Part shown: in pieces, positions 1 to 64,000 of the stretch
Layout of the letters: each line of letters opens with the position of its first letter
Position numbering within the stretch: position 1 is the first letter of the stretch
Source of the DNA: Phytoseiulus persimilis
Taxonomy: Eukaryota; Arthropoda; Arachnida; Mesostigmata; Phytoseiidae
NCBI GenBank assembly: GCA_037576195.1
Contig: CM075102.1
Location: forward strand, 44,264,745-44,328,744
DNA length: 64,000 nt
Direction of reading: 5' to 3'
Notes under the pieces: generated by a model
Seen by the model: only the letters and a program-made list of their open reading frames with translations
What the model was told of the DNA's origin: nothing
Database searches by the model: none
Translations under genes and position numbers: made by a program

Positions 1-215
1 CTGTGTTCTCCGGTGACATCACGAAATTCAGAGAATGGCAGCAGCGCTTCAAGATCTTCGTCGACGAATCTTCGGCTTCCACCATCGAGAAGTTCAATAT
101 GCTCCGCCTCTCGCTATCCGGAAGGGCCAAAGACGCCATTGCGCACCTAAGTTGGGAAGAGGGCCAGTACCAGATCGCGAAGGAAATCCGAACATCGCGA
201 CGCGATCGTGGGATC
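1..215 (+). mobile_element. BEL/Pao-like gag remnant (DUF1759-type)
   Basis: The frame starting near base 3 reads FSGDITKFREWQQRF, then IEKFNMLRLSLSGRAKDAI, then GQYQIAKEI. This is the pattern of the DUF1759 segment of BEL/Pao retrotransposon gag proteins (an FxGDxxxFxxWxxxF block, an IEKFxxLrxxLxGxAxxAI block, then a 'YxxAxxxL' block). The similarity fades after about base 200, and I see no protease, reverse transcriptase or LTR downstream. It is a fragment cut by the window edge or long decayed. Confidence 0.6.
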
Positions 216-1500
216 ACTGTCCAAGTTGTGTTCAGTAATTCCATTGGAGGAGCAAAGCTTGAGGTTCTCAATCGACCAGCCTCATGTCGTTGCAAGCATG
301 AAATTGAGTCAATCATACTTAACCTCGCTCCGCTGATATTTCTGTCGGCTTCTTCGAGAGTTACTCCGAAGTCTGGGCTGTTGAAACGGAGCTGCTCGCT
401 TCGAGCTCTCTTGCTGAAGGAGATACAGGCCCAACTCCCTCGAAACGGTGTGAACTGGCGACCAAAATCTCTGAGATGAAGAGAATAACAAATCACCGAG
501 TGAAGAGAATCGGCGACTCCCGAGAGTTCGTACAGAGGAGAACATTCAACATCCGACGAGGTTCCGTTTCCTTTCGATGTTGCCCACAGCATGAACTTCG
601 CGATAGAGGGCAGCCAGACCGTGAGGATCGATACGACGAGGCACGAGGAGGGTAACTCCGCCTGATCGGGTCCTAGGCAACGGGCGGAAAACAAACACCC
701 TCATAGAGTTTTGAGGTTTAAGCTCGCACCGAATGTAGATTCCTCACCCGGACTCGTTACCAAAACCACACCAAGCATCAAAGAGGTCGTTAGAGTTACT
801 TCAACCGTGGAGTTTGAACGAAAAAGCGGCCACGTTATCAGAGATTGTCATCTTTTGTTCAATAGCCACGTGGACCATTCACGGAGATTGTGTGGAAACC
901 GTCGTCGTGAGCCGAAGAAGAGTCCGAGAGCGAAGCATGAGTTTCGATTCGACGCATCATTTTCCTCTCAAGCGAGATCACTGGCTCGAAAGGAGCATGT
1001 TCTCGCTTGGAAGTAGCCCGGGATCCCTGGATGCATGTTCAAAGCTCGAACGATCGTGTCGTTCCCAAATCGGGGCGGAGTCTTGTCCATTTCTCGCTCG
1101 TCCACAGAACATACCATGATTTTCTCCAACTGATTGAGGAGACTCGCTCCCCTCATCGGTTGAGCAACTGCTCGTTGTGCAGTGAAGTCGCGGAGCTGAT
1201 GACCCGCTTCGAAGGAAGTGTTCAAACGTTCCACCAGAGCTCCGAGGACTCCGATCAGCTGAAATCACATTTTGTCGCTCTTGCATACGTTTCACACGAT
1301 GTTCTGGGTTACTCTGAGTTGTTTGCTCGAATGAAATGAACGAAAGTTATCCGTTATTTCGCATCTCCTTTCTTGGCAAAGGAACTGATACGGAAGAATG
1401 AACTTCATTAGCTCATTGTACGCGTAGATGATGGCCAACTTGAAACTGATCCCGGTAGCAAGGAGGACACGGAGTTTCTTTGAGGCTAGCAATTCAAGTG
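215..1500. other. no gene recognised
   Basis: Only short open frames lie here (the longest is about 110 codons). None resembles a family I know and none has convincing splice partners. It may hold further decayed retroelement sequence continuing from the gag remnant. Confidence 0.5.
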
Positions 1501-1511
1501 GAGCGTCTGTA

Positions 1512-1517
1512 TTTATT
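1512..1517 (-). terminator. polyadenylation signal AATAAA for the 414-aa gene
   Basis: TTTATT on the plus strand reads AATAAA on the minus strand, about 28 nt after the TGA of the minus-strand gene. Confidence 0.45.
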
Positions 1518-1544
1518 TGAGACTTATTTATACGCTATATGATG

Positions 1545-2789
1545 TCAGTATGGATTGTTTCGCCGCCGGTTTACACTCGATGGACCTCTAACGGGTCCTA
1601 CGTTAGAGCCCACTCGTGGCGGCAGGTGGCGGATCGTGATTGGTTTGGGTATGCGATTCCTCATTGCCTCCTCGCCGGTCGGAAGACTTTCCTTGATCGG
1701 GGCGGAGTTTCCTCCGTTCTGCGCTTGTCTGCAGATCGTGCAATAGTTCACTCCGATTGATAAGAGGTCGCCAGATTGAGGAACCGCTCCTCGAAGTGGA
1801 AGTGTCTCCGGTCGAACTACTCCATCCCAATTTTGATCGCCAATCATGGAAGACGATCCTGCCTGGATCGGCAATTTTTGTTGAGAAGACGGTACCTGAG
1901 AACCGGTCCGGGGAGTTCCAGTGACTTGAGGACCTTCCGTTCCCGACCACTCATTCCGATACTGATTCAGTGCAGGCTGGCTGATTGCTCCCTGTGAATA
2001 GAGCACTTCAGGTCTCGGATCTACGCACTGAAGATCGGAGGTGAAGTTGGGAAGAGACCAACCGTGCAAGGGACTTTGGTCCCGAAAAAAACGTTGTTGT
2101 CGTAGAGAATCCCGGATATACGCTCTAGCGTCCGTCAACGCGGCATTCTGCGGGGCGGCGTAGTTTCCTGGATAAGCTCTGCCGCTGGCGAAACCAGAGG
2201 AGCCAAGGCTTGTCGCATGTTGAAATCGTCTGGAGCTCGACGCACTCAAATTCGGAGGCGCGTTCCCTAAGTAGCCATTGGCTCCCAGGACTTGTCCGTA
2301 CACTTGCGGTCCTGGTGAAGGGAGCACTTGTTGGACAAAACGTACTCCCGGGGTGGTCACGTGTGTGGGTTCGGTTGCCACTCCGAATCTCAAATCTCGC
2401 GTCTTGGCCCATGGCTGAGGGGTCAACGCCATCCAATCACCTTGGTCGAGGCAAACCGCCGTACTTTGCCCTTTTGTGGCTCTTGAGGAAGATCTCCTTC
2501 CACCACTCCGCATGCTCGCGGATTCAGCGTAAGGGTGGGGGAACAATTTCGGCCACATACCTCCGGAGTTTGCTGAGAGGCCGTTACCCACAGTGGCCGT
2601 TGGCTCAAGGTTTAGGCCACGCGTCGCACCACGCGTTGGGACAAGCACTGGTTTCATCAGTTCGGCTTCGATGTCAAAGTCGAGGACCGGAAGTCCGCCA
2701 ACCTCCACGAACATGTTGTTAGAGTGGGCTGCTGCACGAGGGGCTCCTGGGAGGCTTCCGGACACGAGAGTTGCCTGCCTTCCCGTCAT
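1545..2789 (-). CDS. hypothetical protein, 414 aa, single exon
   Basis: An uninterrupted 414-codon frame runs on the minus strand. The chosen ATG has a good start context (ACCATGA) with an in-frame TGA six codons upstream, and the TGA stop is followed about 30 nt later by AATAAA on the same strand (1517-1512). The protein is rich in Gly, Ser, Pro, Arg and Gln. It has a CTIC motif near residue 353 and a basic C-terminus ending RRRNNPY. There is no signal peptide, no membrane span and no domain I recognise. Length, start context and polyadenylation signal together argue for a real, intronless gene or retrogene. A transposon ORF1 is the main alternative. Confidence 0.55.
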   Translation of the reverse strand: MTGRQATLVSGSLPGAPRAAAHSNNMFVEVGGLPVLDFDIEAELMKPVLVPTRGATRGLNLEPTATVGNGLSANSGGMWPKLFPHPYAESASMRSGGRRSSSRATKGQSTAVCLDQGDWMALTPQPWAKTRDLRFGVATEPTHVTTPGVRFVQQVLPSPGPQVYGQVLGANGYLGNAPPNLSASSSRRFQHATSLGSSGFASGRAYPGNYAAPQNAALTDARAYIRDSLRQQRFFRDQSPLHGWSLPNFTSDLQCVDPRPEVLYSQGAISQPALNQYRNEWSGTEGPQVTGTPRTGSQVPSSQQKLPIQAGSSSMIGDQNWDGVVRPETLPLRGAVPQSGDLLSIGVNYCTICRQAQNGGNSAPIKESLPTGEEAMRNRIPKPITIRHLPPRVGSNVGPVRGPSSVNRRRNNPY

Positions 2790-3298
2790 GGTTGTCCTTG
2801 AGAATCAGAGGAACAAGTTCGCAAAGTCCGTCAGAGAGACTTCAACCGTTACTTCCGGGACGAAAAGGGAGACTCAGTCAGCGGAGTTTCACTCGACTCG
2901 TTTGCTCCAGAGAGACGAAGAGGATATTCGGAAGATGCCGTCGAACACACAGACTGGAAACGTGATTGAACACTCTACCTCGTTGGGACGGAGTTCGAAA
3001 CGATCTACTGTTCGCAACTCACTGCCGCGAATGAAGAGTTTGCTCAGATAGCATGCATGTAGTACTCAAAGTTTTTCACTCTCTCGGAACAGCCCCCTCT
3101 CGGTGAACCAGCCGATCCCAGATTCTTGAGCAACCGAAGAAGAACGAAGCTACATCCGGGGTGGCTGCGGTCGCCCTGGCTGCGTAGTAGGCGCGGAACT
3201 GCCCCGCTTCAGCGAGAACCGCGTATCCCAACAATGCTCTGAGTTAAGGAAGGAGGAACGGTCCGTTTGCTCAGGCGAAGGATTGCTATCCTTAACTC

Positions 3299-4075
3299 AT
3301 CGATTGCGTTCCTCCAGAGCTTCAGCCACGACATGGATCGCAATCCAGCAGCCGAAAATGCCCACAAGGGAGTTCGAGCTCGGAACATAACGAAACCGCA
3401 TCGGAAAATTGTTCAGGAGGACTAGAAGACGGCATCCTCAATTCTCAATGAACGACTGAGGATCGCATTATGCTTCAGCTCGGGGGAGCCTCCCACCATC
3501 TGGGAGGGGTTGCGAGAAAAAACATCGAAGCACCGTATTGCGGTGCTGGGACGGCTTCGGTTCCGCGCGAGACACCGCCATCATTGAAGCGATTCAAAGG
3601 GATTAGGAACCGCGATCCTCCCTGCAGGAGCCAAAGTTGCGCGTGATTTCGATATTCTTAGCCGCGGCATCCAAACAGATCAAGAAGGGTGCTGAATTCG
3701 AGAACTTCATCTGACTCGTGCCTGCGGGAGTTATGTTTTTAAGTACCACGGTTCCTCACCGCATTTGACCGCCTCGATGAGGGCGGAATCTCGAGTGAAA
3801 CCGCAGCATTCCTGGCTCCGAAAAACGGTTCGCCGATGATTCTCTTCGCGGCTCCCGTTGGATGGTTCGGATGGTGGGAGGCTCCCCCGAGCTGAAGCAT
3901 AATGCGATCAACACTCATTGGTTGGGAATCGAAGATGCCGTCTCGCGGTCTTCCAGAATATCTTCACGCTTCGGTTTTCATTCAGGAGTTCCGAGCTCGA
4001 ACTCCTTCAGAGGCATTTTCGGCCGCTGCGTTGGAATATATGGGGTGGCTGGAGCGCTGTAGAAACGCAATCGAT
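3299..4075. repeat. long inverted repeat (foldback element), arms about 200 bp
   Basis: Arm A (about 3299-3500) pairs with the reverse complement of arm B (about 3870-4075). Shared blocks include ATCGATTGCGTT, GCCGAAAATGCC, GGAGTTCGAGCTCGGAAC, GACGGCATC and GATCGCATTATGCTTCAGC. The arms carry mismatches and small gaps, so the repeat is old. The spacer (about 370 bp) has no coding signal. This is typical of a non-autonomous foldback transposon. I could not define terminal ends or a target duplication. Confidence 0.75.
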
Positions 4076-4099
4076 TCCCAAGGAACTACAGCAGACTCG

Positions 4100-7000
4100 G
4101 GTTGCTACCTTTTGCAAGCTCCGATCCTTTCCCTCCGAGGGAACATTGCTCGAGCTGACGCGCCAAGCGATCAGTGTCGTTCCCATCTCTGGAAGTTGGT
4201 TCGATGATACAAATGGTATTCTAGATGTTTTGAGGTCTAATGCACGATCAGTGAGCAGAAAAATGACCGCTGAATCTCAACCTGCTGCCTGTTGAAGGCT
4301 CAGATGAACTCGACTGAACCGGAATCCGCGTTTTCGGCTCCACTCGCAGTAGTGCGATAAGTCCCTAGAGCATCTACAAAGATCGCCCGCACTCCGGCAG
4401 ACGAGTCATACGTTCCTATTAAACCCAGACGATCAGTTCCTATGGCGTCAAAGATTTGACGATGATGAGTTGGAGGCGCCCCTGACCCAGGACAACACCC
4501 AAACCCAGGATGAGCGCGCAGAGGCGCTTTGCGTGCCTAGAAGAATGACCCATTCCCGTAAATGAACACGCTGATGAAAAGCGCTCGTGCTAAAGGTTCT
4601 ATATCAGAGCGAATCGGGAAAAGGGTTTTTTCATCGTTTCGCCGTGCTCTGGAGTCATACTGAGCCGTTGTCATCATCTCATCCGAGAACGTCTCCCAGT
4701 CGTTCCGAATGAGTCTCACAAAGGTACAGATCGACGAAACGATACAGATATCCCATCCCGTCAAACCAGTCCCGAACACTCCGCCGTTGGGAGAGGAGGT
4801 TTCCGGCTTCATGCTTCTCGGCTTCATGCTTTTCGGGCTCGATTTTTCGGCTTCATGCGTATCGGGTTCGAATTTTCGGCTTGTCGGACCCTAACCACGT
4901 GGAGAGGTCTCTCGAGGCTGAAGAACTTCTTCCGGAGTTCGTGGAGGCTCTTTTGGAGTAATCATAAGGGTCTAACCATGGAGATACTAGAGGGTTACGC
5001 CAATCCAAGAGGAGAGATGCATTCGTCATTGAGCTTACCGATTCAGCCCGCTCGTTCAATTTCAGTCCGGAGGAGGAGGGATCGAGGTCGGCTTCCGGGT
5101 TTTGCTCTCTCCAAGTGATGAAACTTCTCAGCCATCTCGGACTGCGAACCGCTTTTTGTTAAGGACTGGCCCTTCTCATCGAAGTCTCTTCCTAGATTGG
5201 CCGATTTCTCATCGGGCTCCTGGGATTCCACATCATCTTGAGGGTTTATCGAGATTCATCGGTTTCTACAGGCAACATTCGAGGTCGTGAAGACCTCAGC
5301 ATCACCTCATTGGGTACCGGAAAGTATGGTCAGATGTAACCCGGAATCATCTCCCTCAATCAGTGATTGAGCGTCGACCCCAAGGGATCGATATCGAGAA
5401 CCATGAGAACCACTAGACTAGATTCACCCGCCTGGCGAATCAAAAATATTTCACGTCGCATTCGATTTACCCGCCACCTATTGTTTGGCCGCAAAACACT
5501 GTTCTCGCCACCATTCTAGTTTCCTAGACTTACTTGGGAAAACTCATGCTCCCTCGACTCGATTCAGCCGTTGTCGAGGAAGTCAACAAGTTCGAATGCA
5601 GAAGGAGGTCTGAAGCTCAGCGATATCGCTTGCACACGGATACGAAACGCAAAATCACACTCGACACTCACCGCGTGCCTACTGATGCCATGTACCCGAT
5701 AGTTTCCCACGGTTGCGCATCCTATGGAGCATCGAGAGCAGCAATGACTGCCTTTCTCGACCCAACGGTGATCGCACATCACGTCACCCGGTGCTTCAAA
5801 GCCTGTAGCAGTGTCTTTATTTTTGAGTTTGCGTGCGTCTTCGACTCATTGATCCTCTTCAGTTTATCATGAATCGACTATCTCAAGATGTTTTGGAGCT
5901 CTTGGATGCTTCTTCGATGAGCACGGAGTCTTCATAACCAGAGTATCACCAGGAGCTCTGAGCTTCCGGAAACCCTCCCGTGGGTCGAAGCAAGGGACAA
6001 AGAACGCAACCATCATGGGTCCAATCTCAGTCGAACGAAAACCTCCGGGGCGTTCCCGGCTAGTGGTCAGGGAAGAATTCCCTTCGAGATTGGAGGTAAC
6101 GCGTCCTAGTGAAGCCGTCCTGCTAATGGAGTTGAATGTGATTCCAACCTCATAATATTTTGCCATAAGCTGGTCCCAATTTCCTCAAAGTGAAACAAAT
6201 AGCGATTCCCCTGCCAGACGTCCATAGTTTACGCGTTCTCCTCGGGTTATGTATACTAGGTATATGAACATGAAACCGAATTCTTCTAGAGCAAATCGTA
6301 CGGCGACGAATCCGCTTCCATGATAATAGACCTGGTATGTACTCAATGTACACAATGACACATTTTTTCCGATGAAAAAAGAGTCGAAATCGGGGCTGCG
6401 TCTGATCTGATGAGGGACTTGCGGAGGTGACGGATCCAGTGATCCACGCTCGGAATGACAGAATTCAAGATATGCTGCGTGAGCTAACCATCGGTAACTC
6501 AGCCAAGCGAGTTGAAGAGATCCCCATAATTGGCGATTACGGCGATAGCGAGCGTATACATCGAAGTCTTCCTGGGAACCAGCTTCTCGACGTCCTGGAA
6601 GGGAGCACGAGGCTCTCTCCGACGCCAGTGATGGGGGAATCGACTCCGATCGGCTCTCGGTGCCCTAGCTTCAGGCGTGGATGTGTCAGACACGAGGCGT
6701 TCACTTCGGTTCGTATTAGGCATCTTCGATTTCCACTACAAAAGAGTCTTCAATATCAGCCAGTGTCAGAAGACCTGACTCAGTTATGCATCGTGGTCTA
6801 CGAAGAGGAAAACGCATAGAAGAAAATCTTCAGCTCACCAAAGAAAAGCTGTGAGAATCCCATTTGAAGCCTCGTATATTTGGGTTAGAGGCCTCAAGAC
6901 TTCCGATGAACCCGACCATTGCACTGGGTGCGATCTTCGGTGTGCATATGACAGAGAGCTTCTCCGCGGTCCTGAAACCGTGCTTCCAGCACGCGTTGGA

Positions 7001-8100
7001 CCGTCTCGAATACGAACCGTTGTATGAATAAACTGGCGGATCCGAATGAATCATCAGCGTCTCTGGGCCACAAATCTTTGATCGTTATCTCGACTACTCC
7101 GGAAGCATTACTCGACTTGTGCTTCTAGCTCGTTCTGGGGGTCTTCATACAATTGCATCTTCATGTGTCACGGGTTAAAAGTTTCAAGTTAAAACCGGCC
7201 GCCGGGAGTCACTCAAGACAAACGGAAACACTTTCAGACAGGAGTGCACGCTACGATTTGAACGCAGCCCGTTGTTCGCTTGGAGGCTATCAACACGATG
7301 AAGCCGGTGCTCGTGGTCAGTTGATCAACGGTGGGTTCGGAGCGAAGTTTGATTTGTGAGTGGTTCCACATCTCCGATCGCAACAAAACTCAACAGAGAA
7401 AAGCGCTGGTTGTGTTCCGTGCGAGAGTGCTCTCAAGACGGATCTCCCAATCGCCTCCCTGCCATAACACCAAACCAAAGAGCATGGAATCCCGAAGAGA
7501 ATATCCGCGCTGGTTATTCGCAGCAGAGCGTCCTGGACTCCGGAATGTCGTGCCTAGCCGAATAGCTGGACTCCTGCGAGGAGATTTCGATGCTTAGGAA
7601 ACCGCTCAGAAAAATGAAGGAACAGCTTCCCATGTTCGCTCCCCTCTCCGCAGGGCAAAACATAGGAGCCGCCATGCTAGGATTGATCTCTGAGTGCAGC
7701 ATCGACCTCGACCAAATTTTGATCGAAGACCATCGGGAAACTCTTCTGCCGTTCCAATCCAAATGACTGACGGCTTCAGAAGTTTGCGGTAAGATTAACA
7801 AGGCAGCTTCGGGCAGACTTTGGTGAGTTACGAGACGAGCTGTGCCGAGCACTGTGAAACGTTCGTGATGGAGGTTCGGATCTAGAAAGTGCTCCTTCGC
7901 GTCCTCGCAGTATAGTGTTGGAGGTGAGCTTTTATTCACTACTGCAAACTCGGAAGGTCGAGAAGTCACCATATGTTTGATTTTTACCGATCGATATTCG
8001 GCGTTAAATATCGGTGGTTCGAAGACCGTACTCTACTCGAGAAGGAGCAAGCGAGCTCGATTTTCAGATAAGTGCGCTTCACACCGGTGTCCAAGCATTA
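4100..8100. other. 4 kb without a recognised gene
   Basis: The open frames here are short and show no family resemblance, apart from a possible decayed LTR-retrotransposon scrap near 5200-5290 (SRFIGFYRQH resembles the RFLGxxxxYR motif after gypsy reverse transcriptase). The minus-strand frame 7514-7972 (152 codons) is open but unrecognisable. No cassette-type promoter element is visible before 8107, so V1 is probably the first cassette. Confidence 0.45.
4819..4876. repeat. short imperfect tandem repeat, about 29-bp unit
   Basis: The block CGGCTTCATGC followed by TCGGGyTCGAtTTT occurs about twice in tandem, with partial copies on each side (the span 4802-4887 includes them). No coding or regulatory role is evident. 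Confidence 0.6.
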
Positions 8101-8106
8101 CCACCA

Positions 8107-8175
8107 GGTGGAGCTACGTGTATTGGAATTCACCCGAGACTGTCAACCGTTTTTAGGGTTAATGGTCGCCATTTT
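8107..8175 (+). promoter_or_regulatory. V1 promoter element pair
   Basis: A diverged CTCF-like core, GGTGGAGCTACGTGTATTGG (8107-8126), is followed by a YY1-like GCCATTTT at 8168, 47 nt before the ATG. Confidence 0.6.
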
Positions 8176-8214
8176 CGATGCTCACATTCAGCTCCAAAAT
8201 AGCGTGCCGATCCC

Positions 8215-9063
8215 ATGATGCATAAGGGAATGATTCCGAGTGCGGTCTTCACGTTTCTCTCAATTATTCACTGCAGTTTTACAGAAGCTAAGCAGAGTAA
8301 GTGGATGCATATCCGATTGCCGATAGGAGCTATCGCTCTTGTTGAGTTCCAGTTTCTGTTCTGGCCTTGAACGAAACTTCTAAGGAAATGTCGACAGAGC
8401 GGAAAGTACTCGGGTTCCATCGCATTCCAGCGTTAACGGTGAAACCGTTCGTTTTCCCCTCCGAAGCTCAACTTGGGGACAAAATCGACGCATTCTGCAG
8501 TGCGAAGTACTCCTCTTCGAACTTGGCGTTTTCATGGCTCAAAGACTCTCAGCCGTTACACTCCGGTAGCAGAGGAATACTCGTGGAGCACTCGCCTCAC
8601 TTCGCGGCGTTAATCATCAATCGTCTCCAAGCTGAGCATATCGGGAACTATACGTGTGTTGTCAGCAGCGCGGCTGGCGAGCAAGACCGATACACGGCCT
8701 CTCTTCTTGCAAGAACTCCGCCAACCTGGTTGACGAAGCCTCATGATATCAAAGCTTCAGTTGGGAGCAACATCGTAGCTACGTGTGATGGTGCTGGCCA
8801 TCCACAACCTAATATCACCTGGCTCCGAGAAGGCAAGATTGTTTCGGACTTTGCTGTCGTCTGCCATCATCAGTCACCCGATGGATGGCTGCTTTCTTAC
8901 TCTGCACTCTTGTCAAGCGATCTCATTGCAGGAAACCCAGAACATCATGGCACGCGAATGGATTTCAAACAGATTCAGAGGTCTTCCTCGGGCTCCTATT
9001 TTTGTGTTTTATCGAATGGTGTCGGTTCGGACTTGATGGCGGAATTCTCCATAACACTGACAT
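8215..9063 (+). CDS. sDscam: sDscam variable cassette V1
   Basis: Exons: signal peptide 8215-8296 (MMHKGMIPSAVFTFL and a hydrophobic run), Ig1 plus half Ig2 8431-8832, half Ig2 8932-9063. Ig1 has C and W in place (CSAKY...FSWLKD) and IGNYTC; Ig2 ends GSYFCVLSNG. The middle donor appears to be GC rather than GT (GAAG|GCAAGA), which keeps phase 1 where the other cassettes have GGAG|GT. It is closest to V2 (both read FPxEAQLG before the first Cys). Together they form the most diverged subgroup at the 5' end of the array. Confidence 0.85.
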
Positions 9064-12000
9064 GTGAGTCGGCTCATTCGGATAGAGGATCTTGCATGAT
9101 GTCGAGTTCTACTTTCCAGTGCGAAGCTTAGAATCATGTCGGTTTGTCACGAGTTTCCTATGAAGCATGATCCGCAGAGGGATTCCTTCAGAGATTCGAG
9201 TACCTCCACCGAGAAGACTGGAGGTCTTCGTGAATGCTGACTCCGGCATGTGGGAAGAGAGTTGCCCATTCGAATGTGGCCGCGCCATCAAGATTTCGAG
9301 AACACTAACGCTAGGTGGCACCACGTGTACTGATCAAGTCGATGATACTTGAGTTGTGGACAAGATTGGCTGCACACTTCAGACGCCATCTTTGTCGGAG
9401 ACCGAAGATGACGGAAGTTTTGCTCAAACTGGTTGTTGCGTTTTGCTATGTCGGCAATGTTCCGGGCGTGATATCCGCTCGTTCCACTGAGTTCCGCCCC
9501 GATGTCAATGGAGAAGTCATCAGCGAGAGAACGAGGAAGTCCGACTTGCCAGCCGACGTCTCGGGTCCTCGGGTGAAGAACTTTTCGTTTCCTGCTGAAG
9601 CCCAACTCGGACAACAAATCGAAGCCTTGTGCACCGTCAAATTCTACGTCCCGGAGTTGGTTTTTTCTTGGCTGAAGGATGGTACTCCAATATCCGGTAA
9701 CGGTGATGGCATCACTCTCACAAGGACCAAGGGCTTCCTCGCGTTTTCCATAGATTCTTTGAGACCGAGTCACTCAGGTAACTACACCTGTGTGGCTCGG
9801 AGCCCTTCGGGACAGGACAGCTTCACGGCGCCTTTGGTGGCTTTGACAGCCCCGTATTGGCGATTCGTTCCGGAAGACGTTCTTGCCCGAACTGGGAGCT
9901 CTTTGGAGCTCAAATGTGAAGCTGGAGGCTACCCAGCGCCCAACGTCACGTGGCATTCCAGTGGTGAGTACCGCCGCTCCATAATGGTATGGTATGTTAT
10001 GCCATGCCCAATGATCCAGAGTTCAACGTGCACAGGTGTTGGAGTACTTCTCGTTTTCCATGCACGCATACTTGAATGAATGCGTCAGAGAGCAGCCTTT
10101 TCCAGCGCTGGAAGGGGCCGAGGTTGGGAGTCGAATCCATTTGGAACGCATAGCCAAGGTGAATGCTGGCGAATACACTTGCAGTGCAAGTAATGGAGTC
10201 GGACAGCCAATAAGGAAGACTATCTCCCTCATCATTTCAAGTATGAGCTCGATTCTCTTTCCGGAGTGACCTAGTTAGGCCGTGAGTTTTGAGTTCGCTT
10301 GTTTTGGCGCCACATGACAGTCCATCGATTTTTCTGAAGCACAGGAACCTCCTAGTGTGTAGAGCGCGACAGAACGAGACAGCCTCCATTCGTTTCAATG
10401 CATGTGGTCGCTGAACTCGTTAGTACTGCATTGGACTCACCGAACTGCGACGAACTGATTCTGAATGATTCGTGGATCGCGGGTTCGATCTCATTCCGTG
10501 TATGGGCGATAGGTGGCGCTCCCTGTACTGTTGTGATTTCGTGAGTGCGACAAATGCTCCAGAAACATTATCGAGTGTGACATGTATCCCCGGAGGTTCT
10601 TCAAGTGAAGGATCTTGGTGTCAACTTCACTTCTGACCTTAAGCCTGAGACTCACACCTATAATGCGATTGCGAGGGCAGGGAGAACTGCTAACTTCGTC
10701 CTCCGAGCGTTTGATTGTAGAATCCCTGACGTCTATTTTCGTGCCTATAAGTCCCTTGTCCTCCCCTCTCTCCTGTATGGTTCGGAAGTCTGGCGGCCTT
10801 GGCTCAGGGGATCCACTGATGCCTTGGAGCGCTTCCAACGCAAATTCGTTAGGAGGGCTGCTCGCAAATGCCGTATCTCCCCTGACTTACTCTCTCTCCC
10901 TCCTATACATGATGTTCTTGATGATAAGGATCTCAAGCTAGCGCACTGCATCCAGCGCCTGAATTTTACTAGGAATTTTTTTGTGACCCGTGTTACTAAA
11001 ACCCGTTCTCGGCGACTTTTCGTTGTACCGCGGGCCCGTAATAACACTGTATCGAATAGTTTTCGCTGGAGACTATCTAGTCGATTTAATCGTATTTCCC
11101 CCGGTACCCAGTAATAAACCGTGCATTACCAAAAACATGTCACTATGGAAGCGACTGCCGATCATTCGAAAAAAAAAAAGTTCCGTCCTGCTGGTGAATG
11201 CTAAGCTCCCCGTCGGAATCGACGTCGAGTGTGCCACATCGCAAGCGAAACTTTTATGGTTGAAAGATAGCGATGACCTCAGTTCGCTGGGGCTCACATG
11301 TGTTACAAAATCCCAATGAGGGAGCGTCCTCGTATAATGTGAATCCATTAAGCATCCAGGTCAAAAGATATGCGTCACGAACATGACGAAGATGCGTTCG
11401 CTGCTGATATCGGAATATTGGCTACTTTTTGACGCTATGATGAGATTGAATATTCGCGAAAGACAGAGGATGTTTCGCGCGAAAACAGCTTGGAACAAAG
11501 TGTATTGGCTCGCTCCGGTGGATTGTGTTGCAACATATTGCTACGGTAACACGGTAGGTGCAGGTTGCGCGAAGACATCCAAGTACACGATCATTGTTGC
11601 AGCTGAAGCGCTGTCAAGATCCAATGGGAACGCAGTCCCACCAAGCATTGGGAGAACATCGGTAAAGGAATTTGACAGTCATCGACGATTCCCATCGAGG
11701 TGCTTGAGCTTGGATTTCCCATTCCCATCCAGAAGCGAAGTTCCTCGCTCCATTCACGCAGATCTGCTTGACGAGAATTCAAGAGACGTAACTTCTCGTA
11801 CTCTCGAGAAGTCCTCCATCCATGAGCGAGACTTGACAGATTCGCGCCCGGAGACCTCGTGTTCGGTGGATTCGAAAGCGCCCGCGTCAGCGAAAGTTGA
11901 CGTCAACCGCCGATGGATGGCGCCACGTGTACCACGAAATTCAGCCAGATTTTACACTGGACACTGACGCCATGTTTGACTCTATACGAAGGAATCCTGC

Positions 12001-15000
12001 CCACAGGGTTCACGATGGAATGCTGCCTGAAAGTTCTGATACTTTTCTACATTTTGATGAAGCCAGATCCGATTGGTAAGCATTATCGTCTTGTAGTGAC
12101 CTCATAAAGAATTTTTCAAACCTTGCACTTCCCCACAAGAAGTGAGCACCAAACCTCACTCGCCACTGATGGATATTGTTACTGAAAGGTGCGTTCAGAG
12201 TGTCTCCTTTCGGCTTCCCTGAAGTCAGCGCCGTGGGGAGCCGGATCAAAGTGGTGTGCTCTACGAATGAGGAAGCAGCAGCCCTGTCGTGGTTCAAAGA
12301 TGGAGCTGCACTTCCGTCACGCGGCGATGGGATCGCCGTTGACACTGTGGGAGACTTTTTGGTTTTGCTCATCGAATCTGTGAAACCAAGACATTCTGGA
12401 AACTACACGTGCAAAGCTTCGAACTTCAAGGAGGAAAGTTCGTTCAGTGCAACCCTCATCGTCACCGCTTCTCCAGAATGGACCAGCGTCCCCAGAGACT
12501 TATCCGTGAAACAAGGCAGTGCTTCCGAGCTTCGATGTGTCGCCGACGGGTTCCCAGAACCAAAAGTTGAATGGTTCCACGGTGACGGTTGGTAGATTGA
12601 CTCGTGGGAGAGATCGTATAGACGCTGTTAGGAGTCTTCGAGACACCCTCATGTAATTGTGAATTCAACCCGCAGACATGATCGCCGTGGGTCGAACGCT
12701 TACACTGGCCGATGCCAGTCGGGAGAAATCGGGAACTTACAAATGCTTGGCTCAGAATGATCACGGTATAATTGAGCATTCGTTTCGAGTTGCAATCATA
12801 CGTGAGTTGACGAGAATCCTGGACTTATCCATGAATGTCTCAGAGTCACCGGTAGAGAAGGAGCCAAACAACACAGATAATTCTTCTCTGAAGTGCATCA
12901 GTAAATGAGTCTGTATCACGACTCGGGAACCGCCTGCGGCTCTTCACGTGATACCAACATTGGCTGGTAGTCCATCTGCATGGGGAAATCCATGCAACTA
13001 CCACCGGGATACATGAACCAACGCGGATAGGGAACATTGCATTCCTCCAGAGTCCTCGGGGTCTCGAATTCGACTTCAGTTGAAGAAGCTGGTGAAGGAG
13101 TAGAAGACAGTCGAGCAGAGACCGGAATCGGGTGGTCTCTGGCGCAACCTCTCGCGAGGCTTGAGGGCACAAAGTTGGCTATCGAACTGCTTATATCGGA
13201 GAAGGCACCTTCCACGATGGGTCCGCCGAGAGATTGCATGCCGAGGAACTATCCATCCTCGATTGCGTTCAATCTGTATATGGAGCGGGACAGATCGGGA
13301 ATACCAAGGTGATCGGGAGCTCGCGTCTCTGGTTGCGGTCGTCGATTCCAGTATCCGACTCGAGACGGCTCCCATGCGGATTTGAAACGAGCGCGTTCCT
13401 TGAGAACAAATTATTGGCCGAAGGATGGAGCCACCTGTACTACACGCGAGCCGATCCATGAATCGAGCTTGGCGTTACATTGAGTTCAGCCATCTTTGTG
13501 GTTTCCTACAATCATGGGTTCGAGTACTGCGGTTCGATACTCTCTCTTCCTGTTGTTTTCCCTAGAAGTTCGCCGTGCTCTGGCGGGTAAGTATCCTTGG
13601 ATCTGCGGAGAAAGCTCGTATCGCGGAGCCTTGACTTTCTAACAGAGGCCCTGCCTCCGAGTTGCAGGCATACCCAGTGCGCCGATTTTCGCCATGCCCG
13701 AAGAAATCACTGTTGGCTCTGACATAAAAGTCACATGTTTTTCGAGCGGAGCGGTTAGTTTGGAGCTGCTAAAAGACGGAGTCAAACTCCAGCATGGTGG
13801 AAGAGGGTTAGAGATCACGAAGTTAGGCAGCTTGCTCATTCTGTCCATTGATAAGGTCCTCACTGAGCATTCAGGAAATTACACTTGCATCGCTCGCAAC
13901 GACGAGGGCAGCAGCAATTTCACGAACTCTCTCTCTGTGGCTGCTGGTCCAACATGGCTGGCGAAGCCAAGTGAGAAAGTTGTCCTCAGCGGTGATTCAC
14001 CAACGACCCTGAAATGCCAAGCGGAGGGTTCTCCGAGGCCATCCATAAAGTGGCAGAAAAACGGAGGTTTGTTCTTTTAGTCGATTCTTGGAGAGTATGA
14101 CATCCCACTCGATATCCAGGTCAGTGAGAACGGCTCATTCTCAAACCCAGAAACGATCGCGTTCACTGAAGACTTACATCTGCAAAATATCGGCGAGAGG
14201 ATAGCTGGTTGTTACACGTGCATCGCTCAGAATATACACGGCACAATCGAGTATCAGTTTTCCGTGTCATCACTTCGTAAGTGGAAGTTCAGCGTTTGTT
14301 AACGGCAGACAGTTGCTTCTGTCAAGTTTACAAAGGCCGCCAAAACGTAATGAGGGTTTCGGCCGCTGGATGGCGCCACGTGTATCAATAACGACGTCCA
14401 ATCCGAGCAGTACCAAACAGTTTGCTGTTCGCCATATTGGCTCGTGAGAATCCCCCGACATCATGGTTCGGCCAAAAATTGTTGCCTGTGCCATCGTCTT
14501 GTCGATATCACTCGCATCCTCCCTAGCAGGTACGTCGTCCTTCCTGTCGGCGAATTTTAAAGCCTCGAGTTCCCTGAAATATCCGTTCGCAACATGAGAG
14601 ATCCTTGATTTCTCCCAGGCCTCCCGCAAGTTCTTCCCTTCCGGTTCTCCCAACGTAACATCGGAAGCTACATCAGAGCGGTTTGTGTATCCGAGGACGC
14701 CACATCCCTTGGATGGTCGAAAAATGGCCGGCGGCTCTCCGACGGAGACCATGGGATCTCACTGAAACAAGTTGAGGGTGTCATGATTCTATCGATTGAG
14801 AGTCTCAAGCCTGAACACGCTGGAAACTACACTTGTGCGGCTCACAACGATGAGGGCAGCTCGGAGTTCAGTGCGTTTCTCTCGGTCGCGGCGCCGCCGA
14901 CATGGCGAAAAGTCCCGCAAGACGTTGCACTATCAAGAGACCAGAGGTCCAACTTGGAATGCGCTGCCTCAGGTTCCCCGGAACCCAATATCACCTGGAC

Positions 15001-18000
15001 GCGTGGCGGAGGTTAGATCCGGCACCGTATTCCTGTTTTCTTTTCTCGCTCCAAGATTCCGCTGAAGAAAACAAACTTCGATTACAGAGCCGGTCCATAC
15101 CGGGAGCATTTTGGTCGTCGAACCAAAACTCAGAGTCATAGAGGGAACATATTCCTGCGAAGCAAGGAATGAGCACGGTGTGCTGACCCATGTCTTCAAA
15201 GTGTCTGTTTTCAGTGAGTTTTAACATTGTTTCGGCGAATAGTATGGGCTCCGACACCACATGTGACGTAAAGGGGAACCTGAGAGTTCGAGTCCCAGAC
15301 AAGGGAGCAACAATTTTCCATTATTCCTGCCCGGCTAGGAGTGTAGCATTATGTATGAGAATCGTCGTTGCGACTCCTGCCGACGATGAGTTCCGTTTCT
15401 AGCAGGGAAAGTAATTCCAAATTAGGGAGTACTGCCCGCATAGGTATGCTCGAAGAAGATTGCGTGCCAGTGGGAATTCAAAGTAGGCGCCATGGCCCTA
15501 CTTCCATGTGATCGCCGATGTGTGGCGCCACATGTACTACAAGAATATGTCCAATCGAGCTGGTCGTCGCCATCTTTGTAACATCAGAGTGATTCCACGA
15601 TGCAGCTCCCAGGAGTGCTGGCGCTTGTCACCCTTTTTTTGGAATCCACGCACGCGTCAGGTATGATGAACGATTTCGTGAATATCAAGAAATCAAAACA
15701 AATACGGGTCACTCATATACAGTACTCGGAAAGTTAATCCACTCCCAGGCCCTCCGAGCGTTTCTCCGTTTGGCTTCCCTGAGGAGAATAGACTTGGTGG
15801 CAAAGTCAACGCATTCTGTACTTCCAACGATCAGAGTAGTCTGAGCTGGATGAAGGATGGGCGCGTCATCGACAACGGGAACCTTTTCACTCTGAGCAGG
15901 CTCGATGGAGCTCTGCGACTGGTGATCGACAACTTGACTGCAAAACACAGCGGCAATTACACTTGTAACGCTCGGAACACGTATGGCAGCGGAAGTTACA
16001 GCGCCGTGCTTGCTGTAATCTCTCCTCCGGTGTGGGCGAACAACTTGGAAGATCTCACGCTGGCTCGTAATGGGCCTGTGAGGCTCTCTTGTGAGGCAAC
16101 TGGTCACCCTGCTCCCAACATTGCGTGGATCAAAGATGGAGGTAAAACGTGATCAGCGTGTTCGCTCAACCTCAAAAGTAAGAATGGGCAGACGATTCAG
16201 AGTCGTTTATACAACTTGCAGAGCGCATCGACAGCGGGAGTATTTTGAGCCTGACAGCGAGTCGGGCGACATCTGGCATTTATGTGTGTAACGCTTCCAA
16301 TGAACACGGCAGTATAACTCGGAGCGTCAAAATATCAGTCACTCGTGAGTTTGTTTTCCGCGCGCTTCGGTCAGTTTACTTTATTGGCCGATGGATGGCG
16401 CCACATGTACCATATCGTCGTCGTTCGAGGGAACCAGCGAGACGTTGATACCCGCCATTTTTGTGCCCGAGTCCACAATGGAAGGGAGTGGTATCATGCT
16501 TGTGGTTGTATCATCTTGTTTATTGATCAATCGGATCGCTCTCGCAGGTATGCTTGGCCTTGCTCCGTTTCATACCTCAGAAGTTCGATGGCAGAAGGTC
16601 GTTTGCGATTCATTCAATCTAGTTTCAGAACTCCCGAGCGTGCCCACCATCGCCATACCCGAGAAAAACTCGGTCGGCTCAGATGTGAAAATTACATGTT
16701 TCTCTTCTGGTGCGAGCGGTCTCACTTGGCTGAAAGATGGCCTTGTTGTGGAAGACGGGCAACGGAACACACGGATCATGAAAATGAGTGGCTTATTGGT
16801 TTTATCGATTGACGAAATCCAGGTGGAACATGCGGGAAATTACACCTGCATCGCCGAGAACAATGCGGGCAGCAGAGCCTCCAGTGGATCTCTGAACGTA
16901 TCCGCATCACCAACTTGGCTGGAAACACCCGAGGAGACTATTCTGAGAGGCCAATCTCCTACCAGTGTGAAATGCCGAGCAGTGGGCTTCCCCAAGCCAG
17001 CAATTTCTTGGTTCAAAGAGGGAGGTTAGCCCAACAGCGACACACATTTCGCAAATGCATCCGTGGTTCCCCCAGTCAACAGTTAACCTGGGGAGTGTTT
17101 TCAGAAATTGTCGCTTCTGGCGAATCGTTGAATTTGGAAGCTACGAGCCCAAATGAAGCTGGCCAGTATTCTTGTACCGCTACTAATATTCACGGACTCA
17201 TAAAACATGACTTCAAAGTTATTGTGTACTGTGAGTAACCCTGAACTCGACACAACGTCGAATGATCGGTTCGCATTCCCCGCCAGCAGATGAGTTACGA
17301 TTTTGGCCGATGGGTGGCGCCACATGAATCGTGTTAGAAACCGAAATCCAAAAGCATCACATAGCTCGTTATCCGCCATTTTGATATTCAGTTTTCGTAT
17401 GAAGTCATGGCTGCTCTGCGACTCCAAGCTCTGGGTTTGTTGTGTGTTGTTCATCTCGATTTCGTCACTGCAGGTATGAGGCTTTCCTTTCTTTACAAAT
17501 GGAACTATCGAAAAGATACGCCTGATGCAAGTCTCGATACCTCTCAACAGGCAGCCCACAGATCGCCCCATTTAGATTCTCGCAGAGGAACGTCGGAAGC
17601 TCTGTCAAAGCTGCGTGCATTTCGGAGGATGCAACATCGCTTGTTTGGTCCAAAGATGGACGAGCGCTCCTTGACGGCGCTGACGGAATTTCGCTGACGC
17701 GAGTCGAGGGCGTAGTTATACTGTCCATAGAGAAACTGACGCCTCAGCATTCCGGCAATTATACATGCACTGCGCGGAATAGTGAAGGCAGCTCTTCGTT
17801 GAGCGGGGTTCTGTCAGTATCAGCTCCGCCGAAGTGGCTGAAAATTCCTCAAGACACAGTTCTATCGAAACTGCAGAGTGCGAAACTCGAGTGTGAGGCT
17901 TCGGGCTACCCCGAGCCCAACATCACGTGGACGCATGCAGGAGGTCAGTGATTAGAGAGCGTTCGGTGGGTTGTCCCCGAATCGATCAAACTCATTGGCA

Positions 18001-21000
18001 GTTCAGATGCGAGTGATCTTCATTGGTTCTGTTGGGACGCACATTGCGGTCCTCACTACTTTTTCGACTAGAGAAAGGAGAAGTATATGTCGTATTGGGA
18101 GTGAATCCATCGGAGCCTTAGCTCTCGGTGTCTGGCTACTTCTTAAACTGAAAAAATTGCCATCCGCAGAAATAGTTCAAACTGGTAGGATGATTATAAT
18201 CAACCCTACGATCCGGACCACGATCGGCTCCTACAGTTGTGAAGCGCAGAATGAACATGGGAACATCAGGCATTCTTTCAAAGTTTCTGTCGTTTGTGAG
18301 TACCATGAGTGTCATTTATTGGTATGGTTTGTTCCGGCAACCGCCTGAAGTAGCTGCGCTGATGGCCACCGCCTCGCTCATCGTGCAGCACGACGAAGTA
18401 CTGAGATCAGGATGTCACGACGAAGTGGCTTCGTTTCAACTACGTCTGAACATCCGGATATGGACTCTGTCAGGAATCAAATTTTGCCGGGTGAAGGTAG
18501 TTCTCATTTTCGCCGAGATATGGCGCCACGGACACCACTTCCAACGATTTGAATCACCAGACGAGTGTGGATCAGGCATCGACGCCATTTTCATCCTGTG
18601 CTGTCAGACAGGTACAGATCATGTTGTTCGATGGCCAAGTGAAATGGATGTTCGCCTTGTTGTGTAGTCTCGCGGTGACTGGAGCAGGTATGTGGGAACA
18701 GAGCGACCTCAATGGAGCGCATCCTACTTGAATAAATATATCCAATACTGGTGACCGAAGGGACGATTCCAGGTCCGCCGAAAATCTCTCCTTTCGAATT
18801 CACCGAGAACACGGTGGGCGGGGAGGTGAAAGTATTCTGCGTTTCCAGCGGAATTTCGTCTCTGACATGGAGTAAAAATGGCCGCGAGCTACAGAGCGAG
18901 ATTATGGCTAATAGCATGATTATCAAAGAGCTTGAAGGCGCTTTGATGCTCTCCATCTCGAATTTACAACCTGAGCATTCGGGAAACTACACGTGCACGG
19001 CACGTTCGAAGGACGGATTGAGCAGTTTCAGCGCTCAACTCGAAGTGGCCGCCCCACCGAAGTGGGAAAAAGTTCCCGAAAGGACCATTTCACTGGGAGC
19101 GTCACCAGAGACAGAGCTGGTTTGCGAGGCGTCGGGGTTCCCTGCGCCCGTCATCACCTGGAAGAAAGATGGGGGTCAGTCTACCGAATCGCTCCAAGTC
19201 ACTCGGCTGATACGAGATCAATCGCGAGAAATTCACTAGCAACTTCCCGAACGAACGGATTTCAGAAATGATTCAGACTGGCCGAGTTCTGCGATTACCT
19301 TCGGCGCGAACTTCAGCCGCTGGCGCATACAGTTGCCAGGCTTCAAACTCTCATGGGAGCATCTCGCATTCTTTCGATGTTTCCGTTGTTCGTAAGTTGC
19401 ACAGATTCGGCTCGAGCTTGGAGAACAGATCGTATTCCTTCTCATTCCGCCGCTTAAGTCTTCTTATGATCTTCAGTCGATACTTGGCACCACATGGCTC
19501 GCTGGTGAAGAGTTAGCTTTTTTTTCTAGATTTTCTCACGGAACTTCATCCAAGTGAAGTTTCACGCGACATCGCCGGATGCCCTCAGAAGCCCATGAAC
19601 GGCTCTTTCTGATCTAGCTCAAGCGCTGGGAAGCCGAAGAGAGCTCGGTTGCGGCTGTTAGAAAGTTTGACGGGACCAGTTCGAACTCGTGCTTCTTTTT
19701 GGGATCAGAGGGTCACATGACTCTTCTGGAGGAAGAACCGCGTTGAGCTGATTTGAATATTTGTCCAGCAACGCAACAGTCGACGAAGAATCAGTCCTTG
19801 TCAGACGCTCGTTATCCTGTGCGGGTTCAAATGAGGTTGAGGTGTCTGGTGACACGAACTCCCTCTCTAGTAGCCACCATCGAGAAATACCTGCGCAAAG
19901 CTTCGCATTGAGGTCTTTATCGCCGATATTGGCGCGGCGCATAATGCAATAGTCCGTTAGATGAAACTCCTCGGGGCTCCAAGCCGAACTTTCGAAAATG
20001 GCCGCGGGACAGCTCGTTGCTCAAATGGCCGACGGATGCCGCCACCTGTATCACAAGATTTGAGTGCTGAAAATGTTTCGGACGCCATGTTGATTAGGAT
20101 TTCTCACAACTAAGGGGGTGACACACTCCAGTCATGTTGGTGACATTCATATTGTTTGAAGTTATTTGGAGATGCTTAGCCCTCGCAGGTATGTTCAGTA
20201 TTTCGACGAATGCGGACTCGATGAAAGCTCATAATGACGGCCGGTTCTGATATGATCGGAGCGCTTTCCCTTGTAGGAGCCCCAGAAATATCTCCCTTCG
20301 GGTTCCCTGAAGCTCCTTTAGGAGCTGAAGTTCGAGTTGTATGCATTTCGTCCATTAGGAGCAAGCTCGTGTGGTTTCGAGACCAACGGGAACTTCACAA
20401 TGGCGACGATGGAGTCGACATCCAAGAGTTTCAAGGCATGCTCGTGCTGACGATCAGAAAAGTGACATCGAAGCATTCTGGAAACTATACGTGCATCGGT
20501 ACGAATCAATTAGGTAGTGGGAGCTTCAGCGCATTCTTGGCCGTTCCCCATCCACCTCAGTGGGAGGTTGTGCCAGAAGAACGCATAGTCATACATCAGA
20601 ACACAACGCGGAGAACACTCACATGTGGAGCATCCGGATCGCCGACGCCGGAAGTTTGTTGGATGAAACAAGGAGGTAAACCGTCGCGGATGAACATTCC
20701 CGATAACTTTTCTGCTCCTCGAGATTGGAGCGTACAGTTGAATCGTTTTGAATTTTCAAGCTCCTGTCGGATCCGGAAACAAATTAGCTCTCAATACAGC
20801 GGACCGGAAAATATCTGGTCATTACGTTTGTCGAGCTGTGAACAAGTACGGAAGCATTGATCATCGCTTCCGAGTGTACGTATTTTGTGAGTATCCGGAA
20901 CGGGCTGGGTTTTGAATAGACCGCGACGGAAGATGCTTGGGAATATGGCCGATGCATGGCGCCACATGTACCGCAAAAATTCAACATTGGTCATCCCGAC

Positions 21001-24000
21001 CATGACGCCATTGTCTGTGATGACTCTACGATATTGCGGACTACACAACATGGAGGTTGTCAGTGGACTTCTATTCTTGATGATACTGTGCCAGAATGGA
21101 TGTTTCGCAGGTAAAACCAAGATTTTTCGACCGAAATTTCCGAACCCTTTTCGGGCTGTTCTTGGCGTGTCGCCTATCAATACACGAGAGGGGAGAGGTC
21201 TCGAGAACGAGAGGCAATTTTGCAGGGAAGCCGAAGATTTCTCCTTTTGCATTCACGGAATCGAACGTTGGAGGAGAATCGAGGGCGGCATGCGTGTCAG
21301 GTGGACGTAATAAGTTCCGATGGACCAAAGGAGCTCTCCACCTCGATAGTGGAACCGCGGGCGTTACCATTCACGAGTTACCAGGAACCTCAGTTCTATC
21401 AATCGAGAACTTACGACCCGAGCATTCCGGTAACTATACGTGTACGGCTCACAACGATGAGGGCGAGAGCAGTTTCACGGCGGCCCTCATCGTCTCCGCC
21501 CCGCCCGAATGGACGAGAGTGCCCGAAAATCCGGTTGTGACTGGTGCATCAAGGACCGAGCTCAGGTGCGAAGTCTCAGGACACCCGGAACCAGAGGTGG
21601 TTTGGTCTCGAAATGGAGGTTGGTGACACTTGCGCTGTGTCCTCAGAGACGAGGAGTGATTCACGAGGGAGCACATCGTTTGTGATCTTCTCATGTGTTA
21701 CAGAAAAGATCAAGTCAGGAAACACCATATTCCTGGAGTCAACGCCGACGGGTGGTACCGTATCGGGACTGTACAGTTGTGCAGCTACCAATCAACATGG
21801 AACGATACGTCACAGTTTTAACGTACAGATTTTTGGTACGGATGGGAATTCCCTGAATCTGGTTTCGACCAAGCACCGATAGTTTGTTTGAAACTGCCGC
21901 CGGTGGCTTGGCTTCGGAAAATGGCCTTTGGATGGCGCCACATGTATCAGAAATAGCTCCAGGCGGCCTAGCAGGACGCCATGTTATCCAAAACAACTGA
22001 TGGATGTCAGTGAATGTGTGGAGGAGGCGCGGTCATGTTGCTTGCGCTGATTATTTCATCCGTGATTGGTTCAAACTGGGTCCACGCAGGTATGGACATG
22101 AATCACGTTCTGCCGAATCTATGATTCGGCCAAGAACTACGGTGAAAGTCGACCAAACGCAGATATAATTCTTGTAGGGACCCCGAAAATATCGCCCTTT
22201 GGCTTCTCGGAAACGTCTCTCGGATCCGAAGTCAGAATAGTCTGCATTTCCTCTGTCAAAAGTGCGCTCACCTGGCTCTTCGATGGCCGCGAGCTTCGCG
22301 ACGGTGAAGACGGTGTGCGAATCGATGAGGTTCAGGGAATGCTGGTCCTGACCATAGAAAAGCTACGTCGCGAACATTCTGGCAACTACACTTGCACCGG
22401 AACGAATGTGGACGGTAGTGGCAGCTTCAGCGCAGTACTCTCGGTTCCTTACCCTCCCGAGTGGAATGAAGTTCCTGATAAGCATGTGGTCGTCCCTCGG
22501 AATTCGAAAGCTAAGATCCTCACTTGCTCCGCGAGGGGCTCCCCCCGACCACAAGTATCTTGGTTCCGGAACGGAGGTAATCAGAAATCGTCGCAGGCGC
22601 TGTACGAAGCTCAAATCGATTTCCTCGGTTCGAAGCTCTATCAAATAAGTCTTCATTTCTCCCCGAAGCACCCGTCCACTCTGGGAATAAGCTCTCGCTC
22701 CGGATCGGCGAAAATAATGTCACCACGTTGTACGAATGTCAAGCGAGCAACGAGTACGGAATGATTCAACATGATTTCCGAGTCTCGGTTTTCCGTAAGT
22801 GCTGAACTACTCTTTGAGAAACACACTCAACACGATCGTGGATGGCGAATCGTGATTTCGAATGTGCCGCTGGAAATGGTGCTTGAGCAAATGGCCGATG
22901 CATGGCGCCACATGTACCGCGAAAATCGCTCAGCGGTAGCACGATCTGTGACGCCATGTTTGGATCCTGGGAGCGGTGTCGCCTCTGGGACCCAATCTGA
23001 GTGACTCGACATGGGTCTGCAAAGAGTTGTGCTCCTAACTGTCGCGCTAATCTCACACACATGTGACTCAGGTATTCCGTGTTTGAATTTGCTGACATTC
23101 TCTTCATCATGGGTTTCGCTGACTCCGGCTTGCATTCGAATCAGAAGTGAGCCATCGTCGGGAATCATTCCAGGGACTCCGAAAATTTCCCCGTTTTCCT
23201 TCACGGAATCCTCGGTCGGAAGCGAAACCAAAGTTGTTTGTGTTTCGATGGGACGGAACACATTCTCATGGGCTAGAGACGGGCTATACCTGACCGACGG
23301 CATCGGACATTTCCACATACAAGAGCTGCCAGGAATGTCTGTACTCACAGTAGAAAACTTGCAGCCTGAACACTCTGGTAACTACACGTGTACAGCGCGG
23401 AACCTTGACGGGAGCAGTAACTTCACTGCTCGCCTAGAAGTTGCGTCACCCCCAGTGTGGGTCAGAGTTCCCGAAGACATGAGACTATCCGTGGGCACGA
23501 CGAAAAAGTTGACGTGTGAAGCGTCCGGTTACCCGGAGCCGAGAGTGGAGTGGCTTCAGAACGGAGGTTAGTGGAATTTCGAGAAAAGGAAGAGGCTCTG
23601 TTGACCTCTACTCGAACTTTGGGTAAGAGCGATCCGTTTTGCAGAAATTGCACATGTGGGCCGTGATTTTAACATCGACCTGGTATCTAAAGAAGGCAGC
23701 GGAGTCTATACTTGTAGAGCCGAAAACAATCATGGGTCGCTGAGTCACACATTCGCTCTGACGACTTTCTGTGAGTTCCACCGTCAGATTTATAATTACA
23801 ATACGCCCGCCCTGAAGTTTGTTGAGTTGCGTCGCGACGGCGTCACGCGAAACGCGAGTTGATAGCTTCCCTGGCGTATGTTCCCCAAAAAAACTCACTC
23901 CATGCGGAGAGTTTCGGAAACTGGTTCGGGTCCCGCAGAGAACAAAGTTCCTTTGAGTCGACAGACCCATCCTCTGTTGGGAACAGGGTCCCTCATCGCC

Positions 24001-27000
24001 GATATAGTTCACGAGCCAAGCCTGACGACGTTGAGTGGAAGTTGTGCGAGTTACTCTCGATTGTTTCAACAAGGCTTGGTGCCATCTGGTTCACTTGCGG
24101 CTAAGGACTTATGAACAGCCCACGTCAGAGAGGAGATCTGAGAAATGTTCCGTTGGGAGAAGAAGTTCGGTTGCCGGAATCCGGCGCAGTTCGCTAGCAC
24201 TGACCGGCCTGCTCGTAGGCAGTCATCGCTTCAATCTTTCACTATGACGGCCCGGTTTGAATGAACATATACACTGGACGAGCACGGGATTTGAGGAACG
24301 GTGATCTACCAATAGCAATGCTAAGCCCTCGAGTTTGTGAAACGCGACCTCGAAAATTCCGCCAAGAAGTTAGTTCTCGACAATGGCCGACGGATGGCGC
24401 CACGTGCATCGCGGGGCTACTTGGACGGGATCCCAACTGTCACTTGAAGGGAGCCATTTTTGTTTCAAACGTCAGCTTCGGAGTCTGCGAGTACCATGCA
24501 GCTCACACAATTTCTCGCGCTGTTCGTTTTGTTCAGCTTCGGCGAATCAGGTATGTTTCCTCGACCAACCTGCCGTTATCGCGACCATCCCGCGCCCAAG
24601 TGTGACGCTCCATTCCGACGTCATTTTAGGAGTTCCCGCGATCACACCCTTCAGCTTCCCGGATAATCCCTCAGTAGGAAGTCAGATCAAGGTGATGTGT
24701 TTCGCTGGAGGCGGAAGCAATCTCGTGTGGCTCAAAGATGGAGTCAGACTGCATAACGGCACCCACGACATTGGCCTCCAGCACTTCAATGGATTTCTGG
24801 TGTTATCCATAGACAATGTGCAGCTCCGGCACACAGGAAACTACACTTGCGCCGCCCGAAATGGCGATGCTGAAAGTCATTTCAGTGCCCAATTGGAGGT
24901 GTCTGCATCACCACAATGGACCTCAGTGCCGGAAGAGGTCGTCATTGCGAAGTCGAGCCACAGACTAGAGCTCAAATGTGAAGCTTCGGGACACCCAAAA
25001 CCGAACATAACCTGGCTGAGAAAGAATGGTCAGTTTGAAGAGCTTATTCGACATCCCTTCATGGGTCGGTGAAACTATTCCGACTTTCGATGTGGAGGGG
25101 CCGTCTCATAGACCTCATAGATGAGCCTATTTCAGAGAAAGTTCAGGTCGGCCCGAGCTTCGACGTCCTCAGCTCTGGAGAGAGAGGTTCTTATAGATGC
25201 GTGGCGAGTAACGCTCACGGCACAATTGAGTACGATTTCGAGCTGGCAGTGCATTGTGAGTGTTGTTGAGGTACAGTCTCATCTTGAAAATGCCGCCTCT
25301 TGAACGTAACACTTGGAATGGCCGATGGGTGGCGCCACATGTACCGTGAACTGCGTTATCTCAAACACCGTCGCCATGTTGGCTGCGTTATAAAGCTCTG
25401 AAGGCAACGTAGATCCAACGAGAATGATTCGGTTCTATTCAGTGATTATCTGCGCGCTTTCAACGGCCATCGCGGGTATGTACAAACGCGAAAAGTGCTT
25501 GAAAGCTGCATAGGGAGGGTCGGTTACGACGATGACGGCGCAGTTCAAATGTTGCAGGGAAACCTCCCATTTCTCCTTTCGCATTCCCCGAGAATGTTCC
25601 AGTCGGGAATCTCGTGAAGGCCACTTGTGTGTCAGGAGCCGATGTCATTTTGCAATGGTTCAAAGACGGTCAGTTGCTACGGAGCGGTGTTGACGGAATA
25701 GAAATCAAAGATGTTGAAGGCATCCTGATCCTCATGATAGCCAAAGCACGGTCCCAGCACTCGGGGAACTACACCTGCGTAGCGCGAAACTCTGAAGGAT
25801 CCACTGCGTACAGCTCCTCGCTGGATGTGGCTTCTCCACCTGAATGGGTGAAGGTTCCCAAGGACCTGGAAGTCTTGGATGTCCGCTATTCTAGGACGCT
25901 GACGTGCGAAGCATCTGGTTTTCCTGCGCCCAACATATCATGGGCACTCGGTGAAGGTATATCGATTTCACTTCCCGATCAGAAACTCTCCGCAAAAATA
26001 TGACCCAGCACTGAACTCCACAGAGATCATAGGATTCGGAAATCAGTTCCTATTCGCGGCTAACAGGCGAGGCCGGCGACAGAAGTATTCATGCAGAGCT
26101 TGGAATGCATATGGAGACATCGGATATGATTTCGAGGTAGCCCTCTATTGTGAGTGAATAATACAGAGTCTGAAAGCGCTCAGTGGTCTCTCGGCCAACG
26201 GATCGGTGCTGGCTAGAACACTTGAACAGTCATGTGGCTTCATGATTGTGCACGTCAGCGGAAAATAGAGCTGTTACTCGGAACTTCCACCCGGAATTCA
26301 AACTTTGACCGCCCGATCGAAGTTCCATGTATGGCCGACGGATGGCGCCACCGGTACCGCAAATCGATCTGAATCAATTTCCCCCATTAGACGCCATCTT
26401 ACTTCAGTTGTGGTGTTGAAACTCAACATGATAGAGGTGTCGCTCTCACTATTATGGATTGTGTTTGCTGTCGTGGACGCTGGTATGTCATATATTCTCC
26501 CTGATTCATGAACTTCATCCCTGTGGAAAGTCGAGTCAATGAACTATCAGGATGCATACCGGACTCATATTCCAGGGATCCCCAAAGTGTCACCCTTCGT
26601 GATATCTGAGAATACTGCGGGCTCCGAGCTAAAAGTAGCTTGCACGTCAAGTAGCGCTGAGGAGTTGATTTGGTTGAGAGACGGTAGACCACTAAGCAAC
26701 GGTGGTGAGAACATTTCCATAAGGCAGCTCGACGATGTGGTGATTTTGCAAATCAAGCACTTGGAGCCGTACCACTCGGGTAATTTTACCTGCTTAGCGC
26801 GAAACTCCGAAGGCAGCTCGAGCTTCAGTTCCGTGCTGACAGTGGTTGCTCCCCCGAAATGGGTTCGGATACCCGAGGAAAAAGCGATGATCTCATCGGA
26901 CACCAAACTATTATGCGAGGCGTCCGGAAATCCTAAGCCTGAAATCACGTGGAGCAGGGGCGGAGGTTCGTTATTCTCATCAGTGCCTTACCGGCGGAGT

Positions 27001-30000
27001 GAATTGATCTTAGCAGATAGCAGCTCCTAATCGTTCGATCCATTATAGTTACGGTTTGGCACGGAATGTCATTCGAAATAAGTCGTCGCCAGGATTCGAA
27101 TCCATCCGGAATTTATCAATGTAGTGCCACGAACGAGTATGGCTCGCTGAACCATACTTTCGAGCTTTCGATCTCTCGTGAGTTTCATCCGGCAGTCTCG
27201 CGGAACCGAGAGCCGTCGAAATCAAAGTTAGCGCCGTTACCTCAGTTCCATGGGATGGCCGATGAATGGCGCCACATGTGTTATCAAAAACCTCGGGTCG
27301 AAAAGCTAAAACTCGCCCCGAGGAAGCCATCTTTGTTCAAAAGCGAACTGTCAGAAGACGCAGACCATGAACGTTCGGAGATTATTCGTTGTGTTACCTG
27401 TCATGATGAGCTCGATTCAAGCAGGTATGGCTTTCTTCTGGCTCGGAGCCTTACTTCCTCCGAAAGTTGGTTCCCATGGCGTGGGTTCACCTGTGCCAAT
27501 GATTCTAGGCTCGCCTCCCATCACGCCCTTCAGCTTCTCAGAGACCAATCTCGTCGGAACGCAGGTCAAAATTACTTGCTTCGCCGGAGGCGGTGGGAAA
27601 ATGAGCTGGCTCAAAGACGGAATAACCGTGAAAGAGGGGGCCGCAGACATGAGTATCCAGTATTTCGACGGACTACTCATCTTGTCGATCGACTCGGTGC
27701 AACCGAAGCATGCGGGCAACTACACTTGTTACGCTCAGGGACCAAACGGCAGCACTAATAGCCACAGCTCGTATTTGAGTGTTTCTGCGCCCCCGCAATG
27801 GCTGTCGGTTCCAGAGGACCTCATCGTCACAGAGTGGACGAAAAAGCTCGATATTCACTGCGGAGCTTCAGGTCATCCGGAACCAAACATCACTTGGTTC
27901 AACGGAGACGGTCAGTCGAAATCTCAGGATTTAGATCTTAGCCTGTGTTTCATAAATCACGATGTCCGATTGTCTTCCGTGATGCATTGCAGAAGCGATT
28001 CATCGAGGACCAATACTGACCATCGATGGGGGCGCGAAAGGAGGCTCTTACATTTGTGAGGCGGCCAATCCGCACGGGAGCGTGAAACATAATTTCAAAC
28101 TGTCCATATACAGTGAGTACGGAGTCCTCCGGCTCTGTGGACTTGAATCGACCGCCGATCGTGCCAAACTTTGTGAAATGGCCGATGGATGGCGCCACGA
28201 GTATCGAGTCAATGATTTAGAAGCTATGGGAGTCGCCATGTTGTTCGACGCAATCAAGAGTCACAGTGCCAACAGGCAGCCGATGAAAATGGGATGCCGT
28301 GGATTCTCCATTTTCTGTGCGTTGCTGTGCCTCAGAACTGTTTATTCTGGTACGTCGATCCTATCCTGAGCATTCGTTTGAAGGAGAAACATTCATTTCG
28401 ACAGGGACACTGATTTGTGCGCTCATTTTAGGGAAGCCGTCGATATCCTCTTTCGCATTCCCCGAGATCGTTTCATTGGGAGCATCAGTTAAGGCAACAT
28501 GCGTCTCAGAATCACAAAGCTCGTTGCAGTGGCTCAAAGATGGCGATCCGTTGAAGTCAGGGGCGAAAGGAATCGACATCAAGCATTTCGAAGATATATT
28601 AGTATTGGTGATATCCAGCGCACAAGCAGTCCATGCGGGGAATTACACTTGCACGGCACGCAATCGGCATGGAACGAGTTCATTCAGCGCGTCATTGAAG
28701 GTGGCTGTTCCGCCCGCTTGGATCAAAGTCCCAAAGGACGCCAGTTTTCTTGGGGTCTCAAGCGATAGAGAACTCGTCTGCGAAGCTGCCGGGTACCCAG
28801 AGCCCCGAGTGAAGTGGTATGCGAATGGAAAAGGTAAAAAGCATCGCAGCGATGCCCAGTTTGTTCGGATGTTTTCGGGAGTCTTATCCGCAATGTTCAC
28901 TGCAGAAATATTCTCTGGGAAGAGGTTCTCGCCTGCGTCAACTCGGGGACGGTCTACGGAGTATTCTTGTCAAGCCGAGAACGCCTATGGAAAGATTCGA
29001 CATGATTTCAAAATCAGTGCTGTTCGTGAGTCTAAACAGAACACTATACGTGGAGTGGAATTCGTCGATAGCTAAATATTACGCCATGCCTCTATTGAGT
29101 TTTATGGCCTACGGATGGAGCCACCTGTACCTTAGAGACGTGATATATGAGATGAGCATCCCGATTTAAGAAATCCTCGGAGTCACTTGTGTGCTCGTGT
29201 CCTCATGGATATGTGGTATCGGTTCCTAGTCCATTCGGTGTGCATGCGGGCACATGACTTCCCCTCCCCTCTGGAAGGCGATTCCCGAACCCTTTGCTGG
29301 TCCAGATGACTTCTGATTTACGGTATGACTTCACGGCAGCAACCGAGTACGTCATAATTCGACGGAGCTCCGATGTGGGCGTTCGGTACTAGCTTCCCCG
29401 TTCAAGAGATGTCGACCGCCGTGGAGTCGGACGGAAATTCAACGAGTCCTGGACCCGATTCCGTCGTTGAAACCTCTTCAAGAATGCCGCCCGTTTCTGA
29501 CATCCGGCAAATGGCCGATGGATGGCGCCACCTGTACCATGGTTTCGCTCGGTTCTCAAATGTGAAGGGCGCCATGTTGGCTTCCTCTGCGGATCGAATG
29601 AGCTTGACTCAGTGTCGACATCATGTGGTTGTACATGACGAGCGTAATCCTCACGACCGCAGCACATCACTGCAGAGCAGGTAGGCTCGCACGGAGCGTT
29701 TAGTGGATTCAGAGAGACGCGAATGGCTGGGGAATCAAGTCTCCCTCCGTTTCCGACAACAAAGCTTTTACAGGCGCTCCTTCGATCTCGCCTTTCGGGT
29801 TCCCGGATCGAGCAGTGGTGGGAACGGAAATCAAAGCAACTTGCATTTCGAGTGATGCAACAAGTTTGACATTACTCAGAGATGGAACCTTACTGAGGAG
29901 CGGCATTGAGGGAGTCGAGATCAAGCATTTCGAAGGGATGCTGCTCCTGGTGATTAACTACGTTGACGTCAGAAATGTTGGGAATTACACTTGTAAGGCT

Positions 30001-33000
30001 AAGAATCGGGAAGGAGTGACCTCCGTCAGTGCTTTCCTGAGCGTCGCAGCTCCACCGAAATGGATTTCGAAGCCGACAGAAAAATTCGTTGTGTCCGCGA
30101 GAGATGAGAAGGCTCTCAATTGTGAAGCGTCGGGTCACCCGAAACCCGACATAGTCTGGACCTACAACGGGATCGTGGTTCATCGGGGCTCATTGCTGTC
30201 TTTCAACAAGAAAGTGAAACCTCAGCCCGGTGCCTACACTTGCGTAGCTACGAATCAGCACGGGAATATCAGTCAGGTCGCACATGTCTCGGTGCATCGT
30301 GAGTTTTCTCTCGATCTCGTGGAAGATTCCTCCTTATGCTTAGGTTATCATTCGGAGCAAACAATCCGGAATCTATTCGAGTCTCCCGACCCGGCTCCAT
30401 CAAGGCTGACGTTTGCGTCATTCTGTTTCGTGAGCCGCAGCTGGGATGATTTCGAGCGAGATTTCAGAAGGCGGCTTCAACAATTACTGGAATCTTTCAA
30501 AAAAGCCGCGGGGGACGATACTGGAACAAATGGCCGATGGATGGCGCCACGAGTATCGCAAACTATTGCTCGAGACCAAGCTGGCCGTAGCATGGCAAAC
30601 GCCATATTTGATCCTCATTCGCAGTCCAAAACCAGCTGAACAGGCATGAGTCAAAATAGAAACTTTGTTCTGATGATGTTCATCATGATACGTGGTGTTC
30701 TGTCAGGTATGTTGACGATTGATTTACTTCTGTACCATTCGACGGCTACGAATGATCGGGACGACTTTTGGAACGGGATGGCAGATATACGAATGGCTTT
30801 TCAGAGAAGCCTTCCATCACCCCCTTCGGATTCCCGGATAAGACAAGCGTGGGCAGTTTGATCAAAGTATTCTGCTATTCAAGTAATGCCGACCAGCTCT
30901 CCTGGCTGAAGAATGGAGCCGTGCTCCAAAGTGGCCTCGACGGCGTGGAATTGAAAATCTATGAGGACTCACTCATTCTCATCATTCCGCGTGTGCAACC
31001 CGAGAACTCCGGGAATTACACCTGTGCTGCCGGAAACAAAGACGGTCAGAGTGCCTACAGCGCTTCGCTGGTCGTCCCATCTGCCCCAGAATGGAGGAAA
31101 CGTCCTCCTGATCGGAAGGTGGTATCGACGGCGGAATCCGGCGGACTTTCGTGTGAGGCTTCAGGATATCCTCAACCCGTGGTGGAATGGCTCAAGGGCG
31201 GCCACCGTTTCCAGCAAGGTGCCGAGTTGCGACTCGATACTTCGGATCAGAAAGCTGTTGCGGGAGTTTATACTTGCGTCGCCATCAACGACTACGGTCG
31301 CATTCAGCAAGATGTGGAAATATCTTTCGAAAGTAAGCGTGTGGAGTCTTCGAATATTGCGCCCCCGGCTGTTCTGTTGCAAATGGCCGGTGGATGGCGC
31401 CACATGTACCATTGGAAGAGAGATGGTTTCAAGTTGACAGAGGAATGGTTATCGCCATTTTTGTTTTCCGATGCCGTTCTGATCGGGTGAAATGTTCAGC
31501 GGCATTAGATGCGTATTGTGGGTTGTCGCTGTGGATTCCGTCCGCGCAGGTTCGTTGATTTTTCGCGTTTCGAGCGTATTGGCGACTGCTTCCCAAGGTG
31601 AATGAATATGGAAATCTAGCGTGAGGTTCAAACGATTCTAGGGAGGCCCATTATCACACCCTTCGTATTTCCTGAGACCAGCATAGTTGGGAGTGCGGTC
31701 AAAGTTGCTTGTATTTCGAGCAATGCTGACACATCATCTTGGCTGAAAGATGGGAAACAAATCGAGAGCGGCGCGAACGGGATCGAGATCGACAATCTCA
31801 GAGGAGTCATCCTCCTGACCATCGGAAGCGTTCAGCCACAACACTCTGGAAACTACACCTGCGAAGCGAGGAATCAGATCGGTCATAGCAGTTGGACTGT
31901 GGCTCTCGTCGTCCCGTCAAAACCAACTTGGACATTGAAACCACCGGAGCGCGCGATTCTGTCCGCGGTTAACAGCTCCGAAATCCGCTGCGAAGCCTCG
32001 GGTTACCCGGTGCCGGATGTTAGGTGGTTCAGAGATGGCGAAATTTACCCGACCGGGAATTCTCTCCGCTTCGATAGATACGACGCAACTATCACGGCGA
32101 CCTACACTTGCGTTGCTAGTAACAAACACGGAGAGATTGCGCAGAATGTCATGGTGTCAGTGAACAGTAAGCTCTCTCCTGAAGCTGATTTGAAGATTTG
32201 CGCCGTAGAGCCTGTTGTTGTAAATGGCCGACGGATGGCGCCACGCGTACTTTGTTCCAAGCTTTGCAGTTCAGCTACAACCTATGAAACGGCAGCCATG
32301 TTTCCAATCGCTGACACTTGAATAACGGAGATGTTGCCAAGTTTATCCGGAGTGTTTTTGTTGCTGCTCACGCCTCAACTCTGCCTGTCAGGTTCGTTTC
32401 ATGATGGCGATCTATGAGGGCGTATGATCAGTCGTGCCGAAGTTTACCGAACCTGTTCCAGGCGTGCCGTCAGTATCCCCTTTCGCTTTTCTGGAGAAGA
32501 ACCCTGTGGGAAGCTTGATAAAAGTCACATGTTTCTCCGCGTCAGCTCAATCCCTCAATTGGTTGAGGGATGGGAAGCGAGTCGTAAGCGGAGCAGGGGG
32601 CGCGGAAATCAAAGCTGTTGAAGGCGTGCTGCTCCTGGTGATCCGGAATGTGCAGCCGGAGAATTCTGGGAACTACAGTTGCGTAGCCAGCAACCGAGAA
32701 GGCTCTGCGAGCTACAGCGCTTTCCTAGCGGTGACAGCTGCCCCGACATTCCGGAAGACTCTTCGGAACAGAACAATCCTATCCTCGGAAGAACTCAGCC
32801 TAGAGTGTGATGCTCATGGCTTTCCTGAGCCGGAACTACTCTGGCGGAAGGATGGGAAAATCCTGCAGCGGTCGAAGGTTCTCAAGATTGGGAAGCATGA
32901 CCGGTCCGCTGGTGGACGATACACATGCTCAGCGTCGAATGAATATGGTTCGATTGAGCAGAGTGTCGAGATCTCAATTTCAAGTAAGAAATGTCTCAGT

Positions 33001-36000
33001 TGAAATTTTCCGCCGGCATAGCGTTTCTCTGAAACGGCCGGAGGGTGGCGCCACATGGATCGTCTTTAAAAGGGATAAATCCCAACAATCGCGATCCACG
33101 GCCATTTTGATGCATTTCGAAACAATTTGTGCTCTTCGGATGTACGCAAGATGTGGCCCCACGTATCATTGATAATTGTTTGTTTCTTCCAACGCAGAGT
33201 TTTGGCAGGTCAGTGGTTTCAAGAATACCGATTTGGGATTCACACGAGTGATCCGCGGTCAACTGATGCTTGAATTGCTCTTCCATTTCTCTTGTCAGTC
33301 TCTCCTACGGTGGCTCCTTTCACATTCCCATCGTATGTACCGATCGGCACCAAAATCAAAGTCATGTGCTCGTCGCTCGAGGAAAGTTCTCTATCGTGGG
33401 CGAAAGACGGCAGGACTCTGCGGAGTGGATCTGATCCCAGCATCGTTCTGAACAAAGTTGAAGACGTGTTGTTGCTCTTCATAAGCGGAGTACAGGTCAA
33501 ACATGTCGGAAACTACACCTGCACGGCTCGAAATCGCTTCGGCGTCTCTGATTTCACCGCGTTCCTCTCTGTGGCGGCCCCTCCCGTGTGGAAGATTCGA
33601 CCGATCGATACAAACGCCGGCAATGCAGGAATGGACGTCGTTTGCGATGCAGAAGGCTATCCACAGCCTGAGATTGTTTGGCTCAAAAATGGAGGTTGGT
33701 GCCTCCATCGAATTTGCGACTGCTGAACAGAATCAGGCACAAGTCTCTGTAGTGCGACGATCCCCTCTGAGGTCATTCGAACGAAGTCCTGATACCCAGA
33801 GTGAATCACAGCCAGCTTTGTCAAAACCTACGACGTTACAGAAGTCGTGCGAACCGGCGCCAAGCTCAGCTTGGGAAACCTGAGCTCACAGGGCCCGGGG
33901 GTTTACACTTGTAATGCCAAGAACCCGTACGGATCGCTGAGTCAAGACGTGAAAATATCAATGAGCCGTAAGCATAATCACCGGATTCCATGAGTGTCGT
34001 ACAACTTTTCGCGCCATTGGGGTGTTTCACGCAAACGGCCGGTGTGTGGCGCCACGGGTACCACCTCGTATTCTAGCATGCATATTATCCACGCCATCTT
34101 GTTAGTTTTTAGACCTGTGAAGTGTGCAAACATGTTCCTTCTGCTACTTAAATCTATCGTTCTAATTTTGGAAATAAGAGTGATCAGCTGCGTGACTTTG
34201 GAGGTTGGAAAGTTCAGTTTTCCGACGACTAACGGTGTTGGTTCACGCGTGAAAGCTTTGTGCTTTGCAAATGAAGATAGCGACTTGAAATGGTACAAGG
34301 ATGGATTAGAACTGGGTTCGGAAAACGATGGGATATCTCTCCGGAAACTGGACGACGCTCTAGTGCTCAGCATACAAAACGTGCAATCCAAGCACGCAGG
34401 AAACTATACATGCGAGGCGACGAATCACGGAGGGACCAGCGGATTCAGTGCTATGCTCGCAGTCAATGCTAAACCGCAATGGGTATCAACGCCAAAAGAC
34501 ATCACTCTGACTCGAAACTCGCGCGCTGAACTAGAATGCAGAGCTGAGGGATTCCCTGAGCCCGTCATAACATGGAGCAAGAACGGAGGTGAGTGCTCAC
34601 AGAACTATTTTCCGACGCGGAATCGAGGTGTACTAGTGCCAAAAATCCTAGCAGTGTCTGATCTATTTCAGAGAACATCAAGAACGGCTCATTCCTTCCC
34701 ATTGACAGGGTGGAAAGCTACACGGCTGGTCCCTACGAGTGTGAAGCGTCAAATGAGCACGGCGTCATTCAGCATCGTTTTCGCATATCGGTGTTTAGTA
34801 AGAACATCATGAATACGTACCGTTAGCGATTCCTCCACGCATTGTTGAGAGAGATGAGCGGCAACACAGAGCTAGAGCGTTTGAACAAAGCTTGCCTGCT
34901 TCAAGAACCCTTGAATAGCCATAGTTCTACACCCTCGAGAACACTTTTCATGTTATCTGACATCGATGATTGGCATCGAAGGGATGTCTCTTTCTTCTCG
35001 TTTGAGAAGTGTACACTGATAATAATGGTGTCTGCAGTTGATCTTCCAAACACCGGCATTATTCGTTTGTCAGAGCTTTCCTGTACTGGTGGCTCCACAC
35101 TCTGTGCTTTTTAGGAAGCTCGAATAAGTCAGATTCAGTTAATTCGTTCCTGGTGTACTTCATGGAGCCACTAGTTCCATCTGAGCACTCGGTGTGAGGA
35201 TATCAGCGCTCTGCTGTCGCCATTCTCACAAACAGTGAACAATGATGACACCGATTTTGTGCGGGGCTTTGTTGATTTTTACGCGGATTCGGGTCGCTGA
35301 AGGTGAGTTCGGAGTTTGACTCTCATCGAATATGACGGCGTATATAGCTCGACGGAAATAACAATCCTTCGCCCTTCCAGCATCCGCCCCGCGAATCCAA
35401 CCCTTCACGGTCCCCGAGAAGCTGACAGTCAACGATTCCCTCAGTCTGTTTTGTGCGGTGACGTCCGGTGCCAAGCCCGTAACATTCTCCTGGAGGAAGA
35501 ATGGACGTTTCTATACCGGTGAAAGTGTGACGCAGAGCAACGATCGCATGTCAGTTCTCGAAATCAGCCCAGTGACCATAGATAGCAATGGAAACTATTC
35601 GTGCGTTGTTCAGAACAGTTTCGGAAAGGATGAATACACTACGGCAGTCGACGTGAAAGGTTGGTAAATGTTTTCTCTTGTTGTTGGTTGGGCCTTGGAG
35701 ACGGTTTTCTTGCGAATGCCTTGTGGAAACGGTACGCGAGATGATCTAGTGCTCTCCTACCGTTCGGCGATACTCCCAGCCGAGGAATGCGGAACGTTCC
35801 GCTTTCCTCCTCCGGTGGATTCTCGTAGCAATCTCAATGTTATAGCTTCAATGCCGACGCACCGCTCAACGAGCTTCGTCGCGTTCCGGGTTAGAGAGTT
35901 ATCGAACCATCTCAAAGCTGTTATGTAGCGGCCTCCCTGGTTCAGCTCGAATGTAAACAAACAGTCGCCGCAGCTCCGAGCGACCTGACAGTCCAAACGA

Positions 36001-39000
36001 CACTGTCGGAGACGAGCCATGAGCACAATAGCTCAGCCATGAAAATGGTCCGTCTTCGAAGACAAGCGAAAATAGCATGAGCGCCTTCAGAAACCTCCTG
36101 AATTATTTATGAGCGCGCTGCTCGCTCTTAGTTTTCTGGTCGGTGAACTCCAGGTGAACCCGAAGTCCTTCGGCCTGTATTCTGGGACTTTTTCGGTAAC
36201 GTTTGATACTCTCAAGCATCTCAGTACTTCTATCGGGGCGTCAGGGCTCAAAAATATTGACGGTTCCAGTTGCGCCTTTCTGGACCGCGTCCGATCTGCC
36301 CACCGAGCTTTCTGTTAACGCTTCGTCAAGCTCTCGATGGAAAGAAATCTGTCCGGCACACGGCAACCCGGCACCTAGACTTTCGTTGCTGAAATGTGGG
36401 AACGACAGAATATCGGTGCTTTCTGGTGAGTGGAGAAATTGTGGAAATCAGCCGGACGGAAGAGGCTTGAAGGGATCTAAGAACTCTGTCGTCTCTTTCA
36501 GATGTAAACGTGAATTGTAAATCAACAAAGGTCGTCGATCATGACGGAAAATATGCTTGTGTAGCAGCAAATGAGCTTGGAGTGATTTTCCATACCTTTA
36601 CAATGAAAACTAGAGGTGTTGGTCTTTCGAATAAACGTATTGAACTTTGGGTTAGGGCGGGGGTGTTTCATTGGGTCGGGTGTCTCCTTGAAATCTCGAA
36701 AGACTCGACGTACATGTGGTGCCATCTATCGGCGGCTCTGAAACTTCATGGCGGTTAGGTAGACATTTTCCGATCTATTCTCTGCATGCCCAAGCCATCT
36801 CCGCCCGCGGGCATGTGGCGCGCTGGGATGGCTTCTCACGGCGCGGAAGCTACTTACTAATTCGAGTTTTACGATGCAGTGCCAGCGAAATTCGAAGAGA
36901 AACACTCTGTCGTCACCGCTCGCAAAGGGGAGAATGTCAAACTCACCTGTGAAGCACAGGGCGACACTCCACTCCACATCAAATGGTCGAAAGGAAATCG
37001 CATCATCAACAAGAAGCCGAATGACAGGTCAGTGCTCCAGTCGAGTTGTTGTTTGAACCCTTTGAATCTGCCCCAGTTTCTCGATGGATCGAGACATATC
37101 CAACTTCGATTTCTGCCGCGTTTGGTGAGGGAGCTGGCTGACTGCTCCGGTCGGTCGAGATTTGCGGTCTCATGCGCAAGAGAGAATGAGCCAGGACGGA
37201 TCGTTCGCAAAGTCGATCTATTCCCCGATAGACATCGCTGATGGCCTCTCGTGCTCCATCGAGTAGGGCTAGAAACCATTATTGGACCTAAGCAGACATG
37301 ATTTTTGACTGAGGAGGGAAGAGGAACGGAGATATTATGCTCGAATCTTCCCTTCGCTGCGTCGGAGCTGCCTCTGGTTGGTCTGGATTAGGTTCGCAGT
37401 CATCGGCTCACGTATCTCCAGTCGGAAATCCTTGTGAAAGACTCGACGGCTTCCGTAGCTTGGGGGGCGCCTTGCGCAAAAGAATACGGTCGACCAGAAT
37501 CGGAACGAAATGAGCGGGGCAAGAGTGTGCTTGAATTCGGACCCTTCTCGAGCTCTATCAGGGCTCCAGGCTGAGAACCGGGGGCTCCCACGAGACAGCG
37601 TAGACGCTTGAAAAGAATTTGAGTACTTCTCCTGATCGGCCGAATTTCCGAAGCCAACCGAATGTCTCTTCGTCAAATTTAGTTCATGATCATCGCCCCA
37701 TCGGCTCGTGGCTCTAGACATTGCATTCTCGGGAAATGAGAGTCTGAAGGGGAGCTCGAGGGGTCGGCGCGGCTCAGAGCGAGGTTGAAGAGAGCGTGTG
37801 TTTCGAAAAGCTTGAAAGCTCCCAAAGCCGAGCGCTCGTCAGGTCAGATACCCTCCCCCGGGCCTGAGAGGCCAAATGAGAGGGAGTCTCTCAGTCTCCC
37901 TCCGTCCAGGCTCACCGCCAGAGCTGCTCTCGTTGGGAAGAGCTGATAGCAGACGCCAGGACTCCTTCGAATCAGAGGATGGCGGAACGAAGGAGTAAAC
38001 ATGAGCAGAAAGGACAACGCCCCTTGGACTGATTGTTGTGATTTTTCTTGGCGTTACTCTCTGAAGAGGAGGCGACTCGAGATTCGATATACGCTCGTTC
38101 CAGGAACGAGATCTACGAGACGTACCAGGATCAGAGCATGAAGTCAGAACTATTCATCAGCAACACCGATCGCAACGATGGAGCGATATACACTTGTCTC
38201 GCTGAAAATGAGCATGGCCATGACGAGCGGACCGTCAAACTTCTTATCATAGGTTGGTGAATCTCATTCCAAGTATCGGATATCATTCCGCTCCATGCTG
38301 CCGGGAGCGTTCTAAAGATGATCCCACTTGCACAGAGGTTCCCCAACCACCACGAGACATAAAGATTTCCGAAACGTGGAGCCGCTCGGCGAGCATCAGT
38401 TGGACTCCCCCCTACTCCGGCAATTCTCCCATCACGAAGTATACTGTTCAATACTGGCGGGTGGCTACTTCCCATCGACTGGAGGAGATGGAGGTGGCTG
38501 GCACACAGAGCTCGGTACTACTGCAGGACCTAAAGCCCGGCATCGCATATCAAGTCAGCATCGTTGCTGATAACGCTGTTGGAAGCAGCCAGCCATCCAG
38601 CGCAATGAGTTTCACCACGGGCGAAGAAGGTTGGTTCGAAATTCCGGGACATTCCGATTGTCGTCGTGGCTCTGGGACCGAACGGAGCTCAACCTCGTGT
38701 TGGATTCGTTTGAGGGTTTTCTCGGCAACGTTGTAAATTTCCGGGGTCCTTTTCGTATTCCAGAGCCGAGTGCCGCGCCTACGGACTTCCATGTGGAACC
38801 CAAAGGTCCACACACTATCCGCGTTTCTTGGAAACCGCCACCGCGTGATGAGTGGAACGGCGAATTGCGCGGCTACTACATCGGATATAAACCCACTGGC
38901 CATGGACCATATTCCTTCAAAACCGCTGATTATAAGGAGAACTCGACCAATGAGTTCTTCCTGACAGGTCTCCAGAAAGGAACCGATTACAGGTCAGTTC

Positions 39001-42000
39001 TACTGCACTTCTCGCAGGCTGAATCCAGTTCTCAGTCCCATGTTCCAGAGCTCATCAGTAGTTGTACTTTTCACAGTGTCGTGGCCAAAGCCTTCAACGG
39101 AGCTGGAGTCGGAACGCAAACGCATGACCTTCACGTCAAAACCCTCGACGGAGACATCCCACCTCCTCCTCGGGTATGAATGCAAAACTTTGACATCGAA
39201 TAATCAATGAGAGCCACGAATCATCACTTCGTGAGTGAATGCGAGCACGAGAGCGGATATGGTGTAACTAGCGGGATCGCTGGACTGAAGAGTCGGACTC
39301 CACTCGTGGTCATTTCGAAACCACCTTCATTGCTCTTGGATCCAAGAATGGTGTCGTTGCCTCCTGAGGGCCTCATGTTAATGTTTTGGGACGATAAGTT
39401 GCCAGAGGTCGGTCGACCACGGAACGGAAGCACGACCCAAGAAGTCTGTCACTACCTTCGACCTCAGACACTGGGAACCATTTTCACCCGCAAGCCGAAT
39501 CACGAAGAACACCTTGACTTTTCAGCGATTTCGCTGACAACTCGGACAGTGATTCTGTTTCCTTTTTGTTCGATGTATGAAACCAGAATTTTGCCCGGCC
39601 ATGATAGGATGTATCCCAGCCCCTCTGTTATGGGGCGCGTCCAACGGAAGCTAGCATGATTCATCTTGATCTAAGCTGGCTGCTCGAGACCTCGTTACAA
39701 TCAAGGCGTGACGAATTCTCTGTTTGATCGCGTCATCCACACAACAGATTTTTCTTCGGAAGCACCAAGCGTATTCTTCTCCACGCTATTCTCTGAATGA
39801 ATCCGAACGGGAATCTTAGCAGACTAGAGCAACGACGACTAGGGATCTCCTCTCATTTGGAAAGCCTCTTTTGGAATCCCAAATCATAACGGATGCACTT
39901 CGCCCCCAGGTATTCGTTGGTGCTACGGGAACGAGCAGCATCACCGTTCAATGGGTTCAACAGTATCAGAGCAACATTCGATCCTACATCGTTTATTATA
40001 GACCGGACTCGGACCTGAATCTGGGTTGGCGGGAAACTCAATTGGATAATCGAGCATCACAGTTCACTCTTCAACAGCTAATATCCGGTATATTTCGAAT
40101 CAAATTTCCTAGAGATTTGAAGTCATCACTCGAACCGTTCGAATAGCAAAAGATTCGAAATACCCGGCTAGTTTTACCAGCGTATAATCTTCGCGATCGG
40201 GGTAACTGTTCGAAAACTCTGACGAAAACCCTCCCGGTTCGTCTCAATCAGATATTCAATCGAATTCGCAGGAACGCTGTACCAAATTTACGTGAGCGCC
40301 ACGAACGATTTCGGCATCGGAGATCCCTCGGAAATCATTTCGATTCGTACGCAGAAATCATTCTCGTCCGACGTATCGAAGATTCTGTCGAATGCAATCT
40401 TCGGAGACGCCAACTCTCCTGCATACCTCAATATGTTTGTCTTGATACCGGTCCTCGCTTCGCTGGTCACCATCGTCGTGGTGATCATTGTGACTTGGGT
40501 GTGCCTCCATAGAATAAAGGCGAGACACGCACGATCCGTACTCGCCGGACAGGTGAGCCCATTCATGTAATATCCGCTCCCGAGGGGTCGCGGGGCCCTA
40601 AATCGGGAGCACAGTTTCTGATAACGGAAATCGTTCTGGACGCCCAGGCAATCCCAATGGATCCGAAGACTTACATGACGATAGCTCGGTCTCGAATGGC
40701 CTCCATGGATGGCAATTGCGATCCTCCAAGTAAGCTGTTCCTTGTGCCGATGGGTTCGACCCACTCGAGCTCGTCTTCGGCGGGTTCTTCCGCGCCATCG
40801 CCGTTTTGGGGCCCGCTGTCGATGAAAGCGCCTTTGCTACCAAAAGCGCGGGGGCCGCTTCCCCCAACACCCGACGACATCCCGAGCATGAATGTCCACC
40901 AGGGTTTGTTTGGTTCGCCTATTAGCAATTTATGTTTTCCTATATCCGATCCTTCCGCGTCCCAACACAGTTTAACTGACCAGAGAATGCAAGTCCTGAA
41001 TTTGAACCAACGATACGCGCAGAGCGTGGCAATTCCCTTCAGTTGCATCCACGGTGACTGTGAGCGCATGCAGTATAGAATCGCCTCCTGGAATTCTGCA
41101 ACAAACTAACGAATCGCCCATTCAGTGCAAACCGTCGTTCGTACTATGCCTCTGGGATGTGCTGCGCAAACATTGGATGGCAAGCAACTCGTAGGACCCC
41201 AGCAGTCCCCCAAACAGATCCCACAACCAGAGTACGGACAAAGGTACGTCACCCTACATCCCGATCGGGTCTAAGCTGACGCCGACGACACGATGATGAC
41301 TTGAACTGAGGGAATCAGGGGGCAGAAAATGAGAGAAATTCAAAAAGTAAGTGTATGAATGACTGTTACATGATTGATTGAATACTCCACTTCATTGAAT
41401 AATTGAATGAGCTGACTGATTGGCTGACTATGCGTGGACGGCATGGAAGCATTGACATGAGTGAGGCAAAGGCCACTTTCAAATGTGCTAGGAAAATAAC
41501 TAACGGCGTGAGTTGAAGTCGATTTTGAATCAGTAGGGAGTGGATGCGAGCGAGAATGAAGGCATGCAAGGTTCCGAGATATCGCTGCGAAATCTCCGTA
41601 TGAGAGATCTTGTGCGTGGTCATCGCATTGTTCATGACTATTTGTTGACCGGGCTTGTCTACCCGTTGAATACGCCCAAAGACCCTCATTCCCGATGTAG
41701 ATACGTGGACATACAGCAACCTCCACCGCTACCGCCGGACCATCCAGTCGGACCACCGCAGGCCCTCATTCAGACGGATGACATAGAGGCGGTCAAGAGA
41801 CAAAACGTCAATGAGGAGATGAAAGCGTTCCTGATGAATCATAACGGGCTTCCGGGGTTACAGATGCAGCAAGCACAGCAGGTTTGTGAGTATCTGTTTC
41901 GTGTTCCGTCTCAAGTCGGAGTTCCTTCAGTTTTTGACATCACCGCAAGACTGTTCGTGGCGTCGGACTCAGCACCGTGTGTCGATCTCCTTGCAGAATG

Positions 42001-42393
42001 TGGCTTTATAGTTTTTGAGTGATGAATATTCGAAGCAATCAAAACAACTGTGTTGTGGAGAGTCCAGCACAGTGCACTTGAGCCAAATTTTGTCACCGTT
42101 CTCGGTAAGTGATCGACCCCGAGCACAGGAGTGTCACTGCACGGATTGCGAGCAGTTCGAGCCCTCTCGAGAATCTGCGTTTCTTTCAGAACCCCAAGGA
42201 ATCCTCAGGATCGTGTTCAGCTCCCCTGGTGTCTCGGAACCCGTCACTAGTCTCCCAAATATTCACTGTGAAAGTTCCTCCTCTGAAATCGCCTGTGACC
42301 ATCGATGGCGAGATCATCGACGCAGAGCATTCCACTTCTTCATATTCTTCGTCGAACTCCTTGCACATCTACGACGCTGCCGAAGACTATTGA
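8215..42393 (+). CDS. sDscam: shortened Dscam gene (sDscam, beta type) with 25 alternative 5' cassettes
   Basis: Whole-gene entry. The product is a type I membrane adhesion protein with a signal peptide, variable Ig1 and Ig2, constant Ig3 (matching Ig9 of classical Dscam), three fibronectin III domains, one membrane span and a proline-rich tail. The 25 cassettes lie head to tail over 28 kb. One is spliced, presumably one per transcript, to the constant exon at 36880. The phases close exactly: every cassette ends in phase 1, and the 11 constant exons total 1961 nt. V3 plus constant exons gives 849 codons including the stop. Ig exons carry the C-x(10-13)-W and GNYTC core pattern; the NYT is also an N-glycosylation sequon. 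Known of the family: chelicerate sDscam genes use alternative promoters for such cassettes, and the isoforms give homophilic cell recognition. The beta type has two variable Ig domains, as here. Exon limits are inferred from GT-AG sites and phase, not from transcripts. Confidence 0.93.
9313..9393 (+). promoter_or_regulatory. V2 promoter element pair
   Basis: The core AGGTGGCACCACGTGTACTG (9313-9332) contains a perfect CACGTG E-box. The YY1-like GCCATCTTTG starts at 9385, 68 bp after the core (the longest spacing in the array) and 23 nt before the ATG. Confidence 0.7.
9408..10240 (+). CDS. sDscam: sDscam variable cassette V2 (signal peptide fused to Ig exon)
   Basis: Exons: 9408-9963 holds the signal peptide (MTEVLLKLVVAFCYV) and Ig1 plus half Ig2 in one open frame, with no splice sites at the usual position. 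10106-10240 holds the rest of Ig2 (GEYTCSASNGVGQP). About 30 extra residues sit between signal peptide and Ig1, as expected if a former intron became coding. Ig1 has CTVKF...FSWLKDG and SGNYTC. Strong DNA-level similarity to V1 in the FPAEAQLG block. Confidence 0.85.
10301..10320 (+). promoter_or_regulatory. orphan cassette-promoter core
   Basis: TTTTGGCGCCACATGACAG matches the cassette core through GGCGCCACATG. No GCCATNTT at the usual distance and no signal-peptide exon follow, so it is probably a relic of a lost cassette. Confidence 0.5.
10511..10530 (+). promoter_or_regulatory. promoter core of the pseudo-cassette
   Basis: AGGTGGCGCTCCCTGTACTG has the CTCF-like AGGTGGCGC half intact. It lies about 75 bp before a LINE insertion and most likely belonged to the cassette that the insertion broke. 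Confidence 0.5.
10590..11179 (+). mobile_element. 5'-truncated non-LTR retrotransposon (LINE) insertion
   Basis: The frame ending at 11114 reads VKDLGVNFTSDLKPETH, then YRAYKSLVLPSLLYGSEVW-like and LERFQRKFVRRAARKC-like blocks. This is the C-terminal, post-catalytic part of a CR1/Jockey-type reverse transcriptase. A short 3' tail ends in an 11-A run (11169-11179). The missing 5' part plus the A-tail is the usual outcome of target-primed integration. The left edge (near 10585-10605) is approximate. Confidence 0.85.
11190..11320 (+). pseudogene. broken sDscam cassette: Ig1 fragment after LINE
   Basis: Directly after the LINE A-tail an open stretch reads KLPVGIDVECATSQAKLLWLKD. This is the B-to-C strand core of Ig1 (V-G-x-D-V-x-C, ten residues, W-L-K-D). 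The frame then loses similarity and stops at the TGA ending 11320. There is no GNYTC block, no Ig2 and no signal-peptide exon. This is the remains of a cassette between V2 and V3, inactivated by the insertion or by decay before it. Confidence 0.75.
11908..11977 (+). promoter_or_regulatory. V3 promoter element pair
   Basis: Core GGATGGCGCCACGTGTACC at 11915, then GACGCCATGTTT with GCCAT at 11969 (50 bp later), 46 nt before the ATG. The GCCATG itself creates an upstream ATG. Confidence 0.75.
12015..12801 (+). CDS. sDscam: sDscam variable cassette V3
   Basis: Exons: signal peptide 12015-12075 (MECCLKVLILFYILM), Ig1 plus half Ig2 12189-12587, half Ig2 12676-12801. Ig1 opens FRVSPFGFPEVSAVGS and has CSTNE...LSWFKDG and SGNYTC. 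Ig2 starts PEWTSVPRDLSV and closes GTYKCLAQNDHG. It is followed by about 600 bp without cassette sequence. Confidence 0.9.
12802..13415. other. V3-V4 spacer
   Basis: No cassette exon or promoter core is visible. The open frames on both strands are short and unlike any known protein. Confidence 0.5.
13417..13496 (+). promoter_or_regulatory. V4 promoter element pair
   Basis: Core GGATGGAGCCACCTGTACTA (one change inside GGCGCC), then GCCATCTTTG at 13489, 61 bp later and 25 nt before the ATG. Confidence 0.65.
13514..14276 (+). CDS. sDscam: sDscam variable cassette V4
   Basis: Exons: signal peptide 13514-13586 (VRYSLFLLFSLEV core), 13668-14066, 14151-14276. Ig1 opens IPSAPIFAMPEEITVGSDIK, close to V7 (LPSVPTIAIPEKNSVGSDVK). 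The strand-C tryptophan of Ig1 is replaced (LELLKDG where others have LxWLKDG), although both cysteines remain. Ig2 reads PTWLAKPSEKVVLS and closes GCYTCIAQNIHG. The Ig fold may tolerate the Trp loss, but stability could differ. Confidence 0.88.
14362..14437 (+). promoter_or_regulatory. V5 promoter element pair
   Basis: Core GGATGGCGCCACGTGTATCA at 14367, GCCATATTGG at 14430 (58 bp), 33 nt before the ATG. Confidence 0.75.
14463..15213 (+). CDS. sDscam: sDscam variable cassette V5
   Basis: Exons: signal peptide 14463-14529 (MVRPKIVACAIVLSISL), 14619-15011, 15088-15213. Ig1 opens LPQVLPFRFSQRNIGS, nearly the V8 sequence (SPQIAPFRFSQRNVGS), with CVSEDATSLGWSKNG and AGNYTC. Ig2 reads PTWRKVPQDVALS, SPEPNITWTRGG, then GTYSCEARNEHG. 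V5 and V8 sit one position after the similar pair V4 and V7, which points to duplication of a block. Confidence 0.9.
15513..15576 (+). promoter_or_regulatory. V6 promoter element pair
   Basis: Core GTGTGGCGCCACATGTACTA, GCCATCTTTG at 15569 (46 bp), 31 nt before the ATG. Confidence 0.75.
15600..16344 (+). CDS. sDscam: sDscam variable cassette V6
   Basis: Exons: signal peptide 15600-15660 (MQLPGVLALVTLFL), 15749-16141, 16222-16344. Ig1 opens PPSVSPFGFPEENRLGGK and has CTSNDQSSLSWMKDG, SGNYTCNARNTYG. Ig2 reads PVWANNLEDLTLARN and AWIKDG, closing GIYVCNASNEHG. The last exon is 123 nt, one codon shorter than the common 126. Confidence 0.9.
16386..16461 (+). promoter_or_regulatory. V7 promoter element pair
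   Basis: Core GGATGGCGCCACATGTACCA matches the consensus exactly. GCCATTTTTG is at 16454 (57 bp), 24 nt before the ATG. Confidence 0.8.
16478..17230 (+). CDS. sDscam: sDscam variable cassette V7
   Basis: Exons: signal peptide 16478-16547 (GIMLVVVSSCLLINRIAL), 16629-17024, 17105-17230. Ig1 resembles V4 (IPEKNSVGSDVKITCFSSGA) but keeps the tryptophan (LTWLKDG). Ig2 reads PTWLETPEETILRG, ISWFKEGG, then GQYSCTATNIHG. Confidence 0.9.
17305..17382 (+). promoter_or_regulatory. V8 promoter element pair
   Basis: Core GGGTGGCGCCACATGAATCG, GCCATTTTGA at 17375 (59 bp), 32 nt before the ATG. Confidence 0.75.
17407..18295 (+). CDS. sDscam: sDscam variable cassette V8
   Basis: Exons: signal peptide 17407-17473 (LRLQALGLLCVVHLDFV core), 17551-17943, 18170-18295. 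The start of the Ig exon also stays open in another frame, so the correct frame is set by phase 1 from the signal exon. It gives SPQIAPFRFSQRNVGS, CISEDATSLVWSKDG and SGNYTCTARNSEG. Ig2: PKWLKIPQDTVLS, PEPNITWTHAGG, GSYSCEAQNEHG. The second intron (226 bp) is longer than usual here. Confidence 0.88.
18511..18591 (+). promoter_or_regulatory. V9 promoter element pair
   Basis: Core GATATGGCGCCACGGACACC (3' half diverged), GCCATTTTCA at 18584 (62 bp), 37 nt before the ATG. Confidence 0.65.
18621..19391 (+). CDS. sDscam: sDscam variable cassette V9
   Basis: Exons: signal peptide 18621-18687 (hydrophobic core MFALLCSLAVTG), 18773-19174, 19266-19391. Ig1: PPKISPFEFTENTVGGEVK, CVSSGISSLTWSKNG, SGNYTCTARSKDG. 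Ig2: PKWEKVPERTISLG, ITWKKDGG, GAYSCQASNSHG. It shares the ISPFxFTE motif with V11 and V13. Confidence 0.9.
19392..20026. other. V9-V10 spacer with an orphan promoter core
   Basis: At 19480-19500 the sequence TACTTGGCACCACATGGCTC matches the second half of the cassette core. No GCCATNTT, signal exon or Ig sequence follows before the V10 promoter. It is likely the trace of a deleted cassette. Confidence 0.4.
20028..20091 (+). promoter_or_regulatory. V10 promoter element pair
   Basis: Core CGGATGCCGCCACCTGTATC (one change in GGCGCC), GACGCCATGTTG with GCCAT at 20084 (46 bp), 50 nt before the ATG. Confidence 0.7.
20134..20886 (+). CDS. sDscam: sDscam variable cassette V10
   Basis: Exons: signal peptide 20134-20188 (MLVTFILFEVIWRCL), 20277-20675, 20761-20886. 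Ig1: APEISPFGFPEAPLGAE, CISSIRSKLVWFRDQ, QGMLVLTIRK, SGNYTCIGTNQLGSGSFSAF. Ig2 begins with the distinctive VPHPPQWEVVP. These blocks recur in V12 (VPYPPEWNEVP), two positions away. Ig2 closes GHYVCRAVNKYG. Confidence 0.9.
20947..21014 (+). promoter_or_regulatory. V11 promoter element pair
   Basis: Core GCATGGCGCCACATGTACCG, GACGCCATTGT at 21007 (48 bp), 43 nt before the ATG. The whole string GGCCGATGCATGGCGCCACA also stands before V13. Confidence 0.78.
21050..21835 (+). CDS. sDscam: sDscam variable cassette V11
   Basis: Exons: signal peptide 21050-21110 (MEVVSGLLFLMILC), 21226-21618, 21704-21835. Ig1: KPKISPFAFTESNVGGE, CVSGGRNKFRWTKG, IHELPGTSVLSIENL, SGNYTCTAHNDEGESSF. It is the nearest relative of V13. 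Ig2: PEWTRVPENPVVTG, VVWSRNGG, GLYSCAATNQHG. The last exon is 132 nt. Confidence 0.9.
21923..21985 (+). promoter_or_regulatory. V12 promoter element pair
   Basis: Core GGATGGCGCCACATGTATCA, GACGCCATGTTA with GCCAT at 21978 (46 bp), 57 nt before the ATG. Confidence 0.78.
22035..22794 (+). CDS. sDscam: sDscam variable cassette V12
   Basis: Exons: signal peptide 22035-22089 (MLLALIISSVIGSNWV), 22178-22576, 22669-22794. Ig1: TPKISPFGFSETSLGSE, CISSVKSALTWLFDG, QGMLVLTIEKLRREHSGNYTC. Ig2: VPYPPEWNEVPDKHVVV, VSWFRNGG, and an unusual strand F, LYECQASNEYG. Duplicate partner of V10. Confidence 0.9.
22893..22960 (+). promoter_or_regulatory. V13 promoter element pair
   Basis: Core GCATGGCGCCACATGTACCG, the same as in V11, then GACGCCATGTTT with GCCAT at 22953 (49 bp), 58 nt before the ATG. 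Confidence 0.8.
23011..23770 (+). CDS. sDscam: sDscam variable cassette V13
   Basis: Exons: signal peptide 23011-23071 (MGLQRVVLLTVALISHT), 23174-23566, 23645-23770. Ig1: TPKISPFSFTESSVGSE, CVSMGRNTFSWARDG, IQELPGMSVLTVENL, SGNYTCTARNLDG. Ig2: PVWVRVPEDMRLSVG, VEWLQNGG, GVYTCRAENNHG. Duplicate partner of V11. Confidence 0.9.
23771..24384. other. V13-V14 spacer
   Basis: About 610 bp without a recognisable cassette exon, promoter core or other gene. Confidence 0.5.
24385..24460 (+). promoter_or_regulatory. V14 promoter element pair
   Basis: Core CGGATGGCGCCACGTGCATC, GAGCCATTTTTG with GCCAT at 24453 (57 bp), 43 nt before the ATG. Confidence 0.75.
24496..25255 (+). CDS. sDscam: sDscam variable cassette V14
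   Basis: Exons: signal peptide 24496-24550 (MQLTQFLALFVLFSFG), 24630-25028, 25136-25255. Ig1: VPAITPFSFPDNPSVGSQ, CFAGGGSNLVWLKDG, NGFLVLSIDNVQ, TGNYTCAARNGDA. The CFAGGG block is shared only with V17. Ig2: PQWTSVPEEVVIAKS, PNITWLRKNG, GSYRCVASNAHG. The last exon is 120 nt. Confidence 0.9.
25321..25380 (+). promoter_or_regulatory. V15 promoter element pair
   Basis: Core GGGTGGCGCCACATGTACCG, TCGCCATGTTGG with GCCAT at 25373 (42 bp, the shortest spacing), 51 nt before the ATG. Confidence 0.78.
25424..26149 (+). CDS. sDscam: sDscam variable cassette V15
   Basis: Exons: signal peptide 25424-25475 (MIRFYSVIICALSTAI), 25558-25956, 26024-26149. Ig1: KPPISPFAFPENVPVGN, CVSGADVILQWFKDG, EGILILMIAKA, SGNYTCVARNSEG. 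Ig2: PEWVKVPKDLEVL, ISWALGEG (the usual K/R-N/D-G turn is changed), KYSCRAWNAYG. Partner of V18. Confidence 0.9.
26333..26400 (+). promoter_or_regulatory. V16 promoter element pair
   Basis: Core CGGATGGCGCCACCGGTACC (E-box position broken), GACGCCATCTTA with GCCAT at 26393 (49 bp), 35 nt before the ATG. A decayed GGCCAACGGATCGG stands at 26193. Confidence 0.72.
26428..27177 (+). CDS. sDscam: sDscam variable cassette V16
   Basis: Exons: signal peptide 26428-26482 (MIEVSLSLLWIVFAVV), 26576-26965, 27049-27177. Ig1: IPKVSPFVISENTAGSELK, CTSSSAEELIWLRDG, and SGNFTC in place of SGNYTC (sequon kept). Ig2: PKWVRIPEEKAMISS, ITWSRGGG, GIYQCSATNEYG. The Ig exon is the shortest of the typical cassettes (390 nt). 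Confidence 0.9.
27257..27333 (+). promoter_or_regulatory. V17 promoter element pair
   Basis: Core GAATGGCGCCACATGTGTTA, GAAGCCATCTTTG with GCCAT at 27326 (58 bp), 41 nt before the ATG. Confidence 0.75.
27367..28112 (+). CDS. sDscam: sDscam variable cassette V17
   Basis: Exons: signal peptide 27367-27424 (MNVRRLFVVLPVMMSSI), 27509-27910, 27993-28112. The first intron (84 bp) has no stop in frame, so its retention would still give an open reading frame. Ig1: SPPITPFSFSETNLVGTQ, CFAGGGGKMSWLKDG, AGNYTCYAQGPNG. Ig2: PQWLSVPEDLIVTE, ITWFNGDG, GSYICEAANPHG. Partner of V14. Confidence 0.9.
28181..28242 (+). promoter_or_regulatory. V18 promoter element pair
   Basis: Core GGATGGCGCCACGAGTATCG, TCGCCATGTTGT with GCCAT at 28235 (44 bp), 48 nt before the ATG. 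Confidence 0.75.
28283..29025 (+). CDS. sDscam: sDscam variable cassette V18
   Basis: Exons: signal peptide 28283-28349 (RGFSIFCALLCLRTV core), 28432-28833, 28906-29025. Ig1: KPSISSFAFPEIVSLGAS, CVSESQSSLQWLKDG, AGNYTCTARNRHG. Ig2: PAWIKVPKDASFLG, VKWYANGKG, EYSCQAENAYGKIRHDF. Partner of V15 (both carry VPKD after the Ig2 start and IR/IG-HDF-type ends). Confidence 0.9.
29026..29511. other. V18-V19 spacer with an orphan promoter core
   Basis: At 29104-29130 the string GGCCTACGGATGGAGCCACC followed by TGTACC is a near-full cassette core. No GCCATNTT, signal exon or Ig exon follows before the V19 promoter at 29514. It looks like the start of a lost cassette. Confidence 0.55.
29514..29578 (+). 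promoter_or_regulatory. V19 promoter element pair
   Basis: Core GGATGGCGCCACCTGTACCA, GGCGCCATGTTGG with GCCAT at 29571 (47 bp), 52 nt before the ATG. Confidence 0.78.
29623..30298 (+). CDS. sDscam: sDscam variable cassette V19 (Ig2 intron absent)
   Basis: Exons: signal peptide 29623-29680 (MWLYMTSVILTTAA), then a single 525-nt exon, 29774-30298, for all of Ig1 and Ig2. Ig1: APSISPFGFPDRAVVGTE, CISSDATSLTLLRDG (the tryptophan is replaced by Leu), VGNYTCKAKNREG. Ig2 is continuous through the usual intron site: IVWTYNGIVVHRG, then GAYTCVATNQHG. First of four consecutive cassettes with this intron loss. Confidence 0.9.
30532..30608 (+). promoter_or_regulatory. V20 promoter element pair
   Basis: Core GGATGGCGCCACGAGTATCG, as in V18, then AACGCCATATTTG with GCCAT at 30601 (58 bp), 45 nt before the ATG. 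Confidence 0.75.
30646..31332 (+). CDS. sDscam: sDscam variable cassette V20 (Ig2 intron absent)
   Basis: Exons: signal peptide 30646-30706 (NFVLMMFIMIRGVL core) and 30805-31332 (528 nt, both Ig domains). Ig1: KPSITPFGFPDKTSVGSL, CYSSNADQLSWLKNG, SGNYTCAAGNKDG. Ig2: PEWRKRPPDRKVV, VEWLKGGHRFQQG, GVYTCVAINDYG. Confidence 0.92.
31384..31461 (+). promoter_or_regulatory. V21 promoter element pair
   Basis: Core GGATGGCGCCACATGTACCA matches the consensus exactly. TCGCCATTTTTG has GCCAT at 31454 (58 bp), 38 nt before the ATG. Confidence 0.8.
31492..32166 (+). CDS. sDscam: sDscam variable cassette V21 (Ig2 intron absent)
   Basis: Exons: signal peptide 31492-31549 (MFSGIRCVLWVVAV) and 31642-32166 (525 nt). 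Ig1: RPIITPFVFPETSIVGSA, CISSNADTSSWLKDG, SGNYTCEARNQIG. Ig2: PTWTLKPPERAIL, VRWFRDGEIYPTG, ATYTCVASNKHG. The ISSNAD block is shared with V20 (YSSNAD). Confidence 0.92.
32225..32302 (+). promoter_or_regulatory. V22 promoter element pair
   Basis: Core CGGATGGCGCCACGCGTACT, GCAGCCATGTTTC with GCCAT at 32295 (58 bp), 36 nt before the ATG. Confidence 0.75.
32331..32983 (+). CDS. sDscam: sDscam variable cassette V22 (Ig2 intron absent)
   Basis: Exons: signal peptide 32331-32391 (MLPSLSGVFLLLLTPQL) and 32462-32983 (522 nt). Ig1: VPSVSPFAFLEKNPVGSL, CFSASAQSLNWLRDG, SGNYSCVASNREG (sequon NYS). Ig2: PTFRKTLRNRTIL, LLWRKDGKILQRS, GRYTCSASNEYG. Confidence 0.92.
33036..33108 (+). promoter_or_regulatory. 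V23 promoter element pair
   Basis: Core GGGTGGCGCCACATGGATCG, GGCCATTTTGA with GCCAT at 33101 (54 bp), 50 nt before the ATG. Confidence 0.75.
33151..33967 (+). CDS. sDscam: sDscam variable cassette V23
   Basis: Exons: signal peptide 33151-33208 (MWPHVSLIIVCFF; the ATG is fixed by the phase-1 donor at GCAG|GTCAGT), 33299-33694, 33842-33967. Ig1: SPTVAPFTFPSYVPIGTK, CSSLEESSLSWAKDG, VGNYTCTARNRFG. Ig2: PVWKIRPIDTNAG, IVWLKNGG, GVYTCNAKNPYG. It has the Ig2 intron that V19-V22 lack. Confidence 0.9.
34036..34100 (+). promoter_or_regulatory. V24 promoter element pair
   Basis: Core GTGTGGCGCCACGGGTACCA, CACGCCATCTTG with GCCAT at 34093 (45 bp), 39 nt before the ATG. Confidence 0.75.
34132..34797 (+). 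CDS. sDscam: sDscam variable cassette V24 (signal peptide fused to Ig exon)
   Basis: Exons: 34132-34588 holds the signal peptide (MFLLLLKSIVLILEI) and Ig1 plus half Ig2 without an intron; 34672-34797 holds the rest of Ig2. Ig1: LEVGKFSFPTTNGVGSR, CFANEDSDLKWYKDG, AGNYTCEATNHGG. Ig2: PQWVSTPKDITLTRN, ITWSKNGG, GPYECEASNEHG. Unlike V2, no extra linker remains between signal peptide and Ig1. Confidence 0.9.
34798..35158. other. V24-V25 spacer
   Basis: About 360 bp with no cassette exon, promoter core or other gene that I can recognise. Confidence 0.5.
35159..35226 (+). promoter_or_regulatory. V25 promoter element pair, diverged
   Basis: TTCATGGAGCCACTAGTTCC aligns with the core at about two thirds of positions. 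TCGCCATTCTC has GCCAT at 35219 (55 bp), 23 nt before the ATG. Confidence 0.45.
35242..36615 (+). CDS. sDscam: sDscam variable cassette V25 (last, divergent, four exons)
   Basis: Exons: signal peptide 35242-35302 (MMTPILCGALLIFT), Ig1 35381-35659, half Ig2 36270-36425, half Ig2 36502-36615, all phase 1. Ig1: APRIQPFTVPEKLTVND, CAVTSGAKPVTFSWRKNG, NGNYSCVVQNSFG. Uniquely, an intron (610 bp) separates Ig1 from Ig2. Ig2 is odd: APFWTASDLPTELS, IC as the first cysteine, and LSLLKCGND where others have xxWxKxGG (tryptophan gone, a cysteine added). It closes GKYACVAANELG. The final donor (AGAG|GTGTTG) is weak. This may be an ancestral-type cassette or one losing function. Confidence 0.72.
36710..36733 (-). 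promoter_or_regulatory. cassette core in reverse orientation before the constant exons
   Basis: On the minus strand the bases read GCCGATAGATGGCACCACAT and continue GTAC. This is the cassette core with two changes, pointing toward the array rather than with it. A YY1-like ATGGCGG lies at 36749-36755. No minus-strand signal exon or Ig sequence is associated. The position, 146 bp before constant exon 1, suggests a regulatory anchor or an antisense promoter (inference). Confidence 0.7.
36809..36826 (-). promoter_or_regulatory. second, weaker reverse-orientation core
   Basis: The minus strand reads GCGCGCCACATGCCCG, with the ten bases GCGCCACATG identical to the core consensus. It is much weaker than the copy at 36710 and could be chance. 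Confidence 0.35.
36880..38252 (+). CDS. sDscam: sDscam constant Ig3 (exons C1-C2)
   Basis: C1 36880-37027 (acceptor GATGCAG|TG) reads VPAKFEEKHSVVTARKGE and LTCEAQGDTPLHIKWSKG. C2 38104-38252 reads NEIYETYQDQSMKSELFISN and GAIYTCLAENEHGHDE. The wording matches Ig9 of classical Dscam (PARFEEK...LTCEA...; RYEIRE-type start of the second half), the domain that precedes FnIII 1 there. So the gene corresponds to Dscam with Ig1-Ig6 and later distal Ig domains missing. C1 takes phase-1 joints from every cassette and leaves in phase 2. Confidence 0.92.
37028..38103. other. constant intron C1-C2
   Basis: A 1,076-bp intron splits Ig3. I see no alternative exon in it. A 128-codon minus-strand frame (37335-37721) has no recognisable content. 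Confidence 0.55.
38336..40087 (+). CDS. sDscam: sDscam constant fibronectin III domains 1-3 (exons C3-C6)
   Basis: C3 38336-38629 is FnIII 1 (EVPQPPRDIKISETWS, SISWTPPYSGNSPI, YTVQYW, AYQVSIVADNAVG). C4 38764-38992 with C5 39077-39173 is FnIII 2 (PTDFHVEPKGPHTI, VSWKPPP, YYIGYKP, then VVAKAFNGAGVG). The end of C5 (PPPPR) with C6 39910-40087 starts FnIII 3 (VFVGATGTSSITVQW, YIVYYRPDSD). All joints keep frame. The 736-bp intron between C5 and C6 (39174-39909) holds no exon I can support. Confidence 0.9.
40272..40552 (+). CDS. sDscam: sDscam constant exon C7: end of FnIII 3 and membrane span
   Basis: It begins GTLYQIYVSATNDFGIGDPS (the G strand of FnIII 3), then a serine-rich stalk, then the hydrophobic span MFVLIPVLASLVTIVVVII through VTWVCL (about 40433-40510). 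A basic stop-transfer sequence HRIKARHAR follows, so the topology is type I. It enters in phase 1 and leaves in phase 0. Confidence 0.92.
40648..42393 (+). CDS. sDscam: sDscam cytoplasmic tail (exons C8-C11)
   Basis: C8 40648-40729 (AIPMDPKTYMTIARSRMA) may instead start at 40615, adding 11 residues in frame. C9 41126-41243 has MQTVVRTMPLGCAAQT. C10 41701-41881 has YVDIQQPPPLPPDHPVGPP, a good SH3/EVH1 ligand, and a NEEMKAFLMNHNG helix-like stretch. C11 42190-42393 has SSTSSYSSSNSLHIYDA and ends EDY. Phases close throughout. Intron 41244-41700 contains a TGA-rich low-complexity run (about 41360-41430). If C8 is read through, the frame stays open to 41109 and gives a different proline-rich tail. 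Confidence 0.8.
42068..42104 (+). other. possible 37-nt alternative micro-exon of the sDscam tail
   Basis: A strong donor (CTCG|GTAAGT) and an acceptor (GTCCAG|CA) frame 37 nt between C10 and C11, starting in phase 0 (HSALEPNFVTVL). Inclusion would shift C11 into another frame and replace the SSYSSS...EDY end. It is supported only by splice-site appearance. Confidence 0.35.
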
Positions 42394-45300
42394 ACGTTTG
42401 ATGCTCGCTCACTGAATCCAGAAACCCATGAAAAACCGTGATCAGTCATCTCCCCTAAAACGTCAGGAAGAAATATGAGATATCGCAATGTAAGTCGCCA
42501 GGGTCCGAGCTAGCTGCCGGATTTCCGTCTGAATGCGATTTTCTCGCTCAAAAAATCAGGGCAGAATATTTGTGATTTGACTGCGCGACATCCCGGACTC
42601 GGTGTCTGATGGACGCCGAGCCTTTATCGTCATTGTGTGCTCGAAGCTGTGGATGGAGTGGAACATTCAGTCGGCTGAAAATTCCTGAAGAAGTGAGAGC
42701 AATGATTCGTAGAGTTTCTGAATGAGAGGTGTAGTTAGGTCTGAGTGGTGCTTGCAAACAAAAACAGCTCGAGTTAGAACAAAAGAGCTAAGACTGATCC
42801 AGCGGTGCGCGTGACGGACTGAATCTCGATTTTCCGGAAGACGGCCGACGAAACGCGCGGAAAACTCTGGTAGAAATTTTCCTTGTTATCAACTGTGGAG
42901 CGGGAGCAAAAATTTGAAAATTCTCTCGATCCAAAAGTCTCAATCATGGTTTGAGCTCATATGATACTTAAGCGTCTCGCATCAGTTGAAGAGAGAGATT
43001 TATCTCAGTATTTAAAGCACTTGAAACGGCTGATGAGTTCAGCGATCAGTGGTACCTCGACGAAATTTGCTGGATCCCAAAAACGTCGAGAGCCCCAACT
43101 TCGTCTGAAGAATCACGTCATCGCGGTACCCCTGTTCAACTGTGAATATTGTAAAAAAAATATTTTAGTGACTTCGTCTTCGTAACATACGAATAACTCT
43201 TCTGCTCAGAAATACCCAAGACTTGTGTGGATAAAAACGTATTACATTCTTATTTATCCGATCATAGTATTTCCCAATCAGTGCGGCTACTCGGTGGGGT
43301 AGCTTCCATCTAGTCAAAAGACGGAACCCGCGTCCATTCTTATCCTGAGTTTCAAAAGCAACTGAGTTAACATCAACTCGTAGTCGAAACTCAATGGTGT
43401 ACTCGCGTGAGCATAAGATGGACCTCAAGCGGCGAAAGTTTTGGATACACGCGCCAAAAGACTGGAGCTGATAGCTACGATAGGAATGTAACGGGAAGAA
43501 TTCCCAGATTTCAAGAGAATTCGTAAGTAACCAATAGTCAAACATTCGTCAATAAACGAAACTCATGTTAAACATTCACATCGCTCGTATATGTTTTTTC
43601 ATGAATCAGCCATTACGGCTGATAGGGATCCACACTGATACGCCTTGGACGAAAGCTGGCTAGGAATCTACGAGCAGGGAGCTCATCGACTGTCAGCGAC
43701 GAACGTCCATTCATTCCCCCAATATGAGGTGCTCTGTTAGCAGTAAATGATCACTTTTTGCAATAGTTCCGAATGCCAGGCCGTAGCAGGGGCACGTCAT
43801 TCTTGAGCGACCGTTCAAGTTCATATCCCGTGAAATTCATATATTCAATGGATTCGAAACAGCTGCCAAAAAGCAATCGAGTGCTTGATGAGCCGGTCGT
43901 CGTTTTTGATGCGGATTCCTGGATCCAAGATCATGATCATCAGAGTGCCCTCTACGACCGGCTCTTCACTACATCGAGCGTTGCTACTCCGTGGTATAGG
44001 TCTTCCTGATGATTGCAAGAGCTGTGTCACCCAGCTACGTCCAGATCCAGCGATGCCATGAGGTCAGGCAGCCTCCGGATCATTGCGTGCATCGTTGCGT
44101 GTTGGAATATTTTCAAGTTTTTTTCCGTTTGAGTTTCAACTTCCTTTGCGACTTGCTGTTATTCCGCCAAGCGTCTCTGCGCAGCTCCGGGATCCTGATC
44201 TGAATCACGGCCCATGGAGGTGGCCGAGGATATAACTTTATGATCAGAGTTGAGTGGGTTCCCGAGTTGATCAGTCGGGGAAAGCTCATTCGTGCGAGAT
44301 TCCAGAGTTCCATGTTTCAATCCATTGCTTGTAGGAGAACGCTAAGGATCGATGACGAAAACGAGTGCTGTTGGGACGCATGATTTGTTCAAAACACAGG
44401 AACAAGGTTGAGAGCGAGCGGAATCCGTCATTCAGGATGCGTGCCTCAGGGCCAGAACCTTGACACCAGAGCACCACGGAGAATATTGTTCCGAAGGAGT
44501 CATGACGAAACAACTGACTCGAGAATCATCACGGAACCCGACTTTTCCGGCCCGGTTCCTCCATGGTTTCAACATGAGGTTTGCCACTCATACAACTTAT
44601 TCCAACCAGCCCATCGCGGACCACGAGCATAGCAGCCAGGGGGCGGGGAGGCGAGCGTGTAGCTCAAGGAAAACGCACTAAAGAGCTCCAAGTGGCTCAG
44701 GGAGATAACCGGCGTCGGTGTCGACATCGACGCACTCCACCGAGATCAGTTGAGCAGCTGAGAAAGCACTCGAGCTCAAAAAGCTACTACACCTGACGCA
44801 GCCGCGGTGTTTTGAGAGCCAGTGAGAGGGTCGTAGCCGCAGGTCGGCTGTGTGTTTCTCTATTACAATGTTACACCTGATTTAGGAACAGATGTGCCTT
44901 GCAATGATGTGACACCGCACACGCTGTATGCAAAGAATCAGAGAATGAGTCATTTCTACTAGTTCGCAAAGTGGGAACTTCAGACTTCGGCCAAAGATTT
45001 CGGATCAGGGCTCCTCTCCTCACTAATTAGGGCCAGTGATTTTCGAATGATCTCTTTCGCCGCAGCTCTCGCATCAGGTGACCGCGGGTCGGCAACTTGA
45101 GGGCCCGTGATGCAGGCCAGGGAAACGCAGGAGCGTTGCGCTCCGAGCCCTGCTTCGTTCCGATTGAAACCGTAATACTCGATCGAATTGTCCCATCTCT
45201 GTTGGATGGTCAACTATGGTTTGTTAGCTCGTGTCACCTTGCTCCTGCAGTCGCTCCAACGGTGGCCATCGTGTATCGGGACCTTTCTTACCCTCTCTTC

Positions 45301-45640
45301 GTTTTCTCATACCTCCGTGAAAAATGGTCTGAGTCTGGAAGTCCTACTTGCGGTTGATGGCTGGGTGGATCGCGCATTCTTTTCGTTCGCGTGAATCACT
45401 CAACAATCAAGATCTCATTTTGTAGACCGGCTTTAATGTTGCCATCATAACTTTCCGACTCTCCCGAAAAACTTATCGACAAACTTCTGGAGTCAACCGA
45501 CCAAGCTCGCAAGTGCCAGGCTCGACGCGACGTACGAGGCTGCTCAAACGCGCGGATCAAACACTAGCTCAGGATCTGTAAGGAGGGCGAATGCTCGTTT
45601 CAACCTTGACGCCAAGAGCTGACCTCTTGACAACTCAGCG
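42394..45640. other. intergenic, no gene recognised
   Basis: It contains the likely sDscam 3' UTR. The first clear AATAAA on the plus strand is at 43551-43556, so a 3' UTR of about 1.2 kb is possible. The remaining open frames are short and unlike known proteins. Confidence 0.45.
43551..43556 (+). terminator. candidate polyadenylation signal for sDscam
   Basis: AATAAA lies about 1.16 kb after the stop codon, with no competing gene between. Nearer variant signals cannot be excluded. Confidence 0.3.
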
Positions 45641-45649
45641 TCCGCTCTG

Positions 45650-45962
45650 CATTCGGGCCCGTAACTCCAGAAGGAAGCCGGATCCAAAAAGATCTCCGAT
45701 GGCGAATAGTCCTCAGATTGGTCCAACCCAACCAACTACGGAGCTGCTGGGTTGATCCGTTCTTTTTTTGTCGCCCGAAAATCGAGACAAGTCTTCCCCC
45801 CCTCCCAGGACAAGAAGCTACAGGAACTCGATTTTCGGATGGGAGAAAAGTGGTCGGATCGACCGGGCAGCTCTGTAGTTGGGAATTCAGGACCAATCTG
45901 AGAACTTTTTGCTTCAGAAAATTTCCCGAATACGGCTTCCCCGAAGAGATACGGGGCGAATG
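45650..45962. repeat. 313-bp foldback (palindromic) element
   Basis: Arm A 45650-45786 and arm B 45827-45962 are inverted copies around a 40-bp loop. Shared blocks include CATTCG, GGAAGCCG, CAGATTGGTCC, CCAACTAC, GAGCTGC, GATCCG and CGAAAATCGAG. The arms have diverged by substitutions and small gaps. It resembles a MITE. No target duplication is evident. Confidence 0.75.
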
Positions 45963-46374
45963 AATCGAGCACGCGTTTCGTCAACACAGATCCTGACCTA
46001 GAGATCTGGAGTTGCCGTGCGTTCGAGCAACATCCTATCCCGTTTCGGGCCTGGCACTTCCGAATCCGATCGGTCGACTTCAGGAGTTTGACGATCAGTT
46101 TTGTTCCGTGCAGAATAAATGAATTGGCGAACTCTGCGCCGCTCCACAAAATAAAATTGTTGACCGCTCCATGCGAACAACGGATGAAAATCCTCCATCC
46201 TTCCAGCCGTCGATCGCAAGAAGAAATTCAGAATCGGATCATCTTCCACCGAGTTATGAGCTAAAAAAGAGGAAATGAGAAAGTTCACGACTTACGATAG
46301 CCACCCTATATGCTCAAAATATTTGAACCAGACCGAAAAAAGCTTCCTAAATAAATAGCGGTTCCGTTTGGGCT

Positions 46375-46680
46375 GGATACGCTCGAGCGCTTTCTTACTC
46401 GGTTCTTCCGGACGTTCCGAACAGGATTTGAGGAACGGCGGAAGGACGAAATGACTGCCGAAGATATCGAGGAATTCCGGGGCGAAGTCGCCGAGAGCCT
46501 TTCTGACAACCAGTGAGTCGGGCGGGAGGAAGCTCCTCCTTCACAAGAGGTTGTGCAGCCCGACTCGGAGACGGAAACTCTCTGGGAGAGCTCTCGGAAA
46601 ATTGAAGAGATCGTGGAGTAGCTCCTGGAGCATGATCCGAGTTTAGAGCGGGGCGAAGCAGGGCGTGCTGGACGGTTGTC
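46375..46680 (+). pseudogene. decayed coding sequence, family unknown
   Basis: One plus-strand frame reads LDTLERFLTRFFRTF, GFEERRKDEMTAEDIEEF, EVAESLSDNQ, TGA, then VQPDSETETLWESSRKIEEI, TAG, then LLEHDPSLERGEAG. The charged, helix-like composition looks protein-coding, but two stops interrupt it. It is likely a gag-like or cellular pseudogene. I do not recognise the family. Confidence 0.35.
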
Positions 46681-46959
46681 AAGCTGAAAAGAAGCGAACG
46701 AGGTTGACCAGCTTTCTTGCGAAGCTGGGAGTTGCCACAAAATGGTGAATCGGAGAATCTTCGGGTAGAGCAGTAGAAGGTAGTTGGCGAGCGGGAGAAC
46801 CATCACTTACTTAGGAAAACATCTTCGCCGAGCCTTCAGTCTGAAAGTAGGAATTCGAGCCGACGTTCACTGAAACGGGGCTGGTGCACATGATTACGAC
46901 ACCCCACAATGTACCTCCCCCTCACCTCGTTTCACTGTAGCATGAGAGTACGCGTCCTC

Positions 46960-47960
46960 AAGAGAGTTCTTAGGAATCTGTGAGTCCCAAGAACGCACGA
47001 TTAGGGAAAACGCGGCGTTTCATGCTCTCCACGAGTTTTTCGAGGACGTTCGACTCCAGGTTGAGCCACGCGCTTTCGATTGCCCCTTTCAGCTGTTCAA
47101 CGATGTCATACTGCTTGTTCTCAGCTTAATCTCGGCGCACCATGATTGCACACAGGTTATCCATGGGTTTGGGGTCAGGCGAACGCGCGGCCCAATTCAG
47201 GACAGCGATGCTCTCTGCGCGAAACCAGGCTGACGTCTGGCTGCTCGTGTGGATCCGCGCGTTTTCTCGTTCGAATGCCCAGTCTTCGTCTTGGGAACGG
47301 GTCAGGGAAGATGATCTGTTTTTCAAGATCGTGATGTGATCGGCTCTCTTTGATAACCTTGAGACCAAGTGCAGTTTCGAATGCAGTTTTCCCACCCGAT
47401 TGAACGCCTCGCATTCTATGAAGGAGCCACCGCTGGAATTCCGCTCGGGAGAAACGACCACGTCGTTCCGCAGATCACTCCGATAGCTCGCAAAGCCAGC
47501 CGGTGCGTCCGAGTCAAACTTCTCTTCATCAGAAAATATGACCTGAGAATCGAACATTGACTCAGAAGTCTACCGGGACGCACTGACCCGACTCGTCCGC
47601 ACTTTCTCTCAGCAGATTCAGCGTTCTCCAGTCTCTATCCATGTTTTCTCTCCCTGATGTCACTCCGACCTCGACGTGTTCCTTCTTGAGGCGCGGAACA
47701 GTCTGTATCCTAGCTCTTCCGAGCGCAAGAGAAGCCGAAATCTAGCGCCAGACGGTCCATCTTGACACCTTGAGATCCAGGACCACCCCCAACTTCTGGC
47801 AACTGAGGCTACTGGGAGCAGCGGCGCCGATCACTATCCGACGTCGATTCTCTTCGGACAACTTTGACTTCCGTTTTCCTTGCCGCTTCGATCCGCGAGC
47901 TTGCGGATCTTGCAAGAGAGCCCGCACCTCGTCCTACCGATTTTTTCTGCAAAGGCCTTC
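46960..47960 (-). mobile_element. degenerate Tc1/mariner transposase copy
   Basis: The minus-strand frames read, in order: an HTH-like SEENRRRIVIGAAAP...SRWTVWR (near 47850), QVIFSDEEKFDSDAPAGF, GGSFIECEAF, DEDWAFERENARIHTSSQT, SIAVLNWAARSPDPKPMDNL, and a tail YDIVEQLKGAIESAWLNLE. This follows Tc1/Tc3 transposases block by block. The N-terminal part needs frame changes and contains stops. The second catalytic Asp (usual QDNAxxH) is now RENARIH, and the third acidic position (PIEN) reads PMDN. It is inactive. Terminal inverted repeats were not located. Confidence 0.85.
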
Positions 47961-47979
47961 AGACCAGCTTCGCTAGAAG

Positions 47980-50200
47980 CACTAATTACGTGTTGTCCTT
48001 GGCCAATGATATTTTCCTCAATCAGTCATCGTTTGCCTTCCTGTCAGCCTTTTCCTCGGGACTCTCCAAATCCACGATCCTGCACACGGGTCGCGGGCGG
48101 AAACATGTTTGACCGGACTCATCGTGTCTCCCCATCATTTTTTTGACGCCGCGCGAGGACTCACAGTACGAAGACACTGATGCGCGGTTTGCTTGAATGA
48201 GCACAGATACTAATCAACTCGATGCCATCCGACTCGATCGCTCCCAGACTGCGCCGATTTTCCTCCGAGAACAAATTTCTCCGAGGAAGCAGCTCGCGTT
48301 CCAAGCTGGAAGATCGAGCGAGAAGTTCTTAACGGCTTTTGGCTCTCCCGGTCGATTTCAATATCAGCATGAATATCCAATAAGTCTCACCAATCCATGT
48401 CTCATGTGACTTAAGCATTGCTCGGCCGCTATTTTTCATGCTGGTGGCGACTCCAACGCCAATGTTGCCGCAGCGCTCTGAAACCCCCGAGACCGGAGGG
48501 AGGCGGAGCTTCCGCGTAGGCGGTTCGTTTGACTGGGCGGGACCCTCCCACACTTGATTGCTAGGAATGGAGGTTCGCGCACCCACGGCACACACAGCAC
48601 TCTAACAATCAGTCGGCTCACATCGGTGCTTGTTTGAGATTGCTGACTTATTGCCAAGTTCGTCAATATAATTACATCAGTGTCGAGCAGTTAATTATCG
48701 AACTGGACTACCAGCCGCGCACCGAAACGATCGGAAAGGAGTCGCCGGAAGAACTCACGAAGAAACGTGCTTGAACTTCGACAAGCTGGAGCTTCGATTC
48801 AGGAGTGTTGCAGAGAATTAGCAGCTAGAGCGGAAGCGAGCGAGCGCCCGGAGGAGACGGTGGTGTTGCACTCTGTTCTGGATGAAGTCGCGATGGTTCT
48901 AGCGTTTGGTTCGACCAGCTGCAGCGAGTTCCTCAAAGGCCGCGAGGAAGACTCATTTCAAGGAGATCTCAGAGACGGTGAGTTTCGGTTGGAATTGGGA
49001 GCAGCTTTCGGCTCTGAAACCTCTTCGTCGACTCTCCATCGTTGTTAGTTTCGTGCCGCGGGAGTAGCGTGCTTTTTGACGATCGGCCGGGGTAGAGCTC
49101 GGAGACAGAAGTTCTAGCGCGCGAATATTGGAGAGCGTGTAGGGTTCGGTGGCCTATCTATTTCCCTTGTTTCTCGCACTGATCCCGATTCTTCCCATGC
49201 GTTGAGCGGTCTGGGAGAATCTAGAACGGAAAGATTTCGGAGTTTTGAAGTAAAGTTTATCTTGCGGATAGCCTGCAGGCAGTCAATCTCTACGACAGCC
49301 TCACCTGACCGGGATCGGAGCTCATCGGGACCACCCGTGCTCTGTGCAAATATGGTCAAGCCAATTCGGGATCTGACCCGAGCTCAGAGACCACACCGCG
49401 CGCAATCGTCACACCGCCCGTGTGCCCTTTAGCCATCGTCTCTCTAGCATGGCGTGATACACTCTTCTGCTCATTTTATGGCTCAAATCATGGTGATGAA
49501 CTTCCCGAGCAGTTCATCGTCCAACTGAAAGGGCAATATTGTTTGGTTGCTGCAAAATTCGGACTGCGGTCTTAGAGGTCACAAACAGGTGATCGATATT
49601 TCCTCATAACTGGGAATCAACTCTAATAGAGCTCAAAAGACTTCCTCTTGAAATCGGTTCAATGCCTTCGGAGTATCTGGAAGATCCAGGCGTTTTTCTT
49701 GTACGAAGAACAGAATGAGAGCCTGAATCCGGTGGACGAACGGGCGATATTCTCTTTCCGAACCCTTCGTGCAGATCCGAATAACCTCTTTGGAGCATCG
49801 GTGAATCCAGGAATTACCAACGGAGGTCGGAGGAGCGGTTTTGCTCGCGTGGAAATTCGGACCCGTTTTCGTCATGGAATTTCCGGCGCGGGAAATCAGA
49901 GGGGAACGATGGCTCGATACACCACCGCGTTGAACCGATAGTAGTTTTAAGTTAGGTGGGCAACCGTTAAAGTTACTCCGCAACATGTGCGCACTGTTTT
50001 TTGGGCATGAACCTGTGAACACGCCTCGAGCGTGGTTGCGAAGGAGCGGCATTGTGCTTCTTGCTCTGCGTTCGCCACGAATGGTTCGAGCCAAATGACG
50101 AGCCCCAAACGGGTTTCGGGAATACAGCTGGATGAGGTCGAACTTTTTCCCACAATCGGATGGAAAGGTTATGATGGTGGAAAGTTGACTATTGGCTATT
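47980..50200. other. intergenic, no gene recognised
   Basis: Several open frames of 60-150 codons overlap on both strands (for example 49633-50094 minus). None has family resemblance, a good start context or splice partners. Confidence 0.45.
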
Positions 50201-51055
50201 TTATGGCTCGGCCGGCAGTTTTCTCGCCAGATTCGACTCGTTCCAGAGCCTGTTCAAGTTGCTCTTTCGAGAGTTTATATGACAGCCACTATAAAGAAAC
50301 AATGTGTGTCCCCTTCTGTTTGTGTGTATTTTGCATCGATGGCGTTCGACGAGCACATCACAAATTTCGTTGAACGATCTTTCGACGAGTACGACAAGTT
50401 CCGAGAATGTTTTCCTCTTCGGTGGGCATTCACATCTTCTTCGTCCTTTTTTCTCGCTCCACTCGGACCCGTTTATTCCAACAGCCGTATACTGTCGACT
50501 CTCCAGATGAACAGAGCTCGCTATCCAATAAACAACAGCAACAACGAGCTCCAGTCGGAGTGAATTTAGAGATTTAGGGGGCCCAGGGTGATAATTTGTG
50601 TTGGTCCGTTTCTGTTTGTCCGTCCCGTCAATAGTGTTTGATATCTCTTCGACCGTGCTCATTAAGGAACGCTCTTCGGATCGCCATTCCAGTGCAGGCT
50701 GTCCGCGAATAAACACATGACAAACAGAACGTTTTGGAGAACGACCTTGTCGCCCTGCACGGGCAGTTCTCCGTCGGAGGGCTCCGAAGCACGCTGATCG
50801 ACTCGCTGGGCGGACATTAGCCGTGAAACAATGCATTGATTCGATGATCTTTTCCACTTTGAGGCCCTCTCGGCTACTCCTCGACGAACCATCATTTGGG
50901 GGAAGACAACAAAACTGGGATATGCTAACGAGGCCTCCGAGAATCATCAAGAACAGGCAATAGACCGCGAGCATCAGTAAACAGTCTGAATTCGATATGA
51001 GCGATGTTACACGACCTCTGTTTGGCTCTTGCGACCCTTGAGTAGCGTGATTCAT
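50201..51055 (-). CDS. open frame of 284 codons, uncertain
   Basis: The longest frame between sDscam and sim. It has one hydrophobic run near residues 27-45 (CLLMLAVYCLFLMILGGLV) and basic, cysteine-containing stretches, but no domain I know. The ATG has a poor context and directly follows an in-frame TGA, and I find no polyadenylation signal close after the stop. It could be a small membrane protein or a chance frame. Confidence 0.25.
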   Translation of the reverse strand: MNHATQGSQEPNRGRVTSLISNSDCLLMLAVYCLFLMILGGLVSISQFCCLPPNDGSSRSSREGLKVEKIIESMHCFTANVRPASRSACFGALRRRTARAGRQGRSPKRSVCHVFIRGQPALEWRSEERSLMSTVEEISNTIDGTDKQKRTNTNYHPGPPKSLNSLRLELVVAVVYWIASSVHLESRQYTAVGINGSEWSEKKGRRRCECPPKRKTFSELVVLVERSFNEICDVLVERHRCKIHTNRRGHTLFLYSGCHINSRKSNLNRLWNESNLARKLPAEP

Positions 51056-51883
51056 TCAATCGTCGAAGTTGGTCGTTGAGTCGATACGAGTCCCCTTTTT
51101 GGAGTCAGTGACTCGCGAAGTTTCATTTGACGTTCTGTTCTGCATCTACGCAGCGAGATCATTGCAGGACAGGGTCCATGTCAGGGGGCTCGTCACTGAC
51201 ATTCCCTGGAGAACACCGGAGTCGAGCGCTCGAATACAGTACAACCTCGATTATTTGAACCTCGATGATTTCAACCCTCGATCCTAACAATGTTTTTCCG
51301 CATCGATTGGCTGAAATAGTCGAGGTTGTCCAGTATCGTATTCCGATGACATCACGAGCGCTTTCGGAATCAACGAGTGAATCACCCATCGAGGTCGAGT
51401 CGTTTGCCCTAGAGCTCTATGGGGGCAAGAGCGGCGATCGGCTTCGGAACGAAAACTCGGGAAGAGTCCGCACCCCACCTCCCTGGTGAGGCTCGGAACT
51501 CACCGTCGAAGATGTTGGACTTTCCTATCTCTCACTAGCACACTCCTGCTTAGAAAATGTTTGCGTATCGCAGTTATGCGGCCGCACGTTCCTCTGCTAA
51601 AGACGCCGGCGCCTCTCGCTCTATTGCTCGCAGGCATTCGACTTCTGTTCCGATCGTAAGCGCTCGCCTAGGGTAGATGTTCTAGGGTTTCGTGCCTGCA
51701 GGATCACCAGACGCTTAACGCTTCAGACGTGAGACGACGTTCCCACGGACACTGGAGAGCGATCTAGACCAACTCTTACATAACCAAGAAGGCTCGATTT
51801 CAGAACGCGACGACAACAGTTCCTCGTCGTCCCCACTCTCGTATTCGGTGACATCTTCGCCCGTTTGTGGAAGGTATTCGAAA
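51056..51883. other. upstream region of sim
   Basis: No gene is recognised. It must hold the sim promoter and 5' UTR if the first coding exon at 51884 is also near the transcript start. No TATA box stands out. Confidence 0.4.
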
Positions 51884-54800
51884 ATGAAGGAGAAATCGAA
51901 AAACGCCGCGCGCTCCCGCCGTGAAAAAGAGAACGCCGAATTTGTAGAACTCGCAAAACTTCTACCGCTCCCTCAAGCGATCACAACGCAACTCGATAAG
52001 GCGTCTGTCATTCGCCTGACGACATCCTATCTGAAGATGCGAGCTGTATTTCCTGATGGTGAGTTCCTTTCGGAAGTTTGGTCTTTCTTCTAGCCGTCGT
52101 CGCTCGGGCCTCACGTGCCACAAAGCGGGAGACCTCGGAGCGCAGGATTTTCGCAGGAGCACAGTCGAGTGAAGTTAGCTAATGCAAGGCTTGTACATCG
52201 AACAAGGACGTGTTGTCCCCATGTGTTTGCTGTGACTATCTCTCTCGTTCACACTCGCCAAAGACAAACCCCAAGAGCAAAGAGCGTGGTTCTCCGCGGA
52301 TTATCCGCGGCGGAGACTGATTGATGGTGGTTTTGTCAATAACCGAGCGCCAACGGAGTCCGACATAACTTCAAGTCAGCCGTGGCTCTGGGCATTCTTT
52401 CGTTCCATGGAACGTGGAACTGAGCCTTTTCCAGTTGAGGGCTGGCTGTTGGAAGCTGAACCCCTTGTTGGTTGTCGATGAGTCCTCACTCGGTTCGGAG
52501 CTCAAGCTCCAGCCGCATCGATGCAGCCACTGGAATCAACAGAAGTGTCGTGGAGAGCTCTCGTTGTTGGAACTTCATGCTTGAGTAAACCGCTACGGGT
52601 CCACCCACGTCAGCGGAGGTGGGGCCAAGGATTTCGGGATTTCAATTTTACGAGGCGTTCGATGTCTGGAGCTTAAAGCGGCCGAAATTATCAATCATTG
52701 TCTTGTACGGGTCCTCTTCAAACAGAACAGCAGAATCAGTCACGGCACCTCGCGGTCGCCGAGAACTCGATCTGGGATGTCACCGGTCGTTCTCCCCCTC
52801 TCTCGTTCTCGTTCTCTGCGACTGACTCTGGCTCGAGAAGTCCACGGGATAGATCGAGAGAAAGAGAGAGAGAGTAATGGCTCCATGAAATGCGATGTCT
52901 CCAAGCCGAGACCAAATACAGCTGCCAAGGCTCCTGTTCAGGTCCTCTCCGACATACAACACTTTGAGCGACGAGGATTAGGCAACAAGCGACTCGGAGA
53001 GAAACAAATAGAGTGGGCGAAAGGCTACGTTAAGAGATTTTTGCCCATTTCACACTTGGCCGTGCCACGAACCGACGGTGAACGACTCACAGTGCGTGTG
53101 AAACGCGGACCCGATCTCACCAGCGCACCCAGGTAGCGATCGGCTGACGACACTTTTTTGTCCCCAACGATACAGACGCAGAGAAGCCCGTGCTCGGCTG
53201 CGGGGCTTCCGAGATTGGAGGGGAGAATCATCGATGAAAAGATGAGAAAGCTACGCCCTATTCGAAGCTGAGCGCTAAGGCTCCTGATTGTACGGCCTAT
53301 GACACAAATTACTCAATGATTCGGGGGCTCAATGGAGTCGGACTCGAAAGAGCTCTGATTGGAGCTCATGGGTTCACTCGTTTTCTGCTCTGGACTAGGC
53401 TGGAGCAGATTGTCGACGAACGTCGAATGAGTCGCGATTGCTCGGAACTTTCCAAATAAAATTGTTTGATCCCGAACTCGACGTCTGAGGCTCCATGAGA
53501 ACTTCATACTCCGTACTAGAGCCTCGGATATGTATTCAGAGAACTGGAGGAACTGAGGGAAATTCGTCGAGTTTGTGGTCTCTGAGCGACTTCAGAGAAT
53601 CAGTCCTTTCATCGGAACGAGCCTATAGGCAGCTTGACTGCGGGCCAAGCTGCCTGTCCGCCAGCTTCTCAACCCGCATGAGAGGAGTTGTTATCGGGAA
53701 GCATGCTCGTTTTCCCCACCTCATTGTGAGCCAACAAGTACCGTCTGCTCGCAAGACCGTGTTTTGTCACGTTCCACTACTTTTCAAGTCGCCCCCGATT
53801 TGTACCCACCGCGGTCCTTCCTCTCATCTGCGCGCTCTTCACCCAACCGCTTTGTCTTGCTTTCGTTCCTCTTCGGAACTCGCAGGACTCGCTCGCGATA
53901 TCCGTTCGCTCATTACGATAGATCTGGCAAAAGCCAGTTGTTCACCGGCGATCGAAAAACTGGAAATGTGTCCCGGGAGCAGCTTTGTCAAACAACTTCA
54001 GTTCGGTCGGAGACAAAATAGGCGTCTTCCACTTCCACTGGTTCCGCTATTCGTTTCTCATTATCGTCGGGGCTATTCGTGGATGGAGCGCGAAAATAAC
54101 GGCTATGATTCCACGACGCATCTGGCAGCTTGATCACTCTCCAATCAGCTCTTTCAAAGATCTCCCGTTCCAAAAATTTGTTTTCACGTTTCTGTCTCCG
54201 GTTCTTGAAGTCGGAAATTGGACGTCTACCAATTTCCCCGCAAATTATGGTGTTCCCTGCGATTCCCGAGACGGAGTCCTCGTGAAGGGAATCGCGAGAA
54301 TACCCGACTGGATGTAGGACGTTCTCGTGTCCTACATCGAAACTAGCTCTTCCTTAAGCAGAAGTCTACCCTTGGAACTGCCTGATTTTCGTGCTTTTCG
54401 GGAACCGAATCCCTACCAGAAACATCGGATGGACCCGAGCCCAGCGGAAGTATCGCTGATGAGCGAACGAACCCCAATTTGTCGTGTCTCAGTTCTGCGT
54501 TGCTCGGCAGCCCACCTCTGAAAATCCTGATGAATCGAGAACTTGGGTCCAATCCTGAGCTTTTTTAAGCACGGGGGATGTGACCGAACTTATTTTGATA
54601 AGTTGAGCGGTGAGTCGAGTGCCAGAACGATTGTTTCGGGTGGCAAGGGATGCTCGCATTCGTTGTGGCCCATTGATACAGTATACCTTCAGGTGCGACG
54701 CGGTGTCTCTCCTCCCGCAGTTGCCGGACTCGATCGCCTCTTGAACGAGCGAACTACCAAGCAATATTGTTTCTTGTGGCTCGAATGCTGCACCCAAATA

Positions 54801-57800
54801 CCGAGTGTCCATGGCGAATCCGGGCAGCACGGCGGACGGAAGCTGATGGTTGGCGAAAGTGGTTTCGTTTGTAAAGGTTTGACGAACCGATTCGTTGTGC
54901 CTGACGACCTACTCGCTACCACGATTCTTCAAAAAACTCATCCACTCTACTCACTTTCAAGGCATCAGATTGTTGATTTAACTGCCCCGAAAACTGCCGC
55001 CGCGGCTCAAGCCGGCGCTGTCGATCTCGTTCTCGAGGCACTCCGAACAGCAGTGAATAACTCTGCCTTCAACAGACCATAAATCTAAGGCGGAAAGTTG
55101 AGCGATTCAATCGGTGGGCCTGCCACTCTGAAGCCCGGAAGTTTTCCACGAATGTTGGATAAGCGAAAACAATCGTTCGCTCCCGGAAAAAAACAGGTGG
55201 AGAACTATTCGGCCGCGACCAAGATCGGCCCTTCTTGAACCTGCCAGCGTAACAGAGTGCGAGCTCTCATCACTCATATTCTGAGGATTTCTCATCGATT
55301 GGACCGATTGTTCCGAACGGCTCCGCGAATGGATTTCTCAGCGCTGAGCGTCGGGTTTCGCGGTGTATTGAAGTCGACTCCATTTGAGAATTCCTCGAAT
55401 AACAGGGACACGCACCCTTCGCAACAGATTGCCGTTGCCTTTCATTCTTTGTAAACAGATAAATTCTCAGGGCTTTTATCATCATCAGCATAGGCATCAT
55501 CGAAAGCGAAGAGGATCATCCTCTCGGCGCAGGGAGTTAGGTAGAGGTTGTAAAATTCTCGGAATCAGCGAGAGCTCTGCCGCACACCCTCGAGTCATCC
55601 TCGGATGGGAGTTGAAAATTTAAATTACGCATTGTTTGAAGATCTGTCCCGCCACCTGCCGACTTATGATCGCACACGTTTACGATTCCAGCAGTATTTT
55701 CGGAGGAAGTACTCGAAGTCCGGAGATACACGCGGACTTGCAGCGGGTGCTTCGTGTGTTTCTTGACCGATCCCACTCTTTCGCGTCGGATTTTTCTGCT
55801 CATCCAACCGCGGACGAGACTCCGCCGCTCTTCAGGAATGAGTTGTTCTCGAGAGGAGACGAGAATTCTTTCCCATGCCATCGCACACTAGGAGAACGAG
55901 GGGGGCCGGCGATCTCTCAGCATGCACTTCAGTGTCCGTGTGTGAGCCCTTGCAACAGGCTCTCGAGAGACTCGCCTCCGCTTCACGAGGTAATTATTTC
56001 CTCGTGAAAAAAGTCAACAGCTTCATTAGGAACAATATCGTCTCCCAGGACTCGATTTAGGGACAGTGGAAAAGTGAGGCTGGAAGCGGCTGCCGTGACT
56101 TTCACCTCGCCGGCCTATCGAAATCTATCTCGAAGAGGCTCCAGATCCGGGTCCCACTTGTGAACAGATTTAGGACTCGTCGGCCTGATGTAATCGACGA
56201 GGACGCACCGTCTGGTCGATAGGGAATATCCATGAGCGGGATGAGCAGAAGAAGTGCATAAATCTTGGTAGAGATAGCTCCCACATATGAGGCATATGGT
56301 GAGTTTCGCCGGCTCTGCACCGCCGCTCCCCACCCCCTCGTTGGACGGGTCGCTATGGTCGCGTGGCTGGCTCCCGGCGAAAAGAACTCCTGTTGATTTC
56401 CCCGATGATGACTTCATAATTGGGGGTGAGCTGGAACGGGCAAAATCACAGTTCCCACAAGAGACAACTGTCCGGGGTGTCTCCGACCATGGTTCCAATA
56501 GTTTTCTCGGGAGCCTCGCCTCGCGCGGTGTGCTGGTTCCCGAATTCCCAGGTTCGCATCTCGGAGCGTCTCTGAAATCTCCGTCTCGTTCCGAAGATCT
56601 TCCGGGCTCTCTCGAGCGGTTCTCCAGCAGAGTGCGCCGAGAGTTTGGTGCTCCATCATTATCAATTTAGCAATCGAGCTCGAATCAGTCTCCCGTTAAT
56701 GAGAACAACTTACTCTCACTTACTGGTGCTGATCCGGACCATCCGGCCACATGTTCATTGGTGTCGGATTTCTGTCGAAATAGACACTCTCTGAAACAGA
56801 TGGGCTTTGCATACATTCTCATGGTGACGGCTCGGAAAGTGTTCGATATTTTACATGCTGCTACTTGAGGCGGTTTCCCATCATGTTTATTCAAAAGGCT
56901 CCCCAAGAGACCAGTGTTATGGATCGCATTCTGATCAGAATTATCCATCCCATCTCCATCATAGGTGGGATTCTGGGAAAAAGCAATCTCCCTCCAGTTG
57001 AGTAAGGTCTTCCGATGCTCGAAGACCGTTGCTGGAAGGAAGCTCGAGCAATAGATGCAAACCCTTGGCAACTCGTGATCGATTCCGACATCCACGGAGA
57101 TCTTGCGTAGGAAGAGACGGAACATACAGAGTTCTCTCCTGCATGCGCCCGAGAGAACGGCCGCCATTGGAATGATCCTCGAGCTGGAAGCATCAGATAC
57201 GGCAGTGTCCATCCAAGTGGGACAAATCTTAGTCGGCAACGCGAACCAAGTCCCGCCGGCTGAGTTCCATCTGTCCGTGCTCCGACAGGAAAGCTCCGCA
57301 GGAATCTGAGCGAGGTTTTTCTTCTCCGAGTTCGTGCCATCGCGAAGAATCTCCTGCGCAGAGAAACCTGAACGCAGAAGTTCAGAGAATGGAAGATCTG
57401 CTCATTGCATGTGAGACTTGGGGATCGATTTACGGGCCACTTCATCCCGGTGCGGGGATTCAGAGGATTGTGGGTGCAGCCAGTTAGTGGCCGTCGGCTG
57501 GTTCGTTTGTCCGTTCGTCGGTTTCTTTGGGCGCGATGGTGGTGCGGATGCCGCCTCGGCCGCTGCTTATGCTTCGCCTCCCTTTCGCTCGAGCACGTTG
57601 CCCCGGAGCAGAGGGACCTCCAATTTACGGTGAGACGACTTGCTCCAACAAAAGAGTTTGAACTATGATGCGAAACTAAGTTTCTAAATAATATTTTTCA
57701 TTTTCTCCGTTGTCGCGGTTGGCATTCTTGTCTTCCCCGAGGCTTCGAGCGTCGGCCACCGGCGAAAATATGATTTAAGTTCCAGATGGTAGCTGGTGTT

Positions 57801-60759
57801 TTTCAATCTTGGGTGGTATTTCTCTTAGCCGGCGCCTCAGAGTCCACCACTCCCCATTCCGCTGGACGATTTGTTCAACATTCATTCGCCACCGAGCCAC
57901 CTAGATTTCCGAATAAACATGGCCGTAGGTGATTCCAAGGGAGTCTTGTCGGCTCTTCGTCCTGGACTTGGATGGGATGACATTGATTCCAGTGAAATTC
58001 TCTGAACAAAGCACCTCGGAGAGCGAGACAAACTCGCACAGGATGTTCCCGTGTCAGAAACATTGCGTACCACGTCGCAACGAGGCCAGAATTTCGAATC
58101 GAATCAAAAACTGCTCGTTCCGAAATCGTGGAGTCCGCGAGTGCGACGAGCCCGCACTCAGCATATTGACGAAACTTTGGAGAATCGTACTCGACACTAA
58201 TCTCTGTTTTAGCATAATTAGACACTCAACTCGGTCCTACGAGATCCCTAAGTAAATATGGGAGTCCGAGCGAGGACTAGCGGTGGAAATGATTCGAAAC
58301 CCAGCTAGAGAATCCGAAGCTCGTGCCCAGTGAGACAATCCCCGGACATCCGAACCCTCCGAAGAAGCCTTCTGAAAGTTTGGACGACTTTTCCCTTGAG
58401 TAAAAGATGTTCTGATCAACGATGCAGCCTTCCCGGAATTTCGAGAGTGCGAGCTATCACAAAACCGAGGAATAGAAGCTCACAAACACGCTGCCAGTAC
58501 TTTGGGGCCTTGGACCAGCCGTCATGAATCATCGGGATGAATCTGCGAATAATTCCTTCGTTCTAGAACAGGCCATGAATCTTCTGAAGCGATCGTCCTT
58601 TTTGATATTCCTTGCTTAGAACCTTGTAAGCGTCCCACGGCACGTAGGTCGTTGGGTTTTTACGTTGTTTTAATCGCATCGCCGTCTCGTCCTGACTTTA
58701 AGGGCTCGGAGACAAGTGGGGAGCTGAGGTGGATCGCGAACGCTCAGATAGCGCCGGAATCCGAGAGCTGGGATCACACCTTTTACAAACTCTGGACGGC
58801 TTCGTATTCGTAGTTGCGCCAGACGGCAAGATCATGTACATTTCGGAGACAGCCAGCGTCCACTTGGGTCTTTCTCAGGTTTGTTGTTCTCAGGCCTAAA
58901 TGATTATTCTTCTTCTTCGATCGAAAAATCGCATGCGAGGGCAGTGCGCGTCTGCATGCTTTCCGGAGAGGAAAATCCGAGAATCCCGGTTCAGCTTCTG
59001 TCAACATCTCAGTTTCTATCATCAGGTGGAACTGACTGGGAACAGTATCTACGAGTATGTTCATCAGAACGACCACGACGAAATGGCTTCGGTGCTCTCC
59101 TGTTCGTCTCCACCCGAAGGAGGTCAACCTCGAGGATCACAAGGGGAGCTTGAGATCGATCGTTCGTTCTTTCTACGAATGAAGTGCGTTCTAGCCAAGA
59201 GGAACGCGGGTTTGACTTCCGGTGGATACAAGGTGAGCACGATAAATGGAGTTGCTGCGCCGGCCGTCGAGCGTTCAAACGGAATCCGTGAGACCGGCAT
59301 CATCAAACTCGCCTGACGTTCCAGGTGATCCACTGCAGCGGGTATCTGAAAGTGAAACAATACTCACTGGAGTCGGCACCCTACGAGAGCTGCTATCAAA
59401 ATCTGGGTCTCGTCGCCGTCGGCCACTCGCTTCCACCCTCAGCGGTGACCGAGATCAAAATGCACACGAACATGTTCATGTTCAGAGCGTCTTTGGATCT
59501 GAAGCTCATTTTCTTGGACTCGCGAGTGAGTGCCCTGACGGGATACGAGCCCCAAGAACTGATCGATAAGAGTCTCTACCAGTTCGTTCATGTCTCGGAC
59601 TGCATGCATCTCCGTTTGGCACATCATCAATGTGAGTCAAGAACGCCTCGAACGTCGAAACAAACTGCTTCGCCGCGATCTCCTTCGGCGTCGATATAAA
59701 CCAGACGAATCCCTATTTTGCAGTGCTGCTGAAAGGGCAGGTCACCACGAAGTACTACAGATTACTATGCAAGGGAGGCGGATACGTCTGGATGCAGAGC
59801 TACGCCACAATTGTTCACAATAGCCGCTCGTCGAGGCCACACTGTGTTGTCAGCGTGAACTACGTTCTCAGCGACATCCACGAACGAGACGTGGAGGTAG
59901 AAATTCAACAAGGTGCTTCGCTCAAAGAACCGAACGGATCTCAACCCATGGAACCGGGCAGCAACGGTGTCGCTGCGTTCGAAGAGTATCCGCTGCCGAG
60001 CAGTCCAGGCAGCAAAAGCAAAAAACGGAAACGGAGAACCGCTTCTCCGTATGACGACGCAGCGGGCGGAGCCTCCTCGTCCGTTATGGATTACGTGGTT
60101 CCACCAGGTGAATAGTCGCGCGATTGAGCGTTTCTGAGATCGGCTTCTCGTGGAGGAAATTCGTAAAACCAACACTTTTCCCAACAGTAGCGGCTCCATC
60201 CGACGGCCCTCCACGCATATCTCCTGCGCCCTATGACGCTCAAACCGTCTGGTACCCCGCAGAACCAGACCGGAACTGGAATTGCTACCAATTTCTGCCT
60301 CAGAGCAAATATCCTCTGAACCAGCTGCCTCCCGCCGGGTACTACCCTCAGTTCGAGACGGTGGCGCCATCTGTCGTTCCCATCGAGCAGCTCTACCCCC
60401 CGATGCAACCAAGACCGTATAGGTGAGCCAGTGCTGCCTCCGCGCTCAATCGTTCTGTGCATGCAGTCTCTTGAATTCTCGAATCCCCTTCTAATCTCGC
60501 TTCGATTCCCAGTAATCATTCCGACTCAACGACCCAGTCTTCGGACAGCAGTGGTTATCCACCTTGTCCGGTGTACCCGATGTACGGCTCGCCCGGCAGG
60601 TCGTCCCCTAGAGGTGCGGTCGTTCAGGAAACAGGGATGTATCGAGAATACTACGATCCGTCGTACGTGGCCGAATATCCGAGAGAACTCGTGCACGAAC
60701 CTGCCGAAGAGGCCGCAGAGACGTACACAGAATATCGAAACGACTACGTGCACTCGTGA
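51884..60759 (+). CDS. sim: single-minded homologue, bHLH-PAS transcription factor, 576 aa
   Basis: Seven exons join in frame: 51884-52058, 58703-58878, 59026-59232, 59325-59631, 59724-60107, 60188-60422, 60513-60759. Exon 1 is the basic helix-loop-helix ([49 protein letters not shown]), beginning at the usual sim MKEKSKNAA start. Exons 2-3 give PAS-A ([53 protein letters not shown]). Exon 4 gives PAS-B ([38 protein letters not shown]), and exon 5 the PAC part ([34 protein letters not shown]). The rest is low-complexity, Pro/Tyr-rich. Sim dimerises with Tango/ARNT and drives ventral midline fate in arthropods (known of the family). TACGTG-type sites occur but are too few to call autoregulation. 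Confidence 0.95.
52059..58702. other. 6.6-kb first intron of sim
   Basis: It lies between the bHLH exon and the PAS-A exon and is far longer than any other intron here. Frames up to 212 codons (53495-54133 plus) and 184 codons (56685-57239 and 56891-57445 minus, overlapping) have no family resemblance or supporting signals. A GA-rich run sits at about 52857-52875 and two short perfect hairpins at 53627-53655 and 54311-54338. Enhancers are a reasonable guess for so long an intron. Confidence 0.5.
54311..54338. repeat. perfect 10-bp inverted repeat with 8-nt loop
   Basis: GATGTAGGAC, eight bases, GTCCTACATC, inside the sim intron. It is too short for a microRNA precursor and its role is unknown. 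Confidence 0.6.
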
Positions 60760-61077
60760 ACGTAATGAAAAGCCTCAACTCGCTTTAATTCAACCCCGCC
60801 TGCGCTCTGCGGATGCGGAGTTTTCCCCGGTGACAACACCTGATTTGACCCCATCATACGGTCCTGATGTATCTATCAATGTAAATACGAACTGTGCAAT
60901 AGTGGAATTCGTGGGTCTTGACAAGCGTCGGACTCGAATTAAACAATTATGTGCCAATTTACCAGAAGTCATGTTGAGGACAGAACTACACGGAGAATCG
61001 GTGAAGCAGAAAAATGGAAAACGATTGCTCTGTATCCTCTGAAAGCATGAGGACGGCCCGAATTGGACCGATCATGA

Positions 61078-61083
61078 AATAAA
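61078..61083 (+). terminator. candidate polyadenylation signal for sim
   Basis: AATAAA on the plus strand, about 320 nt after the sim stop codon, with no other gene between. Confidence 0.5.
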
Positions 61084-63162
61084 ACCCATTTCCCCGGCTC
61101 CGTTCTCTTCGATCAGTGATTCATGCGGACGCCAGAAGACGGACAACGATTGGCTGAAAGCGCCCAATCCTCAAATCCAGTGTAGCACGTCAACCTTTGT
61201 CTCTACAGGTTTCTGTTGTTTCAGTCGCTTTCCAATGCGACCCTGACCTCTCCGACCGAAATGTTTTCGCGAAGCCTCTCCACATCGACACCGAGTGTCC
61301 TGGAAGTCGCGTGAATCGCTGATCCGTTCCAGTGAAACGCAAAACCCAGTCTTCGAATCTCGCAGGAAGCAATGATTCCCATCTGTGGTGTTTCTTCGGG
61401 AGACATCGCGCAACGTCCTCATATTCGAGGTCATGTCAACATTATAGAGTCGTGAGCAATGATCGACATCAACGGGATTTGCTTGGACCTCTTCCAAAGA
61501 AGCCCATCAAGCTCATTCCGAGAGCTCTTTCGTTTTCGGTGCTTCTCAAAGCTTCCAGTGGCCCTCCGGATCGGATGAACAGCGATAATTCCACGGCTTT
61601 CTCTATCTTGGGAGTACTTGCTTCTCCAGCTAGTATTTAGTTCACTCATGGGAGGTTCTATATCGACATTCCCTGATGCTCGTAAGAAGTGCGTGATGTA
61701 CCCCTCATGGATTTGATTCCTCGCTTGCCGACGAGAGATAGAGGATATTATGATAACTCGATGACGCGGCTTTTCTTTCCTCAAGTCCAAATACAGCTGC
61801 GTGTTCAGTGAAATCATCCGGAGCGAAAATTCCTTTCCAACACACGACGGGTGTTCTCTTGTGAAGCGAAGCGAAACTTTGAATTTCTTTCGGAGAAAGT
61901 CCTGCTCCGGCGCAAACTATTATAGTTGAGAGCGGAAACTTTTCGAAAGTCGTTGCTTCGGGAAAAACTGGCGTCGTTCGAGAGCGGCAGGAGAACTCCG
62001 CTAACTGCTGTCCTCAGAGTAATCGCTTCACATCATTTCGTGCGAGTTCAAGGAGAGGAGTGGGCGAACTTTCATCAACTTGGCGCATTCACTCTGAGGA
62101 TCCTCTCAGAAGTGTTCAACGGACTGCTCCGCTGCAGGCGACTCGGCAATCTCCTAAGGATAGATTCTCAATCCATTCCTATGGTAAATCGGGACTGTAC
62201 CAGATGATTAGAACAAATTTGACCTGAGCTCAGCAGCTTTTCGAAATGATGTTCCAAAATCAAAACTTGGAAAATTTCGGATGTCGAATGTCGAGGAGAT
62301 ATCCGCGGCTATGCAGGAAGCCGTTCACCCAGTTCTACCCTCCGCCACAGCTAATCGAAGTGAGTTGGGCTTCAGTACCATGTTGACGATCAAAACAATG
62401 AATATATCCAGACTCGCACCGCGAGATCGGGGACCGCTGATTCGCATCTCTGTTCTGAACCTGGTCGGTCCTTCGATTCGCGGATGAAGTCCAGGACTCG
62501 GATGACATCACGAATCACTACCAGCCATGAGACAAACTAAAACGCACGATACAGGTTACCGCACAGCGCTTCATTGTTGTCCGCCCACGTTTTCAACTCG
62601 AAGGTTAACCCAGATTCGCAATCCTGCGGCATTCCCATGTGGCAGTGATCAACGACATGTTGACACATCAGATGCATCAGCTTGACTCACCAAGCTCGCA
62701 GAAGCATTGTGATACGAGCCTGGCTTGACCAAAGACTCATATCTCTTGAAACATCATTCCGCCCTCATCGGGAGCAAAATGCACTGCTGAAATTCGCGGG
62801 ACCGATTCGATTTCGCTCCTTTTCGGAATATTTGATTCATGTACTTTTTGTGAGTTTTTCCCGCAGATTTTTCTCGCTCGGGACAGAGGATAGCCCGAGT
62901 GCAGCACTCGTTTGTGGACGACATCGGTGCAGTCAAAAAACATTGGCTGATCGCAGCCTGCTGCGCGCACTCTACGTTGAAAAACTCTCAACAAGCTATA
63001 CGCCTTTAATCCCTGACAGGGGAAAGTGTAAGAAAAAGACCTCGCACGAAAGAGATCCTTCCGATCTCTGTGAACGACAGCTTTGGGCGGAAAGTGAGCG
63101 GTGACCAAGACAAGGATTACGAGACACACTTGGAGCTGCGATCGGGAGTTCCCCGAAGGAAG
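61084..63162. other. intergenic, no gene recognised
   Basis: No frame here exceeds about 140 codons, and none resembles a known family. The promoter of the downstream gene probably lies near its end. Confidence 0.45.
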
Positions 63163-64000
63163 ATGTGGTCTCTCCTTCTGCGAAAAGCGATTTTGTGCAT
63201 CCTATATGTGTTGTTGTTATACTGCGACGTCATAGTCCTGTCGCAGCGTCTCCGCATGTACGAGACCTTCGAGACCAATGACTTACTGAAAACTCACAGG
63301 TTCGTGACTTAACTTCTCGATTGAGCCTTCGGAGGCCAGAATCGAATTCTTAGACATCGGATGGGCCTCAGAAGCCCGTGTGAGAGGACTTCTGTAGTGA
63401 CCTGAGGGGTATACCCGGAGGGTCTACCCTCTCGTGACCATGGCTCACAACCGTGCTCGGATTCCAGTGCTTTCTCATCACGATTCAGTACTTGCAGATA
63501 TCTGTCCGCGGCTAACCACTCCGATGTTTCCTCTCGAACAAGCGTCTCTCCAACAACTCCATTGATCTACAAGACGAAAACCTCCGATGACTCTCAGTAC
63601 ATCCACGGAATGACATATCAAGAACACAAGAAGATAGCAGCTGCTTCGGAACCGCATACACAGTATCGTCGACACAGGTTCAACGCCCTGAACGCCCCTA
63701 GTGTCCCGTCTTGGAGAATCGCCAGGACCACCGAAGCTCCCGCTACTGAAAGTACCACCGTAGCTGAAATACCACACTCGTACTTTGGTACGACGCGGCA
63801 ACCTCTGAGTTTCGAGTCCGATGGTTATTGGCCCGATCGCTATGGTCCAAGGAGTCGCGTCAAACCAACTATTAGAGTGGAATCTGTCGTGAACTCTGCT
63901 TTTGGGCAAGCCCGAATTGAAACGGGCTTGAAGCCTCGGAACCCTTGTTGCCAGAACGACACGGAGTCGAGAAGTGACCCGGACAGGGGGAAGTTCAGAT
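63163..64000 (+). CDS. 5' part of an unrecognised secreted or type II membrane protein (truncated by window)
   Basis: Exon 1 63163-63299 begins MWSLLLRKAILCILYVLLLY, a strong signal peptide or signal anchor, and ends at CACAG|GTTCGT in phase 2. Exon 2 starts at 63498 (TTGCAG|ATATCT) and stays open to the window edge, reading RYLSAANHSDVSSRTS, SQYIHGMTYQEHKKIAAA, a Thr-rich TTEAPATESTTVAEIPHSY, SFESDGYWPDRYGPRSR and KPRNPCCQNDTESRSD. The joined frame is about 213 residues without a stop. An in-frame upstream ATG (63070) would add 31 residues. The adjacent CC near the end and basic R/RR sites would suit a processed secreted ligand, but I do not recognise the family. Confidence 0.6.

What the first reader, a model, noticed from the sequence alone, without database searches (positions are those of the whole stretch)
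8107..35226. A CTCF-like plus YY1-like two-part element stands before all 25 sDscam cassettes
Seen: every cassette has a core close to GGATGGCGCCACATGTACC (often preceded by GGCCGAT or GGCCGAC) and, 42-68 bp further, GCCATNTT, itself 23-58 nt before the ATG. Conservation is far above the flanking DNA. Known: the insect CTCF motif contains AGRKGGCGC, and the YY1/Pho motif is GCCATNTT (reverse of AANATGGC). Vertebrate clustered protocadherins use a CTCF-bound element at each alternative promoter. Inference: an unrelated arthropod recognition-gene cluster uses the same class of promoter tag for stochastic or exclusive choice. I do not know whether this motif pair has been reported in sDscam genes.
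Basis: partly seen in the sequence, partly recalled or inferred. Interest (0 to 1): 0.9.

Follow-up and report, generated by a model that had tools for sequence, protein, structure and literature searches.

The report
CTCF-tagged alternative promoters in mite sDscam
In a mite-like genome, nearly every alternative start of a cell-recognition gene cluster carries the same small control tag, whose parts look like docking sites for the DNA-looping protein CTCF and two partners; this resembles how vertebrate neurons choose among their protocadherin genes, although the two gene families are unrelated.

Summary
In the window, 24 of 25 two-Ig sDscam cassettes carry a clear forward element and the 25th a degenerate one; GCCAT follows in 25 of 25 (GCCATNTT in 23). 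A second sDscam locus on another contig (C3) carries the element before 36 of 36 detected cassettes, all on the sense strand. There it is the textbook CTCF motif (CCRCNAGGGGG[A/C]GCC), with YY1 sites mostly 33-38 bp downstream in the opposite orientation. The window's first two cassettes keep the canonical form. The genome encodes CTCF (finger 3-5 contact residues as in human), YY1 and a LIN54-type protein. Best reading: CTCF-tagged alternative promoters, probably chosen by cohesin looping, a convergent counterpart of clustered protocadherins. Binding, looping and exclusive choice are untested; no other species could be searched; no reverse site was found at C3.

The parts
8096..8125 (+). CTCF-like element, cassette 1 (canonical form CCACCAGGTGGAGCT); YY1-like GCCATTTT at 8168-8175
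   Evidence: C3-locus matrix 21.8 bits p=9e-9
9303..9332 (+). CTCF-like element, cassette 2 (near-canonical); GCCATCTT at 9385-9392; CHR/CDE-like block from 9267
   Evidence: 16.7 bits p=1e-7
10501..10530 (+). forward element without working cassette (LINE-like fragment and broken Ig exon follow); no GCCAT within 120 bp
   Evidence: 20.6 bits p=3.7e-9, not in training set; sequence read
11905..11934 (+). element, cassette 3; GCCATGTT 11969-11976
13413..13442 (+). element, cassette 4; GCCATCTT 13489-13496
14358..14387 (+). element, cassette 5; GCCATATT 14431-14438
15510..15539 (+). element, cassette 6; GCCATCTT 15569-15576
16383..16412 (+). element, cassette 7; GCCATTTT 16454-16461
17302..17331 (+). 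element, cassette 8; GCCATTTT 17375-17382
18508..18537 (+). element, cassette 9 (divergent 3' half); GCCATTTT 18584-18591
   Evidence: leave-one-out 15.7 bits
20024..20053 (+). element, cassette 10; GCCATGTT 20084-20091
20944..20973 (+). element, cassette 11; GCCATTGT 21007-21014 (NTT broken)
21920..21949 (+). element, cassette 12; GCCATGTT 21978-21985
22890..22919 (+). element, cassette 13; GCCATGTT 22953-22960
24382..24411 (+). element, cassette 14; GCCATTTT 24453-24460
25317..25346 (+). element, cassette 15; GCCATGTT 25373-25380
26330..26359 (+). element, cassette 16; GCCATCTT 26393-26400
27254..27283 (+). element, cassette 17; GCCATCTT 27326-27333
28177..28206 (+). element, cassette 18; GCCATGTT 28235-28242
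29103..29132 (+). forward element without a cassette of its own and without GCCAT within 120 bp
   Evidence: 35.0 bits p=1.9e-12, not in the training set
29510..29539 (+). element, cassette 19; GCCATGTT 29571-29578
30529..30558 (+). element, cassette 20; GCCATATT 30601-30608
31382..31411 (+). element, cassette 21; GCCATTTT 31454-31461
32223..32252 (+). element, cassette 22; GCCATGTT 32295-32302
33033..33062 (+). element, cassette 23; GCCATTTT 33101-33108
34034..34063 (+). element, cassette 24; GCCATCTT 34093-34100
35150..35179 (+). degenerate element of cassette 25 (exon 1 ATG at 35245), doubtful; GCCATTCT 35219-35226
   Evidence: 3.7 bits averaged matrix; sequence; ATG
36708..36737 (-). lone strong reverse-oriented element between last cassette (ends about 36615) and first constant Ig exon (about 36880); no GCCAT partner
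   Evidence: 20.4 bits p=4e-9; averaged matrix 21.7 bits p=2e-8; flanks
9267..33015 (+). span holding the third block TTYRAA-N4-SCGC: an 18-mer starting 43-47 bp before core position 0 in 21 of 24 cassettes examined (cassette 25 not examined)
8220..36615 (+). 25 tandem sDscam cassettes (signal exon plus two Ig domains), beta type; limits approximate, read from translations
36870..42022 (+). constant region: Ig, FNIII-like, transmembrane and cytoplasmic exons (read by eye from translation, limits approximate)

Best explanation
The conserved element before each sDscam cassette is a forward-oriented CTCF binding site forming the middle of a three-part alternative promoter: a CHR/CDE-like block (DREAM/MuvB type) about 43 bp upstream, the CTCF site, and a YY1 site about 30-50 bp downstream at or just after the transcription start, followed by a short 5'UTR and the signal-peptide ATG. 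Shown: the parts, their order, spacing, orientation, recurrence on two contigs, enrichment in the two arrays over the rest of the genome, and presence in the genome of genes for CTCF, YY1 and a LIN54-type protein. Inferred: CTCF occupies the sites; cohesin extruding from the constant-region side is stopped at one of the forward sites, in the window gene perhaps paired with the single reverse site before the constant exons; this brings one promoter to a downstream enhancer, so that the array works like clustered protocadherins, with YY1 setting the start site or stabilising the loop and the CHR block keeping unchosen promoters silent.
For: Element clear at 24 of 25 window cassettes and at 36 of 36 detected cassettes of a second sDscam locus, 41 sense-strand copies, best antisense score 2.8 bits with the same matrix. 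The second locus matrix is the CTCF consensus (0 of 20,000 column shuffles). Canonical CTCF sites ending GGCGCY are enriched genome-wide, 55 against 14 for the reversed pattern (about 18 of the 55 look by eye like two repeat families). CTCF ortholog with finger 3, 4 and 5 contact residues as in human (human sequence recalled); finger 6 is changed where the window's sub-site (ATG instead of SYA) departs. YY1 ortholog; LIN54-type CXC pair. YY1 sites have opposite orientation at the two loci, so the pair looks kept by function and not by simple copying. Pair patterns: 21 of 38 genome-wide matches lie in the C3 array (control 5), 20 of 32 in this window (control 10). Third block in 48 of 60 cassettes against 4-9 of 60 in nine control windows. 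The two forward elements without a working cassette have no GCCAT. The forward/reverse layout matches Pcdh-alpha as described in PMC7087399 and PMC7811963 (passages read).
Against: No binding, expression or contact data. The window's own element departs from the CTCF consensus at the finger 6 sub-site (10-13 of 15 matches for the 22 strong sites). The looser consensus CCASYAGRKGGCRSY is not enriched genome-wide (48 against 49). No reverse site above 6.7 bits (averaged matrix) was found in about 37 kb downstream of the C3 array, so a convergent anchor is not general at the distances searched. Ten of 36 C3 cassettes lack AANATGGC within 75 bp and 12 of 60 cassettes lack the third block. The 3' extension CACNNGTAYC is not part of the recalled CTCF motif and may need another protein. 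Cassette 25 hardly has the element, and a reverse-strand hit just before it scores higher than its forward one.
Confidence: 0.66

Rival explanations
1. A CTCF-bound but purely local promoter element: CTCF, YY1 and the CHR factor only open chromatin and position the start site of each cassette; cassette use is set by tissue factors and splicing, without looping or exclusive choice.
For: Near-constant spacing to YY1 and ATG. Yue et al. 2016 (PMC4835542, passages read) found about 300 bp upstream of the two sDscam-beta6 cassettes of a scorpion enough for reporter activity in fly S2 cells, and tissue-biased cassette use.
Against: Uniform orientation of the asymmetric CTCF site in the 41 C3 elements and the 27 forward elements of this window, with one strong reverse element at the array end, is what loop extrusion would select for and a local opener would not need.
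Confidence: 0.22
2. RNA-level pairing: the reverse copy before the first constant exon is a docking site that base-pairs in pre-mRNA with element copies, steering splicing as in insect Dscam1.
For: The reverse copy lies in the intron just before the first constant exon and is near-complementary to the elements (mean duplex energy -42.2 kcal/mol against a mean of -19.6 for 200 random local stretches; best random stretch -46.4).
Against: Any inverted copy gives this. The C3 array has the same element and no inverted copy was found downstream. The element is placed relative to promoter parts and matches a protein motif.
Confidence: 0.06
3. A dedicated zinc-finger or other protein that only binds sDscam promoters, with a CTCF-resembling motif by chance or descent from a CTCF paralog.
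For: Core plus 3' extension is enriched only in the two arrays (27 of 47 genome-wide matches to GGNGCCACNNGTAYYR; the other 20 are below the control count of 26). The genome has very many C2H2 arrays (209 matches to the CTCF fingers).
Against: The C3 matrix equals the CTCF consensus; canonical CTCF sites ending GGCGCY are enriched elsewhere in the genome.
Confidence: 0.05
4. No function: sequence similarity left over from recent tandem duplication.
For: Arrays arise by tandem duplication.
Against: Flanks have decayed to 0.28 (window) and 0.26 (C3) pairwise identity while the element stays at 0.78 and 0.67; the element recurs at a locus on another contig; YY1 changed orientation but kept its place.
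Confidence: 0.01

Closest known systems
Vertebrate clustered protocadherins (Pcdh alpha/beta/gamma), CSE/CTCF-tagged alternative promoters
   Same: Tandem variable units, each with its own promoter carrying a forward CTCF site at a near-constant distance before the ATG; reverse site(s) downstream; the last variable unit lacks a good site (Pcdh alpha-c2 promoter has none). Pcdh facts from PMC7087399 and PMC7811963 (passages).
   Different: Different protein family (Ig/FNIII instead of cadherin). Cassettes have several exons. The reverse site lies in the intron before the constant exons, and only one strong one was found. Partner blocks YY1 and CHR/CDE recur here; Pcdh-alpha has a second exonic CTCF site instead. 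Methylation control unknown here.
Chelicerate sDscam genes (PMC4835542, PMC5775551, passages)
   Same: Gene architecture: tandem 5' cassettes with Ig7-8-like domains, alternative promoters, constant Ig/FNIII/TM part.
   Different: The main texts hold no 'motif', and CTCF occurs only once, in the reference list of PMC5775551; promoter elements were predicted by a Drosophila neural-network program.
CTCF-YY1 co-bound sites in mammals (PMC4056453, title and start of abstract in the listing; X-inactivation pairs recalled)
   Same: CTCF with YY1 at the same regions; linked to active regions and to X-chromosome inactivation.
   Different: There scattered sites; here a set arrangement repeated about 60 times at two loci.
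CDE/CHR promoters bound by DREAM/MuvB (PMC5716687, passages) and dREAM at Drosophila CTCF/CP190 insulators (PMC4172637, abstract and passages)
   Same: TTTGAA/TTCGAA four nt from a GGCGG-type box; dREAM associates with CTCF/CP190 sites in flies.
   Different: Those CDE/CHR promoters drive cell-cycle genes; here the block faces the other way and sits in front of recognition-gene cassettes.

Membership tests
CTCF binding site | matches CCASYAGRKGGCRSY (consensus recalled) | tested here: met
   C3 array mean 12.6 of 15, matrix 0 of 20,000 shuffles; 24 window sites 10-14 of 15, matrix 80 of 20,000
CTCF binding site | genome encodes CTCF with conserved core fingers | tested here: met
   C4:24776088-24777208; helices of fingers 3, 4, 5 keep contact residues, finger 7 keeps R-1 and D3, finger 6 changed (human sequence recalled); finger 3 is split between reading frames in this assembly
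CTCF binding site | bound by CTCF | not testable with these tools
   needs CUT&RUN or EMSA
YY1/Pho site | AANATGGC / GCCATNTT (motif recalled) | tested here: met
   23 of 25 window cassettes; 26 of 36 C3 cassettes within 75 bp; ortholog; binding not testable
CDE/CHR (DREAM) element | CHR TTTGAA/TTCGAA with CDE GGCGG-type box at 4-nt spacing | tested here: met
   TTYRAA-N4-SCGC matrix in 48 of 60 cassettes; rule from PMC5716687. The strict form TTYGAA or TTCRAA is present in 12 of 24 and 24 of 36 and the GC box is often degenerate, so binding is uncertain
Clustered-Pcdh-type promoter choice | one forward CTCF site per alternative promoter | tested here: met
   24 of 25 clear; 36 of 36 at C3
Clustered-Pcdh-type promoter choice | reverse CTCF site(s) downstream | tested here: inconclusive
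   36708-36737 in the window gene and a canonical reverse site at C2:44335685, about 7 kb past the window; none found in about 37 kb downstream of the C3 array
Clustered-Pcdh-type promoter choice | enhancer looping and stochastic single-cell choice | not testable with these tools
   no contact or single-cell data
Clustered protocadherin gene family | cadherin ectodomains | tested here: not met
   cassettes encode Ig-like domains (translations); it may work like, and is not, a protocadherin
sDscam (chelicerate) | tandem 5' cassettes of Ig7-8-like domains before a constant Ig/FNIII/TM region | tested here: met
   25 two-Ig cassettes here, at least 36 one-Ig cassettes at C3; judged by sequence pattern, no profile search was completed

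The most novel reading that the evidence does not exclude
Arthropods independently evolved the protocadherin solution: an Ig-family neuronal recognition array in which each alternative promoter bears a directional CTCF stop joined to a DREAM-type silencing block and a YY1 block, so that cohesin extrusion picks one cassette per allele. Because the same tag sits on two arrays on different contigs, one looping machinery would set a combined alpha-plus-beta identity code per cell.
Probability: 0.45. Interest if true: 0.93.

Novelty: new variant of a known kind. Interest (0 to 1): 0.86.

Why it matters
Vertebrate protocadherins and chelicerate sDscams are compared as convergent ways to protein diversity through alternative promoters (PMC4835542, PMC5775551, passages), but how a chelicerate neuron would choose a cassette is open. 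A directional CTCF tag at every promoter would make the convergence mechanistic: unrelated gene families reached the same loop-extrusion switch. It also gives a compact array (about 30 kb) in which orientation, spacing and anchor can be tested, and predicts CTCF-dependent looping in arthropods, where CTCF looping is usually held to be weak (recalled).

Tried and rejected
E-box (CANNTG) reading: rejected, positions 12 and 13 vary. Neutral duplication: rejected by flank decay. Loose CTCF consensus as a genome-wide test: no enrichment (48 against 49); the tighter GGCGCY form is enriched (55 against 14); the bare window core RRTGGCGCCAC is only slightly above its control (170 against 133, of which the first 100 places were listed). 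Reverse sites at 60183 and 60354 (13.9 and 9.0 bits) were set aside because 60354 lies in an open coding frame and both are near background; the reverse hit at 35082 (11.7 bits, p=2e-6 per position) is near chance for the window. Search for reverse elements at C3: best 2.8 bits with its own matrix; with the averaged matrix 11.5 bits at position 2716 of the fetched stretch, upstream of the array, and 7.4 bits inside it, all within background. Negative control: eight 10-kb stretches with other Ig or Dscam-like genes hold no element (best 6.2 bits). Literature: no paper linking sDscam promoters with CTCF, YY1 or a shared motif was found in searches, with passages read in PMC4835542, PMC5775551, PMC10154414 and PMC8787164; no search joined sDscam with YY1 as terms; the library holds only open-licence PMC papers.

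Full report
SETTING. The window lies in an unnamed 181-Mb eukaryote genome of 127 contigs, four of them large (54.7, 52.0, 38.9 and 28.1 Mb), at C2:44264745-44328744. Genome size, contig number and sDscam content suggest a phytoseiid-like mite (inference). Bases 8.2-42 kb hold one sDscam gene of the beta type: 25 tandem cassettes, each a signal exon plus two Ig domains, then a constant region with Ig, FNIII-like, transmembrane and cytoplasmic exons (read by eye from translations).

OBSERVATION. The core occurs 20 times forward and once in reverse within 3 mismatches, 0.01 expected. A 30-bp matrix from 22 sites (consensus AATGGCCGATGGATGGCGCCACATGTACCR; training sites necessarily score well) gives leave-one-out scores of 15.7-49.1 bits. 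Sites not used for training: 8106 (0.8 bits), 9313 (4.9), 10511 (20.6, p=3.7e-9), 29113 (35.0, p=1.9e-12) and, on the reverse strand, 36709 (20.4, p=4.1e-9); p per position under base composition. Cassette 25 has only a degenerate element at 35150-35179 (3.7 bits with the averaged matrix). GCCAT follows in 25 of 25 cassettes and GCCATNTT in 23 of 25, but not within 120 bp after the elements at 10511 and 29113, which have no working cassette.

CONSERVATION. For the 22 strong sites mean pairwise identity is 0.78 in the element and 0.28 in flanks (25% is random); for the 36 C3 sites 0.67 and 0.26. The columns were compared without gaps. Tandem copies have otherwise diverged to near saturation, so the element is under constraint.

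SECOND LOCUS. One Ig1 protein found 51 matches in the genome; 24 are in the window and 19 lie at C3:13.757-13.812 Mb, reverse strand. In 110 kb fetched there a regular expression found 36 Ig1 exons, one Ig per cassette, the alpha type. K-mers enriched upstream, counted without using the window's motif, include AGGGGGAGC, GGGAGCCAC, GGCGCCAC, CAAAATGGC and CAAGATGGC. A matrix, seeded with the 15 best hits of the window matrix and refined on the forward strand, ends with 41 sites above 8 bits (17.5-41.4); each of the 36 Ig1 exons has a site 250-600 bp before its Tyr-Cys motif and 5 sites have no detected exon; the best antisense score is 2.8 bits. Its consensus, TSTCCCRCNAGGGGG[AC]GCCACNNGTAYCG, contains the vertebrate CTCF consensus (recalled): 0 of 20,000 column shuffles score as well; for the window's matrix 80 of 20,000. 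Window cassettes 1 and 2, CCACCAGGTGGAGCT and ACGCTAGGTGGCACC, score 21.8 and 16.7 bits with this matrix. So the window array most likely started from the canonical form and drifted.

FINGER BY FINGER. The CTCF ortholog is at C4:24776088-24777208. Reading the window element in triplets CCG-ATG-GAT-GGC-GCC for fingers 7 to 3, the sub-sites of 5, 4 and 3 fit the consensus fully and that of finger 6 departs (inference from recalled structures).

GENOME-WIDE. CCASYAGRKGGCRSY: 48 matches, 49 for the reversed pattern, no enrichment. CCRSYAGRKGGCGCY with a set letter near each end: 55 against 14; about 18 of the 55 look by eye like two repeat families, 2 of 55 lie in the C3 array. GGNGCCACNNGTAYYR: 47 against 26; 15 in the window array, 12 in the C3 array, 20 elsewhere. 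RRTGGCGCCAC with flanks: 170 against 133. So the tight CTCF core is used elsewhere, but core plus 3' extension stands out from chance only at sDscam. CTCF-YY1 pairs: GGMGCCAC N34-58 AANATGGC 38 against 5, of which 21 in the C3 array and 17 elsewhere; the same with GCCATNTT 32 against 10, of which 20 in the window array and 12 elsewhere.

YY1. At C3 the site reads AANATGGC on the sense strand within 75 bp in 26 of 36 cassettes, 23 of them 33-38 bp after the element; in the window GCCAT begins 28-54 bp after it. The flip of orientation with conserved place argues for a kept function. Placement suggests the start site lies between the CTCF element and YY1 (inference).

THIRD BLOCK. Flank conservation at -40 to -31 in the window (0.42) led to a block TTYRAA-N4-SCGC. 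An 18-mer matrix finds it in 21 of 24 window cassettes (cassette 25 not included) and 27 of 36 C3 cassettes, against 4-9 of 60 in nine shifted control windows; in the window all 21 start 43-47 bp before core position 0; of the 27 at C3, 14 start 42-47, 11 start 52-57 (one helical turn further) and 2 start 35 and 38 bp before (matrix trained on these windows). The strict words TTYGAA or TTCRAA are found at -62 to -15 in 12 of 24 and 24 of 36, against 9-10% of control windows. Reverse-complemented the block is GCGS-N4-TTYRAA, the CDE-N4-CHR tandem bound by DREAM/MuvB (CHR TTTGAA, TTCGAA, TTTAAA; CDE GGGCGG, TGGCGG; spacer of four; PMC5716687 passages). A LIN54-type CXC pair is at C2:50732414-50732819. 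In Drosophila dREAM is recruited at CTCF/CP190 sites (PMC4172637 abstract and passages).

ORIENTATION. The 27 window elements before cassettes or remnants point forward (two of them, 10511 and 29113, without cassette; 35160 chosen by place). The one strong reverse element, 36708-36737, lies between the last exon of cassette 25 (about 36615) and the first constant Ig exon (about 36880), without GCCAT. With the averaged matrix it scores 21.7 bits; the best of 353,638 background positions scores 13.9, itself a reverse site of this window at 60183. A weaker reverse hit, 35082 (11.7 bits), stands just before cassette 25. About 7 kb past the window is a canonical reverse CTCF site, C2:44335685-44335699. 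[quoted passage not shown] Against generality: no reverse site in about 37 kb downstream of the C3 array.

MECHANISM. Most likely CTCF occupies the tags and the uniform orientation lets cohesin link one promoter with a downstream enhancer; the three-part order would give silencing (CHR), anchoring (CTCF) and start (YY1). Occupancy I put at about 0.88 and looping-based choice at about 0.75 given occupancy, which agrees with the confidences given (0.66 and, for the local rival, 0.22). Scorpion work shows two cassette promoters active in reporter cells and tissue-biased use (PMC4835542 passages), which also fits a local role (rival 1).

NOVELTY. Searches in an open-licence library returned no report of a shared motif, CTCF or YY1 at sDscam promoters; subscription papers and preprints were not searchable. 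CTCF-tagged alternative promoters are known in vertebrates; here they occur in an unrelated family and phylum with recurring partner blocks: a new variant of a known kind.

Noticed in passing
10580-11180: LINE-like reverse-transcriptase fragment (judged by eye) between a forward element (10511) and a broken Ig exon; a cassette apparently destroyed by a mobile element, with no GCCAT site left.
   Followed up: partly
51719-60800: bHLH and PAS-like exons resembling single-minded (name recalled, not searched) directly downstream of the sDscam gene.
   Followed up: no
35245-36615: Cassette 25 has an Ig1 that looks by eye closer to the alpha-type cassettes and the weakest element; it may be the oldest or a C-type-like unit.
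   Followed up: no
C2:48630001-48680000 (L030-L034): Another long tandem run of Ig exons of a different type (ending ..SEDR..) without the promoter element.
   Followed up: partly
genome-wide: Repeated GGCTGGCGCCACATCTATC sites on several contigs, probably a dispersed repeat carrying a related core.
   Followed up: no
C1, C2, C3, C4: Two apparent repeat families (GGCCGCCAGGTGGCGCTG.. and GCCCRCCAGAGGGCGCCG.CTGC..) carry canonical CTCF motifs, as if mobile elements spread CTCF sites in this genome.
   Followed up: no
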